The translations under genes were made by a program, and so were the position numbers. This document shows, piece by piece, positions 1 through 64,000 of a stretch of DNA of 64,000 nt (its first letter is position 1; every line of letters starts with the position of its first letter). The notes beneath the pieces were generated by a model. The model ran no database searches, was not told the DNA's origin, and saw only the letters and a program-made list of their open reading frames with translations. Source of the stretch: Arenibacter hampyeongensis (GTDB taxonomy: Bacteria; Bacteroidota; Bacteroidia; Flavobacteriales; Flavobacteriaceae); assembly GCF_002909255.1 (NCBI RefSeq), contig NZ_PIOB01000004.1, forward strand, positions 62,001-126,000. Direction: 5' to 3'.

Positions 1-1605
1 AGCAATATCTTCATTGGTAACCTCTTCTTTGATCAGGGTCTCTCCAAGTTGCTGTTCTTCCAGCTCGCTTTCAAGCTTTGCCAATCGTTCCTGGGCTTCC
101 TTTATTTTGCCATACCTAATTTCGGCAACTTTTCCATAATCCCCGTTACGTTCGGCCCTTTCGGCATCCAACTTAAAGTTTTCAATATCGTTCTTTGTTT
201 TTTGGATGTCGTCAACTACGGTTTTTTCACTTTCCCATTTTGCAAAGATTTCATTTCGATCCTCCTTTAAATTGGCAAGATCAATATTTAGGGCCTTTAA
301 TTTTGAAGTGTCGTTTTCTCGCTTAATAGCTTCTATTTCAATCTCCAATTGCATTATTTTTCGGTCTAAAACATCGAGTTCCTCCGGTTTGGAATTAATT
401 TCCATCCTTAACTTGGAAGCGGCCTCATCCATTAAATCAATAGCCTTATCCGGTAAAAATCTATTGGTAATATAGCGTTGTGATAATTCTACCGCCGCAA
501 TTACGGCCTCGTCCTTAATTCTTACCTTATGATGCGCCTCGTACTTTTCTTTTATTCCTCTAAGAATGGATATGGCGCTTTCGGTATCCGGTTCATCCAC
601 TATAACTTTCTGAAACCTTCGCTCCAAGGCCTTGTCCTTCTCAAAATACTTTTGATACTCGTCCAGGGTGGTGGCACCTATTGCACGAAGCTCACCACGG
701 GCCAGGGCCGGCTTTAAAATATTGGCCGCATCCATTGCACCCTGACCTCCTCCAGCACCTACAAGTGTGTGGATTTCATCTATAAAAAGTACAATATTGC
801 CATCGGAAGTGGTTACTTCCTTGATTACCGCTTTTAAGCGTTCCTCAAATTCACCTTTGTATTTGGCGCCCGCAATAAGAGCGCCCATGTCCAATGAAAA
901 AATTATTTTATCCTTAAGGTTCTCAGGGATATCGCCCTGTACAATTCTGTGGGCCAAACCTTCGGCAATAGCTGTTTTACCCACTCCGGGCTCACCTACC
1001 AACATAGGGTTGTTTTTTGTCCTTCTGGATAGAATTTGCAATACCCTTCTTATTTCCTCGTCCCTTCCAATAACCGGGTCCAGTTTACCGCTATCGGCAA
1101 GTTCATTGAGATTTCGGGCGTATTTGTTCAAGGAGTTGTATGTGTCCTCTGCGCTCTGTGAAGTTACCTTACCTCCCTTTCTCAATTCGGAAATAGCAGC
1201 TTTAAAGTCCTTTTCGGTAACTCCTTGATCTTTTAAAATTTGCGCTATTTTGCTTTTGGATTTGAAAACAGCCAACAGCAAATGTTCTACTGAGACATAT
1301 TCATCCTCCATTTTTTTTGCAATAATACTGGCCTCGGTCAAGGTTTTATTGGCTTCCCTGGAAAGCATTATTTCTCCACCGGAAACTTTAGGGAAGCTTT
1401 CCAGTTCTTTTTCCAGGATTTGATTTAATAAGGCGGTGTTTACATTAAGTTTTTTGAGTAGAAAAGGCAGCACATTTTCCTCTACTTCGGAAATGGCCTT
1501 AAAAATATGTTCGTTCTCAATTTGTTGGTGGCCGAAACCTTGCGCCATCTCATGGGCATGTTGGATGGCCTCCTGGGATTTTATAGTGAAGTTATTAAAA
1601 TTCAT
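1..1605 (-). CDS. clpB: ClpB disaggregase, N-terminal 535 residues (3' end outside window)
   Basis: This is the AAA+ Hsp100 disaggregase that works with DnaK to resolubilise aggregated proteins in the cytoplasm. The reverse-strand reading frame is open from ATG at 1605 to the window edge. The Clp N domain comes first (MNFNNFTIKSQEAIQHAHEM). NBD1 follows, with Walker A GEPGVGKT near residue 200, Walker B LFIDEIHT near residue 275, and the pore/sensor region. The charged coiled-coil M domain covers about residues 400-530. NBD2 lies beyond base 1. The long M domain separates ClpB from ClpA or ClpC. The upstream region carries a composite promoter element that is also found in front of dnaK. Identity is near certain; only completeness cannot be seen. 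Confidence 0.97.
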   Translation of the reverse strand, partial: MNFNNFTIKSQEAIQHAHEMAQGFGHQQIENEHIFKAISEVEENVLPFLLKKLNVNTALLNQILEKELESFPKVSGGEIMLSREANKTLTEASIIAKKMEDEYVSVEHLLLAVFKSKSKIAQILKDQGVTEKDFKAAISELRKGGKVTSQSAEDTYNSLNKYARNLNELADSGKLDPVIGRDEEIRRVLQILSRRTKNNPMLVGEPGVGKTAIAEGLAHRIVQGDIPENLKDKIIFSLDMGALIAGAKYKGEFEERLKAVIKEVTTSDGNIVLFIDEIHTLVGAGGGQGAMDAANILKPALARGELRAIGATTLDEYQKYFEKDKALERRFQKVIVDEPDTESAISILRGIKEKYEAHHKVRIKDEAVIAAVELSQRYITNRFLPDKAIDLMDEAASKLRMEINSKPEELDVLDRKIMQLEIEIEAIKRENDTSKLKALNIDLANLKEDRNEIFAKWESEKTVVDDIQKTKNDIENFKLDAERAERNGDYGKVAEIRYGKIKEAQERLAKLESELEEQQLGETLIKEEVTNEDIA

Positions 1606-1640
1606 ATAGTTGTTTTTTTTGTGTTATTGTTTACTTTTGA

Positions 1641-1690
1641 AGTGGTAAGGGCAACAACCTTACCACTGTTTTTAACAGGACATAATGTCA
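1641..1690 (-). promoter_or_regulatory. clpB heat-shock-type promoter: inverted repeat plus -24/-12-like element
   Basis: On the minus strand TGACATTATGTCC (1690-1678) is followed by a 12-bp spacer and then TGGTAAGGTTGTTGC (1665-1651), which has the GG-N10-GC layout of sigma-54 promoters. A perfect 10-bp inverted repeat (1641-1650 and 1658-1667, 7-nt spacer) overlaps this element and could be an operator or a leader hairpin. No TAnnTTTG box is visible here. dnaK has the same arrangement with identical spacing (46929-46969). Which sigma factor or regulator uses it is inference. Confidence 0.5.
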
Positions 1691-1769
1691 CTTATTATTG
1701 AAATTATCGCGACAATTCGTCAGTATGTAAGTTTGGTGGGATTATTCGACTTAATTATAAAATTACGAA

Positions 1770-2165
1770 ATGGGAATATTTAATACGCTTTTTGGGAAAG
1801 AAAACAATAAAGAAAAAAAAGAAACCAAGGTGGCACCATGGATTCCATTAGCGTCAATTGAACAGTTGGAGAAAATAAGGGAAAGATCCAAGATCAAACC
1901 TCAGGCAATATTTAAGCACTCCACGACCTGTGGAATTAGTAGAATGGTTATGAACAGGTTTAATGAGGGGTATGACATTCCTGCAAACAGTTTGGATCTA
2001 CACTATCTTGATTTGCACAACTACAGGTCGGTTTCCAATGAGGCCAGTAGCATTTTTGGTGTTATTCATGAATCTCCACAGTTACTTGTGGTTAAGAACG
2101 GAGAGGTAGTAGCTCATGAATCCCATGGGGCCATTACGCAACTGGATATAAAAAAATACATTTAG
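1770..2165 (+). CDS. ytxJ: YtxJ-type bacillithiol-system redox protein (bacilliredoxin)
   Basis: A 131-residue cytoplasmic thioredoxin-fold protein of the YtxJ (DUF2847) family. These are monothiol bacilliredoxins thought to remove bacillithiol from S-bacillithiolated proteins. The key motif is HSTTCGIS with Cys54 as the single active-site cysteine. Bacillus homologues typically read TRCPIS, so the residue after Cys is Gly here instead of Pro. A basic linker (KENNKEKKETK, residues 10-20) precedes the domain. The gene stands alone between clpB (divergent) and a convergent lipoprotein gene. The start is the first in-frame ATG. A strong hairpin overlaps its stop codon. Confidence 0.85.
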   Translation: MGIFNTLFGKENNKEKKETKVAPWIPLASIEQLEKIRERSKIKPQAIFKHSTTCGISRMVMNRFNEGYDIPANSLDLHYLDLHNYRSVSNEASSIFGVIHESPQLLVVKNGEVVAHESHGAITQLDIKKYI

Positions 2166-2202
2166 TTTAAAGAATATCCTTTCTTTAAACTAAATGTATT
2201 TT
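2157..2202. terminator. Bidirectional hairpin between ytxJ and the convergent lipoprotein gene
   Basis: A perfect 18-bp inverted repeat (arms 2157-2174 and 2181-2198, 6-nt loop) is preceded by A6 and followed by a short T run. It could therefore terminate transcription from either side. The left arm includes the last codons and stop of ytxJ. Confidence 0.7.
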
Positions 2203-2241
2203 ACAAAATGTGACTAAAAAATAAGGTGGACCTATTTAGGT

Positions 2242-3429
2242 TTAATTGAAACGATGTCTAGTGACAATGCCTTTCAATTTCGCTTTTAGATCCTCTCCAG
2301 CATCATAAACCATTTGTTCGTTACTGGGGAATGGAACCGCAGATAATTGTAGCAAGGGAACCATATCCTCCTCAAGGGCACTTGTGTCCCCGTTATGTTT
2401 GGCATAAACGTGGTTAAAGATAAATTGACTGGACAAAGGGTAGGAATTGATTTGTTGTTGATTTTGCAAATCCAAAAAGCTAACATTTCCAACCACTTCA
2501 ACCGACTTCTGTTGGGTAAACTGATAAAAGTTGCATTTAACAGTTTTAAATTTATCAACCTTTATTTTATTGCCCAAACTGTCCTTTAAAACCTCTCCTT
2601 GTGGATTTGTCGCGTATTTGTACCCATCCTTGATCTGTTTTTCCTTAGAGATTTGTTTTTCCGTAATCTGTTCAGGACTTATATTTATGTTCCTAAAGGC
2701 TACCTGCATCTCATAGTCGTATTTAATATTTTCCAGGGAATTGGTGTGGTAAACCGTCCAAAGATCGTTTAATCCGTAGGTATTAAAATTTAAAAGTTCC
2801 TGTTCCAGGCGATTGGGGACTATTTGTTCCGAATCGTTGATCATGACTACCTGAACGTAGTCCAAACCTTTGTTATGGGCCTCTTCTATTTTAAGCTCGG
2901 TATCCTTGTAGTTGGGACTTAGTTGGCTTAAATAGGTAAATTGGTCAAAAGCTTTTCTAAAATCTTCCTTGTAGTTACCTGCGTTTAACAAGGCAGTGGC
3001 ATTGTTGTACAGATAGTCGGATAATTGGCGTTTCGATTTTAGGATTTCCTCATCGTAATCTTTAAATGCAAATCTGGCATTCCTATTTTCGTCATATAAT
3101 TGTAATGGCAATAAAGGTTTTATGCGTTCCTGAATTGATTTTAAGTTCTGATAGCGATTAAAAATAACTTCGTGGTTAGCAGGATTGTTGTCCTTCTTTA
3201 AGAATGCAATTTCTTGAAGTTCACGTTCGGTATTTTTCTTAAAAGCCTCTTCCAATAATTGAATATAGGGCTGGTTGGATTTCTTGGTCTTATTTTCGGC
3301 AATGTTTTTCAAGGCTGTATTTATGGCATTGCCATAATTGCCCGTATTCAGGGCTTCCTGTGTTTTTTTAACCCCTCCGCAAGAGATTAAAAAAAACAAC
3401 ATTAATGTGGTGAGTAAAGATTGTTTCAT
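2242..3429 (-). CDS. Hypothetical TPR-like lipoprotein
   Basis: A 395-residue exported lipoprotein of unknown function. The chosen start (ATG at 3429) gives a classical type II signal (MKQSLLTTLMLFFLISCGG, lipidated Cys17). An in-frame ATG at 3465 would place 12 extra polar residues before the signal, so it is less likely. Residues 20-190 are charged and helical with TPR-like spacing (phrases such as LNTGNYGNAINTALKNI). The C-terminal half looks beta-rich. No catalytic motif was recognised. It converges on ytxJ. The likely location is the periplasmic face of a membrane. Confidence 0.75.
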   Translation of the reverse strand: MKQSLLTTLMLFFLISCGGVKKTQEALNTGNYGNAINTALKNIAENKTKKSNQPYIQLLEEAFKKNTERELQEIAFLKKDNNPANHEVIFNRYQNLKSIQERIKPLLPLQLYDENRNARFAFKDYDEEILKSKRQLSDYLYNNATALLNAGNYKEDFRKAFDQFTYLSQLSPNYKDTELKIEEAHNKGLDYVQVVMINDSEQIVPNRLEQELLNFNTYGLNDLWTVYHTNSLENIKYDYEMQVAFRNINISPEQITEKQISKEKQIKDGYKYATNPQGEVLKDSLGNKIKVDKFKTVKCNFYQFTQQKSVEVVGNVSFLDLQNQQQINSYPLSSQFIFNHVYAKHNGDTSALEEDMVPLLQLSAVPFPSNEQMVYDAGEDLKAKLKGIVTRHRFN

Positions 3430-3542
3430 AACGTTTGATTTAAAATTATTGTGGACATAGTTCAATTGCTATGCCAAAATAGTTCTATTCAAAAACGTTA
3501 AACCCATTGGTATCGTACAAAAAAGAGCTGATTTTTTATATT

Positions 3543-4832
3543 TTATTTTTTCTTTGGCTGAAAAACAGGCAGTAATTTGGTGGAAACTTCCCCAAAACCA
3601 ATACGTACATTATCCTTTTGGCAATATCCGGTTATGGCCACTGTATCGTAATCTTCAATAAACTTTCTCGTTGATCCGTCTTCCAAGGTCAAGGGTTTTT
3701 CCCCTCGCCAAGTTAGTTCTAACATAGAACCATAGGTATCAGGCGTTGGCCCCGAAATTGTGCCACTGCCCATCATGTCACCGCTATTTACCTTGCACCC
3801 ATTTATAGTATGGTGAGCCAGTTGTTGCGCCATGGTCCAATACATATACTTAAAGTTGGATTTTGTAACTGTGGTGGCTTTGCCTCCTTCAGGCTTTATG
3901 GAAACTTCTAAATTAATATCGAATCCTTTTTTTCCAGTTTGCTGTAAATAGGGTAGGGGTTTAGGTGTTTGTACAGGACTGCCCACCCTAAATGGTTCCA
4001 GCGCGTCCAAGGTTACGATCCATGGAGAGATGGATGATGCAAAATTTTTGGCAAGGAAAGGACCTAGAGGCACATACTCCCATTTTTGGATATCCCTAGC
4101 ACTCCAATCGTTAAATAGCACCATTCCAAAAATGTAGTTCTCTGCCTCATCGACGGGAATGGGTTCTCCCAAAACATTGGCATCTGTAGTTATAAACGCC
4201 ATTTCCAACTCAAAATCCACTAATTTGGAAGGACCAAAAATGGGTTGGTCCGCCCCTGTGGGAAGGGTTTGTCCCATAGGCCTTCTAACAGCAGTGCCAC
4301 TTGGTACAATAGAGGAACTTCTCCCGTGATATCCCACAGGAATGTGCAACCAGTTGGGAAGAAGTGCATTTTCTGGATCTCTAAACATTTTACCTACATT
4401 GGTAGCGTGTTCCTTACTGGAATAAAAATCCGTATAGTCCCCAATTTGCACTGGAAGCTGCATTTCAATTTCGTCCATGGTAAAAAGAACAATACTCTTA
4501 TGGTCATCGTTGTTCTTCAAAACGTTGTTGGTGATATCGAAAATTTCACTGATTCGGTTTCTTACCAAACGCCAAGTCTTTTTACCGTCGGATATAAAGT
4601 CGTTTAGGGTATCCTGCAAAAATATATCATCAGTCAAGGGAATATCCTTAAAATACCCCAATTGATGCAATGCCCCTAGATCTATTGCGTAATCACCAAT
4701 TCTAGAACCAATGGTGATTATATCATCCCTAGTCAAGAAAACTCCAAAAGGAATATTCTGAATGGGAAAATCAGAATTAACGGGTACAGGTAACCATGTT
4801 TTTTTTTCTGGATGATTAGTTTTTAGTGGCAT
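3543..4832 (-). CDS. fahA: Fumarylacetoacetase
   Basis: This enzyme catalyses the last step of tyrosine/homogentisate breakdown, hydrolysing fumarylacetoacetate to fumarate and acetoacetate in the cytoplasm. At 429 residues it is full length for the eukaryote-like FAH family. It has the small N-terminal SH3-like domain and then the FAH barrel. The signature DFYSSKEHATNVG carries the metal-binding Asp and catalytic His. LFNDWSARDIQKWEYVPLG carries metal-binding Asp and further active-site residues. The gene is divergent from glyA across a 111-bp gap with candidate promoters for both. Other genes of the tyrosine pathway are not adjacent. Confidence 0.95.
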   Translation of the reverse strand: MPLKTNHPEKKTWLPVPVNSDFPIQNIPFGVFLTRDDIITIGSRIGDYAIDLGALHQLGYFKDIPLTDDIFLQDTLNDFISDGKKTWRLVRNRISEIFDITNNVLKNNDDHKSIVLFTMDEIEMQLPVQIGDYTDFYSSKEHATNVGKMFRDPENALLPNWLHIPVGYHGRSSSIVPSGTAVRRPMGQTLPTGADQPIFGPSKLVDFELEMAFITTDANVLGEPIPVDEAENYIFGMVLFNDWSARDIQKWEYVPLGPFLAKNFASSISPWIVTLDALEPFRVGSPVQTPKPLPYLQQTGKKGFDINLEVSIKPEGGKATTVTKSNFKYMYWTMAQQLAHHTINGCKVNSGDMMGSGTISGPTPDTYGSMLELTWRGEKPLTLEDGSTRKFIEDYDTVAITGYCQKDNVRIGFGEVSTKLLPVFQPKKK

Positions 4833-4869
4833 CTTCGAATTGTTAACTTATGTTTAATAAATATCTTAT

Positions 4870-4877
4870 CAAATATA
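4870..4877 (-). promoter_or_regulatory. Candidate -7 box for fahA
   Basis: On the minus strand this reads TATATTTG, a full match to the Bacteroidota -7 consensus TAnnTTTG, 38 bp before the fahA ATG. The best -33 TTG sits about 25 bp further upstream, slightly longer than usual. Confidence 0.35.
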
Positions 4878-4909
4878 TTATTTTCTTCCAATTAACGCTC
4901 TGCAATTTG

Positions 4910-4917
4910 TATTTTTG
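4910..4917 (+). promoter_or_regulatory. Candidate -7 box for glyA
   Basis: TATTTTTG matches the Bacteroidota -7 consensus TAnnTTTG and lies 26 bp before the glyA ATG, implying a leader of about 20 nt. No clear -33 TTG is seen at the best distance. Confidence 0.4.
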
Positions 4918-4943
4918 CACATTATTTAATAGAATAATACAGT

Positions 4944-6218
4944 ATGCAACGCGACAATCAAATTTTTGAACTAATTGAGGCGGAAAAAGAACGCCAAATT
5001 GATGGAATTGAACTAATTGCTTCCGAGAATTTTACCAGTCCACAGGTTATGGAGGCTGCAGGATCGGTATTGACCAATAAATATGCCGAAGGATATCCTG
5101 GTAAGCGCTATTATGGTGGTTGTGAAGTAGTTGATGAAATAGAGCAATTGGCAATAGACAGGGCCAAGCAATTATTTGGAGCGGCTTATGCCAATGTTCA
5201 ACCACATTCCGGTTCTCAAGCCAATGCCTCTGTATATCACGCATGTTTAAAACCAGGAGATACCATTCTTGGATTTGATTTGTCACATGGTGGTCATTTG
5301 ACCCATGGTTCTCCGGTAAATTTTTCGGGTAGATTGTATAACCCCGTATTTTATGGAGTTGATCAAGAGACTGGTGTATTAAACTACGATAAAATACAGG
5401 CCATAGCCACCAAAGAACAGCCTAAGCTAATAATTGCAGGGGCTTCTGCCTATTCCAGGGACATGGACTTTAAAAGGTTTAGGGAAATTGCGGATAGTGT
5501 AGGTGCCATATTATTGGCCGATATATCCCATCCGGCAGGACTTATTGCCAAGGGAATATTAAACGATCCGTTACCACATTGTCATATTGTAACCACAACG
5601 ACCCATAAGACTTTGCGCGGACCAAGAGGAGGCCTTATTTTAATGGGTAAGGACTTTGATAATCCTTTTGGGGTTAAGTTGAAGAATGGTACTTTAAGAA
5701 AGATGTCTGCTTTATTGGATTTAGCAGTTTTTCCTGGTAATCAGGGAGGTCCTTTGGAGCATATAATTGCTGCAAAAGCAATAGCATTCGGAGAAGCCTT
5801 GACTGATGAATTCTTACACTATATGTTACAGGTTAAGAAAAATGCTGCGGCAATGGCCAGTGCATTTGTGGAAAAAGGTTATAATATTATTTCTGGAGGA
5901 ACGGATAACCATATGATGCTTATTGATCTTAGAAATAAGAACATTACAGGAAAGGATGCTGAAAATGCATTGGTAAAAGCGGATATTACCGCTAATAAGA
6001 ATATGGTTCCTTTTGATGATAAATCACCTTTTGTTACTTCGGGTATCCGCTTTGGAACGGCTGCCATTACTACAAGAGGTTTAAAAGAAGATCAAATGAA
6101 GACAATTGTTGGATTTATTGATCAGGTGATTATGAATCCAGAAGATGAAAAAATTATTGAAGAAGTAAGGGAAAATGTGAATGCCCTAATGCATTCAAGA
6201 GAGTTATTCAACGCTTAA
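4944..6218 (+). CDS. glyA: Serine hydroxymethyltransferase
   Basis: This PLP enzyme interconverts serine and glycine while loading tetrahydrofolate with a one-carbon unit. At 424 residues it has the usual bacterial length. Visible motifs are the N-terminal [19 protein letters not shown], the substrate-site [17 protein letters not shown], and [13 protein letters not shown] with the Schiff-base lysine at residue 222. The C-terminal [13 protein letters not shown] is also typical. The ATG at 4944 begins the family's normal N-terminus ([18 protein letters not shown]). It is monocistronic, with a promoter box upstream and a strong terminator 13 bp after the stop codon. Confidence 0.97.
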
Positions 6219-6230
6219 TAAAACTAAATC

Positions 6231-6271
6231 GCTGTCCATGAGGTTTAATGCTTTTTGGACAGCTTTTTTTT
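6231..6271 (+). terminator. Rho-independent terminator of glyA
   Basis: GCTGTCCA at 6231-6238 pairs with TGGACAGC at 6256-6263, followed immediately by T8. Confidence 0.85.
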
Positions 6272-6283
6272 AGATAAATCCTC

Positions 6284-6955
6284 CTATTCACTTAGGATTT
6301 GAATATCTCCATGTATAATTGTTTTGGTATTCAGGTCGTATATGGCCGCTTCCTCAGTTTGGTCATAATACATGCCCCAAAATCCAAAATAGTCATTTGT
6401 ATTATTATTGTCAGAAACAATATTCCTCAATTTGGTGTCGCTCTCCAAGGTATCTTCCTCAAATACAGGTATAAACATTTCAAATGGGGTCTCGTTTAAA
6501 CCTTTTGTATAATATAGGTTATGCTGAACGAGTTCCGTAAAGATGTTTTCTGCTTGATCTGCAATACTTTGATTGTATATTTTACTAATTAGAATAGTAG
6601 TGTCTGTTAAGGAAATGGTCAACTCACTAATGTCTACGTATAGAGTGTTGAGTTTTTTTAGTTCGGAATATGCCCTTAGGAACAAAATGGTCTTTTTGGG
6701 ACTGGATTCGTTGAGAGTACCCTGGTTGGGAGATATTTTGTTTAAATAAAACAACGATTCGTTCAAACTGAAATTACATTTAATATCTATAGTCAAATTT
6801 GCAGACTCTTTTTTCAGTCCGTAATTGCCAATACTGACTTCTGCATAATAATTCATTTCCAAACTTTTTTTAAAAGTCTCCAAACCTATAATATGGTCGG
6901 TGCTTTTATCCCCTATTTTTGAATTATTAAAAAATTCGTTTCCTAACTTAGACAT
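6284..6955 (-). CDS. Hypothetical protein with an inverted-repeat operator-like site upstream
   Basis: A 223-residue soluble-looking protein without signal peptide, membrane segment or cysteine-rich motif. I do not recognise the family. It is acidic and Asn-rich, with alternating hydrophobic stretches suggesting a mixed alpha/beta fold. It is the last of five minus-strand genes (6.3-11.6 kb). A near-perfect palindrome 67 bp upstream (7022-7044) matches one upstream of the LytTR regulator gene, which suggests common control. The stop lies 12 bp beyond the convergent glyA terminator. Confidence 0.6.
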   Translation of the reverse strand: MSKLGNEFFNNSKIGDKSTDHIIGLETFKKSLEMNYYAEVSIGNYGLKKESANLTIDIKCNFSLNESLFYLNKISPNQGTLNESSPKKTILFLRAYSELKKLNTLYVDISELTISLTDTTILISKIYNQSIADQAENIFTELVQHNLYYTKGLNETPFEMFIPVFEEDTLESDTKLRNIVSDNNNTNDYFGFWGMYYDQTEEAAIYDLNTKTIIHGDIQILSE

Positions 6956-7021
6956 CTTGAAATAAATTTATTGAAAATCTAATTTCAAAATTAGCTTAAT
7001 GCTTTGTCCTTAGTTAAATAT

Positions 7022-7044
7022 AAACCTTAGAAAAAGTAAGGTTT
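7022..7044. promoter_or_regulatory. Inverted-repeat site, copy 1 (between response regulator and unknown gene)
   Basis: Arms AAACCTTA and TAAGGTTT form a perfect 8-bp inverted repeat around GAAAAAG. A second copy with the same 7-nt spacer pattern lies at 11701-11722 in front of the LytTR gene. The symmetry suits a dimeric activator such as the NarL-type regulator encoded next door. The assignment is inference. Confidence 0.5.
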
Positions 7045-7211
7045 CGATTTAAATGGGGTGTATTCATCGAAAAAGTAGACGATGAACGGTAAAAGGGTAC
7101 TTTGTAATGGGGAAAGGGGTGGAAATAAAGGTGTTTGGTGATATTTTTTAGATTTTCCGAATCCAGAGTCAAAAAAGATCTAATTGTATTGGTAGAAAGC
7201 TATAAATTCAA

Positions 7212-7880
7212 TTATAGAAATCCTCTGTTTCTGGCTTCATGAACCAAGGCTAAATCGTTTTGCTTTTCTACGCCAAATATAACTTTGAGCTGTCTTTTTC
7301 GATTTTCGATTCCAGCAAGTGAAAGATTTATAAAATCGACCATATCCTTGGTTCTTGTCCCAATGGATACGTGATATAGTATTTTTTTGTCATTATCATC
7401 CAATAAAAGATCATTGGATACTTTCTTTCTTATGGCCACTAAAGCTTTTTGACTATAATATGGGGGTGAGGTAATTACACCTTTTACCATGGCTACCAGC
7501 GATTTTTCGTCCACTTCCGATTTAACCATATAGCCATCGGGGTTCACATTTTTTAAAATACTGTTTATTCTATAGTTATCACTAAAGGATGACATAAAGA
7601 CAATTTTGGTATCCGGAATAACTTTTCTGGCCAATATTCCCAGGTCTTCTCCGGAATGAGGTTCTTCCAAATGGGTTTCGGTTAATTGTACATCCAATAA
7701 TAAAAGGTCATATTTAAAAGATCTGGCGGAATCCTCAATTTTTTGCTTTCCAGTATCGAAAGTATTGGCAGTTTCAACTTTAACTTGGAAATCTTCAAAT
7801 TCAGCAGCCTCCAAAAGATATTTATATCCTGTAGTGATCATTTCATGATCATCTATCGTTAAAATCCTTAAAGTTCTCAT
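7212..7880 (-). CDS. NarL/LuxR-type response regulator
   Basis: A 222-residue two-component regulator. The start at 7880 (MRTLRILTIDDHEMI) is chosen because upstream in-frame codons encode no receiver fold and would overlap the kinase gene. The receiver has Asp10/Asp11, phospho-acceptor Asp63 (LLLLDVQL) and a conserved Lys in GYMVKSE. A C-terminal helix-turn-helix domain (about residues 150-222) follows. It is NarL-like in layout but divergent in sequence, as is common in Flavobacteriia. Its start is 22 bp downstream of the kinase stop, so the two form an operon and a cognate pair. The target may be the inverted repeat at 7022-7044 (inference). Confidence 0.88.
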   Translation of the reverse strand: MRTLRILTIDDHEMITTGYKYLLEAAEFEDFQVKVETANTFDTGKQKIEDSARSFKYDLLLLDVQLTETHLEEPHSGEDLGILARKVIPDTKIVFMSSFSDNYRINSILKNVNPDGYMVKSEVDEKSLVAMVKGVITSPPYYSQKALVAIRKKVSNDLLLDDNDKKILYHVSIGTRTKDMVDFINLSLAGIENRKRQLKVIFGVEKQNDLALVHEARNRGFL

Positions 7881-7902
7881 TCTATTCGCAATTAATAATC
7901 TA

Positions 7903-9969
7903 TTATGCTGATTGGGGTTCCGCCTGTCGTTCCAAAATATATGGAATAGTAACAATTACCTTTGTTCCTTTTCCTATGCTACTTTGAATGTCATATGTTC
8001 CATTTAACTTTTCCAATCTGGAATTAATATTTTTAAGTCCAATACCTCGTTTTCCTTTCTTTTGATCAAAACCAACGCCGTTGTCCAAAACTACAATTCT
8101 TACATGATCATTTTCAGACTCAAACATTAGGTCCACTTTTGTGGCCTTGGCATGTTTAATACAATTCTGCAAACTCTCCTGAACAATTCTATAAATGTTA
8201 ATTTTAATATCACCTTTTAATTGATCCCAATCTATTTTATTGTCGTACTCAAAATGGCATTTCATTTTGGAAGAATCCTGAATTGTTTTGACCAATTCTT
8301 CGATGGATACAATAAAGTTATGAATTTTTTCTTCCGATGCCCTACTTAGTTCATGTGAAATTGTTCGAATTTCCTCCTCCAATTGTTGCAATTTCTTTAG
8401 AAGATCACTTCGCTTTAAAACGGATTCAGAATCGGTTTTATTGTTAAGGCCGGTCAGAATTAAACGTATCCCTAACATTTGACCCAAAATACCGTCGTGC
8501 AATTCTTCAGATATACGCTTCTTTTCCAATTGTTTACCTTCCTCGACCTTTTTGTTTTGCGCCAATAAAAGATTGAAAATTTCTTGATTCGCCTCCTGCT
8601 GGGCCTTTTCAAATCTTAATTTTTGATTTTTCCGACGTTGATCTAGCGTGATAAGTATGAAAACTGCCAAGATTAGTAATGCCAAGGCAATACCGATCCA
8701 CAATTGGCGCTGTCTGGTCAATAATTCATTTTGTTCTATAAACTCGTCCGTTTCAAAGCGGATTCTGGTAAATTTATTTCGTACTGCCCGTTCCTCCCGT
8801 AGCAAACTATCGTTCAATTTTATATATTTCTGGTTGTAAATACTGGAATTTACAGGATCCAATTTTGCCATAAGTTCCAAAGACTCCAACAACCTTCTAT
8901 TATTACTGGTCTGTTCGGAATTCGTTTTGGATTTTTGGGCATATTGCAAGGCCATGGCCGTATCCTTTTGGCTTAAATAGTATTCCGCTATTTCGAATTG
9001 GGTAAGCCCTAAACTTCTGAAATCCCCAATACTGTCTTTAATTCTTAAAGCCTTTTTAAAAGTGGTAAGTACTCCGGTCGTATCTCCCAATTTACCTTTA
9101 CTATTGGCATAATTCGAAAGTGACATGGCATACAACTCCGTATCTTTGTAATATAGGCTATCCGATTTTATAACTTTATCGAAAGATTCCATGGCTTTAT
9201 TAAGGTCTCCTTTAGCCTGATAAACCATACCCATATTGTTTATGGTAACTAAGCTGACAAGGTAGGAATCATTAACCTTACTTAAATAGAATAATGCCTT
9301 TTGGTAGTACTCTAGGGCCTTGTCATATTCGTTTAGAGCGTTGGTCACAGATCCTAAATTGTTATAACATAGATAAAGGTAGTAGGGTTTGTCCAGTTTT
9401 TTGAAGAGTTCTAATGCCTCGATGGTAGTAACTTCACTTCCCGTATAGTCTTTTAGGTTTGCCTGAACCCTGGCCATACTATACAAAACGCGAGCATTGG
9501 AAAAATCATCATTTAATGACTTAAAAATTTTCTCGGCTTGGGAAAAGTGATAATAGGCACTATCTTCGGTAGCATTGTCATCCAAAAAAGAACCCAAATC
9601 CCAATGATTATTTGCTAGGGCATTTGAATCTTTCATCTTTCCCGAGAGGATTAGAGCCATTTTATTGGCACGTCTAAATTGTAATGAATCACCTAAAAGA
9701 GAATAGTAGTAGGAAATTTTAGAGAATTGTTTTGATTTTAAGGAATCGCTTTTTTGCATTAAGGCAAAGTCAAATGCCTTAGAAAGATTGTTTTTATAGT
9801 TTTCCTCGGAAGTACTATTTTTTTCTGACAACCAATATTGGATACTATCGTTATTAATGGAGGTGTAGGATTCTTTATTGGAAGTATTCGTCTCTTTACA
9901 ACCCAATAACATCAGTTGTAATAAAATAACTGAATAAAAGATAAATCTGTTTAACACATTTTTGTCCAT
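7903..9969 (-). CDS. TPR sensor histidine kinase (HisKA_3 type), lipoprotein-like N-terminus
   Basis: A 688-residue membrane kinase. The N-terminus carries a lipobox-like signal (MLLGC, Cys24). A periplasmic TPR array of about six repeats covers residues 60-370. One membrane helix follows (about 425-447, LWIGIALALLILAVFILITL), then a coiled coil. The HisKA_3 box ISEELHDGILGQ holds the phospho-accepting His, and the HATPase_c domain has QESLQNCIKHA, DNGVGFD and GIGLKNI. The TPR input suggests it senses a peptide or protein, not a small metabolite (inference). It is co-transcribed with the NarL regulator and lies directly after the terminator of the repeat-protein gene. Confidence 0.9.
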   Translation of the reverse strand: MDKNVLNRFIFYSVILLQLMLLGCKETNTSNKESYTSINNDSIQYWLSEKNSTSEENYKNNLSKAFDFALMQKSDSLKSKQFSKISYYYSLLGDSLQFRRANKMALILSGKMKDSNALANNHWDLGSFLDDNATEDSAYYHFSQAEKIFKSLNDDFSNARVLYSMARVQANLKDYTGSEVTTIEALELFKKLDKPYYLYLCYNNLGSVTNALNEYDKALEYYQKALFYLSKVNDSYLVSLVTINNMGMVYQAKGDLNKAMESFDKVIKSDSLYYKDTELYAMSLSNYANSKGKLGDTTGVLTTFKKALRIKDSIGDFRSLGLTQFEIAEYYLSQKDTAMALQYAQKSKTNSEQTSNNRRLLESLELMAKLDPVNSSIYNQKYIKLNDSLLREERAVRNKFTRIRFETDEFIEQNELLTRQRQLWIGIALALLILAVFILITLDQRRKNQKLRFEKAQQEANQEIFNLLLAQNKKVEEGKQLEKKRISEELHDGILGQMLGIRLILTGLNNKTDSESVLKRSDLLKKLQQLEEEIRTISHELSRASEEKIHNFIVSIEELVKTIQDSSKMKCHFEYDNKIDWDQLKGDIKINIYRIVQESLQNCIKHAKATKVDLMFESENDHVRIVVLDNGVGFDQKKGKRGIGLKNINSRLEKLNGTYDIQSSIGKGTKVIVTIPYILERQAEPQSA

Positions 9970-9984
9970 GGAGATGGAAAGATA

Positions 9985-10020
9985 TAAAAAAAAGCCCTAA
10001 ACAAATTTGTTTAGGGCTTT
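9985..10020 (-). terminator. Terminator of the repeat-protein gene
   Basis: AAAGCCCTAAACAAA (9991-10005) is followed directly by its reverse complement (10006-10020), with a T run on the minus strand just after. It lies between the repeat-protein stop and the kinase start. Confidence 0.75.
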
Positions 10021-10075
10021 ATATTTTATGAAGTTAAGCCTACTTCAAATCTAGTAAAACCTACGTTTTATACAG

Positions 10076-10768
10076 CTATGCAATTGCACTGTTCAAATTT
10101 TGTAATTCCGTCATTACCGGGGGAGGATCTCTTCTGTCCTTTGGGATCTTGTCGCCATCGGTAGCCACGGCATTGTCATTGTACTGGAATTCGTTCATTA
10201 CCGGGGGAGGATCTCTTCTGTCCTTTGGGATCTTGTCGCCATCGGTAGCCACGGCATTGTCATTGTACTGGAATTCGTTCATTACCGGGGGAGGATCTCT
10301 TCTGTCCTTTGGGATCTTGTCGCCATCGGTAGCCACGGCATTGTCATTGTACTGGAATTCGTTCATTACCGGGGGAGGATCTCTTCTGTCCTTTGGGATC
10401 TTGTCGCCATCGGTAGCCACGGCATTGTCATTGTACTGGAATTCGTTCATTACCGGGGGAGGATCTCTTCTGTCCTTTGGGATCTTGTCGCCATCGGTAG
10501 CCACGGCATTGTCATTGTACTGGAATTCGTTCATTACCGGGGGAGGATCTCTTCTGTCCTTTGGGATCTTGTCGCCATCTGTGGCCACGGCATTGTCATT
10601 GTACTGGAAATCGTTCACCACCGGTGGAGGATCTCTTCTGTCTTTTGGGATTTTGTCGCCATCTGTGGCAACGGCATCATCAACGTCAGGGAACATTTTT
10701 TCGGTTCCCATTGCAAACAAGCCCATACTTAGCAGCACTACTGCTAAAATAGATAATAATTTTTTCAT
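10076..10768 (-). CDS. Secreted protein made of seven 28-residue tandem repeats
   Basis: A 230-residue exported protein. The signal peptide is MKKLLSILAVVLLSMGLFA, with no lipobox. The mature part is seven consecutive 28-residue units (residues 31-226) with core AVATDGDKIPKDRRDPPPV followed by a MNEFQYND-type spacer, then a four-residue tail. No cysteines are present in the repeats. Each unit carries a KDRRDPPP segment of basic residues next to a proline run. I know no family for it. It sits between a TPR histidine kinase and a LytTR regulator, all on the same strand. A repeated precursor of a secreted peptide, or an extracellular adhesin or matrix protein, are both possible; neither is shown. 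Confidence 0.8.
   Translation of the reverse strand: MKKLLSILAVVLLSMGLFAMGTEKMFPDVDDAVATDGDKIPKDRRDPPPVVNDFQYNDNAVATDGDKIPKDRRDPPPVMNEFQYNDNAVATDGDKIPKDRRDPPPVMNEFQYNDNAVATDGDKIPKDRRDPPPVMNEFQYNDNAVATDGDKIPKDRRDPPPVMNEFQYNDNAVATDGDKIPKDRRDPPPVMNEFQYNDNAVATDGDKIPKDRRDPPPVMTELQNLNSAIA
10091..10678 (-). repeat. In-frame tandem array of seven 84-bp units
   Basis: Seven head-to-tail 84-bp units lie inside the secreted-protein gene. The central copies are identical at the base level. Divergence is confined to the ends: the first two units use different synonymous codons (for example tctgtggc for tcggtagc) and the last unit has a changed tail. This pattern indicates recent expansion or homogenisation by recombination or slippage. 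Copy number is likely to vary between strains. Confidence 0.95.
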
Positions 10769-10911
10769 TTTTTAGTGGTTTTCGAGGGTTAATAAGGTTT
10801 AATTTCTAAAGCCAAATTAACAAGAGATAGCCATTAATAAATAATGTAGGAATTATCTTTAGTATATGTCAGAGTTCTATTAGTGAGCGTATGGGTTTTG
10901 AGAGTATTTGA

Positions 10912-11643
10912 CTAATTAAGTGCAGAAATGGTATTTTTGGCCAATATTTGTTTTAGGTTGTCAATGTTATTTTTGTAAGATTTGGAAAAGGGCAATTGTA
11001 GTTTGCCATGCTTTAAGGTGCACAGACCTTTCCCGTAATTGATCCTAGAAACAAAGTCGATATTAATAATATAGCTCTGATGTACCCTTATAAAATTTGC
11101 GGGTAAATTGTGTTCAAAAGTCTTTAACGTTTTAAAAGCACTAATAGTACTTCCGTCTTTCATAAAAAAATCGGTAGCATTATTATCCGCCTGTAAATAC
11201 ATGATTTCTTGGGTATTTATATAGCGGTAGTCTTTATAGGATTGTAGTAAAAGTGTTTTGGGTTCCTGTTCCTTTGGGGTTTTTAATTTTAATCGGAGTA
11301 AGGTCTTTCTAATGTCAAATTCGTTATAAGGCAATAACCAATAATCAAAAAAATGACATTTTAAGGCTTCAAAAGCATATTGTTTGCTTTTTGATATGCC
11401 TATAAAAATGGGAATTTCCTTCAAGTACTGGTGCATTTCCATTATCATGTGAAAATAATCATGCGCTTTTTCATTTAAATGAATGAAAACAACATCTGGA
11501 GATTTTTTTAGAATACCATTTAATCCGTCCACACTGTCAGTAGCCACTCCAGTACAATAAAACTCACTATATTCTTCCATATAGTGCTGTAGCTGTAAAT
11601 TGGATTGGGCATCGGAGTCCAAAATGGTATATGTATATTCCAT
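10912..11643 (-). CDS. LytTR-family regulator with degenerate receiver domain
   Basis: A 243-residue DNA-binding regulator. Residues 1-120 have a receiver-like fold, but the expected phospho-acceptor Asp is His55 (DVVFIHL), and the conserved Lys-Pro late in the domain is replaced (LLPYNEFD). The acidic pair Asp9/Asp11 remains. The LytTR domain covers about 135-240 (YINTQEIMYLQADNNATDFFMKDG, FIRVHQSYIIN). It probably responds to something other than phosphorylation, or only dimerises. An inverted-repeat site at 11701-11722 lies 58 bp upstream. The neighbour downstream is the secreted repeat protein. Confidence 0.85.
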   Translation of the reverse strand: MEYTYTILDSDAQSNLQLQHYMEEYSEFYCTGVATDSVDGLNGILKKSPDVVFIHLNEKAHDYFHMIMEMHQYLKEIPIFIGISKSKQYAFEALKCHFFDYWLLPYNEFDIRKTLLRLKLKTPKEQEPKTLLLQSYKDYRYINTQEIMYLQADNNATDFFMKDGSTISAFKTLKTFEHNLPANFIRVHQSYIINIDFVSRINYGKGLCTLKHGKLQLPFSKSYKNNIDNLKQILAKNTISALN

Positions 11644-11700
11644 ATCTTCAGATGATTTTAAGGCAAATTAGTGATACTTAGTAGTATAGGGTCGTATTTC

Positions 11701-11722
11701 AACCTTAGAAAAACTAGGGTTT
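11701..11722. promoter_or_regulatory. Inverted-repeat site, copy 2 (upstream of LytTR gene)
   Basis: AACCTTA and TAGGGTT flank GAAAAAC. This matches copy 1 (7022-7044) in arm sequence, spacer length and A-rich spacer, with one mismatch in the arms. It lies 58-79 bp before the LytTR start. Confidence 0.5.
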
Positions 11723-11790
11723 TCATTTTATTGGCAAAATATACAAAATTTGAAAGATTTTTCTTTCAAAAATAAGAGAGTAGTATTATT

Positions 11791-13314
11791 TTATTCTATG
11801 AAAATTACTTCATATGCGCCAAGGGCTGGATTTTTTGTCCTGTCGGAACCTAAAATATCTAGGGGAACTAAATTAGCGGCATCTAGATTTCCGGCTCCAA
11901 TTACACTGGAGTTTTCTTTGATCAAAAAATTATTTTTGGTGGGCGAAACAAAGATAGGATCTAGATTCAGAAGTGTATTTTCATATCGGGATACATCGTT
12001 AAAATTGTATAAGCTGTCTTCTGTATTTTTTGTGAATTTTAATAGGCAGTTTTCAAAATTAAAAAAAAAAGCCTTATTGGGGTCCATGCTTAAGTTTAGT
12101 TCGTTGGGATTGCTTCCATAAATAATACAATTTTTGAAATCTGCTTTTGCCAAGTCAAAAGAACTGCCGTCATTATTGGTAGAGTTGTCTATTTGCAAAG
12201 CAACACCGGTACGAAACCCATGTTTCCAATAATTGGCGATGGTAGCATGAATAAAACTGTAATCGCCTCCTTGGTTACAATACAAGGAAATGTTGCCCGC
12301 ACCACCAAGGACCACATTCTCAGAGCGTATTATCGCTGTTTTGGCCCATAGATTAATATTTTCGCTATTATAAATTTGAGAATTTTTTATGGTCAATGTG
12401 GTTCCCCCAATGGTATTATCCCCTTGAACAAAAATTCCAACAGTGGCATTTTTAATTGTTAGGTATTCTATTTTATTGTTTACACTGCCTTTTGATATCC
12501 ATATGGACCCCCACTGTCCGGGGATGTCCGAATAGGAGGGCTCCAAGCGGTTGCCTTCAAAAATAACTTCATTTTCCAACAATTCCTTATCCTGGCTCAG
12601 CTTGCCAATAACATGTAGGGAAGCATTTTCTTTTATCAATACCCCGGAATCTTTATGGAAATGTACTCGTGCTCCCTCTTCTATTTTTAAGGTTTTGCCG
12701 TAGGGTACCGAGGCATATCCGTATATTACATGAGGCTTGTCCTTGGTAAACAGCAGTTGATCCGCTTTTAATTCAAAGCCTTCCACCTTAATTTCCTCCC
12801 CAGTTTCACTAATATCAAGGACAATTGTTTCGCGTTGTCCGTTTACCAGTCTCTTTGGAAAGTAAAATATGGCATCTTTCACCAAGGTTACCAATTGTAC
12901 TTCTTGCAAGTGGTTTTCTTTATCAAATTGTATAGCGTCCGTATATAAAAATTCCTTGGAACCTAAATTACCTATATCAAAAGTGGTCTCTACAAAAATG
13001 TATAGGCTGTCCTTGGCGAATAATGGTATATCCTTGAACTGTTGGCCAGCCTCACCATCCACATTTAAACGATACTTACTGTTGTCCCCGTTTTTAAGTC
13101 CGATACTCGGAATACTTATATCTGTGGTACCACGGTTATATACCTTTAAGGTGTAGGTACTGCTTCCTATTTGGCTGAAAATGGTATCCAAAAAAACAGT
13201 ATCCTTGGAAAATGCCAAGGAGCCATTACTTTGAGCATAGTCGAAGTCCACCCTGCAGGAAGAAAACGTCAGGATTAGAATTAGGGCGGAAAATATAAAA
13301 ATCGATCTATGCAC
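11791..13314 (-). CDS. Right-handed beta-helix lipoprotein
   Basis: A 507-residue surface or periplasmic lipoprotein (signal MHRSIFIFSALILILTFSSC, Cys20). Residues 30-150 look like an immunoglobulin-like domain (LAFSKDTVFLDTIFSQIGSSTYTLKVYNRGTTDI). Residues 200-480 have short repeated strands typical of pectate-lyase-type beta-helices (EYLTIKNATVGIFVQ, TLTIKNSQIYNSENINLWAK). Many flavobacteria have this protein, but no activity is established. It is the last gene of a three-gene operon (17-bp gap to the thioesterase gene). Confidence 0.8.
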   Translation of the reverse strand: MHRSIFIFSALILILTFSSCRVDFDYAQSNGSLAFSKDTVFLDTIFSQIGSSTYTLKVYNRGTTDISIPSIGLKNGDNSKYRLNVDGEAGQQFKDIPLFAKDSLYIFVETTFDIGNLGSKEFLYTDAIQFDKENHLQEVQLVTLVKDAIFYFPKRLVNGQRETIVLDISETGEEIKVEGFELKADQLLFTKDKPHVIYGYASVPYGKTLKIEEGARVHFHKDSGVLIKENASLHVIGKLSQDKELLENEVIFEGNRLEPSYSDIPGQWGSIWISKGSVNNKIEYLTIKNATVGIFVQGDNTIGGTTLTIKNSQIYNSENINLWAKTAIIRSENVVLGGAGNISLYCNQGGDYSFIHATIANYWKHGFRTGVALQIDNSTNNDGSSFDLAKADFKNCIIYGSNPNELNLSMDPNKAFFFNFENCLLKFTKNTEDSLYNFNDVSRYENTLLNLDPIFVSPTKNNFLIKENSSVIGAGNLDAANLVPLDILGSDRTKNPALGAYEVIFIE

Positions 13315-13331
13315 TTAACTTGTTCAATATT

Positions 13332-13730
13332 TTAGGTTTGGCTGATAAAAATATTTTCAATTTCCGAGGAAATCCGCATGGGTTTAAAGGTTTCGGAGTT
13401 CAACAAACACCATTCCGTCTTGGACTTGACCAGTAATTGATTGTTTTCCTTGTTATACATTTCAACAACCCTAACGCTTACAGGGCCTTTTGTCTTATCT
13501 ATATAGGTTTTCATTAAAATGATGTCGTCCAATTTGGCGGAGCTTTTGTATGTTATGTGATGGGTCAAGACCACCCAAACCGTGGTGTTGACCAAATCTT
13601 TAGGTGCTTTGGCCAGCCAATGTTCCTTGGCTATGTCTTGCATCCATTGTACATATCGCACATTGTTGACATGCAAAAGGTCATCAAGATCATCTTCAAC
13701 CACCTTTATGGTTTTTTCAAAAATTGCCAT
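13332..13730 (-). CDS. Acyl-CoA thioesterase, 4HBT hotdog family
   Basis: A 132-residue hotdog-fold protein. The segment DDLDDLLHVNNVRYVQWMQDIA is the 4HBT/YbgC-FatB-like active-site helix. WVVLTHHITYKSSAKLDD and the strand VRVVEMYNKENNQLLVKSKTEWCLLN complete the fold. It should hydrolyse an acyl-CoA or acyl-ACP thioester; the substrate is unknown. It starts 2 bp after the glutaminyl-cyclase gene and is followed 17 bp later by the beta-helix gene, so all three are surely co-transcribed. Confidence 0.85.
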   Translation of the reverse strand: MAIFEKTIKVVEDDLDDLLHVNNVRYVQWMQDIAKEHWLAKAPKDLVNTTVWVVLTHHITYKSSAKLDDIILMKTYIDKTKGPVSVRVVEMYNKENNQLLVKSKTEWCLLNSETFKPMRISSEIENIFISQT

Positions 13731-13732
13731 AC

Positions 13733-14773
13733 CTATTTTTTAAGGATGTTAACCTCAAATAATTTGTCCCAATTTTTTCCCGTAACAAAGAAAGTCTTTC
13801 TCTGGGGATGATAGGCCACACCATTAAGTACATCGAGAGTTTGATGTTGGGTCACCTTTTCTTTTAGGCCGCCAAAATTTATTACGCCCTCGATTGCGCC
13901 ACTTTTGGCGTCAATGATCATCATGCTTTCCTTTTGATATACATTGGCATATATTTTTCCGTTTACATATTCCAATTCATTGGCTTTGTTGAAAATAGAG
14001 GTATTGGTTACTGTTTCAAAATGCCCCTCTTCGGCCAATGTTGTTGGATTTAAAAACCATATTTTCTCGGTACCGTCGCTCTTGAATAATTTGCTGCCGT
14101 CATTGCACAGACCCCATCCTTCCTTACTTTGGTTGTATTTAAAGCTGTCTATTTTCTTAAAATCCTTAAGGTCATAAATAAATCCAACTCCACTTTGCCA
14201 AGTAAGTTGATAAATTTTATCGTTTAATATTGTTATGCCCTCACCAAAATAGGTGTTTTCCAAGTCTATCTTTTTTAAGATTTCACCAGTTCTAAAATCC
14301 ACTTGCCTCAAAGAGGATTTCCCCTTTTTTCCTGTGCTTTCGTATAGCATGTCATTATGGAATTCCAATCCTTGTGTATAGGCATCTTTATCATGGGGAT
14401 ATTCATTTAGGATTTCGTAGGTGTAAATCTCAGGGGCATGTTCCGCCAATAATTTTATTCCTTTTGACACTTCAACGGTCTCGCCATCGAACCTAATATT
14501 CGCAGTCAATGTTTTGGCGCCGAGTTCCAATTGATCAAGTGTAATTTTATTGTTATTAAGGATAATATCCTCATCATCGATCTTATAAGTAATCTTTTCA
14601 ATTTCCTTATTCTTTAGATTTTTGACGGAGATACCAACGACCTGATTTTTTTGAAATTCCGTTGTGTTTCCTTCCAATTGAATTTCGAAGAGCTTTGAAG
14701 GGTTGGTGGTGCCGTCGCAAGCCAAAAAGAAAAGGGGAATTATGAAAATAAGATTTAATTTAAAGAGGTTCAT
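13733..14773 (-). CDS. Glutaminyl-peptide cyclotransferase (glutamine cyclotransferase family), lipoprotein
   Basis: A 346-residue exported lipoprotein (signal ending FFLAC, Cys19). After a 100-residue beta-rich N-terminal domain comes a five-bladed-propeller glutamine cyclotransferase domain (PF05096). Its family hallmarks are YTQGLEFHNDMLYESTGKKG, FGEGITILNDKIYQLTWQSG and the C-terminal VLNGVAYHPQRKTFFVTGKNWDKLFEV. The enzyme converts N-terminal Gln of exported proteins to pyroglutamate. It is first in the three-gene operon with the thioesterase and beta-helix protein. Confidence 0.9.
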   Translation of the reverse strand: MNLFKLNLIFIIPLFFLACDGTTNPSKLFEIQLEGNTTEFQKNQVVGISVKNLKNKEIEKITYKIDDEDIILNNNKITLDQLELGAKTLTANIRFDGETVEVSKGIKLLAEHAPEIYTYEILNEYPHDKDAYTQGLEFHNDMLYESTGKKGKSSLRQVDFRTGEILKKIDLENTYFGEGITILNDKIYQLTWQSGVGFIYDLKDFKKIDSFKYNQSKEGWGLCNDGSKLFKSDGTEKIWFLNPTTLAEEGHFETVTNTSIFNKANELEYVNGKIYANVYQKESMMIIDAKSGAIEGVINFGGLKEKVTQHQTLDVLNGVAYHPQRKTFFVTGKNWDKLFEVNILKK

Positions 14774-14945
14774 TTTGTTATTGTGAGTATAATTTATAGT
14801 ATAATTTTAGTGGGTAAAGTGCTTGCTTTGTACAATTGTCACCTTTAATTTCAATATAGTTGTCTTAAAATCAACTTGCTATAAAGAAATAAATGTAGCG
14901 ACTTTTTAAGGCAAGATATTTAATAAAATTAAGACCTGAAAACGA

Positions 14946-14975
14946 TTGCAAAAAAATTAAAAGATTGTATATTTG
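14946..14975 (+). promoter_or_regulatory. Promoter of the SRP RNA gene
   Basis: TTG (14946-14948), 19 bp, then TATATTTG (14968-14975): an exact match to the Bacteroidota consensus TTG-N19-TAnnTTTG. The predicted start falls at about 14980, the 5' end of the RNA. Confidence 0.75.
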
Positions 14976-14979
14976 CATC

Positions 14980-15080
14980 GGCAAGTCCTACACGACCAGC
15001 TCCTGTAGAATCCCCCAGGGTGGGAACGCAGCAAGGGTATATGGTTGTAGCGGTGCGATGTAGGTAGCTTGCCATTTTTT
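14980..15080 (+). ncRNA. ffs: Signal recognition particle RNA, small bacterial (4.5S) type
   Basis: The RNA partner of Ffh in co-translational targeting. It is a single long hairpin: GGCAAG (14980) pairs with CTTGCC (ending 15073), and GTCCTACA near the 5' side pairs with TGTAGG-type sequence near the 3' side. The domain IV core is clear, with CAGGGTGGGAACGCAGCAAGGG around 15016-15037 containing the GGAA tetraloop and the symmetric and asymmetric internal loops (AGCAAGG side) that bind the Ffh M domain. A T6 tract (15075-15080) ends the transcript. No protein gene overlaps it. Confidence 0.95.
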
Positions 15081-15196
15081 GTGCCCTAAAGTGAACAGCA
15101 ATTTTACCTTGTTTTGTGTAACATAACACAGATATAACTCCATTGTCGACTTCAATTCCTGTTTTATTCGTTAATTTGCAACCTTAATTTCTATTA

Positions 15197-16006
15197 ATGG
15201 AACATAAGGTTGTACTGGTTACAGGAGGTTCTTCGGGCATTGGAAAATCTATTGGAATTTATTTAAAATCAAAAGGTTTTAAAGTTTATGGAACTACCAG
15301 GAAAGTGGCCAACTATCCTGATTTTACAGATTTTGACCTCCTGGAATTGGATGTAAGAAATCCAGAAAGCATACAGGCAGCCATTTCCCGGTTGATTGCA
15401 AAGGAAGGTAGGGTAGATGTTTTGGTAAATAATGCAGGCATAGGCATTACAGGACCCATAGAGGAAACACCGCATTCTGAAATCTTAAAAGCCTTCGACA
15501 CCAATTTTAACGGTCCCTTACACATGTCGAAAGCGGTTTTGCCGCATATGAGGAGTCAAAAAAATGGTCTTATTATCAATATTACCTCCATTGCCGGTTA
15601 TATGGGGCTACCATATAGGGGAATTTACTCTGCCAGCAAAGGTGCATTGGAGTTGGTAACAGAGGCACTGAGAATGGAAATTAAAGGCTTTGGGATAAAC
15701 ATTACAAACTTAGCCCCGGGCGATTTTGCCACCAATATAGCCTCTGGTCGCTATCATGCTCCAATATTGGAGGATTCGCCTTATAATTTACCTTATGGTA
15801 ATACCTTAAAAATAATGAACGAGCATGTGGATAGCGGTCAAGATCCTATGCTTGTAGCCCATATGGTTTTTAAAATTATAAACACAAAGAAACCTAAAGT
15901 TCATTATCAGGTAGGGGAGTTTATGCAAAAGATTTCCTTGTTTCTTAAAAAAATATTACCGGACAAAGTGTATGAGAAACTCTTGATGAACCATTATAAA
16001 TTGTAA
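15197..16006 (+). CDS. Short-chain dehydrogenase/reductase
   Basis: A 269-residue cytoplasmic NAD(P)-dependent oxidoreductase of the classical SDR family. Visible are the cofactor motif TGGSSGIG (residues 9-16), NNAG (78-81), catalytic Ser131 (ITSIAG) and the Tyr144/Lys148 pair (YSASK). Arg35 after the second strand suggests a preference for NADP. The C-terminal part (FLKKILPDKVYEKLLMNHYKL) is basic and may touch the membrane. The substrate cannot be told; relatives act on sterols, retinoids or keto-acyl groups. The transaldolase gene follows after 72 bp, with a possible promoter overlapping this stop codon. Confidence 0.88.
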   Translation: MEHKVVLVTGGSSGIGKSIGIYLKSKGFKVYGTTRKVANYPDFTDFDLLELDVRNPESIQAAISRLIAKEGRVDVLVNNAGIGITGPIEETPHSEILKAFDTNFNGPLHMSKAVLPHMRSQKNGLIINITSIAGYMGLPYRGIYSASKGALELVTEALRMEIKGFGINITNLAPGDFATNIASGRYHAPILEDSPYNLPYGNTLKIMNEHVDSGQDPMLVAHMVFKIINTKKPKVHYQVGEFMQKISLFLKKILPDKVYEKLLMNHYKL

Positions 16007-16011
16007 TTTTG
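16004..16011 (+). promoter_or_regulatory. Candidate -7 box for the transaldolase gene
   Basis: TAATTTTG matches TAnnTTTG and overlaps the SDR stop codon. A TTG lies 18 bp upstream (15983-15985). This allows transcription of the transaldolase gene independently of the SDR gene. Confidence 0.35.
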
Positions 16012-16078
16012 CAACACCAAAAGGTAGACTTGCAAGAAGACATATCTTTCACATTAATAATTTAAAAAAGCAATTAAC

Positions 16079-16732
16079 ATGAAGTTCTTTATTGACACCG
16101 CTAACTTAGCACAGATAAAAGAAGCCCAAGAATTAGGGGTTTTGGATGGGGTAACCACAAATCCGTCCCTAATGGCCAAAGAAGGGATTACCGGAAGAAA
16201 CAATATCCTTAAACATTATGTGGATATATGTAAAATTGTGGATGGTGATGTCTCTGCAGAGGTAATCTCCACCGATTTAAAAGGAATGATCAAGGAAGGT
16301 GAGGAATTGGCGGAGCTGAATGAGCAAATTGTAGTTAAGGTTCCTATGATAAAGGATGGGATAAAAGCTATAAAATATTTCACGGATAAAGGAATTAGAA
16401 CTAACTGCACCTTGGTGTTTTCCTGTGGGCAGGCATTGTTGGCCGCTAAGGCTGGTGCTACTTATGTTTCACCATTTATTGGCAGATTGGACGATATCTC
16501 TACCGATGGATTAAATTTGATTTCTGAAATTAGACATATATACGACAATTACGACTTTCAAACTCAAATATTGGCTGCGTCCGTTAGACATACAATGCAC
16601 GTGATCGATTGTGCCAAGTTGGGGGCAGATGTAATGACCGGTCCTTTGTCAGCTATCGAAGGTTTGTTAAAGCACCCTTTAACAGATAGTGGTTTGGCAA
16701 AATTCTTGGAAGACTATCAAAAGGGTAACTAG
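16079..16732 (+). CDS. Transaldolase / fructose-6-phosphate aldolase-like (short type)
   Basis: A 217-residue TIM-barrel enzyme of the short transaldolase (FSA/TalC) class. Signatures are [27 protein letters not shown] and VVKVPM with Schiff-base Lys87. The C-terminal [28 protein letters not shown] is also typical. The likely role is transfer of dihydroxyacetone units in the non-oxidative pentose phosphate pathway. Short-type proteins in Bacteroidota are usually annotated as fructose-6-phosphate aldolase or transaldolase, and sequence alone does not separate the two. The gene is followed by a strong terminator. Confidence 0.92.
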
Positions 16733-16756
16733 GATTTCCATTAACCCTAAATACAC

Positions 16757-16800
16757 CAAAGCCTCTTTTGCTTAATTGCTCAAGAGGCTTTGTTGTTTTA
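16757..16800 (+). terminator. Terminator of the transaldolase gene
   Basis: CAAAGCCTCTT (16757-16767) pairs with AAGAGGCTTTG (16782-16792), followed by a T-rich tail. Confidence 0.8.
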
Positions 16801-16878
16801 TATGGTGAGGTGTTTTCTGAGTTTAACGATCTGGATGCTTAGGTCTAAGTTTGTTGCCCATACTTTAATTAAAGTAGA

Positions 16879-18267
16879 TTAGAAACTATTATATAGGTCT
16901 GCAAATGCATCCACTATTAGTCCGTCTTTGGTTATAATGCCTTTATTGAGTCCTCCAATGACTAGGGCATTTTTTAAATTCTCAAAATCGTCCGTGCGAA
17001 ATTGATTTTCAGTGTCCAATTGATTGGAACTCAATAATGACTGCCATCTTACGGCGTCTGTATTACAATTTATTCCAACAAAAGTATATTCAGGTTTCTT
17101 TTCCGTTAGTTGTGCTACCCGGGTAAGCACATTTTCAAAGTTGGATCTCTGGGTGCCCGACCAAAAATAGAACACTGTATTTTTCTCCTTTTCAGCAATT
17201 TCCTGGAGTGTCACCGAATCTCCATTTGTGTTGAAAACTGAAATATTGGGTAATTTCTTGGTAGGCTGTAAATTGTTGACGCCTTGGTAAATGGCTTCAA
17301 TTTCCCCCCTATGTCGGTTATTTCCAGATAGTTTATGAAATTCCTCTATAAAAATTCTATTGTTGGCATCGGTGTCATGAACGTTGATGAGATAGTCCAT
17401 TGCCACATTTCTGAAAAGATTGTCACGAAGGTCCTTTTCCGTAACCAAGCTATCGATCAGTTTCAATTTATGTTGATTAAAATGTAATTTGTTTTTAATG
17501 ATCTCATAATGTTCACCCTTACATTTGGAATAACAGCCCATATAGGATATATTATTGAAATGGGTTTTCATGAAATTATAGTAATACCTATGGTAGGCGA
17601 GATTTTCGTTATTGTAATCCAAATCCTTCCGATATTCATAAAATTGTGCCGGTAATTCCGGAATGGTGCTTAGTCCAGTTTTCCTCCTGTTCCAAAAGGG
17701 ATATTTTTCCTTATAGATATAGTAGTTGTAATCTATGCTTGCCTTGGCCATTTCTATGGCTTTGGGGGATAACTTCACCTCCTTTACAAGTTCATTTAGG
17801 GAATTAACCTTGATGGCCTTAAGAGAATCCAATTTATAATTGAAGTCCCCAGGGCCAAGTTGTGAAAAGGAATATATTATTGCAGGCTCACCTTCAGTGG
17901 TCAAAAAAAGATCTAAAAGAAAATTATTTATCTCCTCACCTCTGCCCGAAAAAATCAATGATTCATCAAAATCCTCAGTATTTAGACGGATCATTAAACT
18001 ATCTCCCTTTTCCAGGTATACATATTGCAATTCTGGACTATGGTCAAAATGGTACAGGCCTTCGGCAACCGAATCCAACTTTATGGAGAACCTATTTTCA
18101 TCATTAAGTTTAGCAGAATCTATGACGATATCGTCCTTGAAAAGTACGACATATTCGCTTGTGGGATTTACGATTTCACCAGCAAAGAATACACTAGGGG
18201 ATTTTTTTTCTATCGAACCGCAACCAACTAAAGCGATAAGAAAGGAATATAGTAAAGGTTTATTCAT
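16879..18267 (-). CDS. Thioredoxin-fold lipoprotein lacking the CxxC motif
   Basis: A 462-residue exported lipoprotein (signal MNKPLLYSFLIALVGC, Cys16). Residues 25-120 resemble the DUF4369 domain found ahead of TlpA-like domains. A helical middle section follows. The C-terminal 130 residues are TlpA/thioredoxin-like (LPNISVFNTNGDSVTLQEIAEKEKNTVFYFWSGTQRS). Where a CxxC would follow FYFW, the sequence reads SGTQRS, so the redox cysteines are absent. It should therefore be a binding or scaffolding protein, not a disulfide reductase. It is a single gene, convergent with the transaldolase gene. Confidence 0.8.
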   Translation of the reverse strand: MNKPLLYSFLIALVGCGSIEKKSPSVFFAGEIVNPTSEYVVLFKDDIVIDSAKLNDENRFSIKLDSVAEGLYHFDHSPELQYVYLEKGDSLMIRLNTEDFDESLIFSGRGEEINNFLLDLFLTTEGEPAIIYSFSQLGPGDFNYKLDSLKAIKVNSLNELVKEVKLSPKAIEMAKASIDYNYYIYKEKYPFWNRRKTGLSTIPELPAQFYEYRKDLDYNNENLAYHRYYYNFMKTHFNNISYMGCYSKCKGEHYEIIKNKLHFNQHKLKLIDSLVTEKDLRDNLFRNVAMDYLINVHDTDANNRIFIEEFHKLSGNNRHRGEIEAIYQGVNNLQPTKKLPNISVFNTNGDSVTLQEIAEKEKNTVFYFWSGTQRSNFENVLTRVAQLTEKKPEYTFVGINCNTDAVRWQSLLSSNQLDTENQFRTDDFENLKNALVIGGLNKGIITKDGLIVDAFADLYNSF

Positions 18268-18386
18268 ATGAGAATAGCTACTTTATAGTAAACAAATCTA
18301 ATAAACTCAACAGATACAGGCTGTTAATTGTGAGTTAAAACTATTGCGTCTTAGTTAAAATGCTACCTAAAGGCGTTGCAATATAG

Positions 18387-18418
18387 TTGCTTAAACGGGT
18401 TTATTTTTGTTATTTTTG
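18387..18418 (+). promoter_or_regulatory. Promoter of the ABC-F gene
   Basis: TTG at 18387-18389, 21 bp, then TATTTTTG at 18411-18418 (Bacteroidota TAnnTTTG). A second TATTTTTG lies at 18402-18409. The ATG follows at 18441. Confidence 0.5.
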
Positions 18419-18440
18419 CACAAAATTTAAAACTTTATAT

Positions 18441-20069
18441 ATGCTGTCAGTATCAAATTTATCTGTGCAATTCGGGAAAAGGGTTCTTTTTGATGAAGTA
18501 AATGTTTCCTTTACCCAAGGTAATTGTTATGGTGTTATTGGTGCCAATGGGGCGGGAAAGTCCACATTTCTAAGGATTCTGTCGGGACAAATAGATCCAA
18601 CCTCGGGTCATGTCCATTTGGAACCAGGAAAAAGGATGTCCATCTTGGAACAGAATCATAACGCCTATGACGGGGATACTGTCTTGGAAAGTGTAGTAAT
18701 GGGCAACAAGCCATTATTCAAGATAAAAAAGGAGATAGATGCCCTCTATGCCGATTACAGTGATGAGAATGCAGATAGAATAGGGGAGTTGCAAGTGCAA
18801 TTCGAGGAAATGAATGGTTGGAATGCAGATAGTGATGCTGCAGCCTTGTTGTCCAATTTGGGGATTACAGAGGAGTTTCACCATACTTTGATGGGTGATT
18901 TGGATTCCAAGTTAAAGGTAAGGGTTTTATTGGCCCAGGCCTTGTTCGGTAATCCTGATGTATTGATAATGGATGAGCCTACCAACGATTTGGATTATGA
19001 AACCATAAATTGGTTGGAAAATTTCTTGGCAGATTATGAGAACACCGTTATAGTAGTATCCCATGATAGGCACTTTTTGGATTCGGTATGTACCCATATT
19101 GGGGATATAGATTTTGGAAAGATGAACCTGTATTCAGGAAATTACACTTTTTGGTACGAGAGTAGTCAGCTAGCGGCAAGACAGCGGGCACAACAGAATA
19201 AAAAATCTGAGGAAAAGGCCAAAGAATTACAAGAGTTTATTCAGCGGTTCAGTGCCAACGTTGCAAAGAGCAAACAGGCAACTTCCAGAAAGAAAATGTT
19301 GTCCAAATTAAAAATTGAGGATATAAAACCTTCAAGCAGACGTTATCCTGCCATTATTTTTGAACGTGAAAGGGAAGCCGGCGACCAGATCCTTAACGTT
19401 GAAAAACTATCGGCCTCAACAGAAGATGGTGAAATTTTGTTTCAAGATGTCAATATTAATTTGGCAAAGGGAGATAAAGTGGCTATTATTTCTAGGGATT
19501 CTAGGGCTACTTCGGCCTTTTATGAAATCATAAATGATAACAGAAAAGCAGATAGTGGTTCCTATCAGTGGGGTGTAACCACCAACCAATCATACCTACC
19601 GGCAGATAATGCATCATTCTTTACGGAAAACATCAACCTTGTGGATTGGTTAAGACAATGGGCGAAAACGGAAGAAGAGAGGGAAGAAGTAAGTATAAGG
19701 GGATTCTTGGGAAAAATGCTGTTTAGCGGAGAGGAAGCTTTAAAAAAATGCACGGTTTTGTCCGGAGGGGAAAAAGTGCGTTGTATGTTGAGTAGAATGA
19801 TGTTGATGAGAGCCAACGTGGTCATGTTGGATGAGCCCACCAACCATTTGGATTTGGAGAGTATCACCACCTTCAATAATTCCTTAAAGAATTTCAAAGG
19901 GACTGTTCTTTTTACTACCCATGATCATGAATTTGCTGAAACTGTGGCAAATAGGGTTATAGAATTGACACCTAAAGGTAATATTGACCGTTATTTATCG
20001 TTTGATGATTATATGTCCGATAAGACTATAAAGGAACAGCGGAACAAAATGTACGCGGTCCCGGTGTAA
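18441..20069 (+). CDS. ABC-F family ATPase with asymmetric nucleotide sites
   Basis: A 542-residue soluble two-domain ABC-F protein (ribosome-associated translation factor family, YbiT/Uup-like). The start at 18441 (MLSVSNLSVQFGKRVLFDEV) is chosen because the 18 upstream in-frame codons overlap the promoter. NBD1 has intact Walker A GANGAGKS (34-41) and Walker B/DEPTND, but its signature is degenerate (DLDSKLKVRV). NBD2 has a lost Walker A (ISRDSRATSAF near residue 350) but an intact signature LSGGEKVR and DEPTNH. One composite ATP site is thus canonical and the other doubly degenerate. The basic linker (SANVAKSKQATSRKKM) is typical of ABC-F. A small lipoprotein gene follows after 25 bp. Confidence 0.9.
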   Translation: MLSVSNLSVQFGKRVLFDEVNVSFTQGNCYGVIGANGAGKSTFLRILSGQIDPTSGHVHLEPGKRMSILEQNHNAYDGDTVLESVVMGNKPLFKIKKEIDALYADYSDENADRIGELQVQFEEMNGWNADSDAAALLSNLGITEEFHHTLMGDLDSKLKVRVLLAQALFGNPDVLIMDEPTNDLDYETINWLENFLADYENTVIVVSHDRHFLDSVCTHIGDIDFGKMNLYSGNYTFWYESSQLAARQRAQQNKKSEEKAKELQEFIQRFSANVAKSKQATSRKKMLSKLKIEDIKPSSRRYPAIIFEREREAGDQILNVEKLSASTEDGEILFQDVNINLAKGDKVAIISRDSRATSAFYEIINDNRKADSGSYQWGVTTNQSYLPADNASFFTENINLVDWLRQWAKTEEEREEVSIRGFLGKMLFSGEEALKKCTVLSGGEKVRCMLSRMMLMRANVVMLDEPTNHLDLESITTFNNSLKNFKGTVLFTTHDHEFAETVANRVIELTPKGNIDRYLSFDDYMSDKTIKEQRNKMYAVPV

Positions 20070-20094
20070 TCTTATTGGCCCAAATTCTTACTTT

Positions 20095-21222
20095 ATGAAA
20101 ACCTACATATTATCATGCATGTTTATTGCATGTCTCGCCTTGGGCTGTACTGAGGAAGGAGTAGGAGATAAGGAAATCCAATCCCTTAACTTAACAGCCG
20201 ACTATACCGTTTTATTGAAAAAGGACGGTGTTTTACAAAGTGCCTATTTAAATGCCAATGCGGATGGAATGACCGTTAATTCCAATAAAAATGACTTTGA
20301 GGTAGCGCCATTGCCAGAACTTAGCTATAGAAATGGCTCGGCAATAGGTTTTTATAATTCCCAGGTGGACTGTAGCGCTACTTTAAAAATCCATGACTTA
20401 AGTGATAATACGGTTATAAATACCACTGTGTTCTCGGAGGATAAAAATTGCGATTATCTTGTAAAGTCCATGGCCTATTCGGAAGATAAGGCCTTTGTTG
20501 CTTTTGTTGCGCCATCAAATATTAAAAAAGACAGTTATTATTTAAGGATTCTGGATTTATCTATAAACCAAAGTCCATATATGGATGTGGAATTGGCTAA
20601 GGAGCCAAAGCAAACATTAGTTTCCGACAACAGGGTATTTGTTCTGTCATTGGATACCGATATTACTGACAAATATGCTCTGATCGTAATAAATATAGAT
20701 AGTGGAGCTATTACCCATGAGGCCAACTTGGGAACCGATGTTTTAAAAATTTCAAAGGATGGAATGGGCAATATTCTGGTAAGTTATCCCAATTTACATA
20801 GCCTTTTTGACGGGAAAACAATGATTTTGGGAATTACCACCAATTATTTATTGGGGAAAGAACCTAGGTTTGGATATGCCGAATCGGAATTTTTCGGGGA
20901 ACAGGCCTTGTATTACCCTATGGAATCTGGTTCAAAAAGTTCTTATCCCCATATAGCTGCAGTTTATGATTTTAAGGAAAATATCTCCATTCTCTATATT
21001 TATGAAAATTTTCTTACCCTGGAGGAGCGAAACCTTAAATATGAAATAGAAGATACTACTATGGTTTCCTATGATTCCAAAAACAATTTGATCCTGATCG
21101 GTTATAAGAAAAAAGGGGAAAATGGTAAAGGGGGACTCATGAGGATAAAACCAATACCGGACCCAAAATTTCTGGATAATGTTGATCTGGATGGTATACC
21201 AATGGAATTGTTCCCCAATTGA
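20095..21222 (+). CDS. Hypothetical lipoprotein, probable beta-propeller
   Basis: A 375-residue exported lipoprotein (MKTYILSCMFIACLALGC, Cys18). The mature part is rich in short beta-strands separated by DN/DK turns, with repeated patterns such as KAFVAFVAPSNIKKDSYYLRILDLS and NILVSYPNLHSLFDGK that resemble propeller blades. No catalytic residues stand out and I do not recognise the family. It lies 25 bp after the ABC-F gene, so it is probably co-transcribed, although the two proteins act in different compartments. It is convergent with the next gene. Confidence 0.7.
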   Translation: MKTYILSCMFIACLALGCTEEGVGDKEIQSLNLTADYTVLLKKDGVLQSAYLNANADGMTVNSNKNDFEVAPLPELSYRNGSAIGFYNSQVDCSATLKIHDLSDNTVINTTVFSEDKNCDYLVKSMAYSEDKAFVAFVAPSNIKKDSYYLRILDLSINQSPYMDVELAKEPKQTLVSDNRVFVLSLDTDITDKYALIVINIDSGAITHEANLGTDVLKISKDGMGNILVSYPNLHSLFDGKTMILGITTNYLLGKEPRFGYAESEFFGEQALYYPMESGSKSSYPHIAAVYDFKENISILYIYENFLTLEERNLKYEIEDTTMVSYDSKNNLILIGYKKKGENGKGGLMRIKPIPDPKFLDNVDLDGIPMELFPN

Positions 21223-21250
21223 AACCCTTTGTATCAAAAATAATTTACCC

Positions 21251-21970
21251 TTATGTTTTCAGGTATTTACTGTTCCAAATGGCGGGATTGAAATTTTTGC
21301 CCAAGGCAAAGCCGTAAAATATCACTATCGAGGCAATGCACTTAAACATAAAAAAGAAAATCACCCAAAATTGAAAACTGGAACTTTCTTTAGAGAATAA
21401 TCCGTTCGGGACTAATAGCGTTACCAAATAACTAATAGCTATTACGACTGCAATAAGATTTATAATACTCTTAAATGGCCACATCAATAATTTTCTTAAA
21501 GGATGTAGGTCACGACCCCATTTATGAATCAAATAGTAATAGTCGTTGCCTATCGGGGCAAATAAAATGGGATCATCCCTATCCTTCAATTTAAAAAGTT
21601 TTGAGGGGGCAAGAATCTTAAAACCCTTTAATTCCAATTCGTGATTATTTTCCAATGTTTTGATCTTGGAAATTGCTTCTAGCGGAATTTCCCCCTTAAA
21701 AAAATGGGAATCCAAAAAACGTAACCTATATTCTATGGCTATCTTCTTAATGTGACGAATATGATAAATGCCCTGCGTTTCAAGTAAATCAATATTAAAG
21801 TCATTCTTCACTATTGGGTCCTTACTACGAATGTTCAGGTCAATTCTTTTTAGAGCATCTTCGTCTTTGTTCAGTAGAAGATAAATTTCATTTATTATTT
21901 GATCTGCAGACGCGTCCTTTCGTTTTGCCAGAATAAGTTTTTCCTGAATATTGGTTCTTCTCAAAAACAT
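21251..21970 (-). CDS. Hypothetical membrane protein with two C-terminal transmembrane helices
   Basis: A 239-residue protein. Residues 1-150 are soluble, charged and probably cytoplasmic. They include a helical N-terminus (NIQEKLILAKRKDASADQIINEIYLLL) and a section ending DPILFAPIGNDYYYLIHKWGRDLHP. Two hydrophobic helices follow, about 167-190 (INLIAVVIAISYLVTLLVPNG) and 200-228 (FWVIFFFMFKCIASIVIFYGFAL). No family was recognised. It is transcribed towards the propeller-like lipoprotein gene, with only 28 bp between the stops. Confidence 0.65.
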   Translation of the reverse strand: MFLRRTNIQEKLILAKRKDASADQIINEIYLLLNKDEDALKRIDLNIRSKDPIVKNDFNIDLLETQGIYHIRHIKKIAIEYRLRFLDSHFFKGEIPLEAISKIKTLENNHELELKGFKILAPSKLFKLKDRDDPILFAPIGNDYYYLIHKWGRDLHPLRKLLMWPFKSIINLIAVVIAISYLVTLLVPNGLFSKESSSFQFWVIFFFMFKCIASIVIFYGFALGKNFNPAIWNSKYLKT

Positions 21971-22165
21971 TTCACCTCTATTTTACAGCAATTGTCATAA
22001 AGTTAATGAATTACGGATTTCATTTTTAATTCTAATCGTTAAATATTGGATATCGGCAATGATAAGCCCATAAATATTTTCAATTTGCAAGCAAAATGTT
22101 AATATTGGATCAATCCAAATTTGGTTAATAACTTTTTTTAAAATTTTAGGCCTAATGTTGTATAT

Positions 22166-22191
22166 TGTCGACGAAATTAACCTTTTGTCGA
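22166..22191 (+). promoter_or_regulatory. Direct repeat TGTCGA, 20-bp spacing, upstream of the fasciclin gene
   Basis: TGTCGA occurs at 22166-22171 and again at 22186-22191, exactly two helical turns apart, 29-54 bp before the start codon. It may be a regulator binding site or part of an alternative sigma-factor promoter. No TAnnTTTG is seen. Confidence 0.3.
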
Positions 22192-22219
22192 TTTTTTATA
22201 TTCCCAAGTCCCAGAACTT

Positions 22220-22789
22220 ATGAAAAGCTATGTGTCCCTTTGCGCTCTATTATTTTTTATTACTTCCGTCAATTATGGACAAACGTCCTACAAAGGCAAT
22301 AGCTTTTTAGAGAAGGAGAGTTCCATTGTGGAAAGCACAGCTGATTCGGGTCATCATAACACTCTTTTGGAAGCAGTAAAGGCAGCCAATTTGGATAAAA
22401 TATTGAATGAGGACGGTCCATTTACAGTTTTTGCCCCCTCAGATATGGCTTTTAGAAAGCTTTCCAAGGTAAACTTGGAGGAATTGTTATTACCGGAAAA
22501 CAAAAAGGAATTATTTTCACTTTTAACTTATCATATCGTTGCCGGAAATATTTCGGCCTCCAAAATTTTGAAGGCTTTGTGTAACGGGAATGGAAAAGCA
22601 AGTTTTACTACTGTACAGGGCGATAAAATTTACGCCTCCATGGAGGGTTTGGATATTGTTCTAACGGACAAGTCCGGTAATAAAGCCAAGATTACCAGTG
22701 CCGACTCCAATCAATGTAATGGGGTTATCCATGAGATAGACAGTGTAATTCTGCCCAATTCACTTGCAACTGCAAATTTATTACCTTAA
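22220..22789 (+). CDS. Secreted fasciclin (FAS1) domain protein
   Basis: A 189-residue exported protein. A signal peptide (MKSYVSLCALLFFITSVNYG) is followed by one FAS1 domain, residues 45-185. Its H1 motif is GPFTVFAPSDMAFRKL, its YH motif is LLTYHIVAGNI, and its H2-type ending is GVIHEIDSVILP. FAS1 proteins in bacteria mediate adhesion or respond to stress. The last 9 bases overlap the 3' end of the convergent pheT gene. Confidence 0.9.
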   Translation: MKSYVSLCALLFFITSVNYGQTSYKGNSFLEKESSIVESTADSGHHNTLLEAVKAANLDKILNEDGPFTVFAPSDMAFRKLSKVNLEELLLPENKKELFSLLTYHIVAGNISASKILKALCNGNGKASFTTVQGDKIYASMEGLDIVLTDKSGNKAKITSADSNQCNGVIHEIDSVILPNSLATANLLP

Positions 22790-25207
22790 TTCGGCTCCTA
22801 ATTCGCTTTCATAACGCTGCAAGAGCTTATTCATTATCTTATCTATCTGCTTGTCGGTCAAGGTACCGTTTTCATCCTGCAGGGTATAACTCACGGCATA
22901 TGACTTTTTACCTTCGGGTAAATTTTTACCATTATAAACATCAAATAAGTTTACATTGGTTAAATATTTCCGCTCTGTCTGCTGGGCGATATCGTGTATT
23001 TGCTTAAAGGAAACACTCTCGTCCACTAAAAGCGCATAGTCCCTTTTTACCTCGGGGTATTTTGGAATTTCTTTATAAACGATTAGGTTAGGTACAATGG
23101 CCTCCAAAATATAATCCCAATCAAAATCGGCATATAGCACCTCCTCTTTAATATCAAATCCCTTAAGTACAGATTTCTTTACTACTCCGAGAATTACAAC
23201 TTCTCTTTGCGCTATTTTTAAGGAAATACCCTCTGAAAGAAGGTCACTGTTGGTTGGTTGGGAATTAAGTTCGGTAAGGCCCAATCTTTTAAGTAGATTT
23301 TCTACTACGGATTTAAGATAATAGAAATCGGTTTTTTTCGGTGGTGCGGTCCAGGTGTCTTCCAATCTGTTTCCTGTGATAAGCATACTTAGATGCTTTT
23401 TTTCTTCTCTCTGGGTTTGATATTGATGATAGGTTTTTCCAAATTCGAAAATTTTAAGGTTGTGCATCTGCCTATTGCTATTGTGCGCAATGGCCTCCAA
23501 TCCGGAGAACAACATAGATTGCCTCATCACCGATAGATCGGTACTTAGCGGGTTCAACATGGTAATAGTGTGCTCTTCCTTAATATCATTCGATAATTTA
23601 TTATAGTCAGGAGAGGTAAGGCTATTGGCCAATATTTCATTAAATCCTTTTGCAGCTAAGAAATTGCCTATTATATTTTGGATTTTATAATCTTCAAATT
23701 TTGAAGTAGGAGCAATGGAAGCATTCAATTTCTCTTTGAATTCTACATTGTTATAACCGAAAATTCGTAAAATTTCCTCAATAACATCAACCTCCCTTTG
23801 TACATCCACTCGATAAAATGGGATGGACAGCCCAAGACCCGATTCCGTTACGTTTTTGACCTTAATATCCAACGATGCCAGAATGGATTTAATGGTATCC
23901 TTAGGTATTTCCTGACCTATTAGTTTGTGTATTTTGTCGAAAGTTAAAAATACATGGTAGTCATCCTTCTTTTTAGGGTAAATATCTACAATGTCCGATG
24001 TAATATCGCCTCCGGCAATTTCGTGGATCAACAATGCAGCACGTTTTAGGCAATACTCCACATTGTCTATATCTATTCCTCTTTCAAAACGAAAGGAGGC
24101 ATCTGTATTTATACTGTGTCTTTTAGCAGTTTTTCTTACGGATACGGGATTGAAAAATGCACTTTCCAGAAATACGCTACTGGTGCTTTCGGTAACTCCG
24201 GAATTTTCACCGCCAAGAACACCGGCAATACAAAGTGGTTTTTCTGTATCGCATATCATTAAATCCTCCTCGCTCAAGATACGCTGAACCCCATCCAGTG
24301 TGGTGAATTTGGTTCCCTTGGGAAGTGTTTTTACAACTATCTTGTTTCCTTTTATTTTTGCCGCATCAAAAGCATGAAGAGGCTGACCCAATTCGTGCAA
24401 TACATAATTGGTGGCGTCCACTACATTGTTTTTAGGGGTGATCCCAATGGACTTCAACCTGTTTTTTAACCAGTCGGGAGATGGCTGTACAATAAGATTG
24501 CTAATGGTGATACCGCAATACCTCGGTGCCAATTCGCTCTTAACAACTTCGACATCTATTTTTAATGATCGGTTTATAATATTAAAATTGGTCACCGGAG
24601 GTGTAATCAATTCCTTAAGGATGTCTTTTTGCTTAAAGCCAGCCTTTAAATCCCTGGCAACTCCAAAGTGGCTCATGGCATCGGCCCTGTTTGGGGTAAG
24701 CCCTATTTCAAATACCTCGTCTATTTCAATTTCGAAAACTTCGGAACAGGGAGTGCCCACGTTTAAATTGTCGGGCAATATCATTATTCCATCATGACTT
24801 TCTCCTAATCCCAGCTCATCTTCGGCACAGATCATACCATGGCTTTCCTCTCCTCGTATTTTTCCTTTTTTAATCACCCAGGCTTCTCCTTCGGCAGTAT
24901 ACAGCGTAGTTCCTATGGTGGCTACGGCTACCTTTTGTCCAGCATCAACATTCGGTGCTCCACAAACAATTTGTAACGGAGTTTCCCCGCCAACATTTAC
25001 AGTAGTCAATTTTAATTTATCGGCATTGGGATGTTTAGTGCAGGTTAAAACTTCACCAACAACAATTCCCTTCAATCCACCTTTGACCGATTCAAAAGGA
25101 GTAATACCCTCAACCTCCAAGCCTAAGTCAGTTAATAATTCAGCTGTCTTATGTGAATCCCAGTCAATTTTTAAAAACTGCTTCAACCAGTTGTAAGATA
25201 TTTTCAT
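22781..25207 (-). CDS. pheT: Phenylalanyl-tRNA synthetase beta subunit
   Basis: The 808-residue beta chain of the alpha2-beta2 enzyme that charges tRNA-Phe. The domain order is standard. The start is MKISYNWLKQFLKID. An EMAP-like tRNA-binding domain (residues 40-150, VGEVLTCTKHPNADKLKLTTVNVG) is followed by the B3/B4 editing domain (FHAFDAAKI region near 300 and ESAFFNP), the B5 domain (400-475), the catalytic-like core (FEFGKTYH) and the C-terminal FDX-ACB anticodon-binding domain (KYPEVKRDYALLVDE). It is single here; pheS is not adjacent. Confidence 0.97.
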   Translation of the reverse strand: MKISYNWLKQFLKIDWDSHKTAELLTDLGLEVEGITPFESVKGGLKGIVVGEVLTCTKHPNADKLKLTTVNVGGETPLQIVCGAPNVDAGQKVAVATIGTTLYTAEGEAWVIKKGKIRGEESHGMICAEDELGLGESHDGIMILPDNLNVGTPCSEVFEIEIDEVFEIGLTPNRADAMSHFGVARDLKAGFKQKDILKELITPPVTNFNIINRSLKIDVEVVKSELAPRYCGITISNLIVQPSPDWLKNRLKSIGITPKNNVVDATNYVLHELGQPLHAFDAAKIKGNKIVVKTLPKGTKFTTLDGVQRILSEEDLMICDTEKPLCIAGVLGGENSGVTESTSSVFLESAFFNPVSVRKTAKRHSINTDASFRFERGIDIDNVEYCLKRAALLIHEIAGGDITSDIVDIYPKKKDDYHVFLTFDKIHKLIGQEIPKDTIKSILASLDIKVKNVTESGLGLSIPFYRVDVQREVDVIEEILRIFGYNNVEFKEKLNASIAPTSKFEDYKIQNIIGNFLAAKGFNEILANSLTSPDYNKLSNDIKEEHTITMLNPLSTDLSVMRQSMLFSGLEAIAHNSNRQMHNLKIFEFGKTYHQYQTQREEKKHLSMLITGNRLEDTWTAPPKKTDFYYLKSVVENLLKRLGLTELNSQPTNSDLLSEGISLKIAQREVVILGVVKKSVLKGFDIKEEVLYADFDWDYILEAIVPNLIVYKEIPKYPEVKRDYALLVDESVSFKQIHDIAQQTERKYLTNVNLFDVYNGKNLPEGKKSYAVSYTLQDENGTLTDKQIDKIMNKLLQRYESELGAELR

Positions 25208-25422
25208 TGAGTATTTTTAAAGACCCCAAATATAAAACAATGGAATAAGACATTCAATACGTATTTGATTGAATGTTTTATTTTTTATTTTCCAAAATTT
25301 TTTGTTACTTAAGCTAAGTTATTCCCCAAAATCTTCTTTTAGTTCTCAATTCCAACTTGAGAATTTGGTTAAAGTACCCCTATTTAGATTTTCCCCGAAG
25401 TATAATTGTACAAAAGATTATT

Positions 25423-26646
25423 ATGAAGCGAATATTCTTAATACTTATTCTAATTATAGCTTGTAATAGCTGTAAAAATGGTGAAAATGTTGGTTTAGCG
25501 GAGGGATTCTGGTTGGCCGAATTGGAGGTAGGGGACAACCAAAGGCTGCCGTTTAATTTTAAACTTTTGAGACCGGGGAATGGTAAATACAACATTGAAT
25601 TGTACAATGCAGAAGAGACTATTGTAATAGACGAAATAAAAGTGATGGGAGATTCTGTGGTTATTAAAATGCCAGTTTTTGAGGGGTACTTGGCAGGAAA
25701 ATATACCGCGAAAGAAATAAATGGAAAATTTGTCAAAGAAAATGAAGAAAGGGTCTTGCCTTTTAAAGCTGTCCATGGGATTAGGGAGCGTTTTAAAAGT
25801 GCGGGTATACCCAACACCAATATTTCTGGTAATTGGGAGGTGGAGTTCAGCCCTGCCAATGCAGACAACTATATGGCAAAAGGCATCTTTAGGCAGGTAG
25901 ATGACAGGGTTTCCGGTACCTTCAGAACTGCGACCGGGGATTATAGGTATTTGGCGGGCATCCACAGTGGCGATTCCGTAAAATTTTCCACTTTTGATGG
26001 GGCACGTGCCTATCTATTTCAAGCAAGCGCAACGGACAGTACCATGGCAGGAGTGTTTTACTCCGGAAAACATGCCAAGGAAACTTTTGTAGCAAGAAGA
26101 AATGAGAATTACGAGTTGCCAAATACCGAGGCATTGACCTACATGAAAAAGGGATTTGACAAACTAAACTTTTCCTTTCCGGATTCTAAAGGCAATATGG
26201 TATCCCTGGATGATGCTATTTTTAAGGACAAAGTAGTGATCGTTCAGATTATGGGAACTTGGTGCCCCAATTGCTTGGATGAAACCAAGTTTTTGGTAGA
26301 ATATTTAAAGGAACATTCAAATAAACAGGTAGCTGTTGTTGCGCTTGCATTTGAGTATGCAAAAACAAAAGAGGCTGCGTTTATTTCAATCAATAGACTT
26401 AAGGATAGGATAGGCGTTAAATACCCCATAGTATTGGCGCAATATGGAACCATAGACAAGGAAATGGCACAAATGAAATTACCCATGTTAAATCATATCC
26501 TTTCCTTTCCAACTACCATAGTTATAGACAAAAAGGGCGAAGTGCGAAAAATATATACGGGTTTCAACGGTCCGGCAACCGGTAGTAATTACGACAGCTT
26601 TAAGAGGGATTTCCATAGCTTTATAACACTGCTCCTCGAGGTTTAA
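25423..26646 (+). CDS. TlpA-family thiol-disulfide oxidoreductase, lipoprotein
   Basis: A 407-residue exported lipoprotein. The start at 25423 gives the signal MKRIFLILILIIACNSC; an upstream in-frame ATG would add 22 residues that spoil it. Residues 25-240 form a beta-rich N-terminal region probably of the DUF4369 type. The C-terminal thioredoxin domain contains WCPNC (MGTWCPNCLDETKFLVEY), an intact CxxC, and the cis-Pro loop FPTTIVID. It should reduce disulfides of exported proteins or cytochrome c apoproteins. It is monocistronic, divergent from pheT. Confidence 0.87.
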   Translation: MKRIFLILILIIACNSCKNGENVGLAEGFWLAELEVGDNQRLPFNFKLLRPGNGKYNIELYNAEETIVIDEIKVMGDSVVIKMPVFEGYLAGKYTAKEINGKFVKENEERVLPFKAVHGIRERFKSAGIPNTNISGNWEVEFSPANADNYMAKGIFRQVDDRVSGTFRTATGDYRYLAGIHSGDSVKFSTFDGARAYLFQASATDSTMAGVFYSGKHAKETFVARRNENYELPNTEALTYMKKGFDKLNFSFPDSKGNMVSLDDAIFKDKVVIVQIMGTWCPNCLDETKFLVEYLKEHSNKQVAVVALAFEYAKTKEAAFISINRLKDRIGVKYPIVLAQYGTIDKEMAQMKLPMLNHILSFPTTIVIDKKGEVRKIYTGFNGPATGSNYDSFKRDFHSFITLLLEV

Positions 26647-26879
26647 AGTGTACTTGATAATACCATTATATATAGCCTTAATTGGCATTATGTAGACCAA
26701 TAAGCGTTCTTGGAATTGGATGCCGATATGGTTTATATTCTAAGGTACTCAGGTCCTTGGATCCCGATTTCCCATTTATCTCCGGGCCTTTGGCCAATTT
26801 AGTTGAAGCAAAGTGGTAAGTACTGCTATTTTTTTGAAGGCTCTGGACACGTTAAAATTAAGTATGGCCTAATAGGAAA

Positions 26880-27998
26880 TTAAATGATGGTTGATTTTCC
26901 CAATCCTATGTTTTCATAGTTATAATTCAGGTTCTCATCAGAATCTATGATATTGCCAGCTATAAAATCGCCTACTTGACTGGTACCATATTTGCTTGTT
27001 GCACTTAAATCTCTGGTAACCACATGTTTTCTCATGGATTTATCCACTGCAATTACAACTGCTCTAGATTCTTCATAAAGTCCAAAATGGCTCAGCATCA
27101 TGGCTATAGATAGTATGGAAGCCACAGGATTGGCTATATTTTTTCCCTCTGCCTGAGGGTAGGAACCGTGGAAAGGTTCAAACATGGCATGCTCATTGCC
27201 TATGGAGGCCGAAGGCAGTAATCCCTTGGATCCACAAATGGCACTACCTTGGTCGGAAAGGATATCCCCGAACATATTATCCGTTAGGATAACATCAAAT
27301 TCGTTGGGGTTTAACATCATTTGCATTGCGGCATTATCCACAAATAGAAAATCCAACTGCACTTCAGGATAGCTTTCAGAAATTCTGGTGACCACTTTAC
27401 GCCATAGCCTAGAAGTAGCTAAAACATTGGCTTTGTCCACTAGAGTCAGTTTCTTTCGTCTGCCCTTGGCTGCTTTAAATGCCAAATGGGCAATTCTACT
27501 GATTTCTTTTTCCGAGTACTCACATAAGTCCGAAGCAACTGTTCCGTCCTCACTGAGTTTTTTTTCACCGAAATAGATTCCCCCGGTAAGTTCACGATAG
27601 ATGACGAAATCCGTTCCAAAAATAACATGCTTTTTTAAGGGGGATTTATTGACCAATGTTGGAAAAACCTTAACTGGTCTAATATTGGTAAAAAGTTGTA
27701 ATTCCCTTCTTAGCTGAAGCAACCCCTGTTCTGGTCGCACTTTTGCACTTGGGTTGTCATCATATTTTAAAGTGCCTATGGTGCCAAAAATAATAGCATC
27801 CGAAGCCCGGCATAGGTCTATGGTCGCCTGAGGCAATGGGGTGCCAAATCTATCCATAGCAGCAGCTCCAATTAACCCTTCTGTATAGGTGAAATGATGG
27901 TTGAAGGTCTCTTCAACCGCCTGCAGGCATTTTACAGACTGTGCCAAAACCTCTGGACCAATTCCATCGCCCCCTAAAAGAGTAATCTTTAGATTCAT
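26880..27998 (-). CDS. leuB: 3-isopropylmalate dehydrogenase
   Basis: An NAD-dependent decarboxylating dehydrogenase, third step of leucine synthesis. It has 372 residues. The N-terminus ITLLGGDGIGPEV, the substrate arginines (RPEQGLLQLRRELQLFTNIRPVK), YRELTGGIYFG and the metal site VDNAAMQMMLNPNEFDVILTDNMFGDILSD identify it. HGSYPQAEGKNIANP favours LeuB over isocitrate dehydrogenase. It follows leuA with a 1-bp gap in a two-gene operon. Confidence 0.95.
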   Translation of the reverse strand: MNLKITLLGGDGIGPEVLAQSVKCLQAVEETFNHHFTYTEGLIGAAAMDRFGTPLPQATIDLCRASDAIIFGTIGTLKYDDNPSAKVRPEQGLLQLRRELQLFTNIRPVKVFPTLVNKSPLKKHVIFGTDFVIYRELTGGIYFGEKKLSEDGTVASDLCEYSEKEISRIAHLAFKAAKGRRKKLTLVDKANVLATSRLWRKVVTRISESYPEVQLDFLFVDNAAMQMMLNPNEFDVILTDNMFGDILSDQGSAICGSKGLLPSASIGNEHAMFEPFHGSYPQAEGKNIANPVASILSIAMMLSHFGLYEESRAVVIAVDKSMRKHVVTRDLSATSKYGTSQVGDFIAGNIIDSDENLNYNYENIGLGKSTII

Positions 27999-27999
27999 T

Positions 28000-29172
28000 T
28001 TAAGCTATGCTTTTTATTTTAATTCCACTGGAAACGATAATATCGTGGATGTCCTCGTCAAAAATTTCTTTTTGTCTATCCGCAAATTTCAAAAATTCCT
28101 GATAAACCACATCAAGTTGGATCTTGGTTAATTCGTATCCAACATTTTTAGCCCTATAAGCCAATGCTGCCCTACCACTTCTGGCAGTAAGAACTATGGA
28201 GGATTCGTTTACACCCACATCTGCAGGGTCGATTATTTCATAGGTTTCCCTATTTTTTATTACCCCATCCTGATGAATTCCCGAGCTGTGGGCAAAGGCA
28301 TTTGCCCCCACAATGGCTTTATTGGGTTGCACATATACGCCCATTTTTTGGGATACCATCTGACTGGTGTCATATAATAATTTGCTATTGATATTGGTAT
28401 CCAGATTTAGGGCAGGGTGTTGTCTTAAGATCATAACCACTTCCTCTAGGGCAGTGTTCCCGGCCCGTTCTCCAATACCATTGATAGTACATTCAATTTG
28501 CCGAGCACCATTGATCACACCGGCTATGGAGTTCGCGGTTGCCAATCCCAAGTCATTATGACAATGACAGGATAAAATGGCCTTATGTATACCAGTTACG
28601 TTTTCCTTTAGGTATTTTATTTTGGCCCCGTATTCATCGGGCAAACAATATCCTGTTGTATCGGGAATATTTAAAACCGTTGCACCGGCCTTTATAACGG
28701 CCTCACATACTCTAGCCAAAAATTCGTTATCCGTTCTACCGGCATCCTCGGCGTAAAACTCCACATCCTCTACAAAGGATTTGGCGTAACTTACCGCCTC
28801 GATTGCCCGTTCTATGATGGCATCCTTATTGGAGTTGAACTTGAACTTAATATGGGATTCCGAAGTGCCGATACCTGTGTGTATTCTTGGTCTTCTCGCA
28901 TATTTTAAAGCTTCAGCGGCTACTTCAATATCTTTTTTAACAGCACGTGTAAGTCCACATACCGTTGCATTTTTTACAATTTTTGAAATCTCCTGTACAG
29001 AATTAAAATCCCCGGGACTAGAAATTGGAAAACCAGCTTCTATGATATCTACCCCTAAAACATCCAATCTTTCGGCGATAATTAATTTTTGGTCAGTATC
29101 CAATTTACATCCGGGTACTTGCTCTCCATCCCTAAGTGTCGTGTCAAAAATATGTACCTTTTCTTTGCTCAT
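28000..29172 (-). CDS. leuA: 2-isopropylmalate synthase, short form without regulatory domain
   Basis: The first committed step of leucine synthesis, condensing acetyl-CoA with 2-ketoisovalerate. The HMGL-like TIM barrel opens [16 protein letters not shown] and has the metal site [13 protein letters not shown] and [15 protein letters not shown]. At 390 residues it ends shortly after the linker subdomain and lacks the C-terminal LeuA dimer domain that binds leucine in the long forms. Feedback control by leucine is therefore not expected through that domain. Homocitrate synthase is an alternative by length alone, but the partner leuB supports LeuA. leuC and leuD are not in the window. Confidence 0.9.
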
Positions 29173-29201
29173 TATATTTACGTAATTTTATGTGCGCTAT
29201 A

Positions 29202-29233
29202 CGAATATAGTACTAGTAGGTTTTCTAGTCCAA
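29202..29233 (-). promoter_or_regulatory. Candidate promoter of leuAB
   Basis: On the minus strand TTG (29233-29231), 21 bp, then TATATTCG (29209-29202), one mismatch to TAnnTTTG, about 30 bp before the leuA ATG. No leader peptide rich in leucine codons is visible, so attenuation is not evident. Confidence 0.3.
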
Positions 29234-29319
29234 ATCGCAAAATGGCATTTACAACGTTAAATAACTTTTTGTAGTATATAAATCACTGAATATCAATTAT
29301 ATAAACCTTTATTATTACG

Positions 29320-30864
29320 ATGACAAATGCGCATAAAGATGCATTATTCGTTCTGGTCAAATCACTATCCAAGTCAGAGAAGCGGCAATTTAAATTGTAT
29401 GTTGGTCGCTTGGGAGTGAATACCGATGCCAAATTTCTTGCTCTTTTTAATTTAATGGATAAAATTAAGGTATATGATGAAAAATTAATACTTGAAAATG
29501 GCATTGTAAAGAAGGCACAGTTGTCCAACCTAAAGGCCCACTTGTACAAACAAATTTTGGTGAGTCTAAGGTTAAACCCCGTGAATCAAAATATTAGGGT
29601 GCAGATACGGGAACAATTGGATTTTGCTACTATTCTTTATCAAAAGGGACTTTATAAGCAAAGCCTTAAAATATTGGACAAGGCCAAGGCCACCGCCATT
29701 GAGAATGAGGAGAAGAACGTTGCCTATGAAATTGTGGAATTTGAAAAGTTGATCGAGACCCAATATATTACGCGCAGTATCCCGGATAGGGCAGATGAAC
29801 TGGCCGTACAGGCCAAGCAACTTTCGGCACAAAACGTAATCACCAGTAAATTATCCAACCTAGCGCTACAGTTGTATGGGCAGATGCTGAAAATAGGTTA
29901 TGTAAGAAGCGATGAGGATTTTAAAAGAGTTCAGAAATATTTCGAAAAACACCTTCCAAAATATAACATTGAAGACCTTGGCTTTAGGGAAAAACTTTGG
30001 CTATACAAGGCACATCTCTGGTACAGTTTTCTAACTCAGGATTTTTTGTCCTGTTATAAATATTCCAGTAAATGGGTTGACCTTTTTTACGAGAATAAGG
30101 AGATGATTTATTTAAACCCTGTATTCTTTTTAAAGGGAAACCATTATTTGTTGGAATCTTTGTTCTATGTAAAATATAGCTCCCAATTCAAGGAAACTTT
30201 GGAGAAAATGGAAAAAATTGTCAGCAGTAAGGAATTTCCGGACAATGACAATATAGCCTCCTTGGCATTTTTGTATATCAATTCGAACAAACTAAACCTT
30301 CATTTTTTGGAAGGTAATTTCGAAAAGGGCCTTTATTTGGTCAAAATAGTGGAATACGGTATTAATAAACATAAAGATAGGATAGACCAGCATCACGTTA
30401 TGGTATTGTACTATAAGATTGCCTGTCTTTATTTTGGAATAGGGGACAACAAAACCTGTATCCAATATTTAAAGCGCATTATTAATAATAAGAACCTTAA
30501 AATGCGTGAAGATCTAATGTGCTTTGCCCGTGTTTTAAGCCTTATAGCCCATTATGAAGCGGGTATGGACTACCACTTGGAAGTGCAATTAAAAAGCACC
30601 TATAAGTTTCTGTTAAAAATGAACGATCTACATGCCGTACAAAAGGAAATGATCAAATTTTTAAGACGTCTTGGCGATATTTTTCCGCACGAATTGCCCA
30701 ATGAATTCCAAAAGTTGTACGATGAATTAAAAAAATATGAAAATCATCCCTATGAGAAGCGTGCCTTTTTATATTTGGATATCATCTCTTGGCTGGAAAG
30801 TCACTTGCAAAATAAACCCGTTGCACAGATTATAAAAGAAAAGGCCATGTCCGTTTCCCGATAA
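29320..30864 (+). CDS. Hypothetical helical-repeat protein
   Basis: A 514-residue soluble protein without signal peptide. It is almost wholly alpha-helical, with TPR-like helix pairs from about residue 90 to 480 (LYKQSLKILDKAKATAIENEEKNVAYEIVEFEKLI; MVLYYKIACLYFGIGDNKTCIQYLKRII). The N-terminal 80 residues (SKSEKRQFKLYVGRLGVNTDAKFLALFNLMDKI) look like a conserved separate domain. I do not know a function; similar proteins appear to be widespread in flavobacteria. A DMT transporter gene follows 9 bp later, so the two are probably co-transcribed. Confidence 0.75.
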   Translation: MTNAHKDALFVLVKSLSKSEKRQFKLYVGRLGVNTDAKFLALFNLMDKIKVYDEKLILENGIVKKAQLSNLKAHLYKQILVSLRLNPVNQNIRVQIREQLDFATILYQKGLYKQSLKILDKAKATAIENEEKNVAYEIVEFEKLIETQYITRSIPDRADELAVQAKQLSAQNVITSKLSNLALQLYGQMLKIGYVRSDEDFKRVQKYFEKHLPKYNIEDLGFREKLWLYKAHLWYSFLTQDFLSCYKYSSKWVDLFYENKEMIYLNPVFFLKGNHYLLESLFYVKYSSQFKETLEKMEKIVSSKEFPDNDNIASLAFLYINSNKLNLHFLEGNFEKGLYLVKIVEYGINKHKDRIDQHHVMVLYYKIACLYFGIGDNKTCIQYLKRIINNKNLKMREDLMCFARVLSLIAHYEAGMDYHLEVQLKSTYKFLLKMNDLHAVQKEMIKFLRRLGDIFPHELPNEFQKLYDELKKYENHPYEKRAFLYLDIISWLESHLQNKPVAQIIKEKAMSVSR

Positions 30865-30873
30865 AATTTATTC

Positions 30874-31734
30874 TTGAAAAGTAAAAGCCTTCACATAAAC
30901 CATCTGCTAGAGATCAATCTGGCCATGTTATTTATCAGTACTTCCGGAGCGTTGGGAAGATATGTACAATTGCCGGTTCCGGTTACTATAGCCAGTAGGG
31001 CGGGATTGGCATTTTTATTTTTGGTGCTCTATTGTAAATGGAAAAAGATATCGTTCCATATAGAAAAAAGAGACCGACCTATACTTTTTTTAGGAGGAAT
31101 TATTATGGGGGTGCATTGGTTGACCTATTTTTATGCACTGCAGCTTTCCAATGTGGCAATTGGCATGTTATCTATGTTTACCTATCCCATAATAACGGCC
31201 TTATTGGAACCCTTGATTTTAAAAACGCCCTTCCAAAGAATTCATTTTGTTTTGGGACTTTTGGTATTGGCCGGAATTTATTTGTTGGCACCGGATTTTA
31301 ACACCGGCAGCACACATGTTATTGCTGTGGGTCTAGGTGTTTTTTCGGCTGTGGCATACGCTGTTAGGAATATTATATTAAAGTCCAGGGCGGCACATTA
31401 CAATGGTTCCATGATGATGACCTATCAAACGGGCATAGTGGGACTTATTTTGGCGCCCGTATTTTTTATTTATAATGTTGAAGCCATAAGCGATCAATGG
31501 CCGGCACTGTTGACATTGGCCCTGTTTACAACTGCCATTGGCCACACCCTGTTCCTAAATTGTTTTAAACACTTTAGCATTACCACGGTGAGCATTCTAA
31601 GTAGTATACAACCAATATATGGTATATTGATCGGTATCGTTTTTTTATCAGAAATTCCTAGCTGGACCACCGTTATGGGCGGAATATTAATTTTAAGTTC
31701 TGTGGTAATAGAGAGTGTGCGGTCCTATAAATAA
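30874..31734 (+). CDS. EamA/DMT-family transporter
   Basis: A 286-residue inner-membrane protein with about ten transmembrane helices arranged as two EamA repeats (residues 15-140 and 155-282). Typical sequences are LGGIIMGVHWLTYFYALQLSNVAIGMLSMFTYPIITALLEP and TVSILSSIQPIYGILIGIVFLSEIP. The likely role is metabolite or amino-acid export. The frame opens with TTG at 30874; the first ATG (30925) would cut into helix 1, so the TTG start is preferred. Co-transcription with the upstream helical-repeat gene is likely. Confidence 0.88.
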   Translation: MKSKSLHINHLLEINLAMLFISTSGALGRYVQLPVPVTIASRAGLAFLFLVLYCKWKKISFHIEKRDRPILFLGGIIMGVHWLTYFYALQLSNVAIGMLSMFTYPIITALLEPLILKTPFQRIHFVLGLLVLAGIYLLAPDFNTGSTHVIAVGLGVFSAVAYAVRNIILKSRAAHYNGSMMMTYQTGIVGLILAPVFFIYNVEAISDQWPALLTLALFTTAIGHTLFLNCFKHFSITTVSILSSIQPIYGILIGIVFLSEIPSWTTVMGGILILSSVVIESVRSYK

Positions 31735-31739
31735 ATGTA

Positions 31740-32264
31740 CTAGTTATTTAAGGAAGGGGTATTGGGATTATACTCCTTGATCAGGCTTTCGGAAAGTTTA
31801 TCAAACTCATTATTTTTTGCCATCCCCCGTACTTTAACTGGGTCAAAATCGCCATTAAAATAAAGGAATGATCCGGTTTTATTATTATTGTTGAATATTA
31901 AAATTTCCTTGACAGAATTTTTTCGTTCCCTTATGGAAACCACGGAACGTTTTAAATCATCATTTTTACGAAAAATCTCGATAAAGGAATTTCCGGTAAT
32001 TCCATTCATTTGTTTGTTTAGGAAATCGGCCTTTGCAGGAGTTTCCACAGGAAACTGCATATACCTTAAATCTTTGGTATCTCCGATCAATGCATTTATT
32101 TCTGGTGAAATATTACTTAAAAGCGATATCATAAAATGGGGTACACGGATGGCAGTAACCTGGTTGTCATTTTTATGGGCTTCATAAAAGGTATCTATGG
32201 AATTGTAACTTCCACAAGAACCCATAAACATTATACTTACAATAAATAGTGTTGTCTTGCCCAC
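31740..32264 (-). CDS. DUF4252 lipoprotein
   Basis: A 174-residue exported lipoprotein (MGKTTLFIVSIMFMGSC, Cys17). The mature part fits the DUF4252 family of Bacteroidota: IRVPHFMISLLSNISPEINALIGDTKDLRYMQFP, then a small alpha/beta domain ending SLIKEYN. Function unknown. It is convergent with the DMT transporter gene (5 bp between stops) and followed upstream on the same strand by rluA-like. Confidence 0.8.
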   Translation of the reverse strand: MGKTTLFIVSIMFMGSCGSYNSIDTFYEAHKNDNQVTAIRVPHFMISLLSNISPEINALIGDTKDLRYMQFPVETPAKADFLNKQMNGITGNSFIEIFRKNDDLKRSVVSIRERKNSVKEILIFNNNNKTGSFLYFNGDFDPVKVRGMAKNNEFDKLSESLIKEYNPNTPSLNN

Positions 32265-32321
32265 AGAATTAATTTTTATGTCCGAGTTACGGATATGCCA
32301 TTTGTTAAATGTAGTGAAAAA

Positions 32322-33020
32322 TCAGGTACATGCGTTCCATACACTGTCCTCCGGCGGTGGGGCTATAAGTTGCAGCATTTCTTTTTTTACAGGATGAACA
32401 AAAGAAAGGCTTCTAGCGTGCAGATGGATACTACCATCTTTATTGCTTCGGTCCGAACCATATTTTAAATCACCTTTAATGGCACATCCAATGGCTGCCA
32501 GTTGTGCTCTTATTTGATGGTGTCTGCCGGTTTTTAAATCAATTTCCAATAAAAAATAACGATCTAGGCTCTTGATCACCTTATAGTCTAAAATGGCTTT
32601 TTTGCTGTCCGGGACCTCATTTTTATGGCCATAGGATTTATTCTGTTTTGTATTTCTCTTTAACCAATGGATAAGGGTATCATTTTCTTTTTCTGGCATC
32701 TTGTTGACCACTGCCCAATACGTTTTTTGGGCATCTTTTTCAGCAAACAATTTGTTGAGTCTGGGTAGGGCTTTTGAAGTTTTTGCAAAGACCACTATAC
32801 CCGTGGTAGGTCTATCCAGCCGGTGTGCTACCCCCAAGTATACGTTCCCAGGTTTGTTTTGTTTTGTTTTAATATACTGTTTAACAACCTCACTCAATGG
32901 TGTGTCCCCGGTTTTATCCCCTTGTACAATATCGCCGGCCCTTTTATTAACGGCTATAAGGTGATTGTCCTCATACAATACCTGAAGATTCTCTGGGGTA
33001 GAAATTATTTTTGTGGACAC
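32322..33020 (-). CDS. RluA-family pseudouridine synthase
   Basis: A 232-residue RNA-modifying enzyme. The catalytic motif is HRLDRPTTGIVVFAKT with the essential Asp, and the later family motifs are GRHHQIRAQLAAIG and LHARSLSFVHP. It lacks an N-terminal S4 domain and starts directly with VLYEDNHLIAVNKRAGDIVQGD, like RluA or TruC-type proteins. The target position in rRNA or tRNA cannot be told from sequence. panB lies upstream on the same strand with an 84-bp gap. Confidence 0.9.
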   Translation of the reverse strand: MSTKIISTPENLQVLYEDNHLIAVNKRAGDIVQGDKTGDTPLSEVVKQYIKTKQNKPGNVYLGVAHRLDRPTTGIVVFAKTSKALPRLNKLFAEKDAQKTYWAVVNKMPEKENDTLIHWLKRNTKQNKSYGHKNEVPDSKKAILDYKVIKSLDRYFLLEIDLKTGRHHQIRAQLAAIGCAIKGDLKYGSDRSNKDGSIHLHARSLSFVHPVKKEMLQLIAPPPEDSVWNACT

Positions 33021-33104
33021 TTAGGTTGAATTAATTATCTAGTTCAAAGACCAATATCAATAATGAAAATGGCATAAATTATAGGAAGTAATATTAAAAC
33101 CAGT

Positions 33105-33923
33105 TTAATATTGCTCGTCATCACTTGGGAAGTCCTTGGTTTTTACGTCATCTACATAATGCGAAATGGCCTTGCCCATCTCCTCATATAAGTTAAGGTA
33201 CCTGCGTAAAAATCTTGGATTAAATTCTTGGGTAATACCCAATAGGTCGTGTATCACCAATACTTGGCCGTCAACACCATTTCCGGCCCCAATTCCTATA
33301 ATTGGAATGGAGACACTTTCGGCAACCTCCTTGGCCAATTTGGCCGGAATTTTTTCAAGTACAATGCTAAAACAGCCCATTTTTTCCAATAGTTTGGCAT
33401 CTTCAATTAGCTTATCGGCCTCATCTTCTTCTTTTGCCCTGACGGTATAAGTCCCAAATTTATAAATGGATTGTGGCGTTAGGCCCAAATGTCCCATTAC
33501 CGGGATGCCTGCATTCAAAATTCTTTTGACCGATTCCTTAATTTCCTGCCCACCTTCAACCTTTACGGCATGGGCCCCACTTTCTTTCATAATCCTTATA
33601 GCGGATCTCAAGGCCTCTTTTGGATCACTTTGATAACTTCCAAACGGAATATCAACTACCACCAGGGCTCTATTTACTGCACGAATTACAGAAGAGGCAT
33701 GGTAGATCATTTGATCTAGGGTAATAGGTAAGGTAGTTTCATGTCCGGCCATTACATTACTGGCAGAATCGCCCACTAATATTACATCTACATTGGCAGC
33801 GTCGACAATTTTGGCCATAGAATAATCATAAGCCGTTAACATGGATATTTTCTCGCCGTTTTTTTTCATATCAACGAGAGATTTTACAGTAACTCTTTTG
33901 TATTCTTTTTTGGCAGTGGACAT
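33105..33923 (-). CDS. panB: 3-methyl-2-oxobutanoate hydroxymethyltransferase
   Basis: First step of pantothenate synthesis, making ketopantoate from 2-ketoisovalerate and methylene-THF. It has 272 residues, full length. Motifs are [69 protein letters not shown] and the catalytic-site [25 protein letters not shown] short acidic tail (DFPSDDEQY) ends it. The substrate is shared with leuA, which is encoded 4 kb away. Confidence 0.96.
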
Positions 33924-34032
33924 TTATTTCGGTTTTGGTGGGATAAAAGTAATGATTTGTTCCAAAAATTAAAGTTGTTTCAACCTTTTGTTTTTTTTGA
34001 TTATTTTTAATTGACTTCTAAATGCATTTCAA

Positions 34033-34491
34033 ATGAATAAAATTTGGTCAATCATTTTGTTCTTTATGTTCGCCTCTGTTATGCATGCTCAGAATGGGGG
34101 AGAGGAGTTGGTGAAAAACACCATTGATGCTTTTTTTAAGGCCTTTCATGAACAGGATTCAATGGCCATAAAGGAAACGGTTTCCAAGAATATTGTGATG
34201 CAGACCATTGGAAAAAATGCCGAGGGTTTAGAGGAAGTGAAAACCGAAGATTTTGGGAATTTTTTAAAATCGATTGTGTCCATTCCGTCTACGACAAAAT
34301 TTGAAGAAAGAATCCTGACTTATAATATCCAAATTGATGGCTCCATGGCCAATGCATGGACATCATATGAATTTTGGGTGAACGATAATTTTAGCCATTG
34401 TGGGGTAAATTCCTTTCAGCTCTTTAACGAAAAGGGTATCTGGAAAATCATTTATTTGATCGATACCAGGAGGAAGGAAGGCTGCAATTAA
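34033..34491 (+). CDS. Secreted NTF2-like (SnoaL/DUF4440) protein
   Basis: A 152-residue exported protein with signal peptide MNKIWSIILFFMFASVMHA. The mature part has the NTF2-like cone fold pattern: a long helix (VKNTIDAFFKAFHEQDSMAIKETVSKNIVMQT) followed by strands ending MANAWTSYEFWVNDNFSHCGVNSFQLFNEKGIWKIIYLIDT. No catalytic activity can be assigned. It stands alone, divergent from panB. Confidence 0.78.
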   Translation: MNKIWSIILFFMFASVMHAQNGGEELVKNTIDAFFKAFHEQDSMAIKETVSKNIVMQTIGKNAEGLEEVKTEDFGNFLKSIVSIPSTTKFEERILTYNIQIDGSMANAWTSYEFWVNDNFSHCGVNSFQLFNEKGIWKIIYLIDTRRKEGCN

Positions 34492-34980
34492 GACATACCT
34501 CGGATTTGGTTGAAGGAATTTTATCTTTCTTAAATATTCTTCGATCTAGGGGATATAGCTACCCAATTACCTCTACAAGGAAAGCTAAAACACAATCCCG
34601 TGATCTTTTGGGACATTTTTTGGCCACAACTTCAAGGACCTTCACAATTCTTAGGGTAGTTTCCCAAAGACCGTTAACTTAAATTATTGCCAATAGTTAG
34701 TATGATTCCCAGTTTTTGCAATTGCCCAACTTATTCAGGTCCATTTTCAAACTAAAATCATTGGTATTAAATGTCGCCCCAAATTTGTCTCGGATGTTAT
34801 TGAAAAATCCTGTTTTTAGGGGATTGCGGGAGGTGAAATTTATATGGACTTTTAACATACTTATAGGCCAGTTTCTGAAAATTGAAAGGGGTAGGAATTT
34901 CAATAGGCATTTTAAGGAATGTTTTATAGCTGTCAAAAAAAAGTATTGAAAACTGGGTGTTTAACCAATATAAAAAAACA
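34492..34980. other. 489-bp spacer without a supported gene
   Basis: AT-rich sequence between the NTF2-like gene and the next signal-peptide gene. Short overlapping open frames occur on both strands (for example 34697-34936 minus, 79 codons), but none has a family signature, signal peptide or clear ribosome-binding site. It could be decayed coding sequence. None of the dispersed repeats found after 42.8 kb is present. Confidence 0.5.
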
Positions 34981-35979
34981 ATGAAAACTAAAATTGTATT
35001 ACTAATTGCCGTGTTGGGTTTATTGTCTATATCTGCTATTAATTTGGTCAATGATATAGTCGCGAAATTGGGAATGGATGCCAAATATGCACATTATAGT
35101 ATTATTGGCAATTTTGTTGGGAGATTTGATTCTGGTCCCATGAAAAATGGAGTTGGCCAAAATTCCTTTAAAGTACCTTATGCCAAATTGTTGCCTTCAA
35201 TAATATCCGGGGATAAAACCGGGGCGGCGAAGGAGTTATGTGCCTACATCAAAACTTACATCAACAGTGAGGAATTTATAGCGTCATACAATGAGTTAAG
35301 GGAAGATGCCATGCCTTTAACCAACTCGAATGGCGTTGGCCTGACTTCCTTGAAAAAGGACCTAATAGTCATTAATTCAAATATTGAGAATTACCCTAAT
35401 GACAAGGCCTATGTCGCAGAGCAGAAAAAACTAAGGGACGAGACCCAAGCTGGTATCAACGGTATTATGGAGGAATCCAAGAAACCATTTCCCAATAAGG
35501 AATTATGGGAACAGTCCTTTCCTGCCAATCCAGAAGTTTTGGTGAAAAGAAGATTGCAGGAATATTTGGCATTAGTTGGTACAGTTGATTTCGGCGCCAA
35601 ACTTACTGAGCCGGATAATTATAAAATCCGAAAATTTGTAAATCCGGTCTATGAAAAGAAAAGTCCACAATGGAAGGCCTGCTATAGGGCAGGGAAGGAG
35701 GTAAACGATGTTTTTACCGGTTTTGTTAAGGAATGGCTCAATGGTGAAATTGTAGCCACTGTTAAAACAAAAATGTCTGTAAACAGTCCTGTTGCATCTA
35801 AAGAGGAAAAGAATACTGCCGCTACGCCAACAACCGCTGTAGCCGAAAACAGTAGCATAGAGGACAATAGCACAACCACAGCACCACAGGATAATTTAGG
35901 ATCGGTTGAAGGCATAAAGGCCAAAAAATCATTGATAGGTAAAATAAAGGACAAGGCGAAGGCGGTGATCAAGGATTAA
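34981..35979 (+). CDS. Hypothetical exported protein with basic tail
   Basis: A 332-residue protein. The start at 34981 (MKTKIVLLIAVLGLLSISAINL) is preferred over an in-frame ATG 8 codons earlier, because it begins the signal sequence cleanly. The middle (45-255) is helical and charged and includes PFPNKELWEQSFPANPEVLVKRRLQEYLALVGTVDFGAKL. A low-complexity Thr/Ala-rich linker (270-300) leads to a basic C-terminal segment (KAKKSLIGKIKDKAKAVIKD). The family is not recognised. It is a single gene. Confidence 0.7.
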   Translation: MKTKIVLLIAVLGLLSISAINLVNDIVAKLGMDAKYAHYSIIGNFVGRFDSGPMKNGVGQNSFKVPYAKLLPSIISGDKTGAAKELCAYIKTYINSEEFIASYNELREDAMPLTNSNGVGLTSLKKDLIVINSNIENYPNDKAYVAEQKKLRDETQAGINGIMEESKKPFPNKELWEQSFPANPEVLVKRRLQEYLALVGTVDFGAKLTEPDNYKIRKFVNPVYEKKSPQWKACYRAGKEVNDVFTGFVKEWLNGEIVATVKTKMSVNSPVASKEEKNTAATPTTAVAENSSIEDNSTTTAPQDNLGSVEGIKAKKSLIGKIKDKAKAVIKD

Positions 35980-36086
35980 TCCATTGGGATATAAGAATTT
36001 TTAAAGAAATAGCTAATTGCAAAGCGTATGCCAACTACAATTATTAGTGCATAGCAGGAAGAATATAAGGCAACGATGAATTGGGG

Positions 36087-36914
36087 TTATTGGGTTTTGG
36101 AAGCTGATATAAATCCAATCAACTTTTCCGGTTGATCGGTCTGTATGCCATCCACGCCAAGATTAAGAAGCATTTGCCATTGCTGTTCCCATTTCTGAGG
36201 GTCATCCTCCTCATCATCCACAAATACCTTTACCTTATTTGCATGTAGTTTTTTTACAAAGGATTTTGAAATATGGTCCATATCGGAGGCCATAATTATA
36301 GGAGCATAAGCGCTAAGTACCTTTCGGATATTTCTTTTTTTACCCGGATCTGGCATTATTAGGCATTCTGGACAATTAGTTTTAAAATCCACAAGTGCTT
36401 CGTGGTCCGCTGCGGAGATATACCAAACTATGGATTCTTGCATGCCATAATTTTTTATTATTGAGATCAAAGCCTTGGGGTCCGCTTCTTTTAGGTCCAA
36501 ATATATGCCAATCTTTCCTTGGCACAGTGCTAGGATTTCCTCAAAGGTCGGTATTTTGGTGTTGCGCCACTTTTCGCCTATTTTTATTCCTATGTCAAGA
36601 GCACCTAATTGAGACAAGGTAAGGTCGCTTATCAGGCCTGATGCTCCTATAACATAGGCATCTATGGTAGCATTATGAACACTTACAAATTCGCCATCCT
36701 TGGTGGTCCTAACGTCAATTTCAACGAAATCACAGCCCAGATCTATGGCTTTCTGATATGCCGCTAGGGAATTTTCTGGAATCCCGTTATGTACTCCTCT
36801 ATGCGCAATAACATAGGTATTGCCATTTTTTGGCCTGGAAATCCCATTCTGTGCATGACCATAGCCAAGGGCTAATAGGAATACGAGCAATACTATTTTT
36901 GGAAACCCAGGCAT
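36087..36914 (-). CDS. Glycerophosphodiester phosphodiesterase, exported
   Basis: A 275-residue GDPD-family TIM-barrel enzyme with a signal peptide (MPGFPKIVLLVFLLALGYGHA). The catalytic and metal residues are visible in IAHRGVHNGIPENSLAAYQKAIDLGCDFVEIDVRTTKDGEFVSVHN (two His, the Glu and the EID pair). It would release sn-glycerol 3-phosphate from glycerophosphodiesters, or act on a related polymer. It is the last gene of a four-gene minus-strand run (46-bp gap after the 709-residue protein), so it may serve the same pathway. Confidence 0.9.
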   Translation of the reverse strand: MPGFPKIVLLVFLLALGYGHAQNGISRPKNGNTYVIAHRGVHNGIPENSLAAYQKAIDLGCDFVEIDVRTTKDGEFVSVHNATIDAYVIGASGLISDLTLSQLGALDIGIKIGEKWRNTKIPTFEEILALCQGKIGIYLDLKEADPKALISIIKNYGMQESIVWYISAADHEALVDFKTNCPECLIMPDPGKKRNIRKVLSAYAPIIMASDMDHISKSFVKKLHANKVKVFVDDEEDDPQKWEQQWQMLLNLGVDGIQTDQPEKLIGFISASKTQ

Positions 36915-36960
36915 TTGAATAAATATTAAAAGTGCGTTAGTGTTACTCCTTTATGGTGTT

Positions 36961-39090
36961 CTAAGGTTTAATTAACTTGTGATAAGTGGCTAAATAATAG
37001 GGCAGGAGATAAAATGTACCCTCGTGCTCAGCGTATCCATTACCTTCGTTATCGTGGAGAACAGTGGCATCACGGTCCAATCTTACGTGGCCTCTTTCGT
37101 CTATTGGTAGTGCATAGGTGTCATTGCCCCAGCCCATACCTTTTGACTGGCCCGGTGTTGGGTCCAGCAAAATATCAAGACGGTGGGTATTGTCCATGTC
37201 ATAGCCTATGAGATCTAAGGGAATTCGTTGTAAGGTTTCCGTCATGTATTGGGTATCCAAACTACTCTTGTAGTACCTCTTTATGGAAGCCTTGGCAAAT
37301 AAGGGATTTTCAACAAATAATTCCTCGGGATTAAAAAAGCCTTCATCCACTTTTTTGGTAAAAAAGCCTGTCATGGCACCATAGAGGCCGTCCCAAAAGG
37401 CATTTTTCTGCTTGCTTATATGCAGCCAAGCATTCTCAAGGGCTATGCGGTACATAATTTGCCTTTCCGGATGCTGTTCATAATTTATAAGGCCATAAAG
37501 ACTCATTAAACCAAGGTTGTTATCCCATGGAACCGCATTTTCCGGCGGAAAAAATTCTTTGGCATGCATGGCGTAGATATCGTAATTTTCCTCTTCACGA
37601 AGCTTTTCGGCCACTTCTTCATATTTTGGGTCTCCGGTTACATGGGTGGCAACGTTCAAAAAGGAAAGCATCATCATGGCATTTAAACCTCGTTGATCCC
37701 AGCCCCAAACGGAATTGAAATAATCCGGATCAAAACTCCCCCAACGGGTTGGTTTTCCATCATAATCCACCAGTTTGAAACCATGCCGAATAAGGTGGTC
37801 GGTAACATCCGAGACCACTTGTTTAACGGCATCTTTTTCTTCTTTGGTTTCGGCTACCAGATCATAGTAAATCCCGTAATAAAAATAATGTCCGGCCAGC
37901 TCATCCGAGCTGGTATCACATTTCCATCTATATTTTCCGTCTTCACTTAGTGGGAAACGGGGAAAAATATCTTTCCAAAAGGGATCGTTTGCCTGATTTC
38001 GGCGATTGTATTCCTTACTGTATTGCTCATTTACAGGTTCATGCCAATCCACAGGGATGATTACCCTTGCAGGAAATCCAGGCTCATAAGTGATGTCTAC
38101 CAGCCATTTTAAGGCGTAAAAACTTCTATTGGCGAGTTCCCGGGCCTCTGGGTCTTTGGTAAGTGCGTACCTAAATGCTTGGGCTGCCCCGTACATGGCC
38201 GTATACTGACCGTCATTGTCCGAGATGGCCAATTTGCTGGTATCGATATTGAATTGTTCGGAAAGATGACTTTGACAAATAAAGCCGATCCTATTGTGTC
38301 TTTCCTCTACCTGATTTATAAAATGGGTAGCTTTATCGCCATAGGTCATTTCCTTGGAAATAATTTGGGCTAGCCCGTTTGGGGTAGCTATCCAAGCCGT
38401 GCCTTCCAAATCAACGGCAATATCATTTACATGGTTATCCGGTAACCATCTGCGGTTGGATCGGTAGAAAAATTCATCATTTTCTACCCTAAAGGCTCCA
38501 TTTTCGGTACCAAACCAGACTTGTCCCGCTGGGCCCGAAGCTGCAGATGTAAAATGATTATAGGGTACTCCTTCCTTACCCGTATACAGTTTCCAGCTAC
38601 CTTTGTTTAAGCGGCCAATGCCTGCCTTGGAACCGAACCACAGACGGTTATTGGAGTCCACGGTTAAGGCGGCAACGTCCTTCAAGGCCCAACTATAGTT
38701 CTCGTCAGAGGGGAGTTCCTGTCTCCATTTATTTTTTCCAGTTTTTACATAAAGTCCGTTTTCGCATCCAACGTAGGTGGTATCACCGTAAGTTGTCCAG
38801 CTCAGTACCTTACCGGTATCTTCAGGAAGACCTTTAAAAATAGGGGAGGAAGCAGATGTTGCGGCCCTATTATTGGAGGACCATTTAGAATCCTTCCATT
38901 CATATTGTCCATAAGAGGTTATGGCAGTTGGCGTATTGTTGGCTACTGATATGTGCTGGATATTTCCTGAGGGAAGCCCTTCGGCATTCGCATGAATAAA
39001 GGCTATGTCCTGATAAAACTTGGTTTCCTGTGCTGTGCTGCCAAAGGAAAAAGCAATGATAAAGGTTACTGATAATAGTATTGATCTCAT
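36961..39090 (-). CDS. Secreted propeller plus helical-barrel protein, paralogue 1
   Basis: A 709-residue exported protein (signal MRSILLSVTFIIAFSFGSTAQ). Residues 25-270 contain blades of a two-component-regulator-type propeller (reg_prop): NNRLWFGSKAGIGRLNKGSW, GQVWFGTENGAFRV, GTAWIATPNGLAQI. Residues 300-705 are helical and look like an (alpha/alpha)6-type barrel (MYGAAQAFRYALTKDPEARELANRSFYALKWLVDI; NSVWGWDQRGLNAMMMLSFLNVATHVTGDPKYEEVAEKL). No membrane helix or kinase follows the propeller. It is paralogous to the protein encoded at 40528-42780 (shared KPT-WG----P-Y and GFP motifs). A polysaccharide or glycoside role is plausible but unproven. Confidence 0.75.
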   Translation of the reverse strand: MRSILLSVTFIIAFSFGSTAQETKFYQDIAFIHANAEGLPSGNIQHISVANNTPTAITSYGQYEWKDSKWSSNNRAATSASSPIFKGLPEDTGKVLSWTTYGDTTYVGCENGLYVKTGKNKWRQELPSDENYSWALKDVAALTVDSNNRLWFGSKAGIGRLNKGSWKLYTGKEGVPYNHFTSAASGPAGQVWFGTENGAFRVENDEFFYRSNRRWLPDNHVNDIAVDLEGTAWIATPNGLAQIISKEMTYGDKATHFINQVEERHNRIGFICQSHLSEQFNIDTSKLAISDNDGQYTAMYGAAQAFRYALTKDPEARELANRSFYALKWLVDITYEPGFPARVIIPVDWHEPVNEQYSKEYNRRNQANDPFWKDIFPRFPLSEDGKYRWKCDTSSDELAGHYFYYGIYYDLVAETKEEKDAVKQVVSDVTDHLIRHGFKLVDYDGKPTRWGSFDPDYFNSVWGWDQRGLNAMMMLSFLNVATHVTGDPKYEEVAEKLREEENYDIYAMHAKEFFPPENAVPWDNNLGLMSLYGLINYEQHPERQIMYRIALENAWLHISKQKNAFWDGLYGAMTGFFTKKVDEGFFNPEELFVENPLFAKASIKRYYKSSLDTQYMTETLQRIPLDLIGYDMDNTHRLDILLDPTPGQSKGMGWGNDTYALPIDERGHVRLDRDATVLHDNEGNGYAEHEGTFYLLPYYLATYHKLIKP

Positions 39091-39100
39091 GTTCGTCTGG

Positions 39101-40474
39101 TTAAAGTTCTATGACAAAAATCTGCATTGTTGGTGTTTCCCCATTGTTGGAAACCAAACGGTTATAGGCAATTTTACTTCCATCGTGCGACCAAACTGTA
39201 TTTTTAGGTGGATTTTGCGTTGGTTTCGTCAAGACGGTATTTTTTCCGCCTTCGATATTTAACCCGATCAAAGAATTCTGCCAAACATAGAGGAGACGAT
39301 GCTCTTTAGGATGCCAACGTATTCCACCTTGAACATCCGAGTCATGAAAGGTACGTTGTACGGGTTCGCCGCCCCAAGGGGAGATGGTGAATAACTGTTT
39401 TATGTTATGGTCATCTTGGGCCAAATAGGCTAGCATGCTTCCTCCATAAGAGGAACGGACAATACCTTCACACCCTGGGTACTTGTTATTGGTCGTATAG
39501 GTAAGCCTGCGTTGCTGGGTTCCTTTTGGAGGGGCTGGCATGGTGGTTTCTGTTCCTTCCAAAGCACCGTCTCCAGGAATGGTGATATCTTCCGGGATGT
39601 CCACGATATAAACTTCATCTACCTGCTCTCCTTCTTTGTTAGTGGTAGTCCCAATAAAGGCCCTTGCCCTTTGGGTAGCGCCATCGGATTTCAGGTAACC
39701 GGAATGTCCAACCCAACTATCTCCGGCCGCCCGGCTAATTTCATCGGACCCCGGATTTGGGTCTGGCACTACTTTTACTACGAGGGCACTGAACCATTCC
39801 CCGGAAAAATTTTCACCGTCGGGGGATTCGGCAACAGTTACCGGTTGATGATTTTTGGATACCCCAATGGTTCTTAGATTATGTGTTACCCCGGTTGAAT
39901 CTTCGAGCTTCTTCATAATGGCATCGTTATAGGTATAGCCTATCCATTGTCCGTCCCCGCTATATTCGTGTCTGTGGGTTCCTCCTCTAAGTGCTCCTAC
40001 TGTAAATGGAGGGGAGATGTCCCTGGCATCCATAAAAATGGGCTCTCCGGGATTGTCATCCTTTATAATTACTCCAGATCTACGCCATTGCTCGTAGGGT
40101 TTCTCTTCGGAACAATTCAATAGTCCATGTATAAAAACCACTTCGTTATTGGTATGGCTATAACTTACGGCACCAACACCCGGACCGTAGTCCTGGTTTT
40201 GCTCCAGTTGATATAGGACTACTTTTTTACCGGTTTTAAGATGTATCTTTTCTATTTTTCCATTACCGCCAATGCCACCTGCTTCGGTACGGGCGTCATA
40301 GACCAACCATTCATCATCTGGAGAAAAATTATCATTGCTGTCCAGATCATGGTTATAAGTTAGGTCTTGGGTTATTTGTTTTTCCATTTTAAAATTATTT
40401 TGTCCACAAGCACTAAATAGTATGGGAGTCACGAACAATAGGAGCATTGGTCTATTATCAAATTTTAACTTCAT
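39101..40474 (-). CDS. DUF3748/TolB-like beta-propeller lipoprotein
   Basis: A 457-residue exported lipoprotein (start 40474, MKLKFDNRPMLLLFVTPILFSAC, lipidated Cys; an ATG 7 codons upstream is also possible). The mature part is a TolB-type propeller matching DUF3748: DSNDNFSPDDEWLVYDARTE, GVGAVSYSHTNNEVVFIHGL, GTHRHEYSGDGQWIGYTYND, GIRWHPKEHRLLYVWQNS, TVWSHDGSKIAYNRL. It lies between two paralogous propeller/barrel genes with 53- and 10-bp gaps, so it is very likely co-transcribed and part of the same process. Confidence 0.78.
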   Translation of the reverse strand: MKLKFDNRPMLLLFVTPILFSACGQNNFKMEKQITQDLTYNHDLDSNDNFSPDDEWLVYDARTEAGGIGGNGKIEKIHLKTGKKVVLYQLEQNQDYGPGVGAVSYSHTNNEVVFIHGLLNCSEEKPYEQWRRSGVIIKDDNPGEPIFMDARDISPPFTVGALRGGTHRHEYSGDGQWIGYTYNDAIMKKLEDSTGVTHNLRTIGVSKNHQPVTVAESPDGENFSGEWFSALVVKVVPDPNPGSDEISRAAGDSWVGHSGYLKSDGATQRARAFIGTTTNKEGEQVDEVYIVDIPEDITIPGDGALEGTETTMPAPPKGTQQRRLTYTTNNKYPGCEGIVRSSYGGSMLAYLAQDDHNIKQLFTISPWGGEPVQRTFHDSDVQGGIRWHPKEHRLLYVWQNSLIGLNIEGGKNTVLTKPTQNPPKNTVWSHDGSKIAYNRLVSNNGETPTMQIFVIEL

Positions 40475-40527
40475 ATGCTTTTTTGTAAAATCCATACTAC
40501 TTACTTAGGTTGTTAATATTTTAAATT

Positions 40528-42780
40528 CTATTCTTTAGTTATTTTTTCAGGGGCACTGATAACCCCTAAATATCTTCCCATCCAATAGGGCAATAGCCAG
40601 ATATCGCCGGCAGAAAACTCTTCAGAACCGTCCTTTGCGGAGTTTCTGTCCAATCTAAACATATTGGCATTGTGGCGTTGAACCGGTCTTTCGTCCGGTG
40701 GCAGCACTTCGCTAAGGGTCTGCTCCCTGAAATTAGGTTCCAGGAAGGTGAGATCTTTTCTATGACTGTTCATAATGTTCCATGATACCATATCCATTGG
40801 GTGTTCCCTAAGGTACCAGGCCGCCTCTTCCAAGTCGAACTCCTGAGTTCCAGTGAGGGCGGTCATAATATTCCATGCGCCTTCTTTTTCTGGTCGTTCA
40901 ATTTCCCAGTGATCAATAATAGCTTCTTTGAATTTTGCTTTAAGGGTATCGTTAAAGGCATACTTATACAGACCCCAATACCCCACAAAGTACATTTCGT
41001 CATCGGAATGGTTCCAGGATTCGGACAACATCTTACTCCAATCATCAGCATCATCCGGAGCTTTGGCCACATCTTTCATAAGCCACATCAGGTTTTCAAA
41101 ATAACCGTGATTATCCATCAGGTCAAAGGCCTTTTCCTTATATTTTTCCTTACCGGTAAAATGATAGGCTGTTTGCAACATGCCTATAATATTGGAAGCA
41201 TTTATTTTTCTGTCGCCGACCATCTTTGGTCGGGCATTTACGTATTCTGGATTCCATCGGCCCCATGTGGTGGGTTTACCATCAAAATCTACCATATACA
41301 TATCATTTCTTACAATATGGCTCATTAGGGTGTCTATCAGAACTATGGCCCGATCTTTAAGATCGTTGTCCATGATTTCGGCCATAGCGGCATAGGCGAA
41401 AATATGTCCAATGGCCTCATCACTACTGGTGGTAGATTTCCAATCCCATTCGGGGTCATCGGAAGGTTGCCATCTTTCTGGATCATGCAATCGCTCTTTA
41501 TAGCCGCTGCGTTCAAATGATCTGGAAGGAAAGCCCGGTACATTATTAATACTGAACAACCTTTCCATGGCGTCCATGGACTCTCTACAGTTCTGAAGTG
41601 CGTCTTCGGATTTGGTCACCGCATAACGGAAAACCTCACCAGCTAGGTACATGGTAGTCCAAAGTCCGTCGTTATCGGAATCGGAAAGTCGCCCTGTATC
41701 AAAATTGCCATTGTCCATATCCACCAAGGTTGCATTAAAACCAAGTCGGATATGTCTATTGCGAACCTGTTTTTCATAATATTGGGCCTTGTCGAACAAG
41801 GTCATTTCCTCATATACTATTTGTCCCAGTCCCGCATCGGTCAATATTAGCATAGAACCATCTGTACCTTTGGATATGTGTACAACATTGTTGCTTGGCA
41901 ACCAGCGTTTTCCATTATAGTAATTGAATTTACCATCTTTTTTGAGCATAAATACCCCTTTGGTGGATCCGAACCAGAGGTGGCCATCAATTTCCACAAC
42001 ATAGGTAATTTCTGTCCAGGGCAATTTGGTTTTCTTTTCCCCAATTTGCTTGCCAGTATTGGCATCCACTTCCAGATAACCATCCAAAGTAGTAAGGATC
42101 AATTTGTTTTCAAATAGGGCAAAAGAGGTAAAATTGCCTTTTTCAAAAACCGTTTTAAGCGTTTGGTCCCTAGGGTTGAAGGAAGCTATGGATTTTTCTC
42201 CCAATACCCAGAAGGTCTTGGTTTTTGGGTTGAATTTAATAGCTTTTACCTTGTCTTTGGCAAGGGCTCCCTTCCAGCTCTTCTTATTTTTGGAAACATA
42301 TTGAAGCGCTACACCATCACTGATCAAAAAATTGAAATCGCTCCCGGGGGCAATAATATTTGCCTTAGGTAATTCGTGCTCAAGGTAAAGACTACCGGCC
42401 CATGCATTGCTGAGGACCGCCTTATCATCTAGGTATACAAATTGATCTTTAAAAAGGGTGATTGCCGTAATATTCCTATCGGCTATTGGGCGGTAGGTAT
42501 TATCCTGTAAAAGGACCCCAGGATATAGGAATTGGCCATCGTGTGTACGCAATATGCCTTCAGATGAAGCCACTTGTATAACTTCATTCCGATCCATAAA
42601 TACTTGGGACAACATAATTTTGTCCTCTTGTTTGTTGAATTTTATGCTGTAATCCTGTAGATAGGGAACATCCTTGTAAATGGGTTGCGATGCTGTTTTT
42701 GTTTCCGTTTTAGGGGCTTCTGAACAAGATATGGTGACCAAGACTAGGGTCCATATGAAATTTGGAAAACTTTTTCTCAT
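40528..42780 (-). CDS. Propeller plus helical-barrel lipoprotein, paralogue 2
   Basis: A 750-residue exported lipoprotein. The start at 42780 (MRKSFPNFIWTLVLVTISCSE) gives a clean lipobox with Cys19; an in-frame ATG 17 codons upstream does not. Residues 25-340 form a propeller-like domain (GHLWFGSTKGVFMLKKDGKF, GSMLILTDAGLGQIVYEE). Residues 370-745 form a helical barrel (MYLAGEVFRYAVTKSEDALQNCRESMDAMERLFSI; GKPTTWGRWNPEYVNARPKMVGDRKINASNIIGMLQTAYHFTG). It shares architecture with the 709-residue protein two genes downstream. It is the first gene of the run; the repeat-rich part of the window begins just upstream. Confidence 0.75.
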   Translation of the reverse strand: MRKSFPNFIWTLVLVTISCSEAPKTETKTASQPIYKDVPYLQDYSIKFNKQEDKIMLSQVFMDRNEVIQVASSEGILRTHDGQFLYPGVLLQDNTYRPIADRNITAITLFKDQFVYLDDKAVLSNAWAGSLYLEHELPKANIIAPGSDFNFLISDGVALQYVSKNKKSWKGALAKDKVKAIKFNPKTKTFWVLGEKSIASFNPRDQTLKTVFEKGNFTSFALFENKLILTTLDGYLEVDANTGKQIGEKKTKLPWTEITYVVEIDGHLWFGSTKGVFMLKKDGKFNYYNGKRWLPSNNVVHISKGTDGSMLILTDAGLGQIVYEEMTLFDKAQYYEKQVRNRHIRLGFNATLVDMDNGNFDTGRLSDSDNDGLWTTMYLAGEVFRYAVTKSEDALQNCRESMDAMERLFSINNVPGFPSRSFERSGYKERLHDPERWQPSDDPEWDWKSTTSSDEAIGHIFAYAAMAEIMDNDLKDRAIVLIDTLMSHIVRNDMYMVDFDGKPTTWGRWNPEYVNARPKMVGDRKINASNIIGMLQTAYHFTGKEKYKEKAFDLMDNHGYFENLMWLMKDVAKAPDDADDWSKMLSESWNHSDDEMYFVGYWGLYKYAFNDTLKAKFKEAIIDHWEIERPEKEGAWNIMTALTGTQEFDLEEAAWYLREHPMDMVSWNIMNSHRKDLTFLEPNFREQTLSEVLPPDERPVQRHNANMFRLDRNSAKDGSEEFSAGDIWLLPYWMGRYLGVISAPEKITKE

Positions 42781-43010
42781 GTAATTAATTATTATGGTTG
42801 CATTAAATGGGCAGTCTCTAAATATTATCATTAATAGGTATTCCTTCAGTGGGGTACTACAGCCCTCTACAAATAAACCTTATTTGAAGGTGTGGAACTT
42901 CCTATATTTTACATGATTTACATCATATATTGCCTTTAATATTCATTTCTTATTAATTTTTGAAATAAAGTGTTAGAATAATTGAAATTTGGGTTTTGGT
43001 GATCTATATC

Positions 43011-43043
43011 TAGAGACTAGAGACTAGAGACTAGAGACTAGAG
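43011..43043 (+). repeat. Heptamer tandem repeat TAGAGAC x 4.7
   Basis: Four perfect TAGAGAC units plus TAGAG. The only perfect short microsatellite-like run noted in the window. Related but imperfect CTAGA words occur in several other spacers. Confidence 0.95.
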
Positions 43044-43112
43044 CCAATAGCAAAGAGTGAAAATGAAAAAGACATAATCTAGAGCCAAGAGAAAAGAGAG
43101 GTTAATTTGAAA

Positions 43113-43460
43113 ATGAGTCAATTTGATAATTTGAAAATGAATCAATGAGGAAATGGGTTAATGTGAAAATGGGTTAATGTGAAAATGTAACAATGAGTTA
43201 ATGTAACAATTGGTTGATTTGGAAATGAGTTAATTTGAAAATGGGTTATTGTGGAAATGGGTGAATGTGAAAATTGATTAATGTGGAAATTTACCAATGA
43301 GTTAATGTAACAATTGGTTGATTTGGAAATGAGTTAATTTGAAAATGGGTTATTGTGGAAATGGGTGAATGTGGAAATGGATTAATGTGAAAATGAACCA
43401 ATGGGTTAATGAAACAATTTGAAAATTTGGAAATCGGTTAATTTGGAAATAACTCAATGA
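43113..43460 (+). repeat. Family A: degenerate 16-bp word array, longest block
   Basis: Units of about 16 bp built from recurring words (GTTAAT, TTTGAAAATG, TGTGGAAATG, TACCAATG, CAATG). Within it a segment of about 104 bp is duplicated in tandem (ATGAGTTAATG at 43193 and 43297). Shorter blocks lie at 45652-45830, 49021-49079, 51449-51546 and 51612-51673, and in reverse at 58627-58788. Confidence 0.85.
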
Positions 43461-43614
43461 TCAAACTTTAGGATTACGACAAACAGGGCTCCTTCCCTTA
43501 ACCAAGGGAAGGTGGATCCTCCGCCAAGTGGCGGCGGAGACGGAAGGGATTGAAAGCCCAGGCCCTTTTCGGGACTCCAGAAAACCGTCGGGAGAGAAGT
43601 CGCACACATCAGGC

Positions 43615-43773
43615 TTGAACTGCTTGTGCGATTTAGTTCATGGCATAATTATTTTAAGGATATACGTGAATCTATGGTTTTGTTTAGAGGTTAAGTGTTC
43701 AATTCATGTATGGGTTGAGCTACTTGTGTGATTTAGCTCATGGCATAATTATTTTAGGGGTATTCGTGAACCT
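43615..43773 (+). repeat. Diverged direct repeat, copies 100 bp apart
   Basis: 43615-43673 and 43715-43773 match over about 59 bp with scattered substitutions. Both contain GATTTAG-TCATGGCATAATTATTTTA. This repeat was not seen elsewhere in the window. Confidence 0.8.
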
Positions 43774-43933
43774 TCGGTTTCTGATATTTATTCGAAATGA
43801 CAGTTCGGCAATTTTCAACTTTGGACATTAAAATTGATAATTACTAATTGTTGATTGTTCATTGTAACAAGCAGATTGCTACGCTTCTCCTGCCTATCGG
43901 AAGGCAAGCTCGCAATGACGGTTTTAGTTCTGT

Positions 43934-44056
43934 CGTCAGTTCGAGTGAAATGGCGATAGCCATTTAGTATCGAGAACCGAGTGCTTCTCGATACAATTTT
44001 ATTTCGCTGCGCTTCATAAAATCACCTGCCTGCCGGCAGGCAGGCTCGAAGAGACG
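43934..44056 (+). repeat. Family E cloverleaf element, copy with palindrome insertion
   Basis: Outer arms GTCAGTTCGAGTG and a degenerate CTCGAAGAGAC partner enclose three hairpins: AAATGGC-GATA-GCCATTT (43948-43965), TATCGAGAA...TTCTCGATA (43968-43993) and ATTTTAT...ATAAAAT (43996-44022). The 20-bp palindrome CCTGCCTGCCGGCAGGCAGG is inserted at 44025-44044 between the third hairpin and the closing arm. Confidence 0.85.
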
Positions 44057-44177
44057 GGCAAACGACCTTGAACTTTGAACTTTGACCATCAAACTTTCAA
44101 CATAACGATTTCGTCTAGTTTCCAGGCTCTAGAATCTAGATTCTCAATACTCACTTCTCCTCACTCAATACTTGGTA

Positions 44178-45602
44178 TCAACAGTCACTAAGGTATACCC
44201 CTACGGCGAGTCCGCCTTCCGAGGTTTCTTTGTATTTGGTGCTCATATCCTTGGCGGTTTCCCACATAGTGTTCACCACCTTGTCCAGCGGAACTTTAGC
44301 ATTGGCGGGATCGGAGTCCAGCGCCAATTCAGCGGCATTGATGGCTTTTATGGCACCCATGCAATTTCTTTCTATACAGGGAATTTGTACCAAACCACCT
44401 ATGGGATCACAGGTGAGGCCCAAATGATGCTCCATGGCAATTTCTGCCGCCACAAGCACTTGCTCGGGAGTACCGCCCATTAGTTCTGTCAGTGCGGCAG
44501 CTGCCATGGCAGAGGAAACCCCAATTTCGGCCTGACAACCACCCATGGCCGCAGAAATGGTAGCACCCTTTTTAAAAATACTGCCTATTTCACCTGCTAC
44601 CAGGAGGAACTGTTTTATGTGCTCAAAAGTGGCTTCATGGTTTTCGATGACCATATAGTACATAAGGACTGCAGGGATTACCCCAGCACTGCCGTTGGTA
44701 GGGGCGGTGACCACACGTCCCAAGGAGGCGTTTACCTCATTGACACTTAGGGCAAAGCAACTTACCCATTTGAGAATGGAACGGAATTTAACTTCGGTCT
44801 GTCTAATGGTGAGCAACCATTCCTGTGGAGTGGAATAGGGGAGGTCCCCTTTTAATTTTATATGGGTATCGTATGCCCTTCTTCGTACATTTAGTCCACC
44901 AGGAAGGTTTCCTTCGGTATGGCACCCAATGTACATACACTCCAACATAGTATCCCAAATGTGGTGTAGTCCTTTATCTATTTCATCATCCGATCGTAGG
45001 GAACGTTCATTTACCAGCACCAATTGGGAAATGGATTTATTTTCTTTTTTGCAGGCGGCCAATAGGTCAACCCCTTTTTCTATAGGAAAGGGGAAGGATT
45101 TGAAAACTTCCAGTTTCTTTTTGGAACGCTTGAGTTCTTCCTTGACTACAAAGCCCCCACCAATGGAATAGTAGGTTTCCTTGATTGATTTGCCGTTGGA
45201 TAGGCTAGCGGTAAAAGTGAGTCCATTGGCATGAAATGGTAAAAACTCCCTCTTAAAAACGATATCCAATTTAGGGTCGAAGGCAATTTCCAGGGAGTTG
45301 TTCAAAAGCAACTTCTTATTTTCTTGAATACCTTTTATAATACCACTTATGTTTTCAATGGGTATGGTTACCGGGTCGGCTCCGGAGAGGCCAAGCATAA
45401 TGGCCAAGTCGGTGGCGTGACCCTTCCCGGTCAAGGAGAGGGAACCATAAACTTCTATTTGGATGTGGGTAACGGAAGGGAATACTTTTTTTTCCAGTAG
45501 TTCCCCAATAAAACGGTCGGCGGCACGCCATGGTCCCAAAGTATGGGAACTGGATGGGCCGACCCCGATTTTAAGCATATCGAAAACACTAATGCACTCC
45601 AT
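44178..45602 (-). CDS. sdaA: L-serine ammonia-lyase (L-serine dehydratase), single chain
   Basis: A 474-residue iron-sulfur enzyme that deaminates L-serine to pyruvate and ammonia. The beta domain is N-terminal ([28 protein letters not shown]). The catalytic alpha domain has [40 protein letters not shown] and the cysteine-bearing cluster region [29 protein letters not shown]. Its length matches single-chain SdaA. It is monocistronic, with long repeat-filled spacers on both sides. glyA, which makes or uses serine, is encoded elsewhere in the window. Confidence 0.95.
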
Positions 45603-46928
45603 TTACCAATAGGTTAAAATTCTTAGTAAATATAGGATTATCTATTGGGAAATGGATCAATTTGAAAGTGAGTTAATGTGGTAATTTGATAATTGGTTAA
45701 TTTGAAAATGAGATAATTTGAAAATGTACCAATGTACCAATGTGGAAATCTATCGATGGATTAATGAATTAATTTGAAATTGAGGCCATGTGGTAATTTG
45801 AAAATTTACTAATGGGTTATTATTGAAAAAAGTATTTTAAGTAAAAATTTCGGCTCCTTCCCTTGGGCCTATTCTGAGCGGAGTCGAAGCATATGGGAAG
45901 GTGGATTCTCCGCCGGCAGCGGAGGAGACGGAAGGGATTGAGAGCCCAGGCTTAGGAATGGGATATAGGATAGCGTATAGGGTGAAACACCCCTAATCTC
46001 CAGGCAAAAGGCGGGAAAGGCTTTCTCAAGAGGGGAATATTTTTTTCGCCAAAAGTCCAACCTCTAGATTCTTACTACTCTTTTCAAACTTCGATTTCGA
46101 CTACGCCTGCCTGCCGGCAGGCAGGCTCAATCTCCGTAAGGGCTTTCAACTTTCAACTTTTGAACATTTGACATAAACATTGTTTATTGCTAATTGTTAA
46201 CTGTTCATTGGAATAGGCAGATTGCCGCGCTTCTCCTCCCTATCGGAAGGCAAGCCTCCCTAACGGCAGATAAACTCGCAATGACGGTTTTAAATCTTTC
46301 GTCAGTTCGAGTGAAATGGCGATAGCCATTTAGTATCGAGAACCGAGTGCTTCTCGATACAATTTTATTGCGCTGCGCTACATAAAATCACTCGAAGTGA
46401 CGGGCGATAGGTATTTTGTATCGAGAACGATTTTTTGCACGCCTTCTACTTCTCGCTACAATTTTGCTCCAATTCGTTATGCAAAATCACCTGCCTGACG
46501 GCAGGCAGGCTCGAAGCGACGGGCGATAGGTATTTTGTATCGAGAACCGGATTTTGCACGTTGTTCACTTCTCGATACGATTTTGCTTCAATTCGTTATG
46601 CAAAATCACCTGCCTGCCGGCAGGCAGGCTCGAAGTGACGACTTTCAACATAAGCCTTATGTCTAGGTTCTAGCATCTAGGCTCTAGATTCCTTCTTCTC
46701 CTACGGAGTGAAGGGCATTCGACTTTGAACCTTGAACTTTGAACTTTGAACTTTCAACTAAAAAATGCATTAGTGATTGCAATGGATAGCTCCCAAGAGG
46801 GGACATTGAAATGGACACTATTGGGACTAGGAATGGAAAGCACGACCGCTTGGCATATTTTTGGCCAAGGGGGAATGCCCAAAAAAGCATATAAACCTGC
46901 AATTTTTGGTCAATTAAAGGGTTGGTTC
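45603..46928. repeat. Repeat mosaic II (between divergent sdaA and dnaK)
   Basis: Family A block (45652-45830); family F (45851-45958); family G CGATTTCGACTACG / CTCAATCTCCG split by the 20-bp palindrome (46088-46137); C words; family D (46218-46286); three family E units in tandem (46300-46640); CTAGA words and a TTGAACTTTGAAC run to 46760. The last 160 bp before the dnaK promoter lack these repeats. No gene is supported. Confidence 0.8.
46300..46640 (+). repeat. Three family E cloverleaf units in tandem
   Basis: Unit 1 (46300-46403) is complete at 104 bp and has no inserted palindrome, so it shows the ancestral junction AAAATCA|CTCGAAG. Units 2 (46401-46522) and 3 (46518-46640) lack the left outer arm, have longer second-hairpin loops, use ATTTTGC/GCAAAAT in the third stem, and each carries the palindrome insertion (46490-46509 with one mismatch; 46609-46628 perfect). 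Confidence 0.85.
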
Positions 46929-46969
46929 TGACAGCTTGTCATATTTTTTGTCATGGCACAATCATTGAC
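46929..46969 (+). promoter_or_regulatory. dnaK heat-shock-type promoter: inverted repeat plus -24/-12-like element
   Basis: TGACAGCTTGTCA (46929-46941, arms TGACA/TGTCA), a 12-bp spacer, then TGGCACAATCATTGAC (46954-46969), close to the sigma-54 consensus TGGCAC-N5-TTGCA. clpB has the same parts with the same 12-bp spacer. The predicted start is near 46980, giving a leader of about 40 nt. Confidence 0.55.
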
Positions 46970-47020
46970 CTAATAGACGCGAGTGCTAAAAAGAATTTTG
47001 AAAACAGTAAATATATAAAC

Positions 47021-48931
47021 ATGAGTAAAATTATTGGAATAGATTTAGGAACAACAAACTCTTGTGTTTCCGTAATGGAGGGTAACGAAGCTGTTGTTAT
47101 CCCAAACGCAGAAGGTAAGAGAACTACTCCATCTGTCATTGCTTTTGTAGAGGGTGGCGAAATTAAGGTTGGAGATCCTGCAAAAAGACAGGCCGTTACA
47201 AATCCCACCAAAACCATTTATTCCATAAAACGTTTTATGGGAAATAAATACTCTGAATCTACCAAGGAAGCCACAAGGGTACCTTATAAGGTAGTTAAGG
47301 GAGACAACGATACTCCTAGAGTAGATATAGATGGACGTTTGTATTCTCCACAGGAACTTTCGGCTATGATCCTTCAGAAAATGAAGAAAACTGCCGAGGA
47401 TTACTTGGGACAAACGGTTACTAGAGCGGTAATTACCGTTCCTGCATACTTTAACGATGCACAAAGACAGGCTACAAAAGAGGCCGGTGAAATTGCCGGA
47501 CTTACCGTAGAAAGAATTATAAACGAGCCTACCGCAGCCTCTTTGGCCTACGGGATGGACAAAAAAGACACGGATCAGAAAATAGTGGTTTTCGATTTTG
47601 GTGGAGGAACACATGATGTTTCCATCCTGGAATTGGGAGACGGTGTTTTTGAAGTATTGGCCACAGATGGGGATACCCACTTGGGTGGTGATGACGTGGA
47701 TCAAAAGATAATCGACTGGTTGGCCGATGAGTTCAACAAAGAGGAAGGCATAGACCTACGTAAGGATGCTATGGCATTGCAACGTTTGAGAGAGGCTGCT
47801 GAAAAGGCAAAAATTGAGTTGTCGTCTTCTGCGCAGACTGAAATTAACCTTCCATACGTTACCGCTACGGCTTCAGGACCTAAGCATTTGGTGCGTACTT
47901 TGACCAAAGCCAAGTTTGAGCAATTGATCGATGATTTGGTAAAACGTACCATTGAGCCTTGTGCCACTGCCTTAAAAGCGGCTGGATTAAGCAAGAGCGA
48001 TATAGACGAAATTATTTTGGTTGGTGGTTCTACAAGGATTCCTGCGGTACAGGATGCCGTTGAGAAGTTCTTTGGGAAGAAACCTTCCAAAGGTGTTAAC
48101 CCTGATGAGGTAGTTGCAGTAGGTGCCGCTATACAAGGTGGGGTATTGACAGGAGATGTAAAAGACGTTCTTTTATTGGATGTTACGCCTTTGTCCCTAG
48201 GTATTGAAACTATGGGTAGCGTAATGACCAAATTGATAGACGCCAACACGACCATCCCTACAAAGAAATCGCAAGTATTCTCCACGGCAGCTGACAATCA
48301 GCCATCTGTTGAGATCCATGTATTGCAGGGAGAACGCCCAATGGCAAAGGATAACAAGACTATAGGACGTTTCCATTTGGATGGTATTCCACCAGCACAA
48401 AGAGGAACGCCACAGATCGAAGTTACCTTTGATATTGATGCCAATGGTATTATAAAAGTATCGGCTACCGATAAGGCTACCAACAAAACGCAGGACATTA
48501 GAATTGAAGCTTCTTCAGGATTGACAGAGGAAGAGATCAAAAAGATGAAAGCGGAAGCTGAAGCCAATGCAGAAGCTGATAAAGTAGCTAAGGAAACTGC
48601 CGATAAATTGAACGAGGCCGACGGAATGATCTTCCAGACTGAAAAGCAATTGAAAGAATTTGGCGAAAAATTGTCCGCTGATAAGAAGAAGCCTATTGAG
48701 GATGCCTTGGAAGAACTTAAAAAGGCCCATGAAGCCAAAGATTTGGCTTTGATTTCTCCAGCTTTGGATAAGATCAATGAGGCTTGGAAAGTAGCTTCTG
48801 AGGAAATATACAAAGCCCAGGCAGATGCACAACAAGGTGCACCGGCCGGTAGTGGAGATACAGCATCATCCAACGGAGAGGCCAAAGAAGCCGACAACGT
48901 GGAAGACGTAGATTTCGAGGAAGTGAAATAA
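47021..48931 (+). CDS. dnaK: Chaperone DnaK (Hsp70)
   Basis: A 636-residue ATP-dependent chaperone, the partner of ClpB. The start at 47021 ([21 protein letters not shown]) is certain from the family N-terminus; an upstream in-frame start would overlap the promoter. The ATPase domain has the phosphate-1, [13 protein letters not shown] phosphate-2 and [13 protein letters not shown] adenosine motifs. The substrate-binding domain follows ([13 protein letters not shown], then [22 protein letters not shown]). A lid and a tail ending in [12 protein letters not shown] complete it. No grpE or dnaJ is adjacent. A strong terminator follows. Confidence 0.98.
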
Positions 48932-48954
48932 GAACCTCAATTCATATATTAAAG

Positions 48955-48990
48955 ACCCCCTTCAAGCAATTGAAGGGGGTTTTGTGTTTT
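48955..48990 (+). terminator. Terminator of dnaK
   Basis: ACCCCCTTCAA (48955-48965) pairs with TTGAAGGGGGT (48970-48980) across GCAA, followed by TTTTGTGTTTT-type T-rich sequence. Confidence 0.85.
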
Positions 48991-50457
48991 ATATGGGTGC
49001 AGCCAAGAGCCAAGAGCCAAGAGGGAATTTGGTAATTTGAAAATGATTGAATTTGAAAATGGTTCAATGTTGAAAAAGGTCCTTTAAAGTAAAAAGTTTT
49101 AGCTCCTTCCCTTGGGCCTGTGCTGAGCGAAGTCGAAGCCACTGACTACCGAAGACTGTTCACTCTAAGAATCCGATTGCCACCCAGGCTACCCCTTCCG
49201 TCTTCTCCTACGTCGAAGCCACCTTCCCCTAGCTAGGGGAAGGAGCATCCATTAAATAACTTTCAGCACAAATCTTTAGTCTAGTCTCTAGGTTCCAGGT
49301 TCTAGCTTATAACTACACAATTCCAACTTTGAACATATCAACTTTCAACATTATAACACCTTTCTACTTCTCGATACAATTTTATTGCGCTGCGCTACAT
49401 AAAATCACCTGCCTGCCGGCAGGCAGGCTCGAAGTGACGGGCGATAGGCATTTTGTATCGAGAACCGAGTGCTTCTCAAACCAATTTTATTTCGTTTCAC
49501 TCCATAAAACCACTCGAAGTGACGACTTTCAACAGAAGACTTTAGTCTAGGCTCTAGCATCTAGGCTCTAGATTCTTCCTACGCTCAATCTCCGTGAGGA
49601 CTTTCAACTTTCAACTTTTGAACATTCGACATTATCATTGTTTATTGCTAATTGTTCACTGTTCACTGTAATAAGCAGATTGCCGCGCTGCGCCTCCATA
49701 TCGGCAGGTAAACCCGCAATGACAACTTTCAACACAAGATTTTAGTCTAGTCTCTAGCATCTTGGCTCTAGATTCTTCCAACGCTCAATCTCCGTGAGGA
49801 CATTCGTCATTGCGAGGAGCGATAGCGACGAAGCAATCTCACCATAGGAACGAGCAGATTGCCGCGCTGCGCCTCCCTATCGGTAGGCAAGCTCGCAATG
49901 ACGGGTTTTATTCTATCGTCAGTTCGAGTGAAATGCCGATAGGCATTTTGTATCGAGAACCGAGTGCTTCTCAAACCAATTTTATTTCGTTTCACTCCAT
50001 AAAACCACTCGAAGTGACGACCTTCCACTTTCAACTTTTAAACATAGGACATTGAAATTGTTGATTACTAATTGATCACTGTTCATTGTAATAAGCAGAT
50101 TGCCACGCTGCGCCTCCCTATCGGTAGGTAAACTCACTATGACGTCAGTTAATCATGTTAAACTAACAACCTACTATTGCCATTTGGCTAATGGCTTCTG
50201 GCTGAAAGCTGTTCACTGAAATCGCTTCTCGATACAATCCTCCTACGTCGGATCACTCGAAGTGACGACTTTCAACATTTGGACATTGAACCTTGAACAT
50301 TATCATTGTTTATTGTTAATTGTTCACTGTAAGAAGCAGATTGCCGCGCTGCGCCTCCCTATCGGTAGGCAAGCTCGCAATGAAGTCAGTTAATCATGTT
50401 AAACTAACAACCTACCATTGTCTAGTGGCTTCTGCCTAATGACTTAGCAAGAGACCA
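48991..50457. repeat. Repeat mosaic III (between convergent dnaK and metallophosphoesterase genes)
   Basis: AAGAGCC words; short A block (49021-49079); F pieces (49102-49250, ending in an inverted fragment); C words; E half with palindrome (49367-49440, palindrome 49408-49427); E without palindrome (49438-49524); G words; D (49676-49723); an inverted D pair (49805-49903); complete E (49917-50019); D (50096-50144); short E variant with ATCC/GGAT third stem (50224-50267); D (50337-50384). No gene is supported in 1.47 kb. Confidence 0.8.
49917..50019 (+). repeat. Family E cloverleaf element, complete, without palindrome
   Basis: 103 bp. The first hairpin is AAATGCC-GATA-GGCATTT, a compensatory swap relative to AAATGGC/GCCATTT in the 43934 and 46300 copies. 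The third hairpin is changed to TTTTAT...ATAAAA with a different loop (TTCGTTTCACTCC). The closing arm CACTCGAAGTGACG is intact. Confidence 0.85.
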
Positions 50458-51369
50458 CTACTTAATTTGAAGCCTTCTTGACTGTTCCCGGCCATGACCA
50501 TGGACCAAAATGGAATCTTTTTTGAATTCTACGGTGGAAAAGGCGGAAGTGCTATCGGTTTCTACCATGCCTTTAAAGGTGAGGTAATGCACTCCGTTTC
50601 TTTCCATATAATCGCCATGGTGGTTATGTCCATTAAAATAGAATTTTACATTGGGGTAGTTGTCGATTAAGGAGATGAGTTGGGTGCTGTTCCAAAGACG
50701 GTGGACCTTATCCTCGCCCATTACAGGGAAATGACAATAGAACCCAACATTTTCGTTATTCTCCGTAGCCAGTTTCAGTTCACTTTCCACCCATTGTAAT
50801 TGATCATGACTTAATCCGCCGTTCCAGGTTTGTAGGTTGGGAAGGTCCGATGTTGAAAGCAGGGTAAAGAGGGAGTCGGTCTGTGCTATTTTCTCGGGAG
50901 AAATGGCACCTTGATAGCTGAGGTCGTTGCCGTCCAGTATAATAAATCTCCAGTTGTTTTCCACCAAGCTGTAGTAGCGCTGGGTGAGGTTCATTTTGTT
51001 CATTACCTTGGATTTTAGGGAGTCGGCCACACTAAAATCATGATTGCCCAGCACGTGGTATTTCTTGGTCTTTAAAGCGTTCCAGATAGGGAGGACTGTA
51101 TCAAAACTACTGAAATCCCGATCTATGAAGTCGCCCAAATGAATGGCGTAATCCAGTTCTTCCTTATTAAGTGCGGTAACGGCTTGTTTTAATTTATGGG
51201 GGGAGTTTTTATAAAAACGGGAAGGGGAGGACTCGCAGTAGCAGTACTGACAATCGGCAATAATACCTATGGCCAGATCCTGTTGAGGTATATTTTTATT
51301 TTCCTTTGATCCGCAGGCGGTGAGTAGCGCGAGCAGGATGATACTTAATTTATTTTTCAGTAGGGTCAT
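50458..51369 (-). CDS. Calcineurin-like metallophosphoesterase, lipoprotein
   Basis: A 303-residue exported phosphoesterase. The start at 51369 (MTLLKNKLSIILLALLTAC) gives a lipobox; the upstream in-frame start adds 13 residues without purpose. The metallophosphatase motifs are all present: IGIIADCQ, HLGDFIDRD, LGNHDFS, then FYCHFPV and FNGHNHHGDY. An unusual CQYCYCE cluster follows the first motif. The substrate is unknown; ADP-ribose or CDP-alcohol phosphatases are the closest in layout. It is a lone gene flanked by repeat mosaics. Confidence 0.88.
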   Translation of the reverse strand: MTLLKNKLSIILLALLTACGSKENKNIPQQDLAIGIIADCQYCYCESSPSRFYKNSPHKLKQAVTALNKEELDYAIHLGDFIDRDFSSFDTVLPIWNALKTKKYHVLGNHDFSVADSLKSKVMNKMNLTQRYYSLVENNWRFIILDGNDLSYQGAISPEKIAQTDSLFTLLSTSDLPNLQTWNGGLSHDQLQWVESELKLATENNENVGFYCHFPVMGEDKVHRLWNSTQLISLIDNYPNVKFYFNGHNHHGDYMERNGVHYLTFKGMVETDSTSAFSTVEFKKDSILVHGHGREQSRRLQIK

Positions 51370-52857
51370 AGGGTAGAGGGGTTGGTTTAAAATGTCTACT
51401 ATGACCAAATATAGTTTTTTTTGGCTTTAGGAAGATTTTGGGGAAATTTGATAATTTGAAAATGGGATAATGTGGAAATGTATTAATGTGGAAATGTACC
51501 AATGGGGTAATGAATCAATGTATTAATGTGGAAATGTACCAATGACGGAATTGCCATAAGCCAAGAGCCAAGAGAAAAGAGAAGAGAATAAAGAGTCAAG
51601 AGCCTGAAGTGGTTAATTTGAAAATGAGTCAATTTGATAATTTGAAAATGTGGAAATGTACCAATGTACCAATGACGGAATAGCCAAGAGCCAAGAGCGA
51701 AGAGAAAAGAGTTTAGATTCTTCCAACGCTCAATCTCCGTGATTTCATCCGGTGGCTGAGCGTAGTCGAAGCCACTGACTACAGAAAACTGTTCACTAGT
51801 TAGCTACTATTGGCTCCCGATAACTATCGGGATGGCTAATGGCTTTTGCCTAAAGAGCTCTGACCACTGACCACTGACCACTGATTACTGCTCACTGAAA
51901 TCCCTTCTCGATACTATTTTATTGCGCTGCGCTACATAAAATCACCTGCCTACCGGGCAGGCGGGCGTAGTCGAAGCCACTGATTACTAATTACTGAATA
52001 CTGATCACTGCCCACCGGCTACTTCGATTTCGACTCCGCTCAATCTCCGTGATGACTTTCAACATTTGGACATTGAACCTTGAACATTATCATTGTTTAT
52101 TGCTAATTGTTCATTGTACACTGTAAGAGGCAGATTGCCGCGCTGCGCCTCCCTATCGGTAGGCAAGCCTCCCTAACGGCAGATAAACTCGCAATGACGG
52201 GTTTTGTTCTATCGTCAGTTCGAGTGAAATGCCGACAGGCATTTAGTATCGAGAACCGAGTGCTTCTCGATTCTATTTTGCTCCACTTCGTTATGCAAAA
52301 TCACCTGCCTGCCGGCAGGCAGGCTCGAAGTGACGGGCTGACCACTGTTCACTGTAAGAAGCAGATTGCCGCGCTGTGCCTGCCTGACGGCAAGGCAAGC
52401 TCACAATGACGGGATAGCCAAAAGCCAGGTGGCAAGAGTTAAAAAGGAAAAGACATAATCTAGTGTTAAGAGAAGAGAGAAAAGAATAAAGAGTCTAAAT
52501 TATAACTACTCATAACTAATAACTGACCACTGAAAACTAACTGTCGCCTACTTCGATTTCGACTACGCTCAATCTCCGTGAGGGCATTCGTCATTGCGAG
52601 GAGCGATAGCGACGAAGCAATCTCTTCATAGGAACAAGCAGATTGCCGCGCTGCGCCCGCCTGACGGCTGGGCAGGCTCAATCTCCGTGAGGACTTTGAA
52701 CATTAAACTTTGAACTTTAAATGTTTCAGTCACTGACTACTGTTCACTGAAGACTGACCACTGTATTCCCTTCTCGATACAATCCTCCTTCGTCGGATCA
52801 CTCGAAGTGACGAACTTTTGACTTTATAACATTATAACTTTCAACTTTACAACTGTC
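51370..52857. repeat. Repeat mosaic IV (between metallophosphoesterase and lactonase genes)
   Basis: A blocks (51449-51546, 51612-51673) alternating with AAGAGCC words; G words (51722-51780); family H CACTGACCACTG words; E half with a degenerate palindrome (51904-51975); D (52131-52199); complete E with palindrome (52213-52335); D (52362-52411); G; inverted D pair ending as a D/G chimera (52589-52690); H words; short E variant (52770-52812); C words ending one base before the lactonase stop. No gene is supported in 1.49 kb. Confidence 0.8.
52213..52335 (+). repeat. Family E cloverleaf element, complete, with palindrome
   Basis: First hairpin AAATGCC-GACA-GGCATTT; third hairpin ATTTTGC...GCAAAAT, where other copies have ATTTTAT...ATAAAAT. 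The perfect palindrome lies at 52304-52323, at the same junction as in other copies. Confidence 0.85.
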
Positions 52858-53732
52858 TCACTCAAGTCCATAAAAATCCACCGCATTCTGCCCCATAATG
52901 GCGGCTTGTTCAGTGGTGCTAAGGCTGGAAATGAAATTTGTGGTCAGCTCTTTTACCTGGGCGTAGGATCCTGCAACAAGGCAAACGGGCCAATCGGAAC
53001 CGTACATGCAGCGTTCAGGGCCAAAGGCCTCAAGGACCAAGAGCATATAGGGATGTATCTGTTCCGGGGTCCAGCTATTGAAATCAGCTTCGGTGATCAT
53101 GCCCGAGATTTTGCAGTGTACATTTTCATGTTTGGCGACTTCTTGCATCATAGCCGCCCAACCGTCATAAAAGCCATCCTTGATATAAGGTTTGGCAATA
53201 TGGTCGATGACGAATTTTTGGTTGGGGAACTTTTTCACGAATTCTAAGGTAGCTCCCAATTGATGTGGAAAAATAAGGATGTCATAGACCGCTCCGTATT
53301 GTTCCAATTTGGAGATGCCCCTTAAAAAATCTTGTCTCAATAAAAAATTATGGTCCGCTTCTCCTTGAACAATATGTCGGTACCCCTTTAAATGCTTATC
53401 CTTGGCGTATTTTTCCAATTCTTTGTCTACATGGGCACTTCTTAGATCTACCCAGCCCACGACGCCTTTAACAAAAGCGTTGTTGTGGGCGTGTTCCAAA
53501 AGGAAATCGGTTTCCGCCAAGGTCTGGTCCGCCTGTACCGCCACACAACCATCTACACCGTTTTTGGCAAACACAGGTTTAAGGTCCGAGGGTAAAAAAT
53601 CCCTACGGATAACGCTCATTTGCTCGTTTATCCAGGAGTGCTTTACGGGGTTGTATTTCCAGAAATGTTGATGGGAATCTATAATCATGTTAGAAGGTTT
53701 AATGTATTATGTTATAAAGTTGAAAGTTATAA
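52832..53732. repeat. 17-bp inverted repeats flanking the lactonase gene
   Basis: TTATAACTTTCAACTTT at 52832-52848 and its exact reverse complement at 53716-53732 bracket the gene. They are family C words and mark the point where all families change orientation. Confidence 0.6.
52858..53688 (-). CDS. Amidohydrolase-2 family sugar lactonase (L-fuconolactonase-like)
   Basis: A 276-residue cytoplasmic TIM-barrel hydrolase of the COG3618 type. It opens MIIDSHQHFWKYNP, with the HxH pair, and has KGVVGWVDLRS, KGYRHIVQGE, FVIDHIAKPYI, CKISGM and the late metal/catalytic MYGSDWPV. Relatives hydrolyse L-fucono-1,5-lactone, L-rhamnono-lactone or similar. It is the third gene of the minus-strand operon after the Zn dehydrogenase and the UxaA-type dehydratase. 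That order (oxidise sugar, open lactone, dehydrate acid) supports an oxidative deoxy-sugar pathway; the actual sugar is inference. Confidence 0.85.
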   Translation of the reverse strand: MIIDSHQHFWKYNPVKHSWINEQMSVIRRDFLPSDLKPVFAKNGVDGCVAVQADQTLAETDFLLEHAHNNAFVKGVVGWVDLRSAHVDKELEKYAKDKHLKGYRHIVQGEADHNFLLRQDFLRGISKLEQYGAVYDILIFPHQLGATLEFVKKFPNQKFVIDHIAKPYIKDGFYDGWAAMMQEVAKHENVHCKISGMITEADFNSWTPEQIHPYMLLVLEAFGPERCMYGSDWPVCLVAGSYAQVKELTTNFISSLSTTEQAAIMGQNAVDFYGLE

Positions 53733-53792
53733 AGTTGAAAGTTGAAAGTTTTCTGAGTTTGATGTTCTTTAGCTCTCCTTCGGAGAGGCCAG

Positions 53793-55445
53793 TTATAGGG
53801 AAATACCTCTTTTCCAGGGGATAAAGTCGTTCTGCTCCAATCTAACCGCAGCGGGGACAATGTTGCCACTGGCCACCTCAATAATATAGTCCAACAGTTC
53901 TTCCCCTTTGGTCTGGATCGTATCTTCTCCCGTAATAATGGTTCCCGTATTAAAATCGATAATGTCTTTCATACGCTCACTTAGGGCGTTGTTGCTGGAC
54001 ATTTTTATGACCGGGGCCACAGGGTTGCCGGTTGGCGTGCCCAAGCCGGTGGTGAAAGCGATTACATTGCATCCTGAGCCTGCCAAGCCTGTGGTACTTT
54101 CCACATCGTTGCCTGGAGTACATAAAAGGTTTAGCCCATTTTTGGTGACCCGTTCGGTATAGTCCAACACGTCCTGAACCAAGGATGTGCCTCCTTTTTT
54201 TGCCGCACCCGCCGACTTCATGGCATCTGTGATGAGTCCGTCCTTTATATTTCCTGGTGATGGATTGTTTTCAAATCCGGAGCCTATGGAAACCGCTTTG
54301 GCGGAATAGGCCCTCATAATACCGGCAAATTTTTCTGCATTTTCGGGCGCTTCACAGCGATTGATGAGTTCTTGTTCCACCCCGTTGAGTTCTGGAAATT
54401 CGGAAAGCACGGTAGCGCCGCCCAAGGCCACAATTAGGTCGGAGGTATACCCCAGGGCTGGATTGGCTGAAATTCCTGAAAATCCGTCCGAACCACCGCA
54501 TTCAAGCCCCAAGACCAATTTGCTTAGCGGGGCAGGCTGTCGTTCTACCTTGTTGGCTTCAATAAGGCCTAAAAAGGTCCTTTTAACCGCTTCCTCTATA
54601 AAATGGCGCTCGCTCTTGCTGTTTTGTTGCTCCAAAACATGTAGGGGTTTGGAAAAGTTGGGGTCGCGTTTGGCAATGGCATCTTCCAAAATTTTCACCT
54701 GGGCGTTCTGGCAGCCCAAACTAAGAATGGTAGCCCCGGCAACATTGGGATTGGTAATGTATCCTGCCAATAAATTGCAAAGCGTGTCCGAATCCCCGCG
54801 ATCACATCCACAGCCCCCGTCGTGGGTAAGGAACTTAATGCCGTCCACATTGGGAAAGGTCCTGTTCTGTTTAATTTCGTCGGCCGTTTTAATAATAGGG
54901 GCAGCCATCAAGTCATCCGCACTGGCGCCTTTTTTGTATTGGGATACCAGCACTTCTGTATCTATTATATAGTCCTGGGCAGTCTCATAGCCCAAGGCAT
55001 TGAGTAGGGTAGTGCGCAGTACGTTTACATTTCTATTTTCACAGAATACCATAGGGATAACCAGCCAATGGTTGGCGGTCCCCACACTGCCATCGGCACG
55101 ATGGTAGCCTTGGAAGCTGCTGTTCTTCCATTTGGAAATGTCCGGTGCTTCCCAGTGCGATTGTTGTTCCCCTACATTATAATCGGAGGAGGCATGCACC
55201 ACATTTTCTATGGTTATGGTTTCCCCTTGAGCTATAGGTTTGGTAGCTTTCCCGATCAAGGTGCCATACATTAAAATAGGGTCTCCTACCTTGAATTGCT
55301 GTAGTGCGAATTTATGCTTGGCGGTAACATTGTTTTTAAGAGGGAAGGATTTCCCATCAAAGGTAACCACATAGTCTTTCTTCATATCCTGCAAAGCTGC
55401 AAGGATATTGTCCTTAGGGTGTATTTGTAAAAAATTCTTTGACAT
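53793..55445 (-). CDS. uxaA: UxaA-family sugar-acid dehydratase (altronate dehydratase-like)
   Basis: A 550-residue enzyme. An N-terminal SAF domain (residues 1-95, QIHPKDNILAALQDM...LIGKATKPIAQGETI) joins the UxaA core: YHRADGSVGTANHWLVIP, the cysteine-rich FLTHDGGCGCDRGDSDTLCNLLAGY, LGLECGGSDGFSGISANPALG and the C-terminal CNVIAFTTGLGTPTGNPVAPVIKMSSN. It dehydrates an aldonic acid to a 2-keto-3-deoxy acid. In Campylobacter jejuni, UxaA-type proteins belong to the L-fucose locus together with an amidohydrolase. The same pairing here makes L-fuconate as likely a substrate as D-altronate. The Zn dehydrogenase gene lies 17 bp upstream. Confidence 0.88.
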   Translation of the reverse strand: MSKNFLQIHPKDNILAALQDMKKDYVVTFDGKSFPLKNNVTAKHKFALQQFKVGDPILMYGTLIGKATKPIAQGETITIENVVHASSDYNVGEQQSHWEAPDISKWKNSSFQGYHRADGSVGTANHWLVIPMVFCENRNVNVLRTTLLNALGYETAQDYIIDTEVLVSQYKKGASADDLMAAPIIKTADEIKQNRTFPNVDGIKFLTHDGGCGCDRGDSDTLCNLLAGYITNPNVAGATILSLGCQNAQVKILEDAIAKRDPNFSKPLHVLEQQNSKSERHFIEEAVKRTFLGLIEANKVERQPAPLSKLVLGLECGGSDGFSGISANPALGYTSDLIVALGGATVLSEFPELNGVEQELINRCEAPENAEKFAGIMRAYSAKAVSIGSGFENNPSPGNIKDGLITDAMKSAGAAKKGGTSLVQDVLDYTERVTKNGLNLLCTPGNDVESTTGLAGSGCNVIAFTTGLGTPTGNPVAPVIKMSSNNALSERMKDIIDFNTGTIITGEDTIQTKGEELLDYIIEVASGNIVPAAVRLEQNDFIPWKRGISL

Positions 55446-55462
55446 ATTGTTATGCTATTGTT

Positions 55463-56470
55463 TTAAAATTCTACGGTGGCCTTGATCACTCCTGTGGTGG
55501 GTTTCAACCAGCTGTCGAAATTCTCCTTCATCTCCGAGAAATGCACGTTGTGGGTAATGAACGAATCGGTAGGGAACTGGTCCAGGATGTCTATGACCCG
55601 TTCAAAATCGGCCACCGTGGCATTCCTGCTGCACATCAGGGTGGTCTCCTTGGCGTGTATGGCCGGATGGGCAAAGGTAAGCTCCCCTTTGGAGAGTCCC
55701 ACCAAGATGTACCTTCCTCCGTGCGACATATAGTTGGGTCCCTGTTCCAGGGCTCCCTTGTGGCCCGAGGCATCGAATACCGCTGTCGCCATATCGCCCT
55801 TGGTAATCTCCGAAATCTGTTTTACGGGGTCTTCGGCCACATTTACAATATGGTCCACCCCGATCTTTTCCTTGGCGTACTGCAGTCGGTCCTGGTTCAT
55901 GTCCAGGGCGATGACCTTGGCCCCTTCGATCTGGGCCAGCTTCATGATGCCGATTCCTATGGGACCACAACCTACGACCACAATGGTTTCACCAGGGACC
56001 AACCGTGCCCGTCGGATGGCATGTGCCGCTATGGCCAAAGGCTCCACAATGGCCATCTGTTCGTTGGTCAGCTGCTTGGCGGGCAACAATATATCCAACG
56101 GTACGGTGATCTGTTCCTGCATGCCGCCGTCCGTGTGTATGCCCAGCACCTGGATCTGGGTGCAGCAATTGGTCTTCCCGTTCCTACAGGCAACACAATG
56201 GCCACAGCTCAGGTAGGGCATGATCACCACATTGTCCCCGGCTTCAATGCCCTTGTCGTTTTCGTCGATCTCCAGCACGGTGGTGGCCAGCTCATGGCCA
56301 AGGATCCTGGGATAGGTGAAAAAGGCTTGGTTGCCGGTATAGGCGTGAAGGTCGGTACCGCAGATGCCCACCTTGTTCACTTTTAAAAGGGCTTCCCCTT
56401 TTTTACGTATAGGGGCCTCTTTTTCCTTTAATTGAAAGTCACCAGGTTCCTCACAAACTATGTATTTCAT
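55463..56470 (-). CDS. Zinc-dependent medium-chain dehydrogenase, GC-rich
   Basis: A 335-residue MDR-family polyol/sugar dehydrogenase. The catalytic zinc ligands are in GICGTDLHAYTG and LGHELATTV. The structural zinc cysteines are in SCGHCVACRNGKTNCC. The Rossmann motif is VVVGCGPIGIGIMKLAQ, followed by ALDMNQDRL (NAD preference). It is first in the operon with uxaA and the lactonase. It may oxidise the free sugar or a later keto-deoxy intermediate. Base composition is unlike the neighbours: 34 of 60 bases are G or C at 55861-55920 and 37 of 60 at 56101-56160, against 27 of 60 in a uxaA sample. This suggests recent acquisition. Confidence 0.9.
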   Translation of the reverse strand: MKYIVCEEPGDFQLKEKEAPIRKKGEALLKVNKVGICGTDLHAYTGNQAFFTYPRILGHELATTVLEIDENDKGIEAGDNVVIMPYLSCGHCVACRNGKTNCCTQIQVLGIHTDGGMQEQITVPLDILLPAKQLTNEQMAIVEPLAIAAHAIRRARLVPGETIVVVGCGPIGIGIMKLAQIEGAKVIALDMNQDRLQYAKEKIGVDHIVNVAEDPVKQISEITKGDMATAVFDASGHKGALEQGPNYMSHGGRYILVGLSKGELTFAHPAIHAKETTLMCSRNATVADFERVIDILDQFPTDSFITHNVHFSEMKENFDSWLKPTTGVIKATVEF

Positions 56471-57141
56471 GTGTTTTTGTCTTTTGTTTTTATTGGTTTT
56501 ATCTGATTGTTATCAATCATTTGATGGCCGTTGGATTACAATCCAAAAGCGAGTATGTTAATATAGTTCAAGGGTGTAATTTAACCAAAAAGATTTAAAA
56601 ATTGTTGATTGTACAAAGTTCAATGTTGAAAGTTCAATGTTAACAGTAGGGAAGGGTTAAATGTGTATTGAGAAGTGGGAAATTAGTATAGATTGATGAG
56701 TAATGAGTATTGAGAGAAAAAAGAAAAGAGAAAAGAGAATGCAGTGAACATTGTTCTGTGGGCTGAACCCTTTAGCCATCCCGATAGTTATCGGGAGGCA
56801 AAAGGCAATAGGCAAAAGTTCAATGTTAAAAAGTTGAAAGCCGTCATTGCGAGTTTACCTGCCGTCAGGCGGGCGCAGTGTGGCAATCTGCTTCTTGACA
56901 GTAAACAGTCTTTAGTAATCAGTAAATAGTAGCCAGCCCGTCACTTCGAGTGATTTTATGTAGCGTAGCGAAATAAAATTGGTTTGAGAAGCACTCGAAC
57001 TGACGGTAGTGTCTAGTTTCTAGGCTCTAGAATCTTAAAAGATGTTACTGATCTAAATCATTTCAGTAAACCTGCCGCCGTATTACCTTCGGAAAAATAA
57101 GGCAGAGGTACATTTGATGCGTTTTAAATATAAAATTGAAT
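56471..57141. repeat. Repeat mosaic V (between divergent dehydrogenase and FMN-lipoprotein genes)
   Basis: 56471-56580 is the upstream region of the sugar operon and is free of repeats. Then come C words in reverse orientation (TTGAAAGTTCAATGTT), AAGAG words, a reverse D (56842-56890), reverse H words, a reverse E (56939-57005, with TTTTATG...AATAAAA stem) and a CTAGA stretch (57010-57035). No gene is supported. Confidence 0.75.
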
Positions 57142-57807
57142 ATGATGAAAATAAAAATACTACTGATGATCTTGGTTGTCTTGGGATGGAACTGCAAGGA
57201 AAATCCAGAACAGCCGAAACAAAAAATCGAAGCAGTAAAAGAGGAAATCCAAACCACACCCGAAATACCGGACAGTATTGAGGAGATTGCCACCTTTGTA
57301 GCGCCACCTTTGGCGGATACTACAAACCTTCTGGACCTAATAATTTTTAAGGAGATCAATACCAGCGATAAGGTTTCTACAATAGAAATGGCTAGAGCAG
57401 GAGATCTTTATAATATGTTGAAGACGCGTGGGCAAGCCACATCGCTGCCCATATTTGAAATAAGGGATACGGACCTGGTTGTCCTACCAGTTCAGGGTGT
57501 TGGTTTTGGTGGTGCTATCTGGGCAAAAGTTCTTTTGGATAAAAAAACGCTGGAAATAAAAAAAATTGCATTTGAGCACCAAGCAGAATCTGATGGTTAT
57601 GGTGCTGCATTTGTCGAAAAAACATTTGAAGATCAGTTCTTAGGCGTGAAAATTAACCTGAATGAAAACACCTTTACATTGCAAAAAGCCGGTGACGACG
57701 TGCATTTTGTTGACGGGATTTCCGGTGCAACCATGACAAGTAAAGGTGCCGTTACCATGGTGAATGAGGGATTGCGAAAGTATGGTGGCTTTTTGAAGGA
57801 GAATTGA
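57142..57807 (+). CDS. Orphan FMN-binding (NqrC/RnfG-like) lipoprotein
   Basis: A 221-residue exported lipoprotein (MMKIKILLMILVVLGWNC). The start could also be the adjacent ATG at 57145; a TTG at 57136 is less likely. After a Pro/Glu-rich linker comes one FMN_bind domain: GFGGAIWAKVLLDKKTLEIKKIAFEHQAESDGYGAAF and then VDGISGATMTSKGAV. SGAT is the motif whose Thr carries covalently bound FMN in NqrC. It has no transmembrane helix of the NqrC type and no other nqr gene nearby. It may accept electrons at the membrane surface; covalent flavinylation would need an ApbE encoded elsewhere. Confidence 0.85.
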   Translation: MMKIKILLMILVVLGWNCKENPEQPKQKIEAVKEEIQTTPEIPDSIEEIATFVAPPLADTTNLLDLIIFKEINTSDKVSTIEMARAGDLYNMLKTRGQATSLPIFEIRDTDLVVLPVQGVGFGGAIWAKVLLDKKTLEIKKIAFEHQAESDGYGAAFVEKTFEDQFLGVKINLNENTFTLQKAGDDVHFVDGISGATMTSKGAVTMVNEGLRKYGGFLKEN

Positions 57808-58897
57808 GTAAGCAGTCTTCAGTAGTCAGTAAGCAGTTGGAAGTGGCTGAAACAATGAACAGTTAACAAATGGCAATAAACAGTTTTAATGTTCAAAGTT
57901 TAATGTTCAAGGTCTTTACGGAGATTGAGCCTTCCTATCGGCAGACAGGCGGAGTCGAAATCGAAGTAAACGGATGTGAGTAAACAGTGAACAGTGATCA
58001 GTAACCTTTAGGCAGAAGGCATTAGCCATTAGCCAATAGTTAGTTTTTACTGAACAGTCCTATAAGCCGCTATTGTCCGGTCGAGCCTGCCTTCCGCAGG
58101 AAGGCGCATCCCGATAACTATTGGGAGAGAACTATATTCTGCTTAAAAGTTGAAAGTCGTCACTTCGAGTGATTTTATGAAGCTCAGCGCAATAAAATTG
58201 TATCGAGAAGCACTCGAACTGACGATAGAACCAAGAACGTCATTGCGAGCCTGCCCGGCCTTCAGACGGGCGCAGCGCGGCAATCTGTTTATTTCAGGTT
58301 TGGGATTGCTTCGTCGCTATCACTCCCTGCCTAGCCGTCAGGCAGGCTCGCAATGACGGATCTCATTCAGAACGTAATACATTCCCCTCTTGAGAGAGCC
58401 TGTCACGCGTTTACCGCGGGAGGTTAGGAGTGTGTTTTGTAATTAGACCAGGGGGTGTATTTAAAACCTCGCAACTTCTCCATTCTCCTTTGGCTTGGGC
58501 TTTTAATCCCTTCCGTCTCCTCCGCCAAATGGTGGAGAATCCACCTTCCCTTATGCTTCGACTCCGCTCAGCACAGGCCCAAGGGAAGGAGCTAAAACTT
58601 TTACTTAAAAGGACCTTTTTCAACATTGAACCATTTTCAAATTAACCCATCTTCAAGTTTTCAAATTAACTCATTTCCACATTGGTAAATTTCCACATTT
58701 TCATATTAACCAATTGATTCATTAACCCATCGGTACATTTTCACATTAACCCCTTTCCTCATTTCCAAATTATCAAATTAACCTTTACCCTCCGTCTCTT
58801 CGAGTAGTCCTACGAAGTAGAATAGTATCTACAAGTAACAGCGGAAACTTCCAAGAAAAAACGCTATCTTTCTTATAACAATTTTAGCTCTAGAATT
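57808..58897. repeat. Repeat mosaic VI (between FMN-lipoprotein and saccharopine-dehydrogenase-like genes)
   Basis: All in reverse orientation: H words (57810-57850), C words, G (57908-57965), H, E half (58158-58224), D composite with inverted partner (58238-58358), F (58498-58593) and A (58627-58788). 58360-58490 holds no family recognised elsewhere, and 58790-58897 is the probable promoter region of the next gene. No gene is supported. Confidence 0.78.
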
Positions 58898-60037
58898 ATG
58901 TCGTACAACATGGTTATTGCAGGTGCCGGGGGTATTGCACAGGCCGTTGGATTGATACTTTCCGAATGGGGCAACGTTCCTCTTAAGATCTTTATTGGTA
59001 ATCGCACCCTGGAAAAGGCAGAAAAAGTGGCCCATTGGATCGGGGAGGGGACTACCAACCCCTCAGTGGCAAAGGCATTTTGTCTTTCCGATATGGGCCT
59101 GACGAAAGAAATGGAGGAAATTTTTACCCAGGGCGATGTCCTGCTCGATTGCCTCCCCGGAAGTCTGGCGCCCAAAATGGCGAGTTACGCCAAAAAGTTT
59201 GGACTTCATTACGTTAACCTCACCGAGTATGTAGCGGAAACGAATGAAATAATGGAATTGGCCAAAAATGCCGAAACCGGTTTTGTATTGCAATCAGGTC
59301 TGGCGCCAGGGTATGTAGATATTTTGGCCCATTACCTCTATCAGGAATTTTGTAGAAAGCATAGTGTAGACAAAGTGGATAAGCTACAATTCAAGGTTGG
59401 GGCCTTAACGGAGCATGCCGTGGCACCCCATTACTACGGCTTTACCTGGAGTCCTGTAGGCGTTGCTACCGAGTATGTTAAGGATGCCGAAGCCTTGCGG
59501 GATTATAAAAAGGTACAGTTGAAGTCGCTCTCGGAGCGGGCACAGATTATTATAGATGGCAGGACCTATGAGGAAGACCTAACTTCAGGTGGGGCGGCCG
59601 ATCTGCCCGATGCCCTGTTGGCCAAGGTGCGTCATTTGGATTATAAGACCCTGAGGTATCCCGGACATTATGCCTGGGTAGAAAAACAATTGGCAGGTTC
59701 GGGAAAAGGGGATTCAGCCATTAAGACACTTCAGGAGAAAATGGAAACGGAAATCCCACATATAGAGCAGGATCAAATAGTGTTTTACGCCGCAGTAGAG
59801 GGCAAGGACAGTCATGGTATTCTAAGAAGGAGCGAGGCTTCCAATCTTATACTACCGCAAAAAGTAGGGAAGCACAGGTTAAGGGCCATACAGACTACTA
59901 CCGCAGCACCCATGGTACAGGCTGCTTTTATGCTGTTGGAGTCCAAACGCAAAGGGTTGATCCTGCAAAGTAAGATAGATCCAAAGCCCTTTTTAAACGG
60001 AAATTTTGTGGTGCCCGTTTATGGAAACATTAAGTAA
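58898..60037 (+). CDS. Saccharopine dehydrogenase-like NAD(P)-binding protein
   Basis: A 379-residue cytoplasmic protein. The N-terminal Rossmann motif is VIAGAGGIAQAVGLIL, followed by IFIGNRTLEKAEKVA (the Asn/Arg after strand 2 may indicate NADP). The segment DVLLDCLPGSLAPKMASYAKKFGLHYVNLTEY and the later LQSGLAPGYVDILAHYLYQEF and GALTEHAVAPHYYGFTWSPVGVATEYV fit the saccharopine dehydrogenase / carboxynorspermidine synthase superfamily. The exact reaction is open; lysine-pathway and polyamine roles are both possible. It is monocistronic, between a repeat mosaic and a 250-bp spacer. Confidence 0.85.
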   Translation: MSYNMVIAGAGGIAQAVGLILSEWGNVPLKIFIGNRTLEKAEKVAHWIGEGTTNPSVAKAFCLSDMGLTKEMEEIFTQGDVLLDCLPGSLAPKMASYAKKFGLHYVNLTEYVAETNEIMELAKNAETGFVLQSGLAPGYVDILAHYLYQEFCRKHSVDKVDKLQFKVGALTEHAVAPHYYGFTWSPVGVATEYVKDAEALRDYKKVQLKSLSERAQIIIDGRTYEEDLTSGGAADLPDALLAKVRHLDYKTLRYPGHYAWVEKQLAGSGKGDSAIKTLQEKMETEIPHIEQDQIVFYAAVEGKDSHGILRRSEASNLILPQKVGKHRLRAIQTTTAAPMVQAAFMLLESKRKGLILQSKIDPKPFLNGNFVVPVYGNIK

Positions 60038-60287
60038 ATGACCCTTCTTTTAAGTTAGGAGAATAGGATTTTCTAATTTTTACTCACTAAGTGAGATTTG
60101 AATGCTCCAACGCTTGAGTCGAAATGTTATCAGTAGTTTCCATCCGATGCCTCATGGGCTTGCCCTTGGGTAATTGACTTTTATTAAATTATCTTAAATG
60201 ATTGCTATGTGCTTTAACCTTTCAGCAAAAATGCGTAATATTATTTTTTATTTAAAAAACATCCATCCACCATTTAAATTCAACCTA

Positions 60288-63005
60288 ATGAATCGGTTTT
60301 TTGTAGTCCTTCTAGTTTTAGTTTTTATTTCTTGTAATTCACGCCAAAAAAGTATTTCCATTTTACAGGTGCCGGGTAAAGACCAGTACAGTATTATTGA
60401 TGAAAATGGGATTTCTATCCTGGCCAGTGGGAGGTATGTAACTCCTGTAGGCGATAAATTGCGGATAACACATGATCCCTTTGGGATGGCAGTATCTCCG
60501 GACGGTAGCAAGGCAGTTACCCTGCACGACGGGGTATTTACGGTAATAGATCTAACTAGTTTAAAGTCGACCAGAATCCCCAGCTATGATGGCACTATTC
60601 CTTCACCCTTGGCAAATGGGTCCTTTTTGGGGGTCGAATTTGCACAGGATTCCAAAACGGTTTATTTGAGTGGAGGAGATACAGGAGCGGTCATTCAATA
60701 TGACGTGGAAAGTCTTACCAAATTGGATTCCATTTCTTTAAATGGTATTGTCGATGGAAAGGATTACCAAGATAGTTTTACTTCGGATCTGCGGATAAAT
60801 GAAGCCCAGAACGAATTGTTGGTGTTAGATCGTGCAAACTTTAGAATGGTGCGTATCGATTTGGATTCTAAAAAAATAAAAGGATCCGTTAATGTAGGCC
60901 GTCAACCTTTTGGCTTGGCAATCAGTCCCGATAAAAAGCAGGCATTTGTGGCCAATGTTGGTGTGTATTCCTATCCTTTGATCGAGGGTGCTGCCCCGGC
61001 CAATTACGATTCCTTAATGATTTCTCATCACGCCTACGGGGACAATACCAAAGAGTCCATTGAGGGTACTGTAGTGGAAGGACGCAAAATTCCGGGACTG
61101 GGAAGTCCGTTGCATCCGGATGCCATGAGTGTTTTTACTATAGACCTCGATAATAATAAGGTAATCAAAAAATTTAAGACTGGGCACCAAATAGGACAGA
61201 CGGTGGAAGATGCTGAAGTGGTTGGGGGAGCAAGTCCAAATTCCATTGCTGTTGGAAAGCAATTTGCCTATGTCACCAATGCCACCAACGACAATATCAC
61301 GATCATTGATCACCAGAGTCAGGAAATTGTGGGCCATATTCCCATTAAAGTCGATCCCCGTATCGACAAATACCGAGGCCTGTTGCCCTTTGGAATTACC
61401 ATGAGCAAGGACGAAAAAACATTGTATGTGGCCCTGTTGGGATTCAATGCGGTGGCCGTTATAGATATTCCATCCCAAACCACCAAGGGGCTTATCCCTA
61501 GTGGATGGGGGCCTACACGAGTGGAATTGTCCAAAGATGAAAAGAACATATATATTATTACCTGTAGAGGTCTTGGTTCTGGACCCAATGGTGGAAGAGA
61601 TTTTGTGGAACCACCTCAGGGGGATTATATAGGCGATATTCAATTGGGCAGTTTCCAAAGGGTACCTATGCCCACTGAGGAGAAACTAGCGGAGTACACC
61701 AAAATAGCCATAGACAATACCTTTAGGGAAAGTACCGTTACGGATGACGGGTCCAACCCTTTGCCTCCCTTGCCAAAATTGCGTCAGAGTCCTATAAAAC
61801 ATGTGGTATATATTACCAAGGAGAACAGGACCTATGATGAGGTTTTTGGGCAGCTTAAAACAGGAAAGGGAGATAGTACCTTGGCCCGCTATGGTGTTAA
61901 TAATTCCTATACCTTACCGGATTCGTTACAAGCACAATTCCCCAACCTGAGAATTTCTCCCAACCATCATAAAGCCGCTAAGCAATTTGCTTATTCGGAC
62001 AATTACTATTGTGATAGTGATGCATCCGTACATGGCCACCATTGGTTGGTGGGTGTTATACCCAACGAGTGGGTAGAGGCCAATGCCAGTGTAAGTAAAT
62101 CGGCCAAAATATTTTCCGATGCCCCAGGGCGTCGTCACCCGGGAACCATTGGCAGTGTAGACCCCGAGGACTATGCGGAGATTGGGGGGCTATGGGAAGC
62201 CTTGGATAGGGAAAAGGTTTCTTTCTATAATTTTGGACAGGCCAATGAAACGGCACACGTACGCGAGGAATGGTACGATACCAATACAGGGGCGGCACAT
62301 GGGGTGATGGTGCCAATGCAAAAAGCACTTTTTACAAGGACTAGCCACGACTATGCCGGTTATAATATGAATATTCCCGATCAATACCGAATGGATCAGT
62401 TTGAAAGGGAGTTTACAGAGAAATGGATCGAAGGTGAGGAAGACATGCCGCAATTGGTGACCATGATGCTGCCCAACGATCACGGGGCAAGAGTCCGTCC
62501 GGAAGATGGATATCCTTATCCACAATCCTTTATGGTAGATAATGACCTTGCGGTTGGTAGGGTATTACATTTCCTTTCAAGGACCAAATACTGGAAGAAT
62601 ATGCTTGTGATTATCACGGAGGATGACCCACAAGGTGGCGTAGATCATGTGGATGCCCATAGGTCTATTCTAATGATGGCAGGCCCTTATGTAAAAAAGG
62701 GATATGTTTCCAATACCCATGCTAATTTTGGGGCCATTTTAAAAACGATGTACAACATATTGAATGTTCCTTATGTAAATCAGTTTGACGTTACGGCTTC
62801 CTTGTTGCAGGATTTCTTCACTTCGGAACCCGACTTCACTCCTTATACTTTGGAGCGTCATGATGAGCGAATCTACAACGCTGAACTTTCAATGAAGAAG
62901 TACAATAAAACCATTGATTGGCGCAAAATAGAACAAGGCCCACCAATGGATAACGAGGACGATGCCCGGGTTAATCATTATGAGAACAAGACGGATGAGG
63001 AGTAG
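60288..63005 (+). CDS. Bifunctional YncE-type propeller / phosphoesterase-family lipoprotein
   Basis: A 905-residue exported lipoprotein (start 60288, MNRFFVVLLVLVFISC; upstream in-frame ATGs give no signal). Residues 25-480 form a YVTN/YncE-type seven-bladed propeller (PFGMAVSPDGSKAVTLHDGVFTVIDL, GRQPFGLAISPDKKQAFVANVG, LPFGITMSKDEKTLYVALLGFNAVAVIDI). Residues 510-850 form a phosphoesterase (PF04185/alkaline-phosphatase superfamily) domain with HVVYITKENRTYDEVFGQL, the VHGHHWL histidines, MMLPNDHG and ITEDDPQGGVDHVDAHRS as metal and catalytic motifs. The natural substrate is unknown; phosphodiesters or phospholipids are plausible. Confidence 0.88.
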   Translation: MNRFFVVLLVLVFISCNSRQKSISILQVPGKDQYSIIDENGISILASGRYVTPVGDKLRITHDPFGMAVSPDGSKAVTLHDGVFTVIDLTSLKSTRIPSYDGTIPSPLANGSFLGVEFAQDSKTVYLSGGDTGAVIQYDVESLTKLDSISLNGIVDGKDYQDSFTSDLRINEAQNELLVLDRANFRMVRIDLDSKKIKGSVNVGRQPFGLAISPDKKQAFVANVGVYSYPLIEGAAPANYDSLMISHHAYGDNTKESIEGTVVEGRKIPGLGSPLHPDAMSVFTIDLDNNKVIKKFKTGHQIGQTVEDAEVVGGASPNSIAVGKQFAYVTNATNDNITIIDHQSQEIVGHIPIKVDPRIDKYRGLLPFGITMSKDEKTLYVALLGFNAVAVIDIPSQTTKGLIPSGWGPTRVELSKDEKNIYIITCRGLGSGPNGGRDFVEPPQGDYIGDIQLGSFQRVPMPTEEKLAEYTKIAIDNTFRESTVTDDGSNPLPPLPKLRQSPIKHVVYITKENRTYDEVFGQLKTGKGDSTLARYGVNNSYTLPDSLQAQFPNLRISPNHHKAAKQFAYSDNYYCDSDASVHGHHWLVGVIPNEWVEANASVSKSAKIFSDAPGRRHPGTIGSVDPEDYAEIGGLWEALDREKVSFYNFGQANETAHVREEWYDTNTGAAHGVMVPMQKALFTRTSHDYAGYNMNIPDQYRMDQFEREFTEKWIEGEEDMPQLVTMMLPNDHGARVRPEDGYPYPQSFMVDNDLAVGRVLHFLSRTKYWKNMLVIITEDDPQGGVDHVDAHRSILMMAGPYVKKGYVSNTHANFGAILKTMYNILNVPYVNQFDVTASLLQDFFTSEPDFTPYTLERHDERIYNAELSMKKYNKTIDWRKIEQGPPMDNEDDARVNHYENKTDEE

Positions 63006-63655
63006 TGAACAATAAACTGTTTTAAAGTTCAAAGTTTAATGTTAAAGGTTAAAGAATTTGTGGCTTCGACTACGCTCAGCCACCGGATGAAGTTTACGGA
63101 GATTGAACCTGCCTATCGGCAGACAGGCGTAGTCGAAATCGAAGTAGCCGAAAGTTTATTTTCAGTGATCAGTTGACTGTGAGCAATAAATAGTTTTAAA
63201 GTTCAAAGTCTTTGCGGAGATTGAGCGTAGTCGAAATCGAAGAGGTGAGGTAGTAGAGAGAAGTAATTAGTAAACAGTGGGCAGTGTTCTTCAGCCAAAA
63301 GGCAATAATTTGTTTGTTCAACATTATTAACTGACGTCATTGCGAGCCTGCCCGGCCGTTAGGCGGGTGATCCGACGAAGGAGGATTGTATCGAGAAGTA
63401 GACGTTTTACACCAAACTGGTTCTCGATACAAAATGCCTAACGGCATTTCACTCGAACTGACGAAAGAACAGAGAAGCAAAGTCGAATGCCCTTCATTTC
63501 GAGCCTGCTTACCGTCACTTCAAGCCTGCCTGCCGGCAGGCAGGTGGTTTTATGGAGTGAAACGAAATAAAATTGTATCGAGAAGTAGACGGCACCGAGA
63601 AGCACTCAAGTTTAAGATGTTAAATTTGATTACAACCCAACCTTGTATATCACCA
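63006..63655. repeat. Repeat mosaic VII (between convergent phosphoesterase and TonB-receptor genes)
   Basis: Reverse-oriented C words; a G piece (63060-63145, TGGCTTCGACTACGCTCAGCC and GTCGAAATCGAAG); H words; D/E chimera (63334-63370 running into 63369-63463); E with the palindrome at 63525-63544 (63513-63611). No gene is supported. Confidence 0.75.
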
Positions 63656-64000
63656 CTACAAACTCGCAGAAACTGAAACCACTCCGGACCTCCCATAACC
63701 ATTAACGCCGGAGCCATGGTATCTATAATCCTCATTGAAAATATTCTGCAGGCCAAGATCGATCGTCACATATTTTATAGTGTAACTAGTATGTAAATTA
63801 AGGACGTTCCAGCCAGGGGTGCCTCCAAGCGGGATTCTATTATCGTCTATATCGCCTGAGGCCAATCGGTCCTGCTTACCAGCAATGAGCCAATCAGCAT
63901 TAAAAGTCCATTTCTTTACACCATATTCAGTGGCAAGTCGGCCAAAAAGGGGAGGGATACGACGTGCAGGCTCGTCACTGGTTTTGTTCTGTCCATGGGT
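63656..64000 (-). CDS. TonB-dependent receptor, C-terminal 114 residues (5' end outside window)
   Basis: The reverse-strand frame is open from the window edge to a stop at 63656. The translated part is the end of an outer-membrane beta-barrel: PARRIPPLFGRLATEYGVKKWTFNADWLIAGKQ, SGWNVLN-type text (GGTPGWNVLNLHTSYTI) and the family-typical IDLGLQNIFNEDYRYHGSGVNGYGRSGVVSVSASL. That is the last strands of a TonB-dependent receptor, with the conserved NIFNEDYR motif. The ligand cannot be inferred. It converges on the phosphoesterase gene across repeat mosaic VII. Confidence 0.88.
   Translation of the reverse strand, partial: THGQNKTSDEPARRIPPLFGRLATEYGVKKWTFNADWLIAGKQDRLASGDIDDNRIPLGGTPGWNVLNLHTSYTIKYVTIDLGLQNIFNEDYRYHGSGVNGYGRSGVVSVSASL

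Follow-up and report, generated by a model that had tools for sequence, protein, structure and literature searches.

Tagged hairpin units, solitary or paired tail to tail, make up a spacer repeat dispersed in flavobacteria

The repeat and its unit

A repeat family dispersed in the gene spacers of many flavobacteria consists of two distinct small hairpin units, each with a tag, arranged tail to tail, and is not a single cloverleaf. Its sequence features suggest that it is probably a YGTC-tagged, REP-like, non-autonomous mobile DNA repeat that acts as folded single-stranded DNA. The conserved object, of ~40-60 nt, is half of the cloverleaf: (Y)GTCA-S-TTCGAG-hairpin-TATCGAGAA-S. Its parts are the (Y)GTCA tag, the S-TTC/GAA-S clamp, GA facing GA, a single G-C pair and a hairpin that is hypervariable. 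Units are solitary or arranged tail to tail ~21 nt apart. A search of the complete genome and its relatives, proposed in the preliminary description of this DNA, gave 28 BLAST matches in the genome itself with a 104-bp copy as query and located units in 124 of 299 genomes of the family Flavobacteriaceae. The exact unit pattern occurs 25 times in the own genome and its reversed control does not occur.

Copies in the window

The window is the whole 64,000-nt stretch of Arenibacter hampyeongensis DNA that was analysed. All four copies described there as cloverleaves were located (43934-44056, 46300-46403, 49917-50019 and 52213-52335), as were the two versions of stem 1 and the three of stem 3. 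The right arm of the first and last copies contains a 20-bp palindrome, CCTGCCTGCCGGCAGGCAGG (44025-44044 and 52304-52323). Between 43501 and 64000 there are 57 unit termini or tails at no more than one mismatch. Only two fall within listed ORFs, both 9-mers with one mismatch that are probably there by chance, and the placement of the repeat in spacers, outside genes, is upheld for this stretch. The features, with the two units of a copy named U1 and U2, are:

43934-43977, + strand: U1 (CGTCAGTTCGAGTG, hairpin AAATGGC-GATA-GCCATTT, GTATCGAGAAC), left half of copy 1
43985-44056, - strand: U2 of copy 1; palindromic module 44025-44044 follows its CGAG, and its end is altered (GAGACG)
46300-46343, + strand: U1 of the intact dimer
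46350-46402, - strand: U2 of the intact dimer (CGTCACTTCGAGTG, hairpin ATTTTATG..AATAAAAT, GTATCGAGAAG)
46417-46521, no strand assigned: truncated dimer consisting of the U1 tail and a U2 whose palindromic module is 46490-46509
46536-46640, no strand assigned: truncated dimer consisting of the U1 tail and a U2 whose palindromic module is 46609-46628
49368-49439, - strand: U2 with palindromic module 49408-49427
49454-49524, no strand assigned: dimer truncated at its 5' end, U2 decayed
49917-49960, + strand: U1, hairpin AAATGCC-GATA-GGCATTT
49968-50019, - strand: decayed U2 partner with altered tail and weak hairpin
50225-50267, - strand: solitary U2, hairpin ATCC-GACGTAGGA-GGAT, loop GA-C-GTA-G-GA
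51905-51965, - strand: partial U2
52213-52256, + strand: U1, hairpin AAATGCC-GACA-GGCATTT
52264-52335, - strand: U2 partner, ATTTTGC version, palindromic module 52304-52323
52770-52812, - strand: solitary U2, ATCC version
56939-57005, + strand: deletion derivative, U2 (altered tail) fused to a bare U1 terminus
58158-58224, + strand: deletion derivative, bare U1 terminus fused to a complete U2
63335-63463, - strand: chimera in which a complete U1 (63420-63463) is joined to a tail and hairpin of U2 type, its far end of the CGTCATTGCGAG family
63513-63611, + strand: U2 with altered terminus TTCAAG, palindromic module 63525-63544, then a remnant

Module swaps and one chimera are present in this region.

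The clamp and the cloverleaf

The first S pairs with the last S, by standard or wobble pairing, in 420 of 429 distinct units, which display six pair types (GC 225, CG 162, AT 17, TA 6, GT 5, TG 5); the non-pairing clamps are CC (5), GG (3) and AG (1). These counts are not independent events because the sequences are related, and the constancy of the termini is partly built in because the search patterns required them. The base 5' of GTCA in the 429 units is T in 227, C in 184, G in 11 and A in 7, GTC itself being required by the search pattern. After 176 solitary units the next base is T (74), A (47), C (45) or G (10), followed by mixed bases. An energy model favours a different register for the invariant part of the unit.

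The cloverleaf fold of 46300-46403 is reproduced with DNA parameters (-31.3 kcal/mol, z -8.6) and with RNA parameters (z -7.9), but the outer stem that was said to enclose it carries a G.G mismatch that is fixed, at base 6 of the copy, and was overlooked earlier. This mismatch is constant because S pairs within its own unit with the last S. Among 75 tail-to-tail dimers the within-unit clamp pair is kept in 147 of 150 units (two by wobble), whereas the odd-position cross-unit pair of the cloverleaf is found in 7 of the 75, against 28.9 +- 3.8 expected and a minimum of 17 in 2000 shuffles. The halves also stand alone, and each half is a unit. In a repeat, paired changes can indicate a fold other than the one that looks best by eye.

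Nor is each version of the stems self-complementary, as had been stated. In 49917-50019 five contiguous pairs remain of the 10 in stem 2, stem 3 pairs weakly, and the right half taken by itself does not fold better than its shuffled versions (z 0.11). One mismatch occurs in stem 2 of 52213-52335, and 56939-57005 and 58158-58224 lack stem 1. The two copies with AAATGGC/GCCATTT share 98% identity across 92 nt and so count as one event, not two. The stem-3 versions within the window look, from their sequences, like whole-hairpin replacement rather than base-by-base change. The argument that paired changes reflect selection and not duplication is weaker inside the window than was claimed; conservation of structure beyond duplication is real, and is seen in the 34 aligned units described below.

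Hairpin folding and the loop rule

The hairpin is hypervariable in sequence, yet self-complementary. Covariation is strong in 34 aligned gapless units when these related sequences are compared with shuffled and slid controls: 92.4% of cells are paired versus 70.6% when shuffled, and double-change cells number 88 versus 28.2 in shuffles and 11-39 in slid controls. For 311 distinct inner parts the longest hairpin arm is 6.1 versus 3.5 shuffled and the DNA fold energy -3.9 versus -0.7; 57 of the 311 have no 5-bp stem and 27% are not below z = -2 on folding.

Loops tend to obey a G..A rule. On the tagged strand the pattern GA-N-GN(N)A-N'-GA is found 59 times; N pairs with N' in 50 of these and does not in 9. 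The untagged strand of the units has none, complementary or not, and the background holds 386 complementary and 1060 non-complementary cases. Thirteen distinct loop cores are found across 41 loci, with N-N' being A-T, C-G, G-C or T-A. GNA/GNNA loops outnumber their mirror type by 36 to 3 in units, versus 24 to 17 among 1228 control hairpins. The four-base G..A loops are mostly GNYA (13 of 17), many of them from the window's own genus. The rule is tied to the tagged strand of each unit, and therefore the second half of a dimer obeys it on the opposite strand. With the cross-unit pair far below chance, solitary units, a loop rule that changes strand between halves and stems 2 and 3 of 49917-50019 largely broken, it is very improbable that the ~104-nt cloverleaf, which 46300-46403 can form, is itself the selected structure, be it a DNA cruciform or an RNA.

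Dimers

The partners of one dimer are mostly unlike in clamp pair, with 7 exceptions among the 75; four further tail-to-tail pairs outside this set, all from one genome (G127), combine G-C with G-C. The hairpins of partners differ in 75 of 75 dimers, but this is no evidence that like hairpins are avoided because randomly paired units are equally similar (median 0.43 in dimers, 0.44 at random). Neighbouring units less than 400 nt apart have their tails facing in 71 cases, their tags facing in 33 and the same direction in 51. Similarity exceeds 0.8 in 38 of 60 same-direction neighbours, showing that local duplication is common.

Turnover and mobility

Presence and absence of units at orthologous positions is clear at three sites compared among congeners of genome G168. 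Exact insertion ends are not proven there because the difference at these sites includes other repeats, and no isogenic empty site was found among these congeners at the three sites. One congener carries, at site 1, a wholesale replacement of the hairpin between the same flanks, and at site 2 some hairpin changes are uncompensated. Spacers are also remodelled between the window and congener G212, whose matched genes are 84-95% identical.

No convincing target-site duplication accompanies 74 dimers or 176 solitary units over 80 length and offset combinations each, the best z being 3.6 for dimers, in one combination, and 2.3 for solitary units. The stretches examined between facing units contain no autonomous element, only four gaps of 421-554 nt.

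It is envisaged that the tagged strand folds once it becomes single-stranded, as in replication for example, and that a trans-acting single-strand-specific enzyme would read the tag, the clamp and the shape of the hairpin, but not its sequence, and would move units without target-site duplication. With unlike clamps each unit would fold back on its own sequence, and a left and a right end may be marked in this way. Tentatively, the unit might thus be a shape-read substrate (invariant tag and clamp, sequence-free hairpin of fixed fold with a strand-specific G..A loop grammar) whose ends are distinguished by unlike clamps and which is moved by a widespread non-Y1 single-strand DNA enzyme. The clamp base would then give each unit its identity, and the loop grammar is a prediction of DNA structure. 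A search covering Y1/RAYT genes revealed no enzyme that moves the unit, and its present mover is not a Y1 transposase resident in the genome.

Alternative explanations

The absence of selection is a rather unlikely alternative, in which recombination has spread old repeats among the spacers and template switching (quasipalindrome correction) keeps their arms alike, a process that would make compensatory changes in one step. Hairpins can be created and maintained by this mechanism, according to the available text of PMC8794818. The wholesale hairpin replacement at site 1, the module swaps and chimera of the window and the many near-identical same-direction neighbours (38 of 60) agree with it, but template switching alone predicts neither a loop rule confined to one strand (50 + 9 cases versus 0 + 0) nor the unlike clamps of dimers.

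Classical RAYT-driven REPs, whose Y1 transposase was lost or resides in other strains, have a similarly low probability. The repeat resembles such a system in its tag, in its inverted dimers, in a fold like that of ssDNA and in lacking a target duplication. The accessible text of PMC6006769 reports that Bacteroidetes subclass 2.6 Y1 genes are flanked by atypical structures recurring in the host genome, and the own genome carries two Y1 genes, both uninterrupted (L010/L020 and L011/L021). Both, however, adjoin repeats other than the unit, and a linkage of unit and Y1/RAYT genes in the own genome was rejected; the unit motif is absent from all 34 Y1 loci examined (of 43 Y1 matches), and 17 of 28 unit-bearing genomes tested have no Y1/RAYT match. 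Genome G168, without a Y1 match, has 56 units in one contig, and genomes of this sort narrow the enzyme search.

An RNA element acting after transcription, as 3'-end stabiliser, processing site or terminator, is quite unlikely. Of 112 spacer units with callable flanking ORFs within 1.5 kb (L093-L172), 55 lie between convergent, 48 between co-directional and 9 between divergent ORFs, so many units may be transcribed. Against this function, the unit hairpin is not followed by a T-run, the GNYA loops differ from the GNRA of RNA, and any transcript of a tail-to-tail dimer holds one sense and one antisense unit. At gathering score Rfam 15 has no match at the repeat and only the distant SRP RNA (14972-15078) elsewhere in the window, and identity with an Rfam family was dismissed. 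A MITE of a DDE transposon with imperfect terminal inverted repeats is highly implausible: inverted ends of 14 bp do enclose an internal spacer in the dimer, but no target duplication is stable across lengths and offsets, single units occur alone, and the stretches examined between facing units have no longer element with room for a transposase.

Relation to known repeats

CGTC-tagged REPs were reported in Bacteroidetes, with Gramella forsetii named (Di Nocera et al. 2013, PMC3733652). As far as the available text of that paper describes them, they are, like the unit, short palindromic repeats of spacers with a terminal CGTC/TGTC tag that lies outside the stem. They too form inverted dimers with one predominant arrangement (whose head/tail naming is not matched to the one used here), have partners that are unlike in some families, and lack a flanking transposase, which for the unit was judged on the Y1 kind. 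They differ in having a single 8-9-bp stem starting with AT and a 4-5-nt loop, in contrast to the 4-bp clamp, GA/GA, G-C pair and separate hairpin of variable size, and a 3-nt tail, mostly CCA, that the unit lacks. The unit may be identical with the G. forsetii family, the two being compared by text description only. Which enzyme moves CGTC repeats and why dimer partners differ are open in the available text of PMC3733652 and can now be tested. Among the literature matches listed, none names the unit in the text available from them, and the titles listed for motif strings do not look relevant.

GTAG REPs with RAYT (TnpA-REP) are likewise non-autonomous, tagged, hairpin-forming and present as inverted pairs, but the tag of the unit is YGTC and no associated Y1 gene was found. 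PMC3733652 describes RAYT as acting on REP DNA in single-stranded form. Streptomyces telomere hairpins (PMC7205883, from its available text) are also GNA-capped DNA hairpins with sheared G.A pairs; this is an analogy only, as they are chromosome ends of unrelated sequence and role.

One unit lies in frame in a gene linker (L155) that is longer than in 29 of 30 orthologues. Rickettsia palindromic elements can also lie in frame within genes, although the unit differs from them in sequence and is mostly intergenic.

Unit organization and the cloverleaf

The best-supported reading of the dispersed element is a YGTC-tagged, REP-like unit that is read as folded single-stranded DNA, frequently lies in tail-to-tail pairs with unlike clamps and depends on a putative mover. 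Alignment of full and partial copies resolves the cloverleaf into a pair of oppositely oriented half units: U1 (CGTCAGTTCGAGTG-hairpin-GTATCGAGAAC) and U2, which reads CGTCACTTCGAGTG-hairpin-GTATCGAGAAG on the opposite strand. In the 5.43-Mb genome (28 contigs, the window being positions 62001-126000 of one) 25 exact units occur, and many of these stand alone. The four complete copies of the preliminary description are all present where it placed them, and its claim of a real, structured and dispersed element in which paired changes matter holds, while the cloverleaf that it named does not. The copy at 46300-46403 can form one (DNA z -8.6, RNA z -7.9), but with a constant G.G mismatch in the outer stem, and stems are not intact in every copy, those inside 49917-50019 being largely broken. 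The mismatched outer-stem base, G in U1 and C in U2, matches the final base of its own unit, which is C in U1 and G in U2. As a conserved fold the cloverleaf was rejected: the cross-unit pair that it requires at this position occurs in 7 of 75 dimers, versus 28.9 +- 3.8 under random pairing of partners.

Some U2 units feature a palindrome of ~20 bp, CCTGCC..GGCAGG, directly after CGAG.

Palindromic modules in U2 units of the window
44025-44044
46490-46509
46609-46628
49408-49427
52304-52323
63525-63544, preceded by CAAG (63521-63524)

In the CGTCATTGCGAG family, modules of a similar kind come after GAG (58239, 63336 and, on the minus strand, 58357), and they are also found in the repeat beside a Y1 transposase gene of the same genome (locus L020). 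It looks as if one junction accepted hairpin modules. The segment 63335-63463 is a chimera that combines U1 and a U2-type tail with a far terminus of the CGTCATTGCGAG family.

Clamp pair and dimers

The clamp joins the two ends of a unit as S-TTC/GAA-S, the first S pairing with the last. Its bases were left free at extraction from loci whose searches had demanded G or C at both, and the termini were required by all searches that supplied loci and units; under these rules 429 distinct units comprise the pairing types GC (225), CG (162), AT (17), TA (6), GT (5) and TG (5) and the non-pairing CC (5), GG (3) and AG (1). A smaller, earlier set had a paired clamp in 353 of 358 units. Among 75 distinct tail-to-tail dimers with a spacer below 60 nt, from 60 loci, the clamp is Watson-Crick in 145 of the 150 units and wobble in 2. 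Seven dimers depart from the rule of unlike clamps, as do four tail-to-tail pairs of another genome (G127) in the phylum-wide listing, each G-C with G-C. The two hairpins of a dimer are unlike in all 75 cases. This is no sign of avoidance, since median hairpin similarity is 0.43 between partners and 0.44 in random pairs (0.91 for same-direction neighbours).

Inner hairpin and loops

In the hypervariable inner hairpin, the longest arm has a mean of 6.1 across 311 distinct inner parts, versus 3.5 after shuffling; fold z is below -2 in 73% of these parts, and 57 have no 5-bp stem. Covariation was assessed on 34 gapless units, the distinct ones with inner length 22 at that stage. Paired cells amount to 92.4%, and 88 carry double changes against 28.2 in shuffled data and 11-39 in slid structures, these counts, like those of units, referring to related sequences and not to independent events. 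The energy model favours a different register in the invariant part, TCGA with TCGA; clamp covariation favours the S-TTC/GAA-S register, GA then facing GA.

On the tagged strand, which reads (Y)GTCA, the inner part often contains GA-N-GNA-N'-GA or its longer form GA-N-GNNA-N'-GA. Of 59 such matches, 50 have complementary N and N', the background being 386 of 1446 in the rest of the examined DNA (both strands, overlapping loci counted); the units' other strand gave no match. Thirteen distinct complementary cores from 41 loci use all four Watson-Crick types at N-N'. Four-base G..A loops are GNYA in 13 of the 17 cases counted, many of them from the window's own genus. The RNA tetraloop type is GNRA, and the unlike GNYA excess is a modest hint of DNA. 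A second spacer family, GTCATTGCGAG..GCAATC, has some loops in common with the unit (21 distinct inner parts). GAA is described in PMC9828363 as the most stable DNA triloop owing to a sheared G-A pair common to GNA loops, and GNA-capped DNA hairpins appear in an account of Streptomyces telomeres (PMC7205883).

Distribution

With termini and tail fixed and the hairpin left free, the pattern matches 124 of 299 genomes of Flavobacteriaceae, while the reversed control pattern matches none of them. In a phylum-wide sample it is found in 14 of 148 genomes: 11 of 15 of the same family, both of a second family of the order, none of the 20 that share the class but not the order, and 1 of the 111 that do not belong to the class. 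Among the matches listed in a scan of named genomes are also single metagenome-bin records named Bacteroidia, Chlorobiota and Candidatus Peribacteria.

A tandem array of 176-bp period in the window's genome holds four U1 units and no U2 partner (L014 1685-2250, C3 18186-18756). In genome G168, tandem partial units (C1 ~2891220-2891330, L316) have GTCACTTCGAG swapped for a short GCA-type stretch.

Gain and loss at orthologous sites

Orthologous spacers of G168 and its congeners have units in some genomes and none in others.

Units at three orthologous sites
Site 1: one U1 in G168 and G299; two U1 in G301 and G304; no unit in G300, G302 and G303
Site 2: U1 in G168 and G304; no unit in G299, G300 and G301; poor anchors in G302 and G303
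Site 3: U2 in G168 and, with one tail base changed, in G301; no unit in G299; poor anchors in the other four

At site 1 of G301 one hairpin is swapped wholesale between unchanged flanks; in G302 an ACCTGCAAGGTTTCAAAAACCTTGTAGGT-like repeat stands where the unit would be. Since further repeats also vary at the three sites, the comparison does not pin down exactly where an insertion ends. Identity of matched genes is 84-95% between the window and its congener G212, but the compared spacers have been rebuilt. The spacer downstream of dnaK measures ~1.4 kb in the window (49012-50452) versus 3.7 kb in a congener (L077 11708-8008).

Units lie within retained ORFs, some possibly spurious, in 7 of 177 cases (L093-L172). 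In Flaviramulus multivorans a single U2 is in frame within the linker of a gene (L155 3242-3281) for what we take to be the methylmalonyl-CoA mutase small subunit; this linker is ~11 residues longer than that of the closest orthologue and exceeds those of 29 of 30 orthologues.

The putative mover and known systems

The window's genome codes for Y1 transposases (PF01797) in two uninterrupted genes and one broken gene, and both uninterrupted genes are flanked by repeats other than the units. Y1 matches are absent from 17 of 28 unit-bearing genomes (8 to 76 units each, picked from the 124 positive ones for many units or loci already extracted), among them G168, one contig of which carries 56 units. 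No unit terminus or tail was found near Y1 at 34 loci, from 43 matches, in flanks of ~1.5 kb or as far as the contig reached, and no convincing target duplication was seen at units. This is in line with PMC3733652, where CGTC repeats are reported to be without a dedicated transposase. The unit resembles that CGTC REP superfamily, yet differs in stem, loop and tail from the families published there, and is therefore reported as a variant of its own and not as a member. The published Bacteroidetes family might be the same as the unit (PMC3733652).

One uninterrupted Y1 gene (L021 2050-3110, C1 ~205.5-206.6 kb of the window's genome) lies among ACCTGCAAGGTTTCAAAAACCTTGTAGGT-type repeats.

Other features of the window

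A small SRP RNA of Bacteroidales type (Rfam RF04183) maps to 14972-15078. Besides hairpin repeats, the spacers of 43800-64000 carry degenerate tracts that are long and word-like, for example AACTTTGAAC, CCAATGTACCAATG, CCAAGAGCCAAGAG and CAGTGAACAGT.
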